A program made the translations under genes and the position numbers. Below, one piece after another: positions 1-64,000 of a stretch of DNA of 64,000 nucleotides; position 1 is the first letter of the stretch, and each line of letters starts with the position of its first letter. Source of the stretch: Ianthella basta (taxonomy: Eukaryota; Porifera; Demospongiae; Verongiida; Ianthellidae); the NCBI GenBank assembly GCA_964019415.1, contig OZ025868.1:1337001-1401000 (forward strand), written 5' to 3'. Below the pieces are notes generated by a model. The model made no database searches. It had not been told where the DNA came from and saw only the letters and a list, made by a program, of their open reading frames with translations.

Positions 1-410
1 TGCTAATGACATAAACAGTTGCATTATCTGGCTAGGTCCATCAAGTGTCATGACTGAGCGGGCCGGGCTGGTTGAATACATCATACACATCACATATGTC
101 AGCCATTTTGAGACTAATTAAGAAATCCCGCTAATAACATAGGAAGGTGGACCACTTGGACGTGTCCACCAAGTTTCATGTCTCAACGAGCTGAGTTGCA
201 TTAATATACAAGATACCACTATGCATCAATATAAATGCACCATACATTAAGTGTTCTCCTATGTGCATTTATATAAGAATTTTGCGGGCTGCTTGTAGAA
301 GAACGAAGACCTAATTAAAAATTCCGTCTCATTTAAAAGTGTTAAAATCTCCCATACTTCAAAGGCACACCTATCACATGTTCGTGAGGGGTGCCTAATC
401 CCCCGGGAAT
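1..410 (+). repeat. Fold-back unit U0, right tail only
   Basis: This matches the last 410 bp of the other units, including the block around gactaattaagaaatcccg and the closing ccccgggaatt. The palindrome and left arm lie before the window. Confidence 0.85.
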
Positions 411-570
411 TATATTATATTATATTATATTATATTATATTATATTATATATTATTTACTTTAGATTAGTGGTGTATATTGTAACTTGCACTGTATATAT
501 TATATTATATTATATTATATTATATTATTTACTTTAGATTAGTGGTGTATATTGTAACTTGCACTGTATT
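411..570. repeat. ATATT microsatellite with two 47-bp spacer motifs
   Basis: ATATT runs surround two copies of a motif starting tttactttagattagtggtg and ending ttgtaacttgcactgtat. The same spacer recurs at 9,770-9,900, 16,120-16,262, 18,362-18,451, 27,128-27,297 and 50,471-50,515. It carries the TGTAACTTGCAC word that is dispersed through the palindrome arms. Confidence 0.85.
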
Positions 571-2272
571 AACCACCACCACCACCACACAGTGCAAGTT
601 ACAATATCGCAGCCACCACCACCTGTGCCAGTAGAGTATCTGTGCTAGTTGGTCATAGAAAAAAAGCACCACTAGTGCAAGTTACAGTAGCCGCCACCAC
701 ATGTGTCAGTAGAGTATCTGCGCTAGTTGGTCATAGAAAAAAAACACCAGTGCAAGTTACAGTGGCACCAGCACCATTCGCACCACCACATGTGCCAGAA
801 AGTAAATGCGCTCAATGGCTGAAGAAAAAGACCACCAGCACAAGTTACAGCCGATCAGAACCTGCACCGCCGCCATTGGAGTGCACGCTGCAGCAAGCAA
901 TTGTAAGCTTGCCTAAGGGCATGCCATTGAATTGAGGGTGCATGGGAAGAAATTCAATGGCATGCCCTTAGGCAAGTTACAATTGCTTGCTGCAGCGTGC
1001 ACTCCAATGGCGGCGGTGCAGGTTCTGATCGGCTGTAACTTGTGCTGGTGGTCTTTTTCTTCAGCCATTGAGCGCATTTACTTTCTGGCACATGTGGTGG
1101 TGCGAATGGTGCTGGTGCCACTGTAACTTGCACTGGTGTTTTTTTTCTATGACCAACTAGCGCAGATACTCTACTGACACATGTGGTGGCGGCTACTGTA
1201 ACTTGCACTAGTGGTGCTTTTTTTCTATGACCAACTAGCACAGATACTCTACTGGCACAGGTGGTGGTGGCTGCGATATTGTAACTTGCACTGTGTGGTG
1301 GTGGTGGTGGTGTTTTTTCTAGAGCAATGGCGGATATACTGAATGCATGCATTGTACTGGCACCATGTGGTGGTGGTGGTGGTGGTGATTTTCATCTAGG
1401 AATGCATGTGGTGGCCATAATATTGTAACTTGCACTGTGTGGTGGTGGTAGTAGTATGTGGTAGCAGCGCCTGATGTGGTGGTCTGTTTTCTTGCAGCTC
1501 TAACACACAATATTATACTGGTGTGCTCATTGCAACTTCCACTGTGGTGGTGGTGATGGCGGTTGTATTTATCTATGTGGTGGTGTAGTAGCTGGATATT
1601 GTGGCTGGATAGTTGTGAGCAAGTGTACATGTTGGTACTGTTCTGCTCCAGCATAGCGGCAAATGCCTAAAAATTGGTGTCAAAATGTGATTGTTCAAAA
1701 CATCGCCTCCATTTGTGACTAATTAAGCAATACTGCTAATGACATGAGCAAATTGGTCATCTAACTTCATCCACTTAGTATCATGACTTAGCAGGGCTGG
1801 GTCGGTAAGATATGCAATGAACCTCATTTTTCTCGGCCATTTTGCAACTAATTAAGAAATCCTGCTAATGACATGAACAGTTGGATTATCTGGCTAGGTC
1901 CATCAAGTGTCATGACTGAGCGGGCCGGGCTGGTTGAATACATCATACACCTCATATATGTCGGCCATTTTGAGACTAATTAAGAAATCCCGCTAATAAC
2001 ATAGGAAGGTGGACCACTTGGATGTGTCCACCAAGTTTCACGTCTCAACGAGCCCAGTTGCATTCATATACAAGATACCACTATGCATCAATATAAATGC
2101 ACCATACATTAAGTGTTATGCTATGCACATTTATATTAGGATTTTGCGGGCTGCTTGTAGAAGAACGAAGACCTAATTAAAAATTCTGCCTCATTTAAAA
2201 GTCTTAAAATCTACCATACTTCAAAGGCACACCTATCACATGTTCGTGAGGGGTGCCTAACCCCCCGGGAAT
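571..2272 (+). repeat. Fold-back unit U1
   Basis: The palindrome centre is near 942, between the mirrored words gggcatgccattgaatt and aattcaatggcatgccc. The left arm (571-934) is the reverse complement of the start of the right arm. Arms are made of a 75-90 bp subrepeat ending in GTGCAAGTTACA, about ten copies in both orientations. A non-palindromic tail (about 1,690-2,272) holds three imperfect repeats of about 115 bp built on ACTAATTAAG and GCTAATGACATGA. Confidence 0.85.
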
Positions 2273-2303
2273 TATATTATATTATATTATATTATATTAT
2301 ATT

Positions 2304-4098
2304 ACCACCACCACCACACAGTGCAAGTTACAATATCGCAGCCACCACCACCTGTGCCAGTAAAGTATCTGTGCTAGTTGGTCATAGAGAAAAAGACCAC
2401 CAGTGCAAGTTACAGTAGCCACCACCACATGTGCCAGTAGAGTATCTGCACTAGTTGGTCATAGAAAAAGACCACCAGTGCAAGTTACAGTGGCACCAGC
2501 ACCATTCGCACCACCACATGTGCCAGAAAGTAAATGCGCTCAATGGCTGAAGAAAAAGACCACCAGCGCAAGTTACAGCTGGTCAGAACCTGCACCGCCA
2601 CCATTGGAGTGCACGCTGCAGCAAGCAAATGTAAGCTTACGTAAGGGCATGCCATTGAATTGAGGGTGCGTGGGAAGAAATTCAATGGCATGCCCTTAGG
2701 CAAGTTACATTTGCTTGCTGCAGCGTGCACTCCAATGGTGGCGGTGCAGGTTCTGACCAGCTGTAACTTGCGCTGGTGGTCTTTTTCTTCAGCCATTGAG
2801 CGCATTTACTTTCTGGCACATGTGGTGGTGCGAATGGTGCTGGTGCCACTGTAACTTGCACTGGTGGTCTTTTTCTATGACCAACTAGTGCAGATACTCT
2901 ACTGGCACATGTGGTGGTGGCTACTGTAACTTGCACTGGTGGTCTTTTTCTCTATGACCAACTAGCACAGATACTTTACTGCCACAGGTGGTGGTGGCTG
3001 CGATATTGTAACTTGCACTGTGTGGTGGTGGTGGTGGTGTTTTTTCTAGAGCAATGGCACATATACTGAATGCATCCATTGTACTGGCACCATGTGGTGG
3101 TGGTGGTGGTCATTTTCATTTAGGAATGCATGTGGTGGCCGTAATATTGTAATTTGCACTGTGTGGTGGTGGTAGTAGTAGTATATAGTAGCAGCGCCTG
3201 ATGTGGTGGTCTGTTTTCTTGCAGCTCTAGCACATAATATTATACTGGTGTGCTCATTGCAACTTCCACTGTGGTGGTGGTGATGGCGGTTGTATTTATC
3301 TATGTGGTGGTGTAGTAGCTGGATATTGTGGCTGGATAGTTGTGAGGAAGTGTACATGTTGGTGCTGCTCTGCTCCAGCATAGCAACAAATGCCTACAAA
3401 TTGGTGTCAAAATGTGATTGTTCAAAACATCGCCTCCATTTTGTGACTAATTAAGCAATACTGCTAATGACATGAGGAAATTGGTCATCTAACTTCATCC
3501 ACTTAGTATCATGACTTAGCAGGGTTGGGTCGGTAAGATATGCATTGAACTTCATTTTTCTCGGCCATTTTGCCACTAATTAAGAAATCCTGCTAATGAC
3601 ATGAACAGTTGCATTATCTGGCTAGGTCCATCAAGTGAAGTGAGGGCTTCTCAGCTGGCTCAGGCATCAGAAAGGGTTGGTTCTCTAATACCAGCTTCAC
3701 AACAGGGCCAACCCTTTCTGAGGTCCATCAAGTGTTATGACTGAGCGGGCCGGGCTGGTTGAATACATCATACACATCACATATGTCGGCCATTTTGAGA
3801 CTAATTAAGAAATCCCGCTAATAACATAGGAAGGTGGACCACTTGGATCTGTCCACCAAGTTTCACGTCTCAACGAGCCAAGTTGCATTCATATACAAGA
3901 TACCACTATGCGTCAATATAAATGCACCATACATTAAGTGTTATGCTATGCACATTTATATTAGGATTTGGCGGGCTGCTTGTAGAAGAACGAAGACCTA
4001 ATTAAAAATTCTGCCTCATTTAAAAGTCTTAAAATCTCCCATACTTCAAAGGCACACCTATCACATGTTCGTGAGGGGTGCCTAACCCCCCGGGAATT
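2304..4098 (+). repeat. Fold-back unit U2 (with 83-bp insertion)
   Basis: Centre near 2,669 with a left arm of about 350 bp. The tail carries an 83-bp insertion at 3,638-3,720 that no other unit has. Confidence 0.85.
3638..3720 (+). mobile_element. Small SINE-like insertion with 14-bp target-site duplication
   Basis: The 83-bp insert interrupts the U2 tail and is flanked by the direct repeat AGGTCCATCAAGTG (3,624-3,637 and 3,721-3,734), present once in the other units. Its first 70 bp nearly match 32,964-33,032. Its end is an inverted copy of its own interior: CAGAAAGGGTTGG inside and CCAACCCTTTCTG at the end, so the copy folds back on itself. Confidence 0.7.
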
Positions 4099-4124
4099 AT
4101 ATTATATTATATTATATTATATTA

Positions 4125-5753
4125 AAAACACCACCACCACCACCACCACACAGTGCAAGTTACAATATCGCAGCCACCACCACCTGTGCCAGTAGAGTAT
4201 CTGTGCTAGTTGGTCATAGAAAAAGACCACCAGTGCAAGTTACAGTGGCACCAGCACCATTCGCACCACCACATGTGCCAGAAAGTAAATGCGCTCAATG
4301 GCTGAAGAAAAAGACCACCAGCGCAAGTTACAGCCGGTCAGAACCTGCACCGCCGCCATTGGAGTGCACGCTGCAGCAAGCAAATGTAAGCTTGCCTAAG
4401 GGCATGCCATTGAATTGAGGGTGCATGGGAAGAAATTCAATGGCATGCCCTTAGGCAAGTTACAATTGCTTGCTGCAGCGTGCACTCCAATGGCGGCGGT
4501 GCAGGTTCTGACCGGCTGTAACTTGCGCTGGTGGTCTTTTTCTTCAGCCATTGAGCGCATTTACTTTCTGGCACATGTGGTGGTGCGAATGGTGCTGGTG
4601 CCACTGTAACTTGCACTGGTGGTCTTTTTCTATGACCAACTAGCGCAGATACTCTACTGACACATGTGGTGGTGGCTACTGTAACTTGCACTGGTGGTGT
4701 TTTTTTCTATGACCAACTAGCACAGATACTCTACTGGCACAGGTGGTGGTGGCTGCGATATTGTAACTTGCACTGTGTGGTGGTGGTGGTGGTGTTTTTT
4801 CTAGAGCAATGGCGGATATACTGAATGCATGCATTGTACTGGCACCATGTGGTGGTGGTGGTGGTGGTCATTTTCATCTAGGAATGCATGTGGTGGCCGT
4901 AATATTGTAACTTGCACTGTGTAGTGGTGGTGGTAGTATGTGGTAGCAGCGCCTGATGTGGTGGTCTGTTTTCTTGCAGCTCTAGCACATAATATTATAC
5001 TGCTGTGCTCATTGCAACTTCCACGGTGGTGGTGGTGATGGCGGTTGTATTTATATATGTGGTGGTGTAGTAGCTGGATATTATGGCTGGATAGTTGTGA
5101 GCAAGTGTACATGTTGGTGCTGCTCCGCTCCAGCATAGCGCCAAATGCCTACAAATTGGTGTCAAAATGTGATTGTTCAAAACATCGCCTCCATTTTGTG
5201 ACTAATTAAGCAATACTGCTAATGACATGAGGAAATTGGTCATCTAACTACATCCACTTAGTATCATGACTTAGCAGGGCTGGGTTGGTAAGATATGCAA
5301 TGAACCTCATTTCCTCGGCCATTTTGCAACTAATTAAGAAATCCTGCTAACGACATGAACAGTTGGATTATCTGGCTAGGTCCATCAAGTGTCATGACTG
5401 AGCGGGCCGGGCTGGTTGAATACATCATACACCTCACATATGTCGGCCATTTTGAGACTAATTAAGAAATCCCACTAATAACATAGGAAGGTGGACCACT
5501 TGGATGTGTCCACCAAGTTTCACGTCTCAACGAGCCCAGTTGCATTAATATACAAGATACCACTATGCATCAATATAAATGCACCATACATTAAGTGTTA
5601 TGCTATGCACATTTATATTAGTATTTTGCGGGCTGCTTGTAGAAGAACGAAGGCCTAATTAAAAATTCTGCCTCATTTAAAAGTCTTAAAATCTCCCATA
5701 CTTCAAAGGCACACCTATCACATGTTCATGAGGGGTGCCTAACCCCCCGGGAA
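4125..5753 (+). repeat. Fold-back unit U3
   Basis: Centre near 4,425. The left arm is short (about 290 bp) and lacks one of the 80-bp subrepeats present in U1. Confidence 0.85.
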
Positions 5754-5789
5754 TTATATTATATTATATTATATTATATTATATTATAT

Positions 5790-7840
5790 ACATGTACACT
5801 TGCTCACAACTATCCAGCCACAATATCCAGCTACTCACCACCACATAGATAAATACAACCGCCATCATCACCACCACAGCGGAAGTTGCAATGAGCACAC
5901 CAGTATAATATTATGTGCCAAGCTGCAAGGAAACAGACCACCACATCAGGTGCTGCTACCACATACTACTACCACCACTACCACACAGTGCAAGTTACAA
6001 TATTACAGCCACCACATGCATTCCTAGATGAAAATGACCACCACCACCACCACATGGTGCCAGTACAATGCATGCATTCAGTATATGCGCCATTGCTCTA
6101 GAAAAAACACCACCACCACCACCACACAGTGCAAGTTACAATATCGCAGCCACCACCACCTGTGCCAGTAGAGTATCTGTGCTAGTTGGTCATAGAAAAA
6201 GACCACCACCAGTGCAAGTTACAGTAGCCACCACCACATGTGTCAGTAGAGTATCTGCGCTGCTGGTCATGGAAAAAGAACACCAGTGCAAGTTACAGTA
6301 GCCACCACCACATGTGCCAGTAGAATATCTGTGCTAGTTGGTAATTGAAAAAGACCACCAGTGCAAGTTACAGTGGCTCCGGGCCAGCACATGCAAGTTA
6401 CAGCTGGTCAGAACCTGCACTGCTGCCATTGTAATGCACGCTGCAGCAAGCAATTGTAAGCTTGCCTAAGGGCATGCCATTGAATTGAGGGTGCATGGGA
6501 AGAAATTCAATGGCATGCCCTTAGGCAAGTTACAATTGCTTGCTGCAGCGTGCATTACAATGGCAGCAGTGCAGGTTCTGACCAGCTGTAACTTGCATGT
6601 GCTGGCCCGGAGCCACTGTAACTTGCACTGGTGGTCTTTTTCAATTACCAACTAGCACAGATATTCTACTGGCACATGTGGTGGTGGCTACTGTAACTTG
6701 CACTGGTGTTCTTTTTCCATGACCAGCAGCGCAGATACTCTACTGACACATGTGGTGGTGGCTACTGTAACTTGCACTGGTGGTGGTCTTTTTCTATGAC
6801 CAACTAGCACAGATACTCTACTGGCACAGGTGGTGGTGGCTGCGATATTGTAACTTGCACTGTGTGGTGGTGGTGGTGGTGTTTTTTCTAGAGCAATGGC
6901 GCATATACTGAATGCATGCATTGTACTGGCACCATGTGGTGGTGGTGGTGGTCATTTTCATCTAGGAATGCATGTGGTGGCTGTAATATTGTAACTTGCA
7001 CTGTGTGGTAGTGGTGGTAGTAGTATGTGGTAGCAGCACCTGATGTGGTGGTCTGTTTCCTTGCAGCTCTGGCACATAATATTATACTGGTGTGCTCATT
7101 GCAACTTCCGCTGTGGTGGTGATGATGGCGGTTGTATTTATCTATGTGGTGGTGAGTAGCTGGATATTGTGGCTGGATAGTTGTGAGCAAGTGTACATGT
7201 TGGTGCTGCTCTGCTCCAGCATAGCGGCAAATGCCTACAAATTGGTGTCAAAATGTGATTGTTCAAAACATCGCCTCCATTTTGTGACTAATTAAGCAAT
7301 ACTGCTAATGACATGAGGAAATTGGTCATCTAACTTCATCCACTTAGTATCATGACTTAGCAGGGCTGGGTCGTTAAGATATGCAATGAACCTCATTTTT
7401 CTCGGCCATTTTGCAACTAATTAAGAAATCCTGCTAATGACATGAACAGTTGGATTATCTGGCTAGGTCCACTAAGTGTCATGACTGAGCGGGCCGGGCT
7501 GGTTGAATACATCATACACCTCACATATGTCGGCCATTTTGAGACTAATTAAGAAATCCCGCTAATAACATAGGAAGGTGGACCACTTGGATGTGTCCAC
7601 CAAGTTTCACGTCTCAACGAGCCAAGTTGCATTCATATACAAGATACCACTATGCATCAATATAAATGCACCATACATTAAGTGTTATGCTATGAACATT
7701 TATATTAGTATTTTGCGGGCTGCTTGTAGAAGAACGAAGACCTAATTAAAAATTCTGCCTCATTTAAAAGTGTTAAAATCTCCCATACTTCAAAGGCACA
7801 CCTATCACATGTTCGTGAGGGGTGCCTAACCCCCCGGGAA
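5790..7840 (+). repeat. Fold-back unit U4, long left arm
   Basis: Centre near 6,495. The left arm extends about 690 bp, so the palindrome spans roughly 5,790-7,200, before the ordinary tail. Confidence 0.85.
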
Positions 7841-7877
7841 TTATATTATATTATATTATATTATATTATATTATATT

Positions 7878-9680
7878 ACCGCCACCACCACCACACTGTG
7901 CAAGTTTCAATGCATGCATTCAGTATATGCGCCATTGCTCTAGAAAAAAACACCACCACCACCACCACCACACAGTGCAAGTTACAATATCGCAGCCACC
8001 ACCACCTGTGTCAGTAGAGTATCTGTGCTAGTTGGTCATAGAAAAAGACTACCACCAGTGCAAGTTACAGTGGCTACCACCACATGTGCCAGTAGAGTAT
8101 CTGTGCTAGTTGGTCATAGAAAAAGACCACCAGTGCAAGTTACAGTGACCCCGGACCAGCACACGCACCATTCGCACCACCACATGTGCCAGAAAGTAAA
8201 TGCGCTCAATGGCTGAAGAAAAAGACCACCAGCGCAAGTTACAGCCGGTCAGAACCTGCACCGCCGCCATTGGAGTGCACGCTGCAGCAAGCAAATGTAA
8301 GCTTGCCTAAGGGCATGCCATTGAATTGAGGGTGCATGGGAAGAAATTCAATGGCATGCCCTTAGGCAAGTTACAATTGCTTGCTGCAGCGTGCACTCCA
8401 ATGGCGGCGGTGCAGGTTCTGACCGGCTGTAACTTGCGCTGGTGGTCTTTTTCTTCAGCCATTGAGCGCATTTACTTTCTGGCACATGTGGTGGTGCGAA
8501 TGGTGCGTGTGCTGGTCCGGGGTCACTGTAACTTGCACTGGTGGTCTTTTTCTATGACCAACTAGCACAGATACTCTACTGGCACATGTGGTGGTAGCCA
8601 CTGTAACTTGCACTGGTGGTAGTCTTTTTCTATGACCAACTAGCACAGATACTCTACTGACACAGGTGGTGGTGGCTGCGATATTGTAACTTGCACTGTG
8701 TGGTGGTGGTGGTGGTGGTGTTTTTTTCTAGAGCAATGGCGCATATACTGAATGCATGCATTGAAACTTGCACAGTGTGGTGGTGGTGGCGGTCATTTTC
8801 ATCTAGGAATGCATGTGGTGGCCGTAATATTGTAACTTGCACTGTGTGGTAGTGGTGGTAGTATGTGGTAGCAGCGCCTGATGTGGTGGTCTGTTTTCTT
8901 GCAGCTCTAGCACATAATATTATACTTGTGTGCTCATTGCAACTTCCACTGTGGTGGTGGTGATGGTGGTTGTATTTATCTATGTGGTGGTGTAGTAGCT
9001 GGATATTGTGGCTGGATAGTTGTGAGCAAGTGTATATGTTGGTGCTGCTCTGCTCCAGCATAGCGACAAATGCCTACAAATTGGTGTCAAAATGTGATTG
9101 TTCAAAACATCGCCTCCATTTTGTGACTAATTAAGCAATACTGCTAATGATATGAGGAAATTGGTGATCTAACTACATCCACTTAGTATCATGACTTAGC
9201 AGGGCTGGGTCAGTAAGATATGCAATGAACCTCATTTTTCTCGGCCATTTTGCGACTAATTAAGAAATCCTGCTAATGACAAGAACAGTTGGATTATCTG
9301 GCTAGGTCCATCAAATGTCATGACTGAGCGGGCCGGGCTGGTTGAATACATCATACACCTCACATATGTCGGCCATTTTGAGACTAATTAAAAAATCCCG
9401 CTAATAACATAGGAAGGTGGACCACTTGGATGTGTCCACCAAGTTTCACGTCTCAACGAGCCTAGTTGCATTCATATACAAGATACCACTATGCATCAAT
9501 ATAAATGCACCATACATTAAGTGTTATGCTATGCACATTTATATTAAGATTTAGCGGGCTGCTTGTAGAAGAACGAAGGCCTAATTAAAAATTCTGCCTC
9601 ATTTAAAAGTCATAAAATCTCCCATACTTCAAAAGCACACCTATCACATGTTCGTGAGGGGTGCCTAACCCCCCGGGAAT
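7878..9680 (+). repeat. Fold-back unit U5
   Basis: Centre near 8,336 with a left arm of about 445 bp. It carries a variant inner block (accccggaccagcacacgc) mirrored on both sides of the centre. Confidence 0.85.
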
Positions 9681-9910
9681 TATATTATATTATATTATAT
9701 TATATTATATTATATTATATTATATTATATTATATTATATTATATTATATTATATTATATTATAATATTTACTTTAGATTAGTGGTGTATATTGTAACTT
9801 GCACTGTATATATTATATTATATTATATTATATTATATTATATTATATTATATTATTTACTTTAGATTAGTGGTGTATATTGTAACTTGCACTGTATATA
9901 TTATATTATA
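9681..9910. repeat. ATATT microsatellite and spacer motifs
   Basis: A long ATATT run with two copies of the 47-bp spacer separates U5 from U6. Confidence 0.85.
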
Positions 9911-12564
9911 GGTGTGCCTTTGAAGTATGGGAGATTTTAAGACTTTTAAATGAGGCAGAATTTATAATTAGGCCTTCGTTCTTCTACAAGCAGCCCGCAA
10001 AATCCTAATATAAATGTGCATAGCATAACACTTAATGTATGGTGCATTTATATTGATGCATAGTGGTATCTTGTATATGAATGCAACTGGGCTCGTTGAG
10101 ACGTGAAACTTGGTGGACACATCCAAGTGGTCCACCTTCCTATGTTATTAGCGGGATTTCTTAATTAGTCTCAAAATGGCCGACATATGTGAGGTGTATG
10201 ATGTATTCAACCAGCCCGGCCCGCTCAGTCATGACACTTGGTGGACCTAGCCAGATAATCCAACTGTTCATGTCATTAGCAGGATTTCTTAATTAGTTGC
10301 AAAATGGCCGAGAAAAATGAGGTTCATTGCATATCTTAACGACCCAGCCCTGCTAAGTCATGATACTAAGTGGATGAAGTTAGATGACCAATTTCCTCAT
10401 GTCATTAGCAGTATTGCTTAATTAGTCACAAAATGGAGGCGATGTTTTGAACAATCACATTTTGACACCAATTTGTAGGCATTTGCCGCTATGCTGGAGC
10501 AGAGCAGCACCAACATGTACACTTGCTCACAACTATCCAGCCACAATATCCAGCTACTCACCACCACATAGATAAATACAACCGCCATCATCACCACCAC
10601 AGCGGAAGTTGCAATGAGCACACCAGTATAATATTATGTGCCAGAGCTGCAAGGAAACAGACCACCCCATCAGGTGCTGCTACCACATACTACTACCACC
10701 ACCACCACACAGTGCAAGTTACAATATTACAGCCACCACATGCATTCCTAGATGAAAATGACCACCACCACCACCACATGGTGCCAGTACAATGCATGCA
10801 TTCAGTATATGCGCCATTGCTCTAGAAAAAACACCACCACCACCACCACACAGTGCAAGTTACAATATCGCAGCCACCACCACCTGTGCCAGTAGAGTAT
10901 CTGTGCTAGTTGGTCATAGAAAAAGACCACCACCAGTGCAAGTTACAGTAGCCACCACCACATGTGTCAGTAGAGTATCTGCGCTAGCTGGTCATGGAAA
11001 AAGACCACCAGTGCAAGTTACAGTAGCCACCACCACATGTGCCAGTAGAATATCTGCGCTAGTTGGTAATTGAAAAAGACCACCAGTGCAAGTTACAGTG
11101 GCTCCGAGCCAGCACATGCAAGTTACAGCTGGTCAGAACCTGCACTGCTGCCATTGTAATGCTCGCTGCAGCAAGCAATTGTAAGCTTGCCTAAGGGCAT
11201 GCCATTGAATTGAGGGTGCATGGGAAGAAATTCAATGGCATGCCCTTAGGCAAGTTACAATTGCTTGCTGCAGCGAGCATTACAATGGCAGCAGTGCAGG
11301 TTCTGACCAGCTGTAACTTGCATGTGCTGGCCCGGAGCCACTGTAACTTGCACTGGTGGTCTTTTTCAATTACCAACTAGCGCAGATATTCTACTGGCAC
11401 ATGTGGTGGTGGCTACTGTAACTTGCACTGGTGGTCTTTTTCTATGATCAACTAGCACAGATACTCTACTGGCACAGGTGGTGGTGGCTACTGTAACTTG
11501 CACTGGTGGTCTTTTTCTATGACCAACTGACGCAGATACTCTACTGGCACAGGTGGTGGTGGCTGTGATATTGTAACTTGCACTGTGTGGTGGTGGTGGC
11601 GGTGGTGATTTTTTCTAGAGCAATGGCGCATATACTGAATGTATGCATTGTAATTTGCACTGTGTGGCGGTGGTGGTGGCAGTCATTTCCATCTAGGAAA
11701 GCATGTGGTGGCCGTAATATTGTAACTTGCACTGTGTGGTGGTGGTAGTAGTATGTGGTAGCAGCGCCTGATGTGGTGGTCTGTTTTCTTGCAGCTCTAG
11801 CACAAAATATGCTACTCATTGCAACTTCCACTGTGGTGGTGGTGATGATGGTTGTATTTATCTATATATGTGGTGGTATAGTAGCTGGATATTGTGGCTG
11901 AATAGTTGTGAGCATGTGTATATGTGGGTGTTGCTCTGCTCCAGCATGGCGGCAAATACCTACAAATTAGTGTCAAAATATGATTGTTCAAAAGGTCGCC
12001 TCCATTTTGTGACTAATTAAGCAATACTGCTAATGACATGAGCAAATGGGCATTCTAACTATGTCCACTTAGTATCACCCCTTAGCGGGCTGGGTTGGTG
12101 GGATATGCAATGAACTTCACTTTTCTCGGCCATTTTGTGACTAATTAAGAAATCCTGTTAATGACATGAACAGTTGAATTATCTGGCTAGGTTCACAAAG
12201 TGTCATGACTGAGCAGGCCTGGCTGATTGAATAAATCATGCACCTCACATATGTCGGCCATTTTGAGACTAATTAAGAAATCCCGCTAATAACATAGGAA
12301 GGTGGACCACTTGGACGTGTCCACCAAGTTTCACGTCTCAACGAGCCGAGTTGCATTAATATACAAAATACCACTATGTATCAATATAAATGCACCATAC
12401 ATTAAGTGTTCTCCTATGTGCATTTATATAAGCATTTTGTGGGCCGCTTGTAGAAGAACGAAGACCTAATTAAAAATTCCGTCTCATTTAAAAGTGTTAA
12501 AATCTCCCATACTTCAAAGCCATACCTAGCACATGTTCATGAGGGCTGCCAAACCACCCGGGAA
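9911..12564 (+). repeat. Fold-back unit U6, near full-length palindrome of about 2.6 kb
   Basis: Here the left arm (9,911-11,210) is the inverse of almost the entire right arm and tail: it begins with the complement of the block that sits near the end of every tail (catacttcaaaggcacacc). Centre near 11,222. This is the longest palindrome in the window and shows that the tail can also be part of the fold-back. Confidence 0.9.
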
Positions 12565-12611
12565 TTATATTATATTATATTATATTATATTATATTATAT
12601 TATATTATATT

Positions 12612-14310
12612 ACCACCACCACCACCACACAGTGCAAGTTACAATATCGCAGCCACCACCACCTGTGCCAGTAAAGTATCTGTGCTAGTTGGTCATAGAG
12701 AAAAAGACTACCAGTGCAAGTTACAGTAGCCACCACCACATGTGCCAGTAGAGTATCTGCACTAGTTGGTCATAGAAAAAGACCACCAGTGCAAGTTACA
12801 GTGGCACCAGCACCATTCGCACCACCACATGTGCCAGAAAGTAAATGCGCTCAATGGCTGAAGAAAAAGACCACCAGCGCAAGTTACAGCTGGTCAGAAC
12901 CTGCACCGCCACCATTGGAGTGCACGCTGCAGCAAGCAAATGTAAGCTTACCTAAGGGCATGCCATTGAATTGAGGGTGCGTGGGAAGAAATTCAATGGC
13001 ATGCCCTTAGGCAAGTTACATTTGCTTGCTGCAGCGTGCACTCCAATGGTGGCGGTGCAGGTTCTGACCAGCTGTAACTTGCGCTGGTGGTCTTTTTCTT
13101 CAGCCATTGAGCGCATTTACTTTCTGGCACATGTGGTGGTGCGAATGGTGCTGGTGCCACTGTAACTTGCACTGGTGGTCTTTTTCTATGACCAACTAGT
13201 GCAGATACTCTACTGGCACATGTGGTGGTGGCTACTGTAACTTGCACTGGTAGTCTTTTTCTCTATGACCAACTAGCACAGATACTTTACTGGCACAGGT
13301 GGTGGTGGCTGCGATATTGTAACTTGCACTGTGTGGTGGTGGTGGTGGTGATTTTTCTAGAGCAATGGCACATATACTGAATGCATCCATTGTACTGGCA
13401 CCATGTGGTGGTGGTGGTGGTCATTTTCATTTAGGAATGCATGTGGTGGCCGTAATATTGTAACTTGCACTGTGTGGTGGTGGTAGTAGTAGTATATAGT
13501 AGCAGTGCCTGATGTGGTGGTCTGTTTTCTTGCAGCTCTAGCACATAATATTATACTGGTGTGCTCATTGCAACTTCCACTGTGGTGGTGGTGATGGCGG
13601 TTGTATGTATCTATGTAGTGGTGTAGTAGCTGGATATTGTGGCTGGATAGTTGTGAGCAAGTGTACATGTTGGTGCTGCTCTGCTCCAGCATAGCGGCAA
13701 ATGCCTACAAATTGGTGTCAAAATGTGATTGTTCAAAACATCGCCTCCATTTTGTGACTAATTAAGCAATACTGCTAATGACATGAGGAAATTGGTCATC
13801 TAACTTCATCCACTTAGTATCATGACTTAGCAGGGCTGGGTTGGTAAGATATGCATTGAACCTCATTTTTCTCGGCCATTTTGCCACTAATTAAGAAATC
13901 CTGCTAATGACATGAACAGTTGCATTATCTGGCTAGGTCCATCAAGTGTCATGACTGAGCAGGCCGGGCTGGTTGAATACATCATACACATCACATATGT
14001 CGGCCATTTTGAGACTAATTAAGAAATCCCGCTAATAACATAGGAAGGTGGACCACTTGGATCTGTCCACCAAGTTTCACGTCTCAACGAGCCAAGTTGC
14101 ATTCATATACAAGATACCACTATGCATCAATATAAATGCACCATACATTAAGTGTTATGCTATGCACATTTATATTAGGATTTGGCGGGCTGCTTGTAGA
14201 AGAACGAAGACCTAATTAAAAATTCTGCCTCATTTAAAAGTGTTAAAATCTCTCATACTTCAAAGGCACACCTATCACATGTTCGTGAGGGGTGCCTAAC
14301 CCCCCGGGAA
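12612..14310 (+). repeat. Fold-back unit U7
   Basis: Centre near 12,983 with a left arm of about 360 bp. Matching landmarks recur exactly 1,746 bp downstream in U8, marking the two as a recent tandem pair. Confidence 0.85.
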
Positions 14311-14357
14311 TTATATTATATTATATTATATTATATTATATTATATTATATTATATT

Positions 14358-16058
14358 ACCACCACCACCACCACACAGTGCAAGTTACAATATCGCAGCC
14401 ACCACCACCTGTGCCAGTAAAGTATCTGTGCTAGTTGGTCATAGAGAAAAAGACCACCAGTGCAAGTTACAGTAGCCACCACCACATGTGCCAGTAGAGT
14501 ATCTGCACTAGTTGGTCATAGAAAAAGACCACCAGTGCAAGTTACAGTGGCACCAGCACCATTCGCACCACCACATGTGCCAGAAAGTAAATGCGCTCAA
14601 TGGCTGAAGAAAAAGACCACCAGCGCAAGTTACAGCTGGTCAGAACCTGCACCGCCACCATTGGAGTGCACGCTGCAGCAAGCAAATGTAAGCTTACCTA
14701 AGGGCATGCCATTGAATTGAGGGTGCGTGGGAAGAAATTCAATGGCATGCCCTTAGGCAAGTTACATTTGCTTGCTGCAGCGTGCACTCCAATGGTGGCG
14801 GTGCAGGTTCTGACCAGCTGTAACTTGCGCTGGTGGTCTTTTTCTTCAGCCATTGAGCGCATTTACTTTCTGGCACATGTGGTGGTGCGAATGGTGCTGG
14901 TGCCACTGTAACTTGCACTGGTGGTCTTTTTCTATGACCAACTAGTGCAGATACTCTACTGGCACATGTGGTGGTGGCTACTGTAACTTGCACTGGTGGT
15001 CTTTTTCTCTATGACCAACTAGCACAGATACTTTACTGGCACAGGTGGTGGTGGCTGCGATATTGTAACTTGCACTGTGTGGTGGTGGTGGTGGTGTTTT
15101 TTCTAGAGCAATGGCACATATACTGAATGCATCCATTGTACTGGCACCATGTGGTGGTGGTGGTGGTCATTTTCATTTAGGAATGCATGTGGTGGCCGTA
15201 ATATTGTAACTTGCACTGTGTGGTGGTGGTAGTAGTAGTATATAGTAGCAGCGCCTGATGTGGTGGTCTGTTTTCTTGCAGCTCTAGCACATAATATTAT
15301 ACTGGTGTGCTCATTGCAACTTCCACTGTGGTGGTGGTGATGGCGGTTGTATTTATCTATGTGGTGGTGTAGTAGCTGGATATTGTGGCTGGATAGTTGT
15401 GAGCAAGTGTACATGTTGGTGCTGCTCTGCTCCAGCATAGCGGCAAATGCCTACAAATTGGTGTCAAAATGTGATTGTTCAAAACATCGCCTCTATTTTG
15501 TGACTAATTAAGCAATACTGCTAATGACATGAGGAAATTGGTCATCTAACTTCATCCACTTAGTATCATGACTTAGCAGGGCTGGGTTGGTAAGATATGC
15601 ATTGAACCTCATTTTTCTCGGCCATTTTGCCACTAATTAAGAAATCCTGCTAATGACATGAACAGTTGGATTATCTGGCTAGGTCCATCAAGTGTCATGA
15701 CTGAGCGGGCCGGGCTGGTTGAATACATCATACACATCACATATGTCGGCCATTTTTAGACTAATTAAGAAATCCCGCTAATAACATAGGAAGGTGGACC
15801 ACTTGGATCTGTCCACCAAGTTTCACGTCTCAACGAGCCAAGTTGCATTCATATACAAGATACCACTATGCATCAATATAAATGCACCATACATTAAGTG
15901 TTATGCTATGCACATTTATATTAGGATTTGGCGGGCTGCTTGTAGAAGAACGAAGACCTAATTAAAAATTCTGCCTCATTTAAAAGTCTTAAAATCTCCC
16001 ATACTTCAAAGGCACACCTATCACATGTTCGTGAGGGGTGCCTAACCCCCCGGGAATT
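14358..16058 (+). repeat. Fold-back unit U8
   Basis: Centre near 14,729; tandem sister of U7, with only scattered substitutions and no net length change between landmarks. Confidence 0.85.
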
Positions 16059-16270
16059 ATATTATATTATATTATATTATATTATATTATATTATATTAT
16101 ATTATATTATATTATTTACTTTAGATTAGTGGTGTATATTGTAACTTGCACTGTATATATTATATTATATTATATTATATTATATTATATTATATTATAT
16201 TATATTATATTATATTATTTACTTTAGATTAGTGGTGTATATTGTAACTTGCACTGTATATATTATATTA
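16059..16270. repeat. ATATT microsatellite and spacer motifs
   Basis: Long ATATT runs with two 47-bp spacer copies separate U8 from U9. Confidence 0.85.
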
Positions 16271-18304
16271 GCAGAGCAGCACCAACATGTACACTTGCTC
16301 ACAACTATCCAGCCACAATATCCAGCTACTACACCACCACATAGATAAATACAACCGCCATCACCACCACCACAGTGGAAGTTGCAATGAGCACACCAGT
16401 ATAATATTATGTGCTAGAGCTGCAAGAAAACAGACCACCACATCAGGCGCTGCTACTATATACTACTACTACCACCACCACACAGTGCAAGTTACAATAT
16501 TACGGCCACCACATGCATTCCTAAATGAAAATGACCACCACCACCACCACATGGTGCCAGTACAATGGATGCATTCAGTATATGTGCCATTGCTCTAGAA
16601 AAAACACCACCACCACCACCACACAGTGCAAGTTACAATATCGCAGCCACCACCACCTGTGGCAGTAAAGTATCTGTGCTAGTTGGTCATAGAGAAAAAG
16701 GCCACCAGTGCAAGTTACAGTAGCCACCACCACATGTGCCAGTAGAGTATCTGCACTAGTTGGTCATAGCAAAAGACCACCAGTGCAAGTTACAGTGGCA
16801 CCAGCACCATTCGCACCACCACATGTGCCAGAAAGTAAATGCGCTCAATGGCTGAAGAAAAAGACCACCAGCGCAAGTTACAGCTGGTCAGAACCTGCAC
16901 CGCCACCATTGGAGTGCACGCTGCAGCAAGCAAATGTAAGCTTACCTAAGGGCATGCCATTGAATTGAGGGTGCGTGGGAAGAAATTCAATGGCATGCCC
17001 TTAGGCAAGTTACATTTGCTTGCTGCAGCGTGCACTCCAATGGTGGCGGTGCAGGTTCTGACCAGCTGTAACTTGCGCTGGTGGTCTTTTTCTTCAGCCA
17101 TTGAGCGCATTTACTTTCTGGCACATGTGGTGGTGCGAATGGTGCTGGTGCCACTGTAACTTGCACTGGTGGTCTTTTTCTATGACCAACTAGTGCAGAT
17201 ACTCTACTGGCACATGTGGTGGTGGCTACTGTAACTTGCACTGGTGGCCTTTTTCTCTATGACCAACTAGCACAGATACTTTACTGGCACAGGTGGTGGT
17301 GGCTGCGATATTGTAACTTGCACTGTGTGGTGGTGGTGGTGGTGTTTTTTCTAGAGCAATGGCACATATACTGAATGCATCCATTGTACTGGCACCATGT
17401 GGTGGTGGTGGTGGTCATTTTCATTTAGGAATGCATGTGGTGGCCGTAATATTGTAACTTGCACTGTGTGGTGGTGGTAGTAGTAGTATATAGTAGCAGC
17501 GCCTGATGTGGTGGTCTGTTTTCTTGCAGCTCTAGCACATAATATTATACTGGTGTGCTCATTGCAACTTCCACTGTGGTGGTGGTGATGGCGGTTGTAT
17601 TTATCTATGTGGTGGTGTAGTAGCTGGATATTGTGGCTGGATAGTTGTGAGCAAGTGTACATGTTGGTGCTGCTCTGCTCCAGCATAGCGGCAAATGCCT
17701 ACAAATTGGTGTCAAAATGTGATTGTTCAAAACATCGCCTCCATTTTGTGACTAATTAAGCAATACTGCTAATGACATGAGGAAATTGGTCATCTAACTT
17801 CATCCACTTAGTATCATGACTTAGCAGGGCTGGGTTGGTAAGATATGCATTGAACCTCATTTTTCTCGGCCATTTTGCGACTAATTAAGAAATCCTGCTA
17901 ATGACATGAACAGTTGGATTATCTGGCTAGGTCCATCAAGTGTCATGACTGAGCGGGCCGGGCTGGTTGAATACATCATACACATCACATATGTCGGCCA
18001 TTTTGAGACTAATTAAGAAATCCCGCTCATGACATAGGAAGGTGGACCACTTGGATCTGTCCACCAAGTTTCACGTCTCAACGAGCCAAGTTGCATTCAT
18101 ATACAAGATACCACTATGCATCAATATAAATGCACCATACATTAAGTGTTATGCTATGCACATTTATATTAGGATTTGGCGGGCTGCTTGTAGAAGAACG
18201 AAGACCTAATTAAAAATTCTGCCTCATTTAAAAGTCTTAAAATCTCCCATACTTCAAAGGCACACCTATCACATGTTCGTGAGGGGTGCCTAACCCCCCG
18301 GGAA
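16271..18304 (+). repeat. Fold-back unit U9, long left arm
   Basis: Centre near 16,975. The left arm of about 695 bp starts at gcagagcagcaccaacatgt, the complement of the junction between palindrome and tail in other units. Confidence 0.85.
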
Positions 18305-18452
18305 TTATATTATATTATATTATATTATATTATATTATATTATATTATATTATATTATATTATTTACTTTAGATTAGTGGTGTATATTGTAACTTGCACT
18401 GTATATATTATTTACTTTAGATTAGTGGTGTATATTGTAACTTGCACTGTAT
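18305..18452. repeat. ATATT microsatellite and spacer motifs
   Basis: An ATATT run and two 47-bp spacer copies. The second spacer abuts the truncated left arm of U10 directly. Confidence 0.85.
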
Positions 18453-19863
18453 CCACCAGCGCAAGTTACAGCTGGTCAGAACCTGCACCGCCACCATTGG
18501 AGTGCACGCTGCAGCAAGCAAATGTAAGCTTACCTAAGGGCATGCCATTGAATTGAGGGTGCGTGGGAAGAAATTCAATGGCATGCCCTTAGGCAAGTTA
18601 CATTTGCTTGCTGCAGCGTGCACTCCAATGGTGGCGGTGCAGGTTCTGACCAGCTGTAACTTGCGCTGGTGGTCTTTTTCTTCAGCCATTGAGCGCATTT
18701 ACTTTCTGGCACATGTGGTGGTGCGAATGGTGCTGGTGCCACTGTAACTTGCACTGGTGGTCTTTTTCTATGACCAACTAGCGCAGATACTCTACTGGCA
18801 CATGTGGTGGTGGCTACTGTAACTTGCACTGGTGGTCTTTTTCTCTATGACCAACTAGCACAGATACTTTACTGCCACAGGTGGTGGTGGCTGCGATATT
18901 GTAACTTGCACTGTGTGGTGGTGGTGGTGGTGTTTTTTACTAGAGCAATGGCACATATACTGAATGCATCCATTGTACTGGCACCATGTGGTGGTGGTGG
19001 TGGTCATTTTCATTTAGGAATGCATGTGGTGGCCGTAATATTGTAACTTGCACTGTGTGGTGGTGGTAGTAGTAGTATATAGTAGCAGCGCCTGATGTGG
19101 TGGTCTGTTTTCTTGCAGCTCTAGCACATAATATTATACTGGTGTGCTCATTGCAACTTCCACTGTGGTGGTGGTGATGGCGGTTGTATTTATCTATGTG
19201 GTGGTGTAGTAGCTGGATATTGTGGCTGGATAGTTGTGAGCAAGTGTACATGTTGGTGCTGCTCTGCTCCAGCATAGCGGCAAATGCCTACAAATTGGTG
19301 TCAAAATGTGATTGTTCAAAACATCACCTCCATTTTGTGACTAATTAAGCAATACTGCTAATGACATGAGGAAATTGGTCATCTAACTTCATCCACTTAG
19401 TATCATGACTTAGCATGGCTGGGTTGGTAAGATATGCATTGAACCTCATTTTTCTCGGCCATTTTGCCACTAATTAAGAAATCCTGCTAATGACATGAAC
19501 AGTTGCATTATCTGGCTAGGTGCATCAAGTGTCATGACTGAGCGGGCCGGGCTGGTTGAATACATCATACACCTCACATATGTCGGCCATTTTGAGACTA
19601 ATTAAGAAATCCCGCTAATAACATAGGTAGGTGGACCACTTGGATGTGTCCACCAAGTTTCACGTCTCAACGAGCCCAGTTGCATTCATATACAAGATAC
19701 CACTATGCATCAATATAAATGCACCATACATTAAGTGTTATGCTATGCACATTCATATTAGGATTTGGCGGGCTGCTTGTAGAAGAACGAAGACCTAATT
19801 AAAAATTCTGCCTCATTTAAAAGTCTTAAAATCTCCCATACTTCAAAGGCACACCTATCACAT
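18453..19863 (+). repeat. Fold-back unit U10, left arm reduced to about 100 bp
   Basis: Centre near 18,561. Only about 100 bp of left arm remain, the shortest seen. The tail stops at cacacctatcacat (19,863) and joins U11 with no microsatellite. Confidence 0.85.
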
Positions 19864-21868
19864 ACAACTATCCAGCCACAATATCCGGCTACTACACCAC
19901 CACATAGATAAATACAACCGCCATCACCACCACCACAGTGGAAGTTGCAATGAGCACACCAGTATAATATTATGTGCTAGAGCTGCAAGAAAACAGACCA
20001 CCACATCAGGCGCTGCTACTATATACTACTACTACCACCACCACACAGTGCAAGTTACAATATTACGGCCACCACATGCATTCCTAAATGAAAATGACCA
20101 CCACCACCACCACATGGTGCCAGTACAATGGATGCATTCAGTATATGTGCCATTGCTCTAGAAAAAACACCACCACCACCACCACACAGTGCAAGTTACA
20201 ATATCGCAGCCACCACCACCTGTGGCAGTAAAGTATCTGTGCTAGTTGGTCATAGAGAAAAAGACCACCAGTGCAAGTTACAGTAGCCACCACCACATGT
20301 GCCAGTAGAGTATCTGCACTAGTTGGTCATAGAAAAAGACCACCAGTGCAAGTTACAGTGGCACCAGCACCATTCGCACCACCACATGTGCCAGAAAGTA
20401 AATGCGCTCAATGGCTGAAGAAAAAGACCACCAGCGCAAGTTACAGCTGGTCAGAACCTGCACCGCCACCATTGGAGTGCACGCTGCAGCAAGCAAATGT
20501 AAGCTTGCCTAAGGGCATGCCATTGAATTGAGGGTGCATGGGAAGAAATTCAATGGCATGCCCTTAGGCAAGTTACAATTGCTTGCTGCAGCGTGCACTC
20601 CAATGGCGGCGGTGCAGGTTCTGATCGGCTGTAACTTGTGCTGGTGGTCTTTTTCTTCAGCCATTGAGCGCATTTACTTTCTGGCACATGTGGTGGTGCG
20701 AATGGTGCTGGTGCCACTGTAACTTGCACTGGTGTTTTTTTTCTATGACCAACTAGCGCAGATACTCTACTGACACATGTGGTGGCGGCTACTGTAACTT
20801 GCACTAGTGGTGCTTTTATTCTATGACCAACTAGCACAGATACTCTACTGGCACAGGTGGTGGTGGCTGCGATATTGTAACTTGCACTGTGTGGTGGTGG
20901 TGGTGGTGTTTTTTCTAGAGCAATGGCGGATATACTGAATGCATGCATTGTACTGGCACCATGTGGTGGTGGTGGTGGTGGTGATTTTCATCTAGGAATG
21001 CATGTGGTGGCCATAATATTGTAACTTGCACTGTGTGGTGGTGGTAGTAGTATGTGGTAGCAGCGCCTGATGTGGTGGTCTGTTTTCTTGCAGCTCTAAC
21101 GCACAATATTATACTGGTGTGCTCATTGCAACTTCCACTGTGGTGGTGGTGATGGCGGTTGTATTTATCTATGTGGTGGTGTAGTAGCTGGATATTGTGG
21201 CTGGATAGTTGTGAGCAAGTGTACATGTTGGTACTGCTCTGCTCCAGCATAGCGGCAAATGCCTAAAAATTGGTGTCAAAATGTGATTGTTCAAAACATC
21301 GCCTCCATTTGTGACTAATTAAGCAATACTGCTAATGACATGAGCAAATTGGTCATCTAACTACATCCACTTAGTATCGTGACTTAGCAGGGCTGGGTCG
21401 GTAAGATATGCAATGAACCTCATTTTTCTCGGCCATTTTGCAACTAATTAAGAAATCCTGCTAATGACATGAACAGTTGGATTATCTGGCTAGGTCCATC
21501 AAGTGTCATGACTGAGCGGGCCGGGCTGGTTGAATACATCATACACCTCATATATGTCGGCCATTTTGAGACTAATTAAGAAATCCCGCTAATAACATAG
21601 GAAGGTGGACCACTTGGATGTGTCCACCAAGTTTCACGTCTCAACGAGCCCAGTTGCATTAATATACAAGATACCACTATGCATCAATATAAATGCACCA
21701 TACATTAAGTGTTATGCTATGCACATTTATATTAGGATTTTGCGGGCTGCTTGTAGAAGAACGAAGACCTAATTAAAAATTCTGCCTCATTTAAAAGTCT
21801 TAAAATCTCCCATACTTCAAAGGCACACCTATCACATGTTCGTGAGGGGTGCCTAACCCCCCGGGAAT
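19864..21868 (+). repeat. Fold-back unit U11, long left arm
   Basis: Centre near 20,539 with a left arm of about 670 bp. The left arm has U2/U7-type sequence, whereas the right arm matches U1 (gctgatcggctgtaacttgt side). The arms therefore differ in subtype, consistent with recombination at the centre. Confidence 0.8.
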
Positions 21869-21904
21869 TATATTATATTATATTATATTATATTATATTA
21901 TATT

Positions 21905-23600
21905 ACCACCACCACCACACAGTGCAAGTTACAATATCGCAGCCACCACCACCTGTGCCAGTAGAGTATCTGTGCTAGTTGGTCATAGAAAAAAAGCACC
22001 ACCAGTGCAAGTTACAGTAGCCACCACCACATGTGTCAGTAGAGTATCTGCGCTAGTTGGTCATAGAAAAAGAACACCAGTGCAAGTTACAGTGGCACCA
22101 GCACCATTCGCACCACCACATGTGCCAGAAAGTAAATGCGCTCAATGGCTGAAGAAAAAGACCACCAGCACAAGTTACAGCCGATCAGAACCTGCACCGC
22201 CGCCATTGGAGTGCACGCTGCAGCAAGCAAATGTAAGCTTGCCTAAGGGCATGCCATTGAATTGGGGTGCATTGGAAGAAATTCAATGGCATGCCCTTAG
22301 GCAAGTTACAATTGCTTGCTGCAGCGTGCACTCCAATGGCGGCGGTGCAGGTTCTGATCGGCTGTAACTTGTGCTGGTGGTCTTTTTCTTCAGCCATTGA
22401 GCGCATTTACTTTCTGGCACATGTGGTGGTGCGAATGGTGCTGGTGCCACTGTAACTTGCACTGGTGTTCTTTTTCTATGACCAACTAGCGCAGATACTC
22501 TACTGACACATGTGGTGGTGGCTACTGTAACTTGCACTGGTGGTGCTTTTTTTCTATGACCAACTAGCACAGATACTCTACTGGCACAGGTGGTGGTGGC
22601 TGCGATATTGTAACTTGCACTGTGTGGTGGTGGTGGTGGTGTTTTTTCTAGAGCAATGGCGGATATACTGAATGCATGCATTGTACTGGCACCATGTGGT
22701 GGTGGTGGTGGTGGTGATTTTCATCTAGGAATGCATGTGGTGGCCGTAATATTGTAACTTGCACTGTGTGGTGGTGGTAGTAGTATGTGGTAGCAGCGCC
22801 TGATGTGGTGGTCTGTTTTCTTGCAGCTCTAACACACAATATTATACTGGTGTGCTCATTGCAACTTCCACTGTGGTGGTGGTGATGGCGGTTGTATTTA
22901 TCTATGTGGTGGTGTAGTAGCTGGATATTGTGGCTGGATAGTTGTGAGCAAGTGTACATGTTGGTACTGCTCTGCTCCAGCATAGCGGCAAATGCCTAAA
23001 AATTGGTGTCAAAATGTGATTGTTCAAAACATCGCCTCCATTTGTGACTAATTAAGCAATACTGCTAATGACATGAGGAAATTGGTCATCTAACTACATC
23101 CACTTAGTATCATGACTTAGCAGGGCTGGGTCGGTAAGATATGCAATGAACCTCATTTTTCTCGGCCATTTTGCAACTAATTAAGAAATCCTGCTAATGA
23201 CATGAACAGTTGGATTATCTGGCTAGGTCCATCAAGTGTCATGACTGAGCGGGCCGGGCTGGTTGAATACATCATACACCTCATATATGTCGGCCATTTT
23301 GAGACTAATTAAGAAATCCCGCTAATAACATAGGAAGGTGGACCACTTGGATGTGTCCACCAAGTTTCACGTCTCAACGAGCCCAGTTGCATTCATATAC
23401 AAGATACCACTATGCATCAATATAAATGCACCATACATTAAGTGTTATGCTATGCACATTTATATTAGGATTTTGCGGGCTGCTTGTAGAAGAACGAAGA
23501 CCTAATTAAAAATTCTGCCTCATTTAAAAGTCTTAAAATCTCCCATACTTCAAAGGCACACCTATCACATGTTCGTGAGGGGTGCCTAACCCCCCGGGAA
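21905..23600 (+). repeat. Fold-back unit U12
   Basis: Centre near 22,270 with a loop variant (ggggtgcattggaag). All landmarks recur exactly 1,733 bp downstream in U13. Confidence 0.85.
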
Positions 23601-23637
23601 TTATATTATATTATATTATATTATATTATATTATATT

Positions 23638-25333
23638 ACCACCACCACCACACAGTGCAAGTTACAATATCGCAGCCACCACCACCTGTGCCAGTAGAGT
23701 ATCTGTGCTAGTTGGTCATAGAAAAAAAGCACCACCAGTGCAAGTTACAGTAGCCACCACCACATGTGTCAGTAGAGTATCTGCGCTAGTTGGTCATAGA
23801 AAAAGAACACCAGTGCAAGTTACAGTGGCACCAGCACCATTCGCACCACCACATGTGCCAGAAAGTAAATGCGCTCAATGGCTGAAGAAAAAGACCACCA
23901 GCACAAGTTACAGCCGATCAGAACCTGCACCGCCGCCATTGGAGTGCACGCTGCAGCAAGCAAATGTAAGCTTGCCTAAGGGCATGCCATTGAATTGGGG
24001 TGCATTGGAAGAAATTCAATGGCATGCCCTTAGGCAAGTTACAATTGCTTGCTGCAGCGTGCACTCCAATGGCGGCGGTGCAGGTTCTGATCGGCTGTAA
24101 CTTGTGCTGGTGGTCTTTTTCTTCAGCCATTGAGCGCATTTACTTTCTGGCACATGTGGTGGTGCGAATGGTGCTGGTGCCACTGTAACTTGCACTGGTG
24201 TTCTTTTTCTATGACCAACTAGCGCAGATACTCTACTGACACATGTGGTGGTGGCTACTGTAACTTGCACTGGTGGTGCTTTTTTTCTATGACCAACTAG
24301 CACAGATACTCTACTGGCACAGGTGGTGGTGGCTGCGATATTGTAACTTGCACTGTGTGGTGGTGGTGGTGGTGTTTTTTCTAGAGCAATGGCGGATATA
24401 CTGAATGCATGCATTGTACTGGCACCATGTGGTGGTGGTGGTGGTGGTGATTTTCATCTAGGAATGCATGTGGTGGCCGTAATATTGTAACTTGCACTGT
24501 GTGGTGGTGGTAGTAGTATGTGGTAGCAGCGCCTGATGTGGTGGTCTGTTTTCTTGCAGCTCTAACACACAATATTATACTGGTGTGCTCATTGCAACTT
24601 CCACTGTGGTGGTGGTGATGGCGGTTGTATTTATCTATGTGGTGGTGTAGTAGCTGGATATTGTGGCTGGATAGTTGTGAGCAAGTGTACATGTTGGTAC
24701 TGCTCTGCTCCAGCATAGCGGCAAATGCCTAAAAATTGGTGTCAAAATGTGATTGTTCAAAACATCGCCTCCATTTGTGACTAATTAAGCAATACTGCTA
24801 ATGACATGAGGAAATTGGTCATCTAACTACATCCACTTAGTATCATGACTTAGCAGGGCTGGGTCGGTAAGATATGCAATGAACCTCATTTTTCTCGGCC
24901 ATTTTGCAACTAATTAAGAAATCCTGCTAATGACATGAACAGTTGGATTATCTGGCTAGGTCCATCAAGTGTCATGACTGAGCGGGCCGGGCTGGTTGAA
25001 TACATCATACACCTCATATATGTCGGCCATTTTGAGACTAATTAAGAAATTCCGCTTATAACATAGGAAGGTGGACCACTTGGATGTGTCCACCAAGTTT
25101 CACTTCTCAACGAGCCAAGTTGCATTAATATACAAGATACCACTATGCATCAATATAAATGCACCATACATTAAGTGTTATGCTATGCACATTTATATTA
25201 GGATTTTGCGGGCTGCTTGTAGAAGAACGAAGGCCTAATTAAAAATTCTGCCTCATTTAAAAGTCTTAAAATCTTCCATACTTCAAAGGCACACCTATCA
25301 CATGTTCGTGAGGGGTGCCTAACCCCCCGGGAA
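23638..25333 (+). repeat. Fold-back unit U13
   Basis: Centre near 24,003. Near-identical tandem sister of U12 with no net indel across the unit, including the ATATT run. Confidence 0.85.
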
Positions 25334-25365
25334 TTATATTATATTATATTATATTATATTATATT

Positions 25366-27064
25366 ACCACCACCACCACACAGTGCAAGTTACAATATCG
25401 CAGCCACCACCACCTGTGCCAGTAAAGTATCTGTGCTAGTTGGTCATAGAGAAAAAGACCACCAGTGCAAGTTACAGTAGCCACCACCACATGTGCCAGT
25501 AGAGTATCTGCACTAGTTGGTCATAGAAAAAGACCACCAGTGCAAGTTACAGTGGCACCAGCACCATTCGCACCACCACATGTGCCAGAAAGTAAATGCG
25601 CTCAATGGCTGAAGAAAAAGACCACCAGCGCAAGTTACAGCTGGTCAGAACCTGCACCGCCACCATTGGAGTGCACGCTGCAGCAAGCAAATGTAAGCTT
25701 ACCTAAGGGCATGCCATTGAATTGAGGGTGCGTGGGAAGAAATTCAATGGCATGCCCTTAGGCAAGTTACATTTGCTTGCTGCAGCGTGCACTCCAATGG
25801 TGGCGGTGCAGGTTCTGACCAGCTGTAACTTGCGCTGGTGGTCTTTTTCTTCAGCCATTGAGCGCATTTACTTTCTGGCACATGTGGTGGTGCGAATGGT
25901 GCTGGTGCCACTGTAACTTGCACTGGTGGTCTTTTTCTATGACCAACTAGTGCAGATACTCTACTGGCACATGTGGTGGTGGCTACTGTAACTTGCACTG
26001 GTGGTCTTTTTCTCTATGACCAACTAGCACAGATACTTTACTGGCACAGGTGGTGGTGGCTGCGATATTGTAACTTGCACTGTGTGGTGGTGGTGGTGGT
26101 GGTGTTTTTTCTAGAGCAATGGCACATATACTGAATGCATCCATTGTACTGGCACCATGTGGTGGTGGTGGTGGTCATTTTCATTTAGGAATGCATGTGG
26201 TGGCCGTAATATTGTAATTTGCACTGTGTGGTGGTGGTAGTAGTAGTATATAGTAGCAGCGCCTGATGTGGTGGTCTGTTTTCTTGCAGCTCTAGCACAT
26301 AATATTATACTGGTGTGCTCATTGCAACTTCCACTGTGGTGGTGGTGATGGCGGTTGTATTTATCTATGTGGTGGTGTAGTAGCTGGATATTGTGGCTGG
26401 ATAGTTGTGAGCAAGTGTACATGTTGGTGCTGCTCTGCTCCAGCATAGCAACAAATGCCTACAAATTGGTGTCAAAATGTGATTGTTCAAAACATTGCCT
26501 CCATTTTGTGACTAGTTAAGCAATACTGCTAATGACATGAGGAAATTGGTCATCTAACTTCATCCACTTAGTATCATGACTTAGCAGGGCTGGGTTGGTA
26601 AGATATGCATTGAACCTCATTTTTCTCGGCCATTTTGCCACTAATTAAGAAATCCTGCTAATGACATGAACAGTTGCATTATCTGGCTAGGTCCATCAAG
26701 TGTCATGACTGAGCGGGCCGGGCTGGTTGAATACATCATACACCTCACATATGTCGGCCATTTTGAGACTAATTAAGAAATCCCGCTAATAACATAGGAA
26801 GGTGGACCACTTGGATCTGTCCACCAAGTTTCACGTCTCAACGAGCCAAGTTGCATTCATATACAAGATACCACTATGCATCAATATAAATGCACCATAC
26901 ATTAAGTGTTATGCTATGCACATTTATATTAGGATTTGGCGGGCTGCTTGTAAAAGAACGAAGACCTAATTAAAAATTCTGCCTCATTTAAAAGTGTTAA
27001 AATCTCCCATACTTCAAAGGCACACCTATCACATGTTTGTGAGGCGTGCCTAACCCCCCGGGAA
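25366..27064 (+). repeat. Fold-back unit U14, last of the array
   Basis: Centre near 25,733. It is of the U2 subtype (gctggtcagaacctgcaccg side). Confidence 0.85.
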
Positions 27065-27298
27065 TTATATTATATTATATTATATTATATTATATTATAT
27101 TATATTATATTATTTGTAACTTGCACTGTATTTACTTTAGATTAGTGGTGTATATTGTATCTTGCACTGTATATATTATATTATATTATTTACTTTAGAT
27201 TAGTGGTGTATATTGTAACTTGCACTGTATATATTATATTATATTATATTATTTACTTTAGATTAGTGGTGCATATTGTAACTTGCACTGTATATACG
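27065..27298. repeat. Terminal spacer block of the array
   Basis: ATATT runs and three 47-bp spacer copies, plus a partial one, lead into the E terminal block at 27,299. Confidence 0.8.
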
Positions 27299-27343
27299 AA
27301 CATGAAGCCATACGAAGACCTAAATCTGAAAACAATATAGGGG
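27299..27343 (+). other. Right terminus of E1 (hairpin truncated)
   Basis: Matches the right terminal block of the other two E elements up to aacaatataggggc. The hairpin found there is missing, and aaaaatg follows. From here to 27,556 there is no gene. Alignment with the intron upstream of exon 53,166 begins near 27,430. Confidence 0.6.
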
Positions 27344-27637
27344 CCAAAAATGTTGACTAGTTGGCTAGATGTATAGCAGTACACAATAACTGTACACGTC
27401 ATGTGGCAACAAGTTATACTATATTAACAAGGAGGTACTTACGGAAGATCTGAAATGGTCTTAGACTAGTTCTTGGAACATGTTATGCCTTAACCTTCAA
27501 CTCCCAGCTTACACACTCATCCATGTGTACCGGTTTGCTATCTATTTTTCATGCAGGGAGAAGCACAACCTGGACGACCTGGCCTTCCTGGACCTCAGGG
27601 TCCTCCAGGGAGACCTGGAGCACAGGTAGTCCTAGGT

Positions 27638-27647
27638 GCAGACACCA
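27638..27647. repeat. Target-site duplication of LINE-1, left copy
   Basis: GCAGACACCA here is repeated at 30,733-30,742. The uninterrupted paralogous intron has it once, near 53,245. Confidence 0.85.
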
Positions 27648-27772
27648 TACATACATACATACATACGTCGGCCTATTACAGCACCGGGGCTACATACAAG
27701 AAGCTATAGTGTACACATGTCCAATGAAAGTTGTGCAATATCAGTAAGTTGGTAGTTGCATGGCCTATGTAG

Positions 27773-29928
27773 CTAGTTGATTCGCTTCCTCCATTCGTCT
27801 CTGTCAGCAGCACATATTGAGATTTCTGCAGCAGTCATATGTCCTCCCAGATCACTAATGATTGTTTTGAGGAATGTCCTTCTGTTTCCCTGCCCCCTTC
27901 GCATAGGACCTGAGCCCTGCCAGAATACTAGGTCTGCCACTGGTTGGTATCTGTCTTTGATGCAGCGAGTAGCATGCCCAACAAAATGTAGGCGCCGGTC
28001 TCGTATGATGTCATCTGCTCGTGGTAGGTCTCCGTACAGCTCTACATTAGTGATGCGATCTCTCCAGTGCACGTTCAGGGCTTTGCGGAGCAAGTTAGAG
28101 TAGGTGCCACAGATTCTTGATGTCAGCTGCTCAGTCAAGGTCCAGGAATCTGCTCCATAAAGCAGAACACTCTCTACTGTGGCTTTGAATACTCTGATCT
28201 TAGTATTACAGCTGCACCCAGACTTCCACACCTTCCACAATTTGCTTGCTGCTTCGTATGCACATGCACAGCATACCACAAAGTCCTTGTTTGATGACAT
28301 AATCCAGCTGCCAAGGTACCTGAAATCAGCTACCTCAGCATTTTCCCCACCACTCACTCTCAGTATAGGGTGAGTGTCGCCAGAAAAGTCACCTATTCTG
28401 ATGTACTTGGTCTTCTTCATGTTGATGTGCAAGCCAACAGCAGCCGCATTCTCCTCAACTGCTGTGAGTAGGGTCTGTGCGTTGGCCGTGGTGCCAGACA
28501 GGAGGGCAATGTCGTCTGCAAAGTCCAAATCTGTCACATATTTGGCTGGGTGTCGACGCGATAGGCGCTTTTGGATCATGAATCCAACACTGTCATCTGG
28601 AATAGCAGCTCTGAGGACATAGTCCACAACAATGACAAACAGGTAGGGGGCCAGTGTATCACCTTGTAGGACACCTGCTTTCACTTGAAAGTCTGCACTG
28701 CAACCATCTACAGTCACCACTCGTGCGGCTGTTCCTGAGTACATCGACATTACTGCAGTTACTATCTTGGTGGAGAGACCGTAGTTGTACATGACTTCTT
28801 CCATTCTGGTTCTCGAGATGGAGTCAAATGCTTTTGAAAAGTCAATGAATGTAACCACACACTGGTATTCCTGCCTCACCGTACACTCTTCAATGATTCG
28901 CCGTAGGGCTAGGATATGTTGGACGGTAGATCTGCCTACGCGAAACCTATTCTGATTGGGTCGCAGCAAGGGTTCAACATGTGGTTGGATACGATTGAGC
29001 AATATCCTGTTGTACAGTTTAGCAGCGAGTGACATGAGTGCAATACCCCGATAGTTTGCACCACTAAGGCATCCCCCTTCTTGAAGATGGGAATGATGCC
29101 AGACACCTTCCATTCATCAGGCACCACTCCAGTCTCAAATGTTTGATTCAGTACTGGCAACAGGATCTCGTGTATGCCAGTGAGCTTAAGCAGCTCAGGT
29201 GGAATAGAGTCCATGCCACAGGCCTTTCCTGTCTTCAACTGTGAGGCGGCAGTCGCTATTTCATTTAGTGAGATGGAACCCTCATCAGTAGGCAGCATAC
29301 CCTCATGTACTTGCAGCACTGGCAGAGCAACATCTGGTGGTTTAGATGCTAAAAGCCGCATGAAGTGGTCACGCCACAGAGTCAGTCTGTCCTGCTGAGA
29401 GTCTGCTGCAATGCTACAAACTTGTCTACACTTCCTCCCTGTCATTCGAACCATCACTTTCCATGCAGCACTATGCTTTCCATCCTTGCTAGCCTGCTCC
29501 ACCTCACTGGCCATACTTGCGTAGAACACCTCCTCTTTGTCTACATACAGTTGTGCTAGAGATTTTGTTGCATCAGCCATCTTTTGCCTTGAGTCATCAC
29601 TTCTCACCTCCTTGTATGTTCTTTGAGCCTCCGCTACCAGATCACGCGCTGTGATGATGTCAGTGTCTAACCAAGGCTTGGAGCATACAAATTGTGGTTT
29701 GACTGGAAGATGAGTTTCACATGCAGTTTTGGCAGCAGCAACAAATAGCTCGTAAGATGGTGTATCCCCAGTGGCAGCACAAACATCGGACTCCACTAAC
29801 TCGGCAATGGGGGCCTCCTTCAACCTTGCATAATCTAAGGAGGGCACCCTGTTGGTCTTCTTTGGAGTAGCTAACTTCATGGTCACTCTAATTTTCATTA
29901 GTCGATGGTCTGATGCTGGAGCAACCAC
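27773..29928 (-). pseudogene. LINE-1 reverse transcriptase region, frameshifted
   Basis: The first frame (29,928-28,936) carries the end of the endonuclease (SDHRLMKIRV), a linker, and the RT entry motif CGMDSIPPELLK with VPDEWKVSGIIPIFKKGD. The second frame (29,113-27,773) carries ANYRGIALMSLAAKLYNRIL, the catalytic motif FIDFSKAFDS, GVLQGDTLAPYLF and DFADDIALLS, then thumb and C-terminal sequence to a stop at 27,773. The frames must be joined near 29,065, so one frameshift separates RT block 1 from block 2. FADD replaces the more common YADD, which is normal in several LINE clades. No RNase H domain is seen. Confidence 0.85.
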
Positions 29929-30030
29929 ACGGTATAGTTGGCAGTCAAGTACAGAGCTAGCAAACTTACGTCTTGTGAGGCAATGGTCGATTCTGGATTG
30001 AAATCTTTGTGGTCCACAATGGGTGTACCA

Positions 30031-30724
30031 CTAACTGCGAGGTTTATCCTTGGCACACTGGGCAGAGAATAGACCCTGCTCCTCCATAAACTCAGCCATT
30101 CGTTCTCCATTGTCAGAGGCACTTGAGTGTATTGGGAACTTACAGAAACGGGAGTCAAGTCGTGCATTCATATCACCAAGAACAAAGAGACGGCCTCTCT
30201 TAGGTAAGGGATCTATGGTCTGATGTAGCTGTGAGTAGAAGAGATCTTTAGTAGCCGAGTCAGCTACATTGGTAGGGGCATAGGCACAAACCAGATGAGT
30301 CCTAGGAGCTCCTTTAGTGTGGCCAGAAAACTGGAGTCGCATGACTCTATCTGACTTGTATTCTACTCTATCAAGACATTTGAAGGCTATTGGAGACACC
30401 AGAAACCCTATACCTCCTGAACCACTATCATCCGCAGTGTGGGTAACTAACCTCCATCCGCCTGGTAAATGCAAAACTCTAGTGTAGGAGCTTGGACTAC
30501 TGCTGTTAGAATGACATCCTGTGTTCTTGGATAGCACACACATCGATTCTCTTCTTCTCTAGAAATCCAACTAGCTCTTGCTGTCTCCACTTGGCCTTTA
30601 GAGTGCGAACGTTGTAAGTCGCGATGTTGGTGACGATTCTTGGACAAAACACTTTAGGCTTTCTTCCATAACCACTCTTGACCGGCGCTGTTGAAATTGC
30701 ACGACGCTCAGGGACGTCACCCAC
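30031..30724 (-). pseudogene. LINE-1 AP-endonuclease domain, frameshifted
   Basis: Two overlapping frames make up the domain. The first (from 30,724) has TYNVRTL and IDVCAIQEHR, matching the first two conserved endonuclease blocks. The second (from 30,543) has GGIGFLVS, LVCAYAPTN and LGDMNARL, the later catalytic blocks. The frames change near 30,530. The expected histidine block SDHRLM appears after another frame change, near 29,905. In this family the domain nicks target DNA to prime reverse transcription. Confidence 0.8.
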
Positions 30725-31494
30725 CTGAGCCAGCAGACACCAAGTGTGCTTACTCTACTGCCTCACCCATTAGAAGAGCACTCCAATTCGGCTGTATTTA
30801 GCCAAACTGTATGGATATCCTCCAACCTCTCCAGGGTGAGCCTGGTCCATCTGGGTCCCATGGAAAATGAGGCAAAGCTGGACGGAGAGGCCGCCAAGGG
30901 CCTCCAGGTGATGCCATGGTGGGCATCCTTCAGAAAGATGACGTATATATGTAATGAGGACAACATTGGACTGCTTCAGTTCAACACCACACAATCGGAG
31001 CAGAAGCTGCTGTTTTGTAATGGACAGAACTGGAAGGTCAGTATACAGTATAGGCTTGAGGGGCACATGCTGCTGCAATACTGTTGGATAATTATGCACA
31101 CTTGTTTGATCTCTCTTTATGTACAAAGTGCATCACTTTAACAGACTGTCCATCGCTGATGGAAGCAACTCCTGGGAAGTGAAGTGAATGACATGAGCTG
31201 TGGAAACATCTCCTTACATACCTTACATGCACACACTGATAGTGTGTAGGATATGAATGAGACCATGCATACAAGCTAGGATTATTGGATTCGTATCACT
31301 CTAATGGTTTAATTAATAGTCAGTGAGTGCATGATGTTGATGGACATATGTCTACAGGAAGGCTCCGTGCAATTCAGTGAACCTTGCAATTGTACCGCAT
31401 GCAATCTAAGGGCTTTCACCATTGTCACACTCCCCAGTTAACCATATTTATGCCTGACTCTTCTCCCTCCCCTCTTCCCTTGAGCTTGCCATCT

Positions 31495-31725
31495 ATCATA
31501 CATTACTCCCTCCCACCATCACTTCTCCACTGAACTGCATGAGCCCCAGTACCCCAGTGTGCTGTGCGTGAAGGTGTACAGCTCAACTTGGACTCGATGT
31601 TGTACAGAGTCCTAGTTGTTGATAGCACCCTCCACCATGCCAACCAACATCACTGTAACCAGCAAAATTAATGTATTTGGAACAGCATGGATCAACACTA
31701 CAGTGGGGGCCTTGTGTTAATTCTC
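31495..31725 (+). pseudogene. Relic of a receptor FN3-3 exon
   Basis: Recognisable pieces match exon 46,614-46,893 of receptor A2: ctcccaccatcacttctcc near the start, gtacagctcaacttgg, caccctccacc and tcaacactacagt near the end. Reading frame and splice acceptor are lost. An equivalent relic lies at 54,055-54,285, so the decay started before the cassette duplication. Confidence 0.65.
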
Positions 31726-32762
31726 CACATATATATGCAAGTGTCTTTTGCTCTCCCTTCACCCCCCCCCCCCCCCCATCTTCCTTCTCACATGCACTCC
31801 TGGTCTTTCAATTCTCCAGCAAGTAGCTAATTGCGGCACATGCACTACACAGTGCTGACTGTAGTGGTGCAAAGAATGGTAACAGCATATGCATCTTATT
31901 GAGTTACCCTTTGTCTGACAAGCTAGCTACGTATATATATATGTATACATACTGTAGTCCCAGCACTAAATGAACATCATGGTTACCATGACTATTATAG
32001 TTTCAAACTATGCACATTACAAGATTTAAATTAATTTTGTGCTATAGCTTACGAGAGACCTATTGATATTGGTGTGTGGCAAATCAAAAATTGTGCAGTT
32101 GCTTTGTGCTCATTTATTTCCAGAAGTGATAATTAATTTGTATACGCTTCAATTGTCATGGAGACAATGCACCACTCAACGCATGCACTTCAAGCCAACA
32201 GACCATGCACTTCCAGGTATCCGAAAGTCTACATGACAGCAAAATCTCAGCTAGCAGGTTATCAGCACAATCATTCAGGAATCCCATACCATCATTATGG
32301 GCCCTACGGAACCAGTAGCTAACCTTGCATGCATACTACTTATAAACTCACTCACCCCACAGCATGATAGCTTATTATTTGTATTCTTGTGCATGTCTAA
32401 TCTCTCTGCATGAGTCTGAAACAGTTGTCTATTGTACCATGTGTCCCTCAGCATGCTGGCAATCACGGTTTATCCACTGACTACATTTCCTCGTTTTTGT
32501 AACGTTGTCATTATCATATACATAAGGAAATATCCTTGCCAGTGTGTGTTGTGTGTCTGTGTACGTACATGCATGCATGTGTGAGTGCATGGGCGTTTTC
32601 TTTTCACTGTAATATAATTAGTTACTACAATTACTCTCTCGACAAATTTAAACTCTTACCAAATGTTCACTAACATTGATATGTATGTACTCAATTGTAC
32701 ATTGAATAGATGCATGTTGAATTTAGCTCTCTATTATCAAGCTGTTTGGGCATGTGTGACAC

Positions 32763-32948
32763 ATAGATCCTCCAGGAACTGCATGGGGCAGTCTCAGTGC
32801 AAGAGACACTGCATAATGATGTATATGGAGTCAATGTGTCTGGTGAAGGTGTGCAGAGAGCTGGAAAAGCACTTAGGGACTCACTTCATGGTTGAGATTC
32901 TAGAAAGAGTGGAGTGCTCGCACAGACACATGAAAGAAGTGGTAAGGA
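32763..32948 (+). other. Conserved short coding-like block of unknown nature (copy 1)
   Basis: A frame containing EKHLGTHFMVEILERVECS is preserved, with changes, at 56,175-56,305 (EEHLGTHFMVEILGKVECS). A plausible donor (gtggtaag) follows in both copies. I do not recognise a domain. Upstream, the second copy has extra bases, so the exon structure is not shared. It may be a decayed exon or conserved UTR. Confidence 0.3.
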
Positions 32949-32960
32949 GATGAGACAGGG

Positions 32961-33239
<279 letters not shown>

Positions 33240-33718
33240 ACCTGGCCAGGTTATGGGACATGTCCATCCACAACCTGAACAGGGTGTTGAGCCACCATGG
33301 CGAAAGGGGTCACAATTCACCCCTGCCCAAAATGTGACACTGCACTGCTGGCAGTGCCAGTGATAGAACACATCTTGAGCCAGCATTGAGAGGAATAGCT
33401 ATGGTTTGGAGCCAGAGTTCAGCTACTCAAGTTTACTTGACTAAATTGCACATCTTGGAGTTGATGTCTTCTATAAATTTAGACAGCTGCAGCTGTATGT
33501 GTTATAACAAGTCTGCGTATTGTGTTATATATATGAAATTGTGTATTCTTGTCTTGCGTGCCCTTTGAACTATTGCTGACACTGTATATGATATGATATG
33601 ATATTATTATTTAAGTGCACCGTGTTGTATAATACAAACACTAGGGTGTCAGCCCCATGCAGCACTATAATATAATTAAATGTAACAGTGTCAAAAGAAT
33701 CACAATGGGCATAGTTCT

Positions 33719-35797
33719 TTAAGGGCAGCTTGTCCTTTTCTGCCACATCCTCTGCAGCGCCTTCCGCACTCTTCCATCTTTGCATGCCTCCTCCAGTACC
33801 CATATCACCCTGTCATCATCCTTCATGCTCTCCCATCCCACCACTATCTCATTCATCAGCCTTGCCATTTCTCTCCTCTCTTCTGCCACAAATACACACC
33901 GGCACACAAAGTGCTTGACATCTTCCACTTCACCACTGTCACAGTTCTTACAAAGTCGTTCGCCCCTACTTAACCCACACCATCTGCCAGTTTCTACCCT
34001 TAATTCTGCTGTTCCCCCTCGTAGTTTCACCATCATCCTCCTTTGCATCTTACACTCTATCTCCACACACCGCGCCTTGCATTCAGCATCCATTAAACTC
34101 CCAATCACTTCCAGCTTTGGCCGTTCCCTAGCTGCTTCCCTCCATACTTCTCTCACTTCCCTCCATGCTATGTCCTTCAACACCTGCTTTACTTCTTTCA
34201 ATGTCAACCCACTCACGGCCTCAGCATCTAACCCCTTCCATTTGAACCTCACCAAACTTTGTTGTAGCTCTTTCACCCACCGTACTTTACACCCTACTTC
34301 CAAGGCTTCAAGCATCACAACTTTCAATAACCTGCCATCAGTCATCCTCATTACCTGTACCCAGAACTCAATACTTCCCTTCATTGCCACCCATTTCATT
34401 GGTAGCATGTTCATCTCAAATTGCAGGGAGACCAAAGGGTGTAGTCTCCCCACCCCTAAAAAGATTCTTGCCGCCCGCATCTGCACATTTTCAACTGGCC
34501 CGAGTTGTGCTCCACAACCCCATACCTCTGCCCCATACAATAGCACAGACTCAACGAGAGATTCCATCAGCCTCACAAAGGTAGCTCCTCTCACTTCCCC
34601 CACAGTGGCCCTGCACCTTCTGAGCCAGTCACTTAGTGCTCTTGCTCCCGCCTTTCCTCTCTCCTCCACCATTCTCGTACCTTGCAGGTGCTCATCAATC
34701 ACACACCCAAGATACTTGTACTCCTGCACCACTGCAATCTCTTCACCTCCAACATCAAACTTCTCCTCCGTCCTTTTCATACCTGTCCTTCTCACATGCA
34801 TTACCCCGCATTTTTCCACATTCACTTCAACTGACCATTCATTACACCATTCTACTAATGTGTTCAACCCATGCTTCATAGATTTTTCATCCTCTGCAAG
34901 AATCACTGCGTCATCTGCATACAACAACACTGAGATTAGCTGACCCCTGCACTTTACCCCCACTCCTGCCTCTTTCAGCTTAGTTATCAGTGAATTGATA
35001 TACAAGGAGAATAACAGTGGCGAAAGGATGCATCCCTGTCTCAACCCACATGTTACTTTGAAAGGTTCACTTCGTCCCTCTCCCACCTTCACTTCACAAC
35101 TCACATCCTCATAAACTGCCTTTAGGAAAGCTGAGAGGCGACCTCCTAACCCCATTCCCTCTAAACACCTCCACAACTTCCCTCTGTCCACCCTGTCATA
35201 TGCCTTCTTAAAGTCAATAAAACTGGCAAACATCCCTGTCTTTGTCACTGCTTTCACCTGCCCCAATAATACCAAAGTCATTAACTGATCTCTGCACCCT
35301 CTTCCTTTTCTAAACCCTCCCTGCTCCTCTGCCACCAGCTTCCTTTCTTCAACTACGTGCACCAACCTATTCTGAGCAATACTGCACATCGCCTTATAAG
35401 CAACTGGCAGTAATGAAATGCCCCGGAAATCCTCTGTCTTGCATACCCCACTTCTACTCCTCTTTGGTATGGGGACCACGGTGCTTCTTCGCCATTCCGA
35501 GGGAACCATCCCATTCTTCCAGCACCAACTGAAGAGGCTACACCAAAAATCCACCAGGACATCACTGCATACCATTTCAGCCGTTAGCCTATCACTCCCA
35601 GGGGCTGCTTTCCGCTTCAAAGTGTCCAAAGCCTGCTTCACTTCTTCTCTTGTCACATCTTCATTTAACAATTCATTCCCCCCATTTACCTCTTCTCCCC
35701 CTTCATCTCCCTGAACCTCTGATCTTCCCCCCTCATTCAACACATTTTGAAAGTATCTCTTCCATACCCCTACGGCTTCCTTACCCTGTCTCACCAC
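33719..35797 (-). CDS. LINE-2 ORF2, reverse transcriptase half
   Basis: About 690 codons without interruption. Motifs in order: PGSDRLTAEM, VPSEWRRSTVVPIPK, EDFRGISLLPVAYK, GGFRKGRGCRDQL, the catalytic FIDFKKAYDRVDR, CGLRQGCILSPLLF, the catalytic LLYADDAVIL, and a thumb region with YKYLGC. The C-terminus has LCKNC followed by KHFVC, a C-x2-C...H-x3-C arrangement typical of LINE zinc knuckles. No RNase H domain is seen. Known role: copies its own RNA at the nick made by the endonuclease. The region up to about 36,000 belongs to the same ORF2 but is out of frame by one base. Confidence 0.85.
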   Translation of the reverse strand: MVRQGKEAVGVWKRYFQNVLNEGGRSEVQGDEGGEEVNGGNELLNEDVTREEVKQALDTLKRKAAPGSDRLTAEMVCSDVLVDFWCSLFSWCWKNGMVPSEWRRSTVVPIPKRSRSGVCKTEDFRGISLLPVAYKAMCSIAQNRLVHVVEERKLVAEEQGGFRKGRGCRDQLMTLVLLGQVKAVTKTGMFASFIDFKKAYDRVDRGKLWRCLEGMGLGGRLSAFLKAVYEDVSCEVKVGEGRSEPFKVTCGLRQGCILSPLLFSLYINSLITKLKEAGVGVKCRGQLISVLLYADDAVILAEDEKSMKHGLNTLVEWCNEWSVEVNVEKCGVMHVRRTGMKRTEEKFDVGGEEIAVVQEYKYLGCVIDEHLQGTRMVEERGKAGARALSDWLRRCRATVGEVRGATFVRLMESLVESVLLYGAEVWGCGAQLGPVENVQMRAARIFLGVGRLHPLVSLQFEMNMLPMKWVAMKGSIEFWVQVMRMTDGRLLKVVMLEALEVGCKVRWVKELQQSLVRFKWKGLDAEAVSGLTLKEVKQVLKDIAWREVREVWREAARERPKLEVIGSLMDAECKARCVEIECKMQRRMMVKLRGGTAELRVETGRWCGLSRGERLCKNCDSGEVEDVKHFVCRCVFVAEERREMARLMNEIVVGWESMKDDDRVIWVLEEACKDGRVRKALQRMWQKRTSCP

Positions 35798-35916
35798 ACC
35801 CAGCTCATCATATACCTTACCAATGTCACTCCTCTTTTTTTACCGTTTGTCAAGCCCAGCTTTCTTGCCATTCTCCACCACTTCTTAGGATTTCTTATCA
35901 CTCTATCCAGTTCATT

Positions 35917-37236
35917 TCATCTGCTTTCATCAAAACTTCTCTTCGCTCTACTCACTGCTTTCTTATATTCCCTTCTCTTCTCAACATAGTCTCTCCTTTT
36001 CCCCCTCTTTGCATCACTACCATTACACTCCAACCACTCTCTCTCTGCCCTGTGGAAAGCCTTCCTCAGTTTGGCAATCTCTTTGGTGAACCATGGTTGC
36101 CCACCTTTACCTCTCTTCACCTTCATCTCTACCAATCCCTGTCTCATCATCTCTGTCAATTCTCCGTATATTTCATCAATCACTTCCTGGTCATTCCCTG
36201 CTGTTTCCACTTTATCCGTCAACAACCTCACCCTCTCCACCTCACCTTCCAAGTATCCCTCTGGGACCGCGTACCGCTTTACCATGCCATCTTTAAGTTC
36301 ACCTTCCTCCTTGCCTTCTTCCATCCCACTAACCCAGTCAGTTGCAACCTCCCAGCTCATAAGGGAGTGGTCAGGTGTTCTAGTGACCACCCCTCTGCAA
36401 TCCATCTCCTCCACACTCTCTGACATGGTTGTCACCTTGAAATTTTCAATGATATGAAAATTCTCCTTGCTGACCAGGCAGTAGTCGACCACTGAACATC
36501 CCTTGCCAGAGACACAAGTGAATGCATCCCTTCCCTTCCTCCCATTCACCTCTGTCATACTTGTACTTCGGAGGAAGTCCACCAATGCTTCGCCTTGACT
36601 GTTCTTCACCCCATCAATCACTTTTCTAGGAGGGATGCCATCCCTGTCTGTATTAAGTTCCCCACATCTAGCGTTGAAATCTCCACAGATTATCAGAGGC
36701 CCCTGTGAGCAAAACTTTGCCACCTGTTCAGATAGCAGCTGGAGGGTTTCCTCTGCCCCCTGTCCCCGGCTTGAGGACTCAGGTGGGATGTAGCATGCTG
36801 CCAATATCAGAGTGTCTTCATTCCCTTGACTTAACTTCACCCATAGAATATCCTCAATGTCTGCGTCTATGACTTCCACTGCCCACTTCTCCAGCACCTC
36901 TTCCCGAACCAACAGACCAACCCCACCTGAACCCTTCACTGCCTTCCTATGGAGGTTTCTTCTATTCCGCCCAAACCACCTATATCCTTCCACAGCAATC
37001 TCCTCCTCTCCCCTCAACCAAGTTTCCACCAATGCCACCACATCTGGCTTGTAGAAATCTATCACCTTTGCCCTCATATCATGCCCTTCCCTCATTTTCT
37101 CCATTTCACCACCACCTCTTCCCCACCCACAAACATTCCAACACATCATACTCAACCTCCCCTCACCTCTGGTCCCAACATCTGCAAACAATCCCTCTTC
37201 CTCCCCTCCCCCTGCCACCTCACCAGTAGCTTTCAC
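35917..37236 (-). CDS. LINE-2 ORF2, AP-endonuclease half
   Basis: The open frame starts at the ORF1 stop; its first ATG is codon 30 (37,149). Endonuclease motifs in order: CWNVCGW, ALVETWL, GSGGVGLLVRE, LAACYIPP, ICGDFNARCG, VDYCLVS and TPDHSLMSW. All catalytic blocks (Asn, Glu, Asp/Asn, Asp, His) are present, so the domain appears competent. A linker rich in Lys, Arg and Glu follows. The frame ends at TGA (35,919-35,917), after KRSFDESR, before the RT. The stop and a frameshift at an A7 run about 60 nt further on are all that separates it from the RT half. Confidence 0.8.
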   Translation of the reverse strand: MKATGEVAGGGEEEGLFADVGTRGEGRLSMMCWNVCGWGRGGGEMEKMREGHDMRAKVIDFYKPDVVALVETWLRGEEEIAVEGYRWFGRNRRNLHRKAVKGSGGVGLLVREEVLEKWAVEVIDADIEDILWVKLSQGNEDTLILAACYIPPESSSRGQGAEETLQLLSEQVAKFCSQGPLIICGDFNARCGELNTDRDGIPPRKVIDGVKNSQGEALVDFLRSTSMTEVNGRKGRDAFTCVSGKGCSVVDYCLVSKENFHIIENFKVTTMSESVEEMDCRGVVTRTPDHSLMSWEVATDWVSGMEEGKEEGELKDGMVKRYAVPEGYLEGEVERVRLLTDKVETAGNDQEVIDEIYGELTEMMRQGLVEMKVKRGKGGQPWFTKEIAKLRKAFHRAEREWLECNGSDAKRGKRRDYVEKRREYKKAVSRAKRSFDESR

Positions 37237-38354
37237 CTGTGCCCCTCCGACACAGGTTCCATCGCTAAAAAATCACGCTCTCCTCTTCCAACTTTCTGCC
37301 ACCGCCAATACTTATGCTTCCACTGCTCATCCAATGTCAATAGATCCCTCTCTTGGGCTTTCACAACAAACCACCACACCTTCTTTTCCTTCCACTGACC
37401 CACGTGCTTACTAATGAAGAACCTAGAAGACATCTTCCCCACTACCCTGACCATCTCCTTCGCAATTTCATTGCAGGACTCTCTCTTCCGGGTTCCCCAC
37501 ACTTTTCGCACCCCTGAAACATATTTGGCTGACTTCTCCCTTCCTACACTCTTTGGACTGTTCCCCCCACAGTCATTTTGCCTCTCACTACTTTCCTGAC
37601 CAGATCTCTGTAGGCATGTTGCCTGTTTCTCTCGCTCATCTGACACTACCATCTTTTCCACCTTATCACCTGTCACCCCTTCACTCTGTGTCATACACTC
37701 CAACACCTCCTCTCTCTGGGACCCTCCTAAGCCCAGGCCTCTCAATCTCTCATTCTCCACTCTCATTTCATCCATTTCACTCTTCATCATGCTCATTTCT
37801 CCCCTCAACCCCCCTACTTCTTTGCGCAATTGCACCAGACAAGCAGACAAGCAAAAATAGCAAACAAAGGATTTCCCCTCCATCACTCCGGCATCCTCTT
37901 TCATTCCCAGGCATCTGATGTGAGACCATCCTTCACAAATCTCGCAGCACACCATTTCCCCTGACTATACTTCACGAGTACAGAGACATCTAATTGCTTC
38001 GTCCCTGGTCTCCCCTAGTCCTGGCTCACCTTCCTTCACAAGACTCACTTTGCCATCACCACTCCTTCCATCGGTCCCTTCGTCACTCACATAATCAACC
38101 CCTTCTCCAACCACACCATCGACTACTTCCTCCAACTGTCCACCAATCTTGCTCGCGATCTTTGTCCCAATCCCGTCTCCGCTCTTTTTCTCGACCCCTT
38201 CTGCGGTCCTACCATCGATATTGTGAATAATCTCCTTTCTCTCTTGTCCTCTTCTCTTCTGAATCACCCTCCCTACTGATCTTTTCTCTCTTCGCTCACA
38301 GTCGCCCATCAAATCTTTTGTCAATTTACGTGCTCTCACGTTCGAGGCCGCCAT
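37233..38354 (-). pseudogene. LINE-2 ORF1: PHD finger plus coiled coil, one in-frame TAG
   Basis: Two pieces in the same frame are separated by a single TAG at 37,965-37,967. The N-terminal 129 codons are basic and end in RCLCTREV. After the stop comes CCEICEGWSHIRC and, further on, SFVCYFC. Across the stop this gives the C-x-C, C-x2-C, H-x2-C, C-x2-C spacing of a PHD zinc finger. A heptad-like stretch (LRKEVGGLRGEMSMMKSEMD) suggests a coiled coil. PHD-bearing ORF1 proteins are known from some LINE clades and are thought to bind chromatin or RNA. The ORF1 stop (TGA, 37,235-37,233) overlaps the start of the ORF2 open frame by four bases (GTGA), so ORF2 may be made by reinitiation. Confidence 0.75.
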
Positions 38355-38368
38355 CTTAATCGTATATG

Positions 38369-38429
38369 TCTAGCTAGACAGTCCCGATAACGCCCAGTGC
38401 TTTTATTGGGGCGGTCTAGCCAGCCAGAC
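38369..38429. repeat. MITE-like inverted repeat upstream of A1 (left arm damaged)
   Basis: Aligns with the 72-bp inverted repeat 56,952-57,023 upstream of B1. The right arm (gcggtctagccagccagact) is intact; the left arm keeps only ctagctagac next to the LINE-2 end. Confidence 0.6.
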
Positions 38430-38491
38430 TATCTCCTCCTGGGAGTTGTAGCCTCTAGCAGCGTGGGCATTACTGGCTGTGGCTGAAACTG

Positions 38492-43417
<4,926 letters not shown>

Positions 43418-44231
43418 GCAGCTGTCATGTATTAACCACTTAACAGTGTGGACAAGTCTCAAGTGTGCAGTCATCTGCTATATTATATCTGTTTCAATGA
43501 TAGTATATAAATTGGACTATGTGTGTGTACATTGTGCATGTGTGTGTGCGTGCATGTACATGCACATGCTTTCTTTCAACTTTCTCTTTCACTTTTATAC
43601 CACTATTACTCATGATTTAGGTGACTATAATCCTTTCTAATATATTGTCCCAGTTGAGATTTGAATCTGGACTTGATTGTCAGAGATTGCATAACAACAT
43701 GTAACCATTAGATGCACAAGATGTGCAACCTACTGTGTGCTGTCTGTGATGGCAACAAGTGATTACCTTCTCCCTAATCAACATGCAAACCTATAAAGTT
43801 GGAAGAGCCAAGGTATCACTTGTGGTAGCAGCTAGTCACCCTGCAATCCATCTGTCCATAAAATACTGATGTGCACCAGTAGCTAATAAAAGCAGCTGTT
43901 TGTGGCTCTTCCATAACTATAGGATGACTATAGGGGAAGTCGATCACTGGTCATTATTCATGCAATATGACTCCGACTTCTCAGTATCATTGAGGCACTA
44001 ATGGTATATTAGTGTAGCTACGTCACAGGCTGGCTGGTACATTCCAGATAATCTCCCAAGTAATACTGTAGCTACCTCCAATCATGAATCTATTTGGTTA
44101 TGCGTGCATGCACTATGACACGCGCGACTCGTCGCGTGTGGTGAAAGGGAGTACGTGTGCATATACGTAGCTATACAGGCCCTAGCTCCATCCAAAGATC
44201 TGCTTAGCACGTCTCTCTTTCCAGATCAAGA
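43418..44231 (+). other. A1-A2 intergenic region: 3' UTR and A2 upstream DNA
   Basis: No reading frame stands out. An AATAAA at 43,885-43,890 is kept at 62,403-62,408 at a similar distance from the stop, so it is a candidate polyadenylation signal for type-1 genes. The last 200 bp before A2 align closely with those before B2 and include the palindromic cgcgcgactcgtcgcgtg. Confidence 0.5.
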
Positions 44232-47200
44232 ATGATGACTACAGCGTCCTCGCCTCAATGTAATCTCCTCATCATTCAGGTAGGCCAGTGGAGCACACAC
44301 CACTCCTTCCTCGATTGTTCTTGTGCGTTCTGCATGAGGTGCTCGGGCCAGAGTGGAGAAAGGTGCCGTTGTGCTAAAATTGAATAGATCGGCTTGTCTG
44401 GCATTTAGCATGATTCGATCATTCCCCTGTTCCTAGCTGTGGTTGTCGCTTCAGTGGCCCAAACAGTCACCATCGACCCTGTGGGAGCTGTCACTGCTGT
44501 GGAAGGAAGCACCCTCACCATCACCTGCACTCACACGGATGGAACGACTACTGGAGCTGCCATCCTCCTTCGCCAAAACGGTGCACAGTTAACAGGAGAC
44601 AACCTTCCTCCTACTACAGTGAGTGATGCGACGCGTGTCTTCCACCTACCTGTGGACAGAATGAAGGACGGCAACACCTACGACTGTATATCAAATTTCA
44701 ATCCCGGGGAGTCTCCAGATATAACCTTGACTGTTGCCTGTGAGTGGAAGTGATAGAACATGCTTTAGTTAATTGGGTTGTGCACTTCAGCTAGCTCTTG
44801 CTGAATGGGCCCTTAGCTGCTGTCAAATAGCTAGTTTGGTACCTGTAGGACGTGCCACCTACTCGTGCTTGGACACTGATGTGCTGTGGCAACATGACTG
44901 AACTATGTCCTTCTGCTGTAGATCCCCCTCAGTTCTCACCAACCACTGCCACTGCAACACCTACAGAAGAGGACCAGTTCATGTTCTCTCTTTCCATTGA
45001 TGCCAACCCACCTCCTACCATCGACAACATAACATTCAATGGTACACTTGTCACTGACACAAGGTTCACTGTCACTGCTACTAGTTTGACTATTGCTGAC
45101 ATCACTCGTGATGACAGTGGAGTGTACCAGATTACAGCAAGCAATGTTGCAGTATCTGACACCTTCACTCTGACTGTGGATGTGTACTGTGAGTGTGTGT
45201 GCATGTGCAATATGGTATGCTTGTCACATGCACCATAATGCCTTCCTATTCTCTAAACATGTGTACTTTTCATTTTGTGCAGACCCTCCAGAGTTTGCTG
45301 TCCCAAGTCAGAATGTGACAAGGTTTGCTACAGGAGAGTCCTTTACATTTGACTGCACTCCCAGTGGTGGCAACCCTGCAGTGTACAGTTACACATTCCG
45401 AAAGGGAAGTGTTGTTGTAACAGAAGGAGTGAGTGGGTCAGTTCTCACCATCAACCCAGTTGTGAGGGGCAGTAGAGGAGTGTACACATGTGAAGCCAGC
45501 AATGCTGTTGGCATGGCAACAGTGTCTTGGAATCTGTTTATTAATGGTAAGCAATCCAGACAATTTGAAGGTGGTACTCAGCCAACAGCAGATGACTCTT
45601 GCTTTCTTTCCTAATCATGTAGTTCCCCCCACATTGCCACTGAACCCAAGAGTGGCAGACCTCATGTCCTTCTCAGCCACCCTCCAGTGGGACCCTCCCT
45701 CTGACGACGAAGGCTCCTCCCTCCCCCTCACCTACATTGTCACCCTCACCAACACCTCCATCTTCCTCCACTTCTCCAACATCACCTCCACCTCCCACCC
45801 CCTGACCAACCTCCAACACAGCACACAGTACAGCTGGTCAGTACAGGCCATGAATGAGTATGGTTCAAGCCCTTCAGCTGTGAACACTTTCACCACAGTT
45901 GACTCGGGTGTGTACGTGGTGTCTTATAGCAGTGGACGTACATGTACCTTTGTATAATGCGTTGAATAGTGTGTAGGTAGTGCTTCTACAGATGTGCACC
46001 TGTCATGTGCTCTCCACATTTGCATACTTGCCTCTCCTGTCATGCTAATGAATGCTAATATTGCTAATGAATGTGAAATGATATCCCTACTTCTTCCCAC
46101 AGTCCCCATCATTGACAGAGTGGAGGTAGCAGTGCTCAGTCTGTTTGAGGTGGAGGTGAACATCTCTCTGCTCACCAACGGAGGACAGAATGTGACACTA
46201 TACACAGTGAGTTGGTGTCTATGTGTTGAGTATGTAGTTGTGAGAGTAGTTGGTGTTTGGTGTGCAATTGCACATGTATAGATTATGCCAACATGAGTGC
46301 CATGGATAAATAAGTGCCAAATCACTCACTTACCTCTCTGTACTGTAGGTTGAAGTGAGAGGGGAAAACTACTCATTTCCCAGTTCAAAGCTGATGCAGA
46401 TCTCATTACTTGTCAACCAACTGAGTGTGAACTTCACCAAGGGAGAGAGGTTCACTGTGAGGGCATTTGCAGTGAACTCAGTGGGGACCAGTGACTCAGT
46501 GTCTGTGGAAGTGGTTGTCCCTAGTGAGTGCGAACACATGTGGGGCACTGAAAGATGAAAAACCATGTATTTTGTGTGAGTATGTCTCGTATCTGTTCTT
46601 CTCCCATATGTAGTCCCTCCCAACATCATGCACTTCTCCCCCAACCGAACTGACCTCCACTGACATCCCAGTGTGCTGTGGAGGAGTACAGCTCAACTTG
46701 GCCAACCCAAATAACTCAATAGATATTAGAGTCCTCATTGACGACACCCTCCACCCTGCCAACCAGGTTGTGAGGAATGGCAGTTTCCTCTACATCATGG
46801 GACTGCAGGCTGGCACAGAGTACTCACTCAACATTACTCTAACCAACATATTGGGAATAGTATGGGTCAACACTACAGTCAGACCTTTCCTTGGTGAGGT
46901 GATTTGCAAATAGCATCATGCACGTGCCTGACGTTTGTTATTACAAGTTCATCCTGCTTCCTCCATCTCAACCCCTCCACCCCCAGGCCGTCCCTCCACC
47001 CCACAAGTGACCCTCACCCCCACTGCTGGTAGTCTGAGGGTCCAACTGACTACCATGTACCCCGGTACCAGGGAGAGCACCCTCCGGTACTCCATCTCAA
47101 CGTCAACATCACCTCGCAGCAGACGGCAGACAGGACAGCAGACCCTCCCTGTTACCGACCTGACCACTACCGTCAGTGGCAGTGAGGAGGTAGCCCTTAG

Positions 47201-47977
47201 TCCAGGGACCTACTCTGTCACTGTCACTGTCACTAACCAACATGGTGACACCACGTCTGTACCTCAGGAAGTCACTGTACCAGGTTGGCCTGTCACAACT
47301 CTCACCATACATGTACATGCATACCTGCATACCTGCAATAGCCTAAGCACATCAAAGTGTGTATCTTCCTCCAGCTCCACTTGACAACACTGCTCTCATC
47401 ATTGGTGTGGTGGTGGCCATTGTCATAGTGTTCCTCCTTGCCATCCTGGTTGGCTTTATCATCATACTGGTGTGCATGAAGCGTCTGAACACAGGTAAGG
47501 GCAAGTGGGGATAGGGAGAGAATGCACCACCTCACCCATTCCAACATGTGTAGTCAGCAGTATTCACTCAGTGGTCAGTTCTCCTTACACAATCCATTTG
47601 GAATGTTGATGTAGTTGAACCGTATGATTACATAACTATAATTATGTATTATATATTGTATATACAGATTCGTGCCGTCATCCATCCATCTCCTTACCCC
47701 CGTTCCAGCGAGGTGCTGTAAAGCAGATTAATCTTACGATGGCGTTAAAGTAGAGTTGAAAGGTGTCCATTCCCAAATTGAGGATGTGCAGTTGGAACCG
47801 AACCCAGCCTATGGAGTGGTGCCATTATCCAATGCCCCAAATGAGCCTCAGCCGTATGAGGAGTTTGTACCAGTGGGAGTGACCAGTGATGATGTCACAA
47901 TGGAGGAGAACCCTGCTTATCAACCAACAGTAGACACAATATCTGAATCCCATACAGGAGAGCCTGTTTATATTTAG
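44232..47977 (+). CDS. Type-2 Ig/FN3 transmembrane receptor A2, with two single-base frameshifts
   Basis: Exons: 44232-44279 (signal peptide); 44437-44739, 44922-45188 and 45283-45546 (Ig1-3); 45623-45907 (FN3-1); 46103-46206 with 46349-46523 (FN3-2); 46614-46893 (FN3-3); 46987-47283 (FN3-4); 47375-47494 (transmembrane); 47754-47977 (tail). All splice sites are present. The tail has EPNPAYG, PQPYEEF and MEENPAYQ. Two lesions: exon 1 lacks one G before its donor compared with B2 (cattcag versus cattgcag), shifting the frame; and exon 8 is 280 nt instead of 279, with an extra C in a C5 run near 46,640 that leads to TGA. Without them the product would be about 787 residues. FN3-4 contains SPRSRRQ, a furin-type site. 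It is either a recent pseudogene or carries assembly errors; exon 1 is the more convincing lesion because it is not in a homopolymer. Confidence 0.8.
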
Positions 47978-48046
47978 TATTGTTTCATTGCAATGCATTG
48001 AGATGCATAATTCTCGCTATGCACTAAAATTGTTGCTTGTATTTTT

Positions 48047-48065
48047 GGGGCGCCGAAGGCGCCCC
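48047..48065. other. Right terminal hairpin of E2
   Basis: GGGGCGCC, loop GAA, GGCGCCCC: a perfect 8-bp stem. Confidence 0.85.
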
Positions 48066-48125
48066 TATATTGTTTTCAGATTTAGGTCTTCGTATGGCTT
48101 AATGTTCGTATATATATATATATAT

Positions 48126-50444
48126 CCGGCCCGCTCAGTCATGACACTTGGTGGACCTAGCCAGATTAGCCAACTGTTCATGTCATTAGCAGGATTTCTT
48201 AATTAGTTGCAAAATGACCGAGAAAAGTGAGGTTCATTGCATATCTTACCGACCCAGCCCTGCTAAGTCATGATACTAAGTGGATGTAGTTAGATGACCA
48301 ATTTGCTCATGTCATTAGCAGTATTGCTTAATTAGTCACAAAATGGAGGCGATGTTTTGAACAATCACATTTTGACACCAATTTGTAGGCATTTGCCGCT
48401 ATGCTGGAGCAGAGCAGCACCAACATGTACACTTGCTCACAACTATCCAGCCACAATATCCAGCTACTACACCACCACATACATAAATACAACCGCCATC
48501 ACCACCACCACAGTGGAAGTTGCAATGAGCACACCAGTATAATATTATGTGCTAGAGCTGCAAGAAAACAGACTACCACATCAGGCGCTGCTACCACATA
48601 CTACTACCACCACACAGTGCAAGTTACAATATTACGGCCACCACATGCATTCCTAGATGAAAATGACCACCACCACCACCACCACATGGTGCCAGTACAA
48701 TGCATGCATTCAGTATATCCGCCATTGCTCTAGAAAAAACACCACCGCCACCACCACCACACAGTGCAAGTTACAATATCGCAGCCACCACCACCTGTGC
48801 CAGTAGAGTATGTGTGCTAGTTGGTCATAGAAAAAAAGCGCCACCAGTGCAAGTTACAGTAGCCACCACCACATGTGTCAGTAGAGTATCTGCACTAGTT
48901 GGTCATAGAAAAAGACCACCAGTGCAAGTTACAGTGGCACCAGCACCATTCGCACCACCACATGTGCCAGAAAGTAAATGCGCTCAATGGCTGAAGAAAA
49001 AGACCACCAGCGCAAGTTACAGCCGGTCAGAACCTGCACCGCCGCCATTGGAGTGCACGCTGCAGCAAGCAAATGTAAGCTTGCCTAAGGGCATGCCATT
49101 GAATTGGGGTGCATGGAAAGAAATTCAATGGCATGCCCTTAGGCAAGTTACAATTGCTTGCTGCAGCGTGCACTCCAATGGCGGCGGTGCAGGTTCTGAC
49201 CGGCTGTAACTTGCGCTGGTGGTCTTTTTCTTCAGCCATTGAGCGCATTTACTTTCTGGCACATGTGGTGGTGCGAATGGTGCTGGTGCCACTGTAACTT
49301 GCACTGGTGGTCTTTTTCTATGACCAACTAGCGCAGATACTCTACTGACACATGTGGTGGTGGCTACTGTAACTTGCACTGGTGGCGCTTTTTTTCTATG
49401 ACCAACTAGCACACATACTCTACTGGCACAGGTGGTGGTGGCTGCGATATTGTAACTTGCACTGTGTGGTGGTGGTGGCGGTGGTGTTTTTTCTAGAGCA
49501 ATGGCGGATATACTGAATGCATGCATTGTACTGGCACCATGTGGTGGTGGTGGTGGTGGTCATTTTCATCTAGGAATGCATGTGGTGGCCGTAATATTGT
49601 AACTTGCACTGTGTGGTGGTAGTAGTATGTGGTAGCAGCGCCTGATGTGGTAGTCCGTTTTCTTGCAGCTCTAGCACATAATATTATACTGGTGTGCTCA
49701 TTGCAACTTCCACTGTGGTGGTGGTGATGGCGGTTGTATTTATGTATGTGGTGGTGTAGTAGCTGGATATTGTGGCTGGATAGTTGTGAGCAAGTGTACA
49801 TGTTGGTGCTGCTCTGCTCCAGCATAGCGGCAAATGCCTACAAATTGGTGTCAAAATGTGATTGTTCAAAACATCGCCTCCATTTTGTGACTAATTAAGC
49901 AATACTGCTAATGACATGAGCAAATTGGTCATCTAACTACATCCACTTAGTATCATGACTTAGCAGGGCTGGGTCGGTAAGATATGCAATGAACCTCACT
50001 TTTCTCGGTCATTTTGCAACTAATTAAGAAATCCTGCTAATGACATGAACAGTTGGCTAATCTGGCTAGGTCCACCAAGTGTCATGACTGAGCGGGCCGG
50101 GCTGGTTGAATACATCATACACCTCCCATATGTCGGCCATTTTGAGACTAATTAAGAAATCCCGCTAATAACATAGGAAGGTGGACCACTTGGATGTGTC
50201 CACCAAGTTTCACGTCTCAACGAGCCCAGTTGCATTAATATACAAGATACCACTATGCATCCATATAAATGCAACATACATTAAGTGTTATGCTATGTGC
50301 ATTTATATAAGCATTTTGCGGGCTGCTTGTAGAAGAACGAAGGCCTAATTAAAAATTCCGTCTCATTTAAAAGTGTTAAAATCTCCCATACTTCAAAGCC
50401 ATACCTAGCACATGTTCATGAGGGCTGCCAAACCACCCGGGAAT
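48126..50444 (+). repeat. Fold-back unit U15: near-perfect palindrome of 1,975 bp plus tail
   Basis: The left arm starts at 48,126 with ccggcccgctcagtcatgac and the right arm ends at 50,100 with its complement. The centre lies near 49,114, so arms of about 987 bp match with no net indel. The tail continues to the cacccgggaatt block near 50,444. It is the same family as U1-U14, but the arms are longer than in most of those. Confidence 0.9.
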
Positions 50445-51231
50445 TATATTATATTATATTATATTATATTATTTACTTTAGATTAGTGGTGTATATTGTA
50501 ACTTACACTGTATATATATATTTCTGTCATTTTGCAAATGGCGGCGCTCACGTCGTTCTTTACAAAGCTTTAAATCCTCTCTAATGACGTTTCGCCGTGT
50601 TTGAATCGAACGAAATGTGGTCATAAACATGTTTTAATAGGGTGATACTAATAAAAAGCCTAAGGAACGTCTCTTCTGCGAGATACAGCTCCAATTATCA
50701 CTGACGGCCATTGTAAAATGGCCGCGCGCTCGACGCTTTCTGTTTGCCAGGCTCAAAACCATTCTCTTTAGATTTCGCCGTGTATCCAAAGAACGCAAAG
50801 TGTTTCTAGAAAATGTTTAAGTAATATTATTGTGGTAGGAAGCTTACTTAACTGTTCTTCTGTGAGGTACAGCCCTAAATACAACAGAAGTGACCCGTAG
50901 GCCAATAATGGAGGACCAGCGAGTCATGACACATAATTATAGCCATGATTCGCTCATAGAGTCATCATAGGGTAGCCTTTTAGCCAGCACACTCCTCCTC
51001 CAGGCACAAAGTAACAATTGCTCATTTAGAATGTCATATAGATGAAAAAGCAGTAGGCAAACATTTGACAGTTTGGTAGGGATGCTTTCACTGGATATGA
51101 CTGGCTGCTCTGGAGACTTGAAACTCTTGCAAACCCAACGTTCTAGTGTGTCTTGATGTATCTTTCAGGCCAACAACAATACTGTACCCCCAACTATCTG
51201 ATTTACTGAACGTACATGGGAAAATTGCTAG
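50445..51231. other. E2 interior: spacer and unique sequence with duplicated promoter-like block
   Basis: After an ATATT run and one 47-bp spacer comes sequence with two related segments (from about 50,535 and 50,715). Each has an AAATGG(C)(C/G)GC word followed by tttcgccgtgt and then aacg(c/a)aa. No gene is seen. Confidence 0.5.
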
Positions 51232-51293
51232 CAAGTAGTTCGAGGTTCAGGGGCGCCCTGGCGCCCCACGAGTTTTTTAACTCGAAATACTTG
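51232..51293. other. Left terminal cruciform of E2
   Basis: Nested inverted repeats: the outer pair CAAGTAGTTCGAG and CTCGAAATACTTG, the inner GGGGCGCC/GGCGCCCC hairpin at 51,250-51,267, and CGAGTT/AACTCG at 51,269-51,284. The element E3 has a related structure at 54,444-54,497. Confidence 0.8.
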
Positions 51294-51496
51294 TTATATT
51301 TCTCTTTTCAGTTTAAAATGTCTGTTTGAGTGTGCTTGTTCAATGAGATGAGATGTACACTGATATCAATGTATATTATATATCTTTTAAATTCTTAACC
51401 ATAATTTATGCATGATGATCAGAATGTGCATAGTCAGAACACACACGCAAGCGTAGTGCAGCTTGCATGCAACAATAAATGGGAGGAGCCAACACA

Positions 51497-52347
51497 ATGG
51501 CGGTCTGGCGCCGGTCTAACAGGAAAAGTAATTCGCTCCGTGTGCACGTTGTTGCTGTAGTAGTGGCCATTCTCTGCGGGAGATGTGAGTTGTAGTTTAA
51601 TTTTACTCTCTCCCGATCGACTCGTCTTTATAACTACGTAGAGGTGCATCTATGCAGCTGCAAACAGTGATTCCTGCAATGTAACTGCTTTAGGTCTGGG
51701 CCAAGTGATCACCAATCAGCCTCAGAACGCGACTGTCGTTGAAGGAGGCAATGCTACTTTCCAGTGTGCGGGTGAGGAGGGAGGGTCGCCGTTAACTATT
51801 GGCTGGCGGTTCACTGCCAGCGGGTCATCAGTGCCAGTGACTCTGATCACTGGTACTAACTTGACTGGGATAGAGATGGTGACAGTCAGCGACGGGCTAA
51901 GGACTATGGTCACCTTTAGTGGAGTGCGGAGAGAGGCGGACGGAGGGAGGGTGGAGTGTTTTGCTATCGGCTCAATCATTGTATCATCTGATCCAGCAAC
52001 ACTTACTGTCCAATGTGAGTTAGGACTTAAAGTGTGGTTACTTCTGTGGTGTTGTAACAGTGTCTATTGCAATGTTCACATTCAGTGGCCCCCATCTAGT
52101 CTTGAGTGACTGACTTGTCACATCTCATCTATATAATGCTATGATGCTTATAGCTCAGTGATGTGGCAGTGTAAGCAGAATGACTGTAGTTCAGTCCTTG
52201 AGGTTGACTCCAGCTGTAGAATCTGTAAAGCCTCAAATTTCCAATCGTTGAGCAGTGTCCTGTGGTACCAGTGAATGATCAAATCCTATTCATGTACCAC
52301 ACAGTCACTGCTCATACTTAATCATACCCACATTGCTATATCTGGAT

Positions 52348-52433
<86 letters not shown>

Positions 52434-53970
52434 TGTATTTCAATTTTGGCATGCTATAGCTTGCTCCCGAACCTGTCTCGATGGTGGAACAGTGGACACC
52501 TCCTCCTGCACCTGCAACTGTGCCAAGGGGTACACTGGAGAGGAGTGCGAAAGTGAGACATGTATACACCTAGCCTCCTGTTTGAATATTTCTGTGACCT
52601 CATTGCATTTCTACTTCCTGTCATGTCATAGCCCCCTCAAGTGGCAAAGGTTTGAAGGTGATCATGAGGATGAACACACCTATACATGAGTGAAAGAGGT
52701 GGTGGGTTGTGCGTGTTTGTTTGGTATCAAGTCATGATTGCTTTACATGCTTCCTGCCCCAACTCAGGGTGATCCTGGAGAGCCAGGTCCCAGAGGGCCA
52801 GCAGGTAGTCCTGGACAACCCGGGGATCCTGGTACCCCAGGTCCTGAAGGACCACCTGGTGCCAAGGGGCAAAAAGGAGATTCAGTGAGTGAACTAAATG
52901 TGTACTGTCCAAAAAGGACCATGTGAGTGAACTGGGGTGGCTGCCTGTAGAATGCGAGAGAAGTAACATCCTAAATGGGCTGGAAGGAGTACTTTCAGAA
53001 GCTCTGGATTGGTCAAATTCTCACAGAAGCTCTGAAATGGTCCAGTACTTGCAGAAGCATTGGAATGGTCCATTTCTGTATACATAAGATGTGTCAATAC
53101 CTTAACCTTTGTTTCACAGTTAATTTGCGCACACATCCATACCTGTTGTCTCACCCTTCGTGCAGGGGAAAGGACAGCTGGGAGAACCTGGCCTTCCTGG
53201 ACCTCAGGGTCCTCCAGGGGAACCTGGATCACAGGTAGCCATAGGTGCAGACACCATGCAAGCATGCCTGCTCAACTGAGTACTACATACAATTTGGCTG
53301 TTGTACCTGCTCGATTAGCTTATGGACCTACCTATATTGGAAGAGTACTACTTATGAACCTATATTATTATGGCCAAACTGTATGAATATCCCCAACCTC
53401 TCCAGGGTGAGTCTGGTCCACCTGGGTCCCGTGGAAAACGCGGCAAAGCTGGACGGAGGGGTCGCCGAGGACCTCCAGGTGATGCCATGGTGGGCATCCT
53501 TCAGAAAGATGACGTATGCAATGAGGACAACACTGGACTGCTTCGGTTCAACACCACACAATTGGTGCAGAAGCTGTTGTTCTGTGATGGACAGAACTGG
53601 AAGGTCAGTATACAGTAGACATGTGAGGAGCACACGCTGCAGTATTGTGTGATTACGTGCACACTTGTTTGGTCTCTCTATGTACAAAGTGCATCACTTT
53701 ACAAGACTGTCCCTCACTGATGGAAGGAACTCCAGGGAAGTGAAGTGAATAACATGAGCTGTGGAAACACCTCCTTACATACCTTACATGCACACATTGA
53801 TAGTGTGTAGGATATGAATGAGGCCATATACAAGCAAGGATTAGTAGATTCGTATCACTCTAATGGTCTAATAAAATAGTCAGTGAGTTCATTATGTTGA
53901 TGGATCATGTCTACAGGATGGCTCTGTGCAATATTCAGTTAACCTTGCAATTGCGCTGCAGTCTATATAA
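51497..53970 (+). CDS. Ig-EGF-collagen protein B3 (8 exons, about 321 aa)
   Basis: Exons: 51497-51584; 51694-52014 (Ig); 52460-52552 (EGF-like); 52632-52657; 52768-52884, 53166-53234 and 53406-53603 (collagen and C-terminal domain); 53917-53970 (last exon, tentative). The sum is 966 nt in one frame. An upstream in-frame ATG lies at 51,479. Exon 1 is basic, then hydrophobic (LRVHVVAVVVAILCG): a signal peptide or type-II anchor. The Ig exon has exactly the length of Ig1 of the receptors (321 nt) and similar sequence. The EGF exon has CSRTCLDGGTVDTSSCTCNC. Gly-X-Y runs total about 70 residues and follow in phase 0. The end has CNEDNTGLLRF and FCDGQNW, a small non-collagenous domain seen after collagen repeats in other animals. 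The 26-nt exon is inferred because it alone restores phase (GLK then GDPGEPGP). It likely trimerises and acts at the surface or in the matrix, perhaps with the neighbouring receptors (inference). Confidence 0.75.
52351..52432. repeat. TG microsatellite in B3 intron 2
   Basis: Pure TG run just upstream of the EGF exon. Confidence 0.95.
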
Positions 53971-54443
53971 GGGTTTTCTCCATCTTCACACTCCCAATTA
54001 ACCATAATTATGCCTGACTCTTCTCCCTCCCCCTCTTCCCTCGAGCTTGCCATCTATCATACATTATTCCCTCCCAACATCACTTCTCCTCCACTGAACT
54101 GCATGAGCTCCAGTACCCCAGTGTGGGCTGTGCATAAAGATGTACAGCTCAACTTGGACCCGATGTTGTATAGAGACCTTGTTGATAACACCCTCCACCC
54201 TGCCAACCAACATCACTCTAACCAGCAAAATTGATGTATTTGGAACAGCATGGATCAACACTACAGTGGGGGTCTTGTGTTAATTCTCCACATATATATG
54301 CATGTGTCATTTGCTCTCCCTTCGCCCCCCCCCCCCCCCCCTTCCTTCTCACAAACCCTCCTGGTCCTTCAAACCTCCAGCAAGTAGCTAATTGTGGCAC
54401 ATGCACTACACAGTGCTGACGGTAGTGGTGTGTGGCAAATCAA
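53971..54443 (+). other. Non-coding stretch after B3 with FN3-exon relic
   Basis: A decayed FN3-3 exon (54,055-54,285) and a C run near 54,325 are recognisable; both have counterparts at 31,495-31,777. No intact gene. Confidence 0.6.
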
Positions 54444-54542
54444 CAAGTATTTTGACTTAAAAACTCGTGGGGCTGCTGCCCCAACTCGAAATACTTGCTC
54501 CCTTCGGTCGCAGCTGTCACTCACAATAGGTAAACATGACAT

Positions 54543-54620
54543 CGTGTCATACCTCAGTAACCTCAGCACACACACACACCACTATCACCAGACACATGAG
54601 ACACACACGCACACACACAT

Positions 54621-54659
<39 letters not shown>

Positions 54660-54700
54660 ACATACACACACACACCACACACACACACACCACATGCACA
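54543..54700. repeat. CA microsatellite inside E3
   Basis: CA-rich run with CACCACA interruptions. Confidence 0.9.
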
Positions 54701-54989
54701 GACAAATCTCCAGCGAAGACAGACACATGACTGCTTATAGCACATGCATTTACAGTGAGTAATTACATAAACATAATGTACCAAAGAACCTACAGTCGCC
54801 AGAGTAGCTAGTGGTCTGTGATGGCAAAAGCTACGTACGTTTGCTACAGCGCAGTACGCGTGGGCCAGGTTCGGAAGAGCATTTACAAGGGTAACCGTGC
54901 GAGTTAAGCTTTTCAACGCTAGAAACGGTTGAAGAATGTTAGCGTGTACATATCACGGCGCTTAAAAGTTTCTACGTTACTCCTGTCAT

Positions 54990-55250
54990 GTGTTCCAGGC
55001 GGCGGAGTGAAGTCCTCCGAGGCGGCGCGGCCATTATCGAAGAAGGCGCGGGGCGAATTCGATGACCTGTTGGGCGCTGTATCGAAGCTGTGCCTTTGCC
55101 CGTCAACCAGAAGTGCTGTAGGAGTCTGTTCCAGGATCAGAGGCGGAAGAGAACGTCCAAAGTTCGCTAAGACGTCGTTTAGAAGCCGGTTTTCAAAGTC
55201 CCTTGGCCTCGCACACGGTCCACTTCCGGCCGAATAAAATGGCTGACAAT
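54990..55250. other. CpG-rich, promoter-like block inside E3
   Basis: Much richer in CG dinucleotides than anything around it. It contains cacttccggc, an ETS-type site, directly before aaaatggctgac. A frame on the minus strand (55,314-54,919) crosses it, but I recognise no domain. It may be a captured piece of a host 5' region. Confidence 0.4.
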
Positions 55251-55442
55251 ATAAATTCCCTATACCCAATACTTCGCCCAATACATTCAATATAAATGTA
55301 ACGTTGACGTTCAACCGTAGGTTCGCGTATTATATATATATATATATATCCGCCGCTATATATATATATATATATCCGTAACATGAAGCCATGTGAAAAC
55401 GTCAATTTGAAAACAATATAGGGGCTGCCTGCGGCAGCCCCT

Positions 55443-56951
55443 AAAAATTGTGCAGTTGCTTTGTGATCATTTATTTCCAGAAGTGATAATTTATTTGTAC
55501 ACTTCAGTTGTCATGGAGACAGCCCACCACTCAACACGTGCACTTCAACAGACCATGCACTTCCGGATATCCGAAAGTCTACATGACAGCAAAATCTCAG
55601 CTAGCTGGTAATCAGCACAGTCATCCAGGAATCCCATACCATATTGGCCCTACGGAACCAGTAGCTAACCTTGCATGCATGCATACTAATTATAAACTCA
55701 CTCACCCCACAGCATGATAGGTTATTTGTATTCCTGTGCATGTCTAATCTCTCTGCATGAGTCTGAAACAGTTGTCTATTGTACCATGTGTCCCTCAGCA
55801 TGCTGGCAATCACTGTTTACCCACTGACTATATTTCCTCATTTTTGTAACGTTGTCAATATTATATAAAGAAATGTCCTTTCCAGTGTGACTGTGTTGTG
55901 TGTCTATGTACATGCATGCATACATGTGTGTGTGCATGGGCTTTTTCTTTTCACTGTAATTATGTTAGTTACTACAATTACTCTCTCAACCAAATGTTCA
56001 CTAATGTTGATATGTATGTGCTCAATTGTACATTGAATGGATGCATGTTGAATTTAGCTCTCTTTCATCAATATCAGCCAAGCTGGCTGGGCATGTGTGA
56101 CACATAGATCCACCAGGAACTGCATGGGGCAGTCTCAGTTGCAAGGGTGCTAGAGACACTGATGATGTATAATAATGTTTATGTTTATAGAGTCAATGTG
56201 TTTGGTGAAGGAGTGCAGAGAGGTGGAAGAGCACTTAGGGACTCACTTCATGGTTGAGATTCTTGGAAAAGTGGAGTGCTCGCACAGGCACATGAAAGAA
56301 GTGGTAAGAAGATATGACAGGTTGATACTGGCAGATCTGTGCAGAGTGAATGCTCCATGCAGCAATAATTGCGGTGGCACAGTCTTGTCGCTAGAGAAGG
56401 CAGGGTACCAAGGTGGTAACTAGTCAGTACTAATTGAGACATTCAGGACTTGCTTGTGAGTCATTCAATCATTGTTTTTCCTCTTTCCTTTATTTTCATT
56501 TTTTTTTATAAATAATTATTATCAAGGCCAATGCACATGTGTGCCCAAAGTGTACATTAATTGCAGTGGCACAGCATGTGTGCCAGGTCAGGTAATATAT
56601 GGGACATGTCCATCCACAGCCTGAACAAGGTGTTGAGCCACCATGGCGAAGTGGGTCACAATTCACCCTTGCCCAAAATGCGACACTGCACTGCTGGCAG
56701 TGCCAGTGATAGAACACGTCTTGAGCCAGTATCAAGAGGAATAGCTAGGGTTTGGAGCCGGAGTTCAGGTACTCAAGTTTACTTGATTAATTTGCACATC
56801 TTGGAGTTGGCGTCTTCTACAAATTTAGACAGCTGCAGCTGTATGTGTTATAACAAGTCTGTGTATTGTGTTATAATATTATATGAAATTGTGTATTCTT
56901 GTCTTGCGTGCCCTTTGAACTATTGCTGACACCTTACACATGCTCATTCTT
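55443..56951 (+). other. Region between E3 and B1, no recognised gene
   Basis: Aligns with 32,085-33,590 in segments. The best coding-like piece is 56,175-56,423, with EEHLGTHFMVEILGKVECS and an extension rich in cysteine (LCRVNAPCSNNCGG), related to 32,763-32,948. No start, splice chain or known domain can be defended. Confidence 0.4.
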
Positions 56952-57023
56952 AGTCTGGCTAGCTAGACCGTCCCGATAACGCCCGGCGCTTTTATTGGGG
57001 CGGTCTAGCCATGCAGCCAGACT
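56952..57023. mobile_element. 72-bp MITE-like inverted repeat upstream of B1
   Basis: AGTCTGGCT at the left end pairs with AGCCAGACT at the right end, and TAGACCG pairs with CGGTCTA inside. It lies about 90 bp upstream of the B1 ATG and at the same position before A1, so it was there before the duplication and may be part of the promoter region. Confidence 0.65.
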
Positions 57024-57113
57024 ATCTCATCCTGGGAGTTGTGATTGATTTGGTACCCCCTATAGGCCCTAGCAGCAGCACTACGTGGGCATTACTGGCT
57101 GTGGCTGAAACTC

Positions 57114-60100
57114 ATGATGACAAAGTGCAGCTACATTGCCACTTTCATCGTCCTCCTCTCAGCTGTTGGAGGCAAGTGTTGTTACATTCACAACGGGATC
57201 ATACGTACTCCTCCACCGTCTTGTTGTGAGTATAGCTAGCTATAATTATAGTAATGGTGGTTTGCTGCCGACACAGGTCTTGCCCAAGTGACGTTCCTCA
57301 CTCAGCCTGAGGACGCGACCGTCACTGAAGGAGGAGATGCTACTTTCCGGTGCGCGGCGGAGGAGAATGGGATGGCACTATTTTATGTCTGGGATATCGC
57401 TCCTGCAGGAGGGTCACGACAGACAGTGATCACTGGTAGTCAGGTGGCCGGGGTGTCGACGGTTACAGTCAGTGCTGACCGAACGCAGCTAACTTTGAGT
57501 GGGGTACAGCGTGAGGTGGATGGATCGACAGTGCTGTGTAGTGCACTAGGGTTTACTCAAGAGGTCGATTCTAATCCAGCTACTATCACTGTCCAATGTA
57601 GGTACTGTAATGAGAAATAGAACTATGACTTACTGCGATCATTATCAATTCCCTTCAATCAAAAATCCAGCCCCTCCTGCATACAGCCTCCTCCCCAACC
57701 AACCCACCACTGTGTTGGAAGGAGGAGACTTCACCTACTCCTTTAAGTTTGATGCTAAACCAACTCCCTCCAACTTCACCTGGTCCAGGGATGGCCAGGT
57801 CATCTCCAGTGATGATGCTCGGATAGCCACCTCTGTCAGCAGCATCACCATCACCAGCACTACCAGGAGTGACAGTGGAGTGTATGAGGTGGTGAGCTAC
57901 AATGAGGCAGGGAGGGGAGCAGCCAACTTCACTCTGGATGTGCAGTGTGAGTATGACTATATGATGATGTCAGAGTTAATTGACAGACAGTGCTTTACAC
58001 CTGTGGCCAGTTGTGATGATTACAATCCTACAGTGTGTCTGCTTCCTCTCATTATGTACAGACCCTCCACTGATCATGGACAGAGCTGGTCAATCTCTTC
58101 TACTCCATGGAGCAGAGTTCCTCTTCAACTGCACATCAGAACCAGCCAACCCTCCTGCAGTGGAGTACTCCTTTCAGAAGGACGGACAGGCTGTGGATGG
58201 TGACCGTACTACGGTGCAAGGGGCAGTACTGACCATCTCATCTGTGCAGGCAGGAGATGGAGGCAACTATTCCTGTAGTGCTAGCAACAGTGTGGGGAGA
58301 GACACTGCCTACAACAACCTTATTGGTTAGTCATTCCATGCTTATAATAGTCAGTACCTTCAACTTTGTTGTAAACTGAATTCTCTTGTGCCAATTTTCA
58401 CAAACATCTACTCAATGCACAGTTCCCCCAAGTGCTCCACGAGCCATCACTGCCGGAGAAATAGGTCCCTTCTCAGCCACAGTGAGTTGGCAGCCCCCAC
58501 TGGAGGATGGTGGTGCAGTTGGTCCTCTCATGTACACTGTCACACTCATCAACACAATGAATGGGAGTGACGTCACCACCTTCACTGCTACCACTGCCCT
58601 CACAATGGAGTTGACCAACCTCAGACACAGTGTGAGCTACCGAGTGCAAGTTGTGGCAGAGAGTGAGGCAGGAATGGGACCAGCAGGAGAAGTGATGTTC
58701 AGGACAAATGATACTAGTAAGTGCGTGTAGTTTAGTGTGTACATAGAGTGGAGTTGGTCTTTCTTCAGTACTAGTACTAGGGGTATGTTGATGTATCTGT
58801 AGTACTAGTAGTGTCTGGTGTATTTTGGTGTAGCAGTGTGAGTAGTTGTGCACTGTGTGTGGAAGTATTGTTAAATGGGAAATGCACTTTATATAGTTAT
58901 TTCTACTAGTTCCCACCATTGGTGATGTGGAGGTGCTTGCTCTGACACTGGACACAGTCCAAGTAGATGTCGCTATCGGTGATGACGGAGGGCGGCCTGT
59001 ACTAGAGTATACTGTGAGAGGGATATTAATGTGGATTGTATGACAGTACAGCATGCACTGTATGCATTGTTATGCACACTTCTGTTGCCACAGGTGACAG
59101 TCAGTGGCACTACAGTTATGTTCAGTGGTTCTATGGGGAATGTCACAGGACTGGCTCTGATGAATGGAGTGACCTACAGTGTCAGTGTGGTGGCTAGGAA
59201 CAGTGTTGGAAACAGTGAAGTGTTCATTAACAGTTTTAGGGCCCCTTGTAAGCAGTTTCATTGGTTATTTTCACTTAGGCATATGTATATGTACAGTTAT
59301 GTCCTTCTTTCCATCACTCCTTGTGCTGATGATCGGATTGATTAGTATTCACTCCTTCCACACCATGTACCTCCTCTCCCCTGCAGTCCCCCCCAACATC
59401 ACCATGCAGCCAGTGGCAGTCACTCCTAATGAGACCACCACTCAGTGCTGTGCTGGTATTCGAGTGTTCCTGGAAGACCCCACTGACCCCACCATTGTGT
59501 TCACTGCCCAAGTCAGCACAGACGGCACTCCCTTCACTGATCGCTCTGTCACTAGAGAGAGAGATGTGGTGTATGTGGAGGGACTTCAGGCAGGTACACC
59601 CTACAACGTCAGACTAACTGCATGGAACCAGTTTGGGAGTACCATAAAGGATGTGTTGGCCACACCACTGATTGGTGAGACAGTGCATTGTGTTTGCACT
59701 CGTTGTTAAATCAGTCAAGCCAACACAGGAAAGGCATCTGCATAAAAGTCTAGTTCTTGTACACAACGAGTCCTTTGGTTTCTTTCTGGTTTGTCTAATT
59801 GTTGTTTCAGTTGATTGAACCTGCATGGAATGTATACATATGCAATTGTATATATTGTCTCACCCCTTCTGTGCATGCATGTGCTTCTCCACCTTCAGGC
59901 TCCCCCTCTGACCCATCACTGCCAGTAGTGTCAGTGGTAGGGTCCTCAGTCTCCATCCAGTTGAGTACCAGGTACCCTGGAACAAACACAAGAGGACAGT
60001 TCAAGTTCAGTCTCCTCTTCAGTTCAGTGAGCACTGCCAAGCGTCAGTCCCTCCAGCCCACTGAGGTCCAGGTGGACCCAACTGGTCTGGACACCAGTGT

Positions 60101-60250
60101 GACCACCACACACACCTTGACTAATGTTGGTGCAGGGAGCTACAGTGTATCAGTGATGGCTGTGAATGAGAATGGAGCATCTCAAGCAGTGACAGCAACA
60201 TTTGTTGTTCTAAGTAAGTGTGTGTGTGTGTTTGTGGGTGTGTGTGTGTG

Positions 60251-60284
<34 letters not shown>

Positions 60285-61921
60285 GCGTGTGTGTGTGCAT
60301 GCGTGCATGTGAACAGGTAGATGTGAGAGTGTATTCTTTATAGTGTTCTAGCTGTTGTTTGTGGACCTAGTCTGGATGCATTGTACAAACATTGCTCCTG
60401 CTTGTAAGGACGTGTAATCATGGGCCGATGATCAACGGCCCGGGGTTGCTGTGAGGGAGCACTAAGGCAATCACAAACTGTGTACAGACACTTATATAGG
60501 ATACAAGACAACATAACAAAGAAAGACAAAGCGATGTTCGGCCTGCGCTACTGAGAATACATTCATAGTAATACACTAATAAGCATGACATAAAAATCAA
60601 CACGTACAAAAACAAGTGGCAGTCATGTGACATTAAGCCAACACTCAGCTTATAGTCTTGCTTGCTAGACTACACTCAGCTCTGTTACAGACACTTGCAT
60701 GTGTAAAACTCTTTGGTCACTATCGAGTGTGTACATGTAAGTACGTAACACGTCCATCACAATCCAGTGCTGGTCACTTTGTACTGTACCCACTAAGTGA
60801 GGTTGTAGGAGTGCTTGTTTAGTGTTACTGAACCATTCAACATTAGGGGCAGTTTCAACACCAAAGTGATGTATTATGTACAGTGGCTGACACACACAAC
60901 ATCACTTAGCATTTCTGGTGTTTTATGTTTGCCTTCACCCATTAGTGTCAGTAGTGCCTGACTTACTATACCCATAACCTGCAGCCCTGTCCATCTGATC
61001 CACAGCCTCACCCACTGACCTCCTCGCAGCGGTGATTGCACTTGGTGCTGCTCTGTCCCTTGTCACTGTTCTCCTTGCTGTGGCCATTGTCATCATTGTG
61101 CTGCTGTCCATACGTGAGTCGCACTACACTAGCACACACACTGTACATTAGAGGGTGTAATGTTGGCTATACGTAGCTAGTGACACTATTATTATAGACC
61201 CAGATATATAGGTCAACTGGTATATGTGCTTGTACCTCTATAGCACTCAACAGTTGGCAATCTGCTGTACAAGTTCACTATGCCTTCATTCCACTGAACC
61301 ACCATACCTTTCGCATATGGGTTTTACTTTACAGGACGAACTGGACTAGACTCGATGACTCACTTATACTTATGAAATCAGGGTTGTTCATTATGGGACC
61401 TATATATACTTAACAATACAAAGGCTACAACACAATAGGGATGCTGTTTGCTGTCCTTCTCAATCAACACACTATCAATAGTTTACTTTAAAGCTTGTGG
61501 GTTAAATTATTCATGGATGCATATGGCTCATGAACTGTGATAGTTTAGTCCTGAAATAATTATACATACATCCAACTGTAAATGGCATATAAAATATACT
61601 CTAAGCAGAAATTGTGCTTTTGGCTAATAAAGCAAGATTCACTGCACATAGCTACATGTGTACATCAGACTCATTGGTGATCTCTTCTTCTGTTGTTTTG
61701 TAGGAATTCAGAAGTTGTCTTCAATCTCGGCGGGTATGAAAAGTCCACAGTCCCATTATGATGATGTGGATTTGGGACTTCACAGCCATCTAAAGACCAG
61801 TACCAAAACCACATCTGAGCCTCAATATGAGGTGTGTGGAGGGGGTGTGACTAGCACTGATCTTGTAATGGAGGAGAACCCTGCTTATCAGTCAGTGGAT
61901 GTAGCAGCTGCAAAGTCATGA
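57114..61921 (+). CDS. Type-1 Ig/FN3 transmembrane receptor B1 (11 exons, 799 aa)
   Basis: Paralog of A1. Exons: 57114-57171; 57277-57597, 57671-57946 and 58062-58325 (Ig1-3); 58423-58716 (FN3-1); 58910-59013 with 59094-59247 (FN3-2); 59387-59674 (FN3-3); 59899-60213 (FN3-4); 61006-61113 (transmembrane); 61704-61921 (tail). Sum 2,400 nt. The only length differences from A1 in coding sequence are one codon more in Ig2 and one less in FN3-4, whereas introns differ by indels of any size; this is purifying selection. The first intron again has the GC donor (57,172). The tail keeps HYDDV, PQYEV and ENPAYQSV. The transmembrane exon is nearly identical to that of A1. No lesion is seen, so this copy and A1 both look functional. 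Confidence 0.9.
60214..61005 (+). other. Intron 9 of B1 with TG repeat
   Basis: TG-rich run at 60,219-60,300, shorter and more interrupted than in A1; the rest aligns with the A1 intron and has no coding signal. Confidence 0.8.
61114..61703 (+). other. Intron 10 of B1
   Basis: Aligns with 42,617-43,199 of A1; nothing coding. Confidence 0.8.
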
Positions 61922-62749
61922 ACACAGTCATGTATTAGCCACTTAACTGTGTGGACAAGTGTCAAGTGTGCAGCCATCTGCTATATTATATCTGTTTCAA
62001 TGATAGTATATAAATTGGACTATGTGTGTGTGTACATTGTGTATGTGTGCGTGCGTGCATGTGCATGCACATGCTTTCTTTCAAATTTCTCTTTGAAATT
62101 TTCACTTTTATACCACTATCGCTCATGACTTAGGTAACTATAATTCTTTCTAATATATTGTCCCAGTTCAGATTTGAATCTGGACTTGATTGTCAAAGCT
62201 TGCATAGCAACATGTAACCATTAGATGCACAAGATGTGCAACCTACTGTGCTGTCTGTGATGGCAACAAGTGATTGCCTTCTCCCTAGCTATAGTCAACC
62301 TACAAACGTACAAAGTTGGAAGAGCCAAGGTATCACTTGTGGTAGCAGCTAGTCACCCTGCAATCCATCTGTCCGTATAAATAATGATGTGCACCAGTAG
62401 CTAATAAAAGCAGCAGTTTGTGGCTCTTCCATAACTATAGGATGACTATAGGGGAGTCAATCACTGGTCAATGTTCATGCAATATGACTCCAACTTTTCA
62501 GTATCATTGAGGCACTAATGGTATATTAGTGTAGCTACGTCACAGGCTGGCTGTTACATTCCAGATAATCTCCCAAGTAATACTGTAGCTACCTCCAATC
62601 ATGAATCTATTTGGTTATGCGTGCATGCACTATGACACGCGCGACTCGTCGCGTGTGGTGAAAGGGAGTGCGTGTGCATATACGTAGCTATACAGGCCCT
62701 AGCTCCATCCAAAGATCTGCTTAGCACGTCTCTCTTTCCAGATAGAGTG
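61922..62749 (+). other. B1-B2 intergenic region
   Basis: Counterpart of 43,418-44,231, with candidate AATAAA at 62,403-62,408 and the cgcgcgactcgtcgcgtg palindrome at about 62,638-62,655. Confidence 0.5.
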
Positions 62750-64000
62750 ATGACTACAGCATCCTCGCCTCAATGTAATCTCCTCATCATTGCAGGTAGG
62801 CCGGTGGAGCACACACTACTCCTTCCTCGATTGTCCTTGTGCGTTCTGCATGAAATGCACGGCCAGAGTGGAGAAAGGTGCCGTTGTGCTAAAATTGAAT
62901 AGGTCGGCTTGTCTGGCATTAACCATGAATCGTTCGCCTATTCCTAGCTGTGGTTGTCGCTTCAGTGGCTCAAACAGTCACCATCGACCCCGTGGGAGCT
63001 GTCACTGCTGTGGAAGGAAGCACCCTCACCATCACCTGCACTCACACGGATGGAACGACTACTGGAGCTGCCATCCTCCTTCGCCAAAACGGTGTACAGT
63101 TAACAGGAGACAACCTTCCTCCTACTACAGTGAGTGATGCGACGCGTGTCTTCCACTTACCTGTGGACAGAATGAAGGACGGCAACACCTACGACTGTAT
63201 ATCAAATTTCAATCCCGGGGAGTCTCCAGATATAACCTTGACTGTTGCCTGTGAGTGGAATGGATAGGACATGCTTAAGTTAATTGAGTCGTGTTTCCTT
63301 GCATTGTACTACTTCAGCAGCTCTTACTGAATGGGCCCTGAGCTGCTGTCAAATTAGCTAGTTTGGTACCTGTAGGACATGCCACCTACTCGTGTGTGGT
63401 CACTGATGTGCTGTGGCAACATGACTGAACTGTGTCCTTCTGTTGTAGATCCCCCTCAGTTCTCACCAACCACTGCCACTGCAACACCTACAGAAGGGGA
63501 CCTGTTCATGTTCTCTCTTTCCATTGATGCCAACCCACCTCCTGCCATTGACAACATAACATTCGATGGTACACTTGTCAATGACACAAGGTTCACTGTC
63601 ACTGGTACTAGTTTGACTATTGCTGACGTCACTCGTAATGACAGTGGAGTGTACCAGATTACAGCAAGCAATGTTGCAGGATCTGACTCCTTTACTCTGA
63701 CTGTGGATGTGTACTGTGAGTGTGTGTGCATGTGCAATACGGTATGCTTGTTACATGCACCATAATGTCTCTCTATTCTCTAAACATGTGTACTTTACAT
63801 TTTGTGCAGACCCTCCAGAGTTCACTGTCCCAAGTCAGAATTTTACAAGGTTTGCTACAGGAGAGTCCTTTACATTTGACTGCACTCCCAGTGGTGGCAA
63901 CCCAGCAGTGTACAGTTACACATTCCGAAAGGGAAGTATTGTTGTAACAGAAGGAGTGAGTGGGTCAGTTCTCACCATCAACCCAGTTGTGAGGGGCAGT
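62750..64000 (+). CDS. Type-2 Ig/FN3 receptor B2, 5' part (runs off the window)
   Basis: Exons: 62750-62795 (signal peptide, MTTASSPQCNLLIIA, continuing into VVVASVAQ); 62948-63250 (Ig1, with TITCTHTD and YDCISN); 63449-63715 (Ig2, no cysteine pair); 63810 onward (Ig3, FDCTPS), incomplete at 64,000. Exon 1 is 46 nt and ends in phase 1, which joins Ig1 in frame; this is the intact form of what is broken in A2. No frameshift is visible in the part present. By comparison with A2, about 4 kb of gene should follow: rest of Ig3, four FN3 domains, a transmembrane exon and an NPAY tail. Confidence 0.85.

Follow-up and report, generated by a model that had tools for sequence, protein, structure and literature searches.

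The window, a 64,000-nt stretch of Ianthella basta DNA, holds part of an array of giant palindromes that extends over C1:1318908-1364296 and has 24 palindrome centres, 14 of which lie inside the window. The array starts 18 kb to the left (C1:1318908), where its first unit is inverted and faces the second head-to-head, with a (TA)n run between them. Mapping onto a centre-to-tail reference unit (window 49107-50520) placed the 14 centred units in 572-27134, followed by short tail repeats after U14 up to 27296. This confirmed the 14 full palindromic units with a common centre that an earlier note had read from the sequence, and the very unequal left arms that it had described, which measure about 102 to 1303 bp. 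Exons reading as Ig, FN3 and collagen-like point to animal DNA. The features are as follows (left-arm lengths approximate).

1-569, +: 3' end of the body, (ATATT)n and two tails belonging to a unit whose centre, C1:1336071, falls just outside the window on the left
572-2305, +: U1; left arm 572-933 (362 bp), loop, right arm/body 936-2305
2305-4124, +: U2; left arm 2305-2661 (358 bp), body 2664-4124, broken by a small insertion at about 3638-3720
4118-5782, +: U3; left arm about 4118-4416 (273-299 bp), body 4419-5782; arms mismatched
5790-7869, +: U4; left arm 5790-6486 (697 bp), body 6489-7869
7878-9901, +: U5; left arm 7878-8327 (453 bp), body 8330-9722, two tail pieces to 9901
9909-12607, +: U6; left arm 9909-11211 (1303 bp, the longest), body 11214-12607
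12612-14353, +: U7; left arm 12612-12972 (364 bp), body 12975-14353
14358-16263, +: U8; left arm 14358-14718 (361 bp), body and tail 14721-16160, with a further tail piece to 16263
16270-18452, +: U9; left arm 16270-16966 (697 bp), body and tail 16969-18408, with a further tail piece to 18452
18453-19863, +: U10; left arm 18453-18554 (102 bp, the window's shortest), body 18557-19863
19864-21896, +: U11; left arm 19864-20529 (666 bp), body 20532-21896; apparent arm-swapped recombinant
21906-23629, +: U12; left arm 21906-22263 (359 bp), body 22265-23629
23639-25367, +: U13; left arm 23639-23996 (359 bp), body 23998-25367
25367-27296, +: U14; left arm 25367-25723 (358 bp), body and tail 25726-27134, two tail pieces to 27296, adjoining the flanking host repeat
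48126-50520, +: single copy; left arm 48126-49105 (980 bp), then the loop 49106-49121, with body and tail ending at 50520
49068-49158, +: hairpin within the single copy, with a 16-nt loop on a stem of about 37 bp; proposed to be the encoded primer for snap-back
54977-55596, -: related host-repeat copy with (TA)n and without a unit; empty paralogous site for the L047 unit

The long inverted arms contain internal 73-78-bp subrepeats. The 3' tail reads TTTACTTTAGATTAGTGGTG...CACTG and is followed by TA. The same tail end had been ascribed to all units, which holds for the body and often fails for the tail itself, since the latter is missing from 15 of the 22 intervals between neighbouring forward centres of the array; in these tail-less intervals, the next left arm is mostly joined to the (ATATT)n of the preceding unit. 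Over the whole array there are 16 tails for 24 centres, and simple nested insertion predicts more tails than this. Rfam gave no match in the whole window at gathering thresholds, and a palindrome scan of the window with a spacer of at most 11 bases returned nothing because the loop is longer.

Dispersed copies and insertion sites

The family is dispersed through the genome beyond the array, with single copies at window 48126-50520, L035 (two), L037, L047 and L048; two first looks gave 1,053 and 839 candidate copies. It is thus not confined to tandem arrays as satellite DNA is, which refines the earlier picture: the unit is a dispersed inserting element without a satellite origin. The single copy in the window sits inside the (TA)n of a dispersed host repeat, and the empty-site evidence for L047 consists of one related repeat within the window.

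Units lie mostly inside (TA)n or (ATATT)n and have one fixed end. Among 66 left joints, 38 are to (ATATT)n, 13 to a tail end, 5 to (TA)n and 9 to other sequence, and one falls at a locus edge, so that 56 of the 66 adjoin AT-rich simple repeat or a tail end; this bears out the proposed rejoining at a microsatellite. Joints to TA-rich microsatellite mostly show a one-base overlap, and A is the first base at the joint in 50 of 56 left arms (binomial p 1.4e-19 against 0.31). The insertions inspected are mostly within TA repeats, where target duplications cannot show. A fixed 3' end combined with variable 5' ends, as expected of a target-primed retroelement, is seen in the family, though many array units are without a tail. 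Left arms can be as short as 38 bp (L045:3946) and 37 bp (L040:7619), and some units are truncated within the right arm (for example, starting at reference 262, 309 or 488) and have no palindrome.

No reverse transcriptase with a GIY-YIG endonuclease was found within the unit, judged by eye from the single copy's four ORFs of 110 aa or more (stop to stop), all of which fall within the palindrome as mirror images on the two strands. A permissive Rfam scan of the single copy revealed no hammerhead up to E 10; its best hit, mir-7883 (E 6.4e-05), falls on the hairpin and is below the gathering score.

Relation of each left arm to its own right arm

Across 66 units, left/right differences common to many of them are confined to arm positions 23 (20 units), 26 (65 units) and 32 (28 units), all others being shared by at most two units. 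In an alignment of the first 220 arm bases of these units, sites 23 and 26 are variable in the left arm only, and site 32 partly so. At the variable sites from 52 to 161, the limit of the alignment, the left arm tracks its own right arm in nearly every unit. If the last six bases are ignored, the two arms agree throughout past position 33 in 31 of the 66. In the 55 of 66 units whose left arm is 60 bp or longer and has no more than 10 differences, the difference per bp is 5.5% at positions 1-33 versus 0.29% beyond. Variable sites in the right arm number 1 of 38 at positions 14-51 versus 104 of 249 at positions 52-300.

Right arms differ between units by a median of 5.3%, and each left arm of at least 150 bp (59 units) was scored against all of them. 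The unit's own right arm was best or tied in 48 cases (29 strictly, 19 tied), and the mean own-arm score of 0.971 compares with a maximum of 0.817 in 10,000 permutations. After thinning to 33 dissimilar units, the own right arm was best or tied in 28, with a mean score of 0.964 versus a permutation maximum of 0.808. Left arms that match other units better throughout, the outcome that would speak against self-copying, were looked for and not found, although 11 of the 59 are closer to the right arm of another unit. Nor does the claim that the left arm is an inverted copy of the adjoining right arm in every case hold without exception in the window: the own right arm is best or tied in 9 of 13 units tested (short-armed U10 left out), and the left arms of U2 (by a single substitution), U3, U6 and U11 fit that of a different unit better. 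The U6 left arm is a closer match to right arms of other units, and the arms of U11 have 27 mismatches in 666 bp; U3, U6 and U11 look like recombinants. At the other extreme, the 697-bp left arm of U4 has zero substitutions relative to its own right arm, the sole difference between the arms of U1 is an extra base at position 26, and the arms of U12 and U13 are identical over the compared stretch.

Left-arm length varies even where right arms are nearly identical: in a group of 19 units with right arms no more than 1% apart (single linkage, recombinants kept in), left arms range from 76 to 696 bp. At the level of sequence, the loop-proximal stem is shown to be inherited and the rest of the left arm to be, in most units, an inverted copy of its own right arm, variable in length. 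Self-copying of the left arm from its own right arm is strongly supported, and the snap-back interpretation in the earlier note gains support from the way left arms follow their own right arms farther out and from the varied left-arm lengths beside near-identical right arms. It is also refined: the fold is made by an encoded hairpin.

Penelope elements, the proposed insertion route and its competitors

Penelope-like elements frequently carry a hammerhead ribozyme in their terminal repeat. GIY-YIG Penelope elements of the same genome form head-to-head fold-backs with arms 99.6-100% identical, in loci mostly picked for being head-to-head pairs, and a head-to-head inverted copy with a junction palindrome is the layout both of the family and of Penelope stretches L051-L054 and L056-L058. 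Among the 82 Penelope matches listed, which come from 79 of 1,430 candidates scored, there are 14 head-to-head close pairs and no tail-to-tail pair. Neither the family's tail or hairpin nor an autonomous element carrying them was found in nine fetched stretches (L051-L059) from seven Penelope loci. The protein of L054 matched Penelope-type domains and had no sequence relative in the PDB. Rfam called no hammerhead inside Penelope copies L051-L055, and for this reason its absence from the unit does not discriminate; the one hammerhead called (L058:494-538) is outside that fold-back's arm. A hammerhead-like motif seen by pattern in L052, L054 and L055 was dropped, as it had no Rfam call. Permissive Rfam scans (single copy, L051, L052-L055, L058) gave mostly microRNA-hairpin models below gathering scores.

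In the available parts of the Penelope literature, self-priming is inferred from the structure of rotifer copies that lie head-to-head with junction palindromes, and the targets are AT-rich simple sequence (PMC3846280); in vitro work on a lizard Penelope protein shows cleavage and extension of both target strands (PMC11167929); and microhomology at the 5' joint and tandem or partial-tandem arrays are described (PMC3846280, PMC11167929). Our search of the open-licence literature for a family of this build brought up only Penelope papers and yeast fold-back insertions. The statement that no such arrangement had been described holds only in part, since head-to-head Penelope copies with junction palindromes are on record and have been taken as self-primed (available part of PMC3846280).

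Judged from its sequences, the family is best explained as a non-autonomous retroelement with an encoded snap-back hairpin, probably mobilised by Penelope, and we consider this reading probable. Less securely, we infer that the mobilising enzyme is a GIY-YIG Penelope-type reverse transcriptase, because Penelope copies here also form self-identical head-to-head fold-backs. Each unit would be the insertion of a roughly 1.45-kb, apparently non-coding retroelement, with a template that would start at the hairpin (stem of at least about 33 and at most about 51 nt, loop of 16-17 nt) and end in (ATATT)n, a 40-nt tail and TA. An insertion mechanism is proposed where priming starts from the 3' tail at nicked (TA)n/(ATATT)n and cDNA synthesis runs up to the 5' hairpin of the template; the cDNA 3' end would then fold on the hairpin and prime synthesis back along itself, until the growing end halts after a variable distance and is attached to the target on its upstream side. 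Subsequent units would land in the (ATATT)n or TA of earlier units, giving same-orientation arrays, and unequal exchange would afterwards duplicate and shuffle units. One feature fits Penelope less well: Penelope fold-back arms reach the 3' end on both sides and have variable fold points, whereas the fold point of the family is fixed and its left arms stop short.

Snap-back could also occur at the DNA level without reverse transcription, with host polymerase copying back from a broken or resected end that has folded on the hairpin. This would account equally well for the inherited stem, the self-copied arms and the one-base joints. Short inverted templated insertions are reported at yeast breaks in the available part of PMC11724301, where they are mostly 5-34 bp, versus a copied stretch of up to about 980 bp here. 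We regard this route as unlikely: dispersed single copies in (TA)n differ in left-arm length and one has a related empty repeat, which implies that units move and keep one fixed end, and units truncated in the right arm lack a palindrome, which is what copying that halted short of the hairpin would leave.

Palindrome arms can undergo gene conversion, and some units are clear recombinants, which speaks for a single ancestral full palindrome shortened by deletions, with arms kept alike by conversion. This reading is disfavoured by the restriction of shared differences to positions 23, 26 and 32 and by the spread of left-arm lengths among groups of near-identical right arms; the position-26 difference persists in 65 of 66 units although more distal sites are homogeneous, and recombinants such as U11 remain unconverted. 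Simple deletion, the second outcome that could have overturned the snap-back interpretation, is accordingly very improbable.

Equally improbable is a rolling-circle (Helitron/Helentron-like) element read in reverse, in which a single strand would end in a self-priming 3' hairpin. Helitrons do have a hairpin near their 3' end, although it is short and subterminal and differs from the family's stem of at least 33 bp at the very end. Helitron-type proteins are present in the genome (49 matches), and the 3' hairpin is also stated in the available part of PMC4778049, but the TA-microsatellite targets and the variable hairpin-side end fit this origin less well. The long arms and their subrepeats recall a foldback DNA transposon of the classical kind (FB, Galileo or MULE type), in which the long terminal inverted repeats would be unequal. 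Such an origin is scarcely credible, as the inspected single copies have two unlike tips, a variable arm point on the left and the tail on the right.

Implications and comparison with known systems

Returning to the retroelement reading, we tentatively suggest from the sequences that the family may represent a class in which a conserved 5' hairpin is a dedicated self-primer and second-strand priming is built into the element. If so, each unit would record one snap-back event, with the left arm as the copied length. This bears on how Penelope-type elements complete insertion and on the reason for the frequent head-to-head arrangement of their copies. With dozens of units in one genome, the inherited primer stem can be told apart from the self-copied arm site by site, and copied lengths and joints form a distribution; together these make the self-priming model directly testable in vitro. 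The family also shows how long palindromic, satellite-like arrays could arise from a mobile element.

Foldback elements (FB, Galileo, FARE) resemble the family in that their long inverted arms contain subrepeats and are unequal in length; unlike them, the family has two different tips and a single fixed end. LINE twin priming likewise makes an inverted 5' segment during target-primed insertion. However, it inverts a segment, whereas the family has two copies of that segment in opposite orientation around a fixed centre. Retrozymes are presumed to be mobilised in trans, and giant palindromes are not known from them. In the available part of PMC7229834, these and other short tandem non-autonomous retroelements are, like the family, non-coding and both tandem and dispersed, but retrozymes carry hammerheads and none was found in the family's single copy. 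The family differs from EN-containing (GIY-YIG) Penelope-like elements in showing no reverse transcriptase or endonuclease ORF and no sequence shared with the fetched Penelope stretches, and resembles them, as far as the available literature describes them, in its head-to-head inverted partial copies with a junction palindrome, its microhomology at the 5' joint, its tandem or partial-tandem arrays and its AT-rich simple targets.

Extent of the array and distribution of the unit family

Mapping of a centre-to-tail reference (window 49107-50520, 1414 bp) to the genome (209 Mb in 96 contigs) placed the array at C1:1318908 to 1364296 on the contig (C1) whose positions C1:1337001-1401000 form the window. 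It comprises 24 palindrome centres, 23 of them alike in orientation and the leftmost one inverted, and one centreless unit truncated inside the right arm. This confirmed the array of shared-centre palindromes described in the earlier note, but not its limits, as the mapped array starts to the left of the window. Features within the window are:

up to 27296: the array, to its right end
3638-3720: insertion of ~83 bp in array unit U2, MITE-like with inverted ends, bordered by a repeated 14-base stretch, aggtccatcaagtg
27773-30558, minus strand: second reverse-transcriptase-bearing element, adjoining the array's right side
34001-38000: extreme strand asymmetry (GC skew ~ -0.5) over minus-strand ORFs, one with a reverse transcriptase domain
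38610-47384 and 51642-63765: Ig/FN3-like exon regions, recurring ~18.6 kb apart, the single palindrome copy lying in between
48126-50520: single palindrome copy
55596-54977, minus strand: dispersed repeat without a unit

Exons around the array, read from translations, are of Ig, FN3 and collagen-like type, indicating an animal source. Searched across the genome, the 3′ body had 1,053 first-look candidates and the palindrome core 839, with 40 of each scored and listed; 17 further loci (L034-L050) carry additional arrays and single copies of the family. One of these, L042:3790-6676, holds three consecutive units whose truncation falls within the right arm (at reference 309, 488 and 488) and which have no palindrome.

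Origin of the left arms

Left arms were compared with their own right arms, counting outward from the loop (the palindrome centre), in 19 stretches comprising the array, the single copy and L034-L050. Counts rest on 66 of the 79 loops found, those in which the best-scoring alignment of the arms begins at the loop; for the other 13 the unconstrained alignment chose another place. Outward from the loop, the left arms of 11 of these 13 align over 32-379 bp, and those of two (L039:4725 and L048:4136) over <10 bp. L039:4721-4732 is a direct head-to-head fusion of two units of different subfamilies, loop to loop and lacking any copied arm.

The same exact left/right change occurs at position 26 in 65/66 units, at position 32 in 28/66 and at position 23 in 20/66, each remaining change is common to at most two units, and each other position is altered in at most 4/66. 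Allele comparison covered the variable sites of the first 220 bases. At position 23, the right arm has C in 66/66 units, and the left arm shares this C in 46 units but has T in 20; the change at position 26 is an additional left-arm base in 64/65 units; at position 32, right arms have A in 39 and T in 26, and left arms T in 53 and A in 12. Across positions 52-161, left-arm alleles are those of the own right arm in nearly every unit, including a ~30-base insertion (12 units) and a missing 9-base block (12 units), and even at the worst-tracking site the left arm follows in 8/10 minor-allele units, which for most units bears out the earlier description of the left arm as an inverted copy of the adjoining right arm. 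Over the whole arm beyond position 33, ignoring the last 6 bases, 31/66 units have no left/right difference. In a selected set of 55 units (left arm ≥60 bp, ≤10 differences), left and right arms differ by 5.5% per bp in positions 1-33 versus 0.29% beyond, and right arms differ between units by a median of 5.3% (substitutions, positions 36-370, 2,145 pairs). These differences and the allele tracking by position indicate that at least the first 32 left-arm bases are inherited with the element, and that beyond them the left arm is, very probably, a copy of the unit's own right arm in most units.

Among 59 units with left arms ≥150 bp, the own right arm was strictly the best partner in 29, tied best in 19 and outdone by another unit's in 11, and the observed mean was never approached when partners were permuted 10,000 times. 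The better match to other units throughout, against which the earlier note had asked for a check, was thus not found. Three of the 11 exceptions, U2 among them, depend on a single substitution; others include the recombinants U11, U6, U3 and L034:1286, whose left arms are clearly better fitted by other right arms.

Boundaries could instead reflect deletions from one ancestral palindrome. In a group of 19 units with right arms ≤1% apart (single linkage, recombinants included), left arms measure 76, 99, 190, 193, 240, 311, nine of 351-388, 426, 435, 509 and 696 bp. That near-identical right arms carry left arms of 76-696 bp disfavours simple deletion, which would require a conversion sparing the first 33 bp and acting after each deletion, whereas snap-back synthesis takes a single step. 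Fast arm-to-arm conversion is itself spoken against by the recombinant units, which remain unconverted.

Variable right-arm sites number 1/38 in positions 14-51 versus 104/249 in positions 52-300 (79 rows; positions 1-13 lie partly inside the search motif and were left out). L045:3946, a unit whose left arm measures 38 bp, forms a long stem closed by a 17-nt loop, and a left arm of almost equal, minimal length (37 bp) occurs in L040:7619. This conserved hairpin would be the encoded 5′ end of the element's template, presumably an RNA 5′ end.

Joints and array growth

Left joints of the 66 units lie at (ATATT)n (38), a tail end (13), (TA)n (5), other sequence (9) or the locus edge (1), in agreement with the proposed rejoining at a microsatellite. 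At (ATATT)n, tail and (TA)n joints, the first left-arm base is A in 50/56 (expected 31%), a single base that also continues the flank. In 9/19 stretches (the array, the single copy, L034, L035, L037, L039, L044, L047 and L050) a unit meets flanking sequence of a single dispersed repeat family, at the (TA)n of that repeat; in many remaining stretches the array end lies outside the fetched stretch, and one L035 unit and the L048 unit lie outside that repeat. The related repeat at window 55596-54977 matches the L047 unit's left flank (98.9% over 88 bp) and right flank (94.6% over 260 bp); in place of the unit it reads (TA)n-GCGGCGGA-(TA)n. A (TA)n run also separates the left arms in two divergent neighbouring pairs (array start and L044), the arrangement expected from two insertions into one TA run.

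Head-to-tail arrays may grow by insertion of new units into the (ATATT)n of earlier ones, which would account for the joints and for stray 75-bp tail pieces. Only 16 tails remain for the 24 centres of the array, so later exchange or another route has to be assumed.

Penelope elements and self-priming

The genome is rich in GIY-YIG Penelope elements, with 55 endonuclease matches and, for one Penelope protein as query, 82 listed matches (79 scored out of 1,430 candidates). L051 and L054 were confirmed to carry RT and GIY-YIG domains. Among the matches listed, 18 neighbouring pairs lie <3 kb apart, 14 head-to-head, none tail-to-tail and four in one direction, three of the last being fragments of one protein. 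Five Penelope loci were fetched whole, four of them chosen as head-to-head pairs. All four of these form fold-backs, their arms measuring 1,554 bp (100%), 1,019 bp (100%), 1,413 bp (99.6%) and ~1,890 bp (99.6% for the palindrome as a whole, 100% across 1,853 bp of each arm), where copies of the same family are ~99% identical to each other; each is bordered by a direct repeat, read as 8-13 bp. The fifth, L055, has an inverted piece of 93 bp only. A head-to-head pair of another Penelope family has a nearly perfect central palindrome and ends that are 100% identical across 307 bp (middle not fetched); L059 has inverted arms of 295 bp (99.3%) at its centre. Self-identical fold-backs are thus common among the Penelope elements of this genome, in loci chosen for their arrangement. 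In the fold-backs at L051-L054, a single side is also lengthened at its 3′ end by ~30-40 bp, next to the direct repeat. No Rfam hammerhead was found in the single copy or called inside the fetched Penelope copies, an absence that does not discriminate; a type I hammerhead above the gathering score lies at L058:494-538 (minus strand), outside the fold-back arm.

We consider Penelope-type mobilization of the unit family somewhat more probable than not. PMC3846280 interprets junction palindromes of head-to-head rotifer Penelope copies as self-priming and notes simple AT-rich targets, and PMC11167929 reports cleavage and extension of both target strands by a lizard Penelope protein in vitro and suggests that targets are AT-rich. 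Two points weigh against the link: no tail in common with Penelope was found in the fetched stretches, and the unit family, unlike the Penelope fold-backs, has a fixed fold point and short left arms.

The earlier note knew of no such arrangement; this stands for the family itself, of which we found no description in the openly accessible literature searched, but not for Penelope self-priming, which is already in print in PMC3846280. New here would be an apparently non-coding element that forms palindromic arrays and carries a conserved snap-back hairpin, probably encoded, and, given that precedent, the family appears to be a variation on known self-priming.
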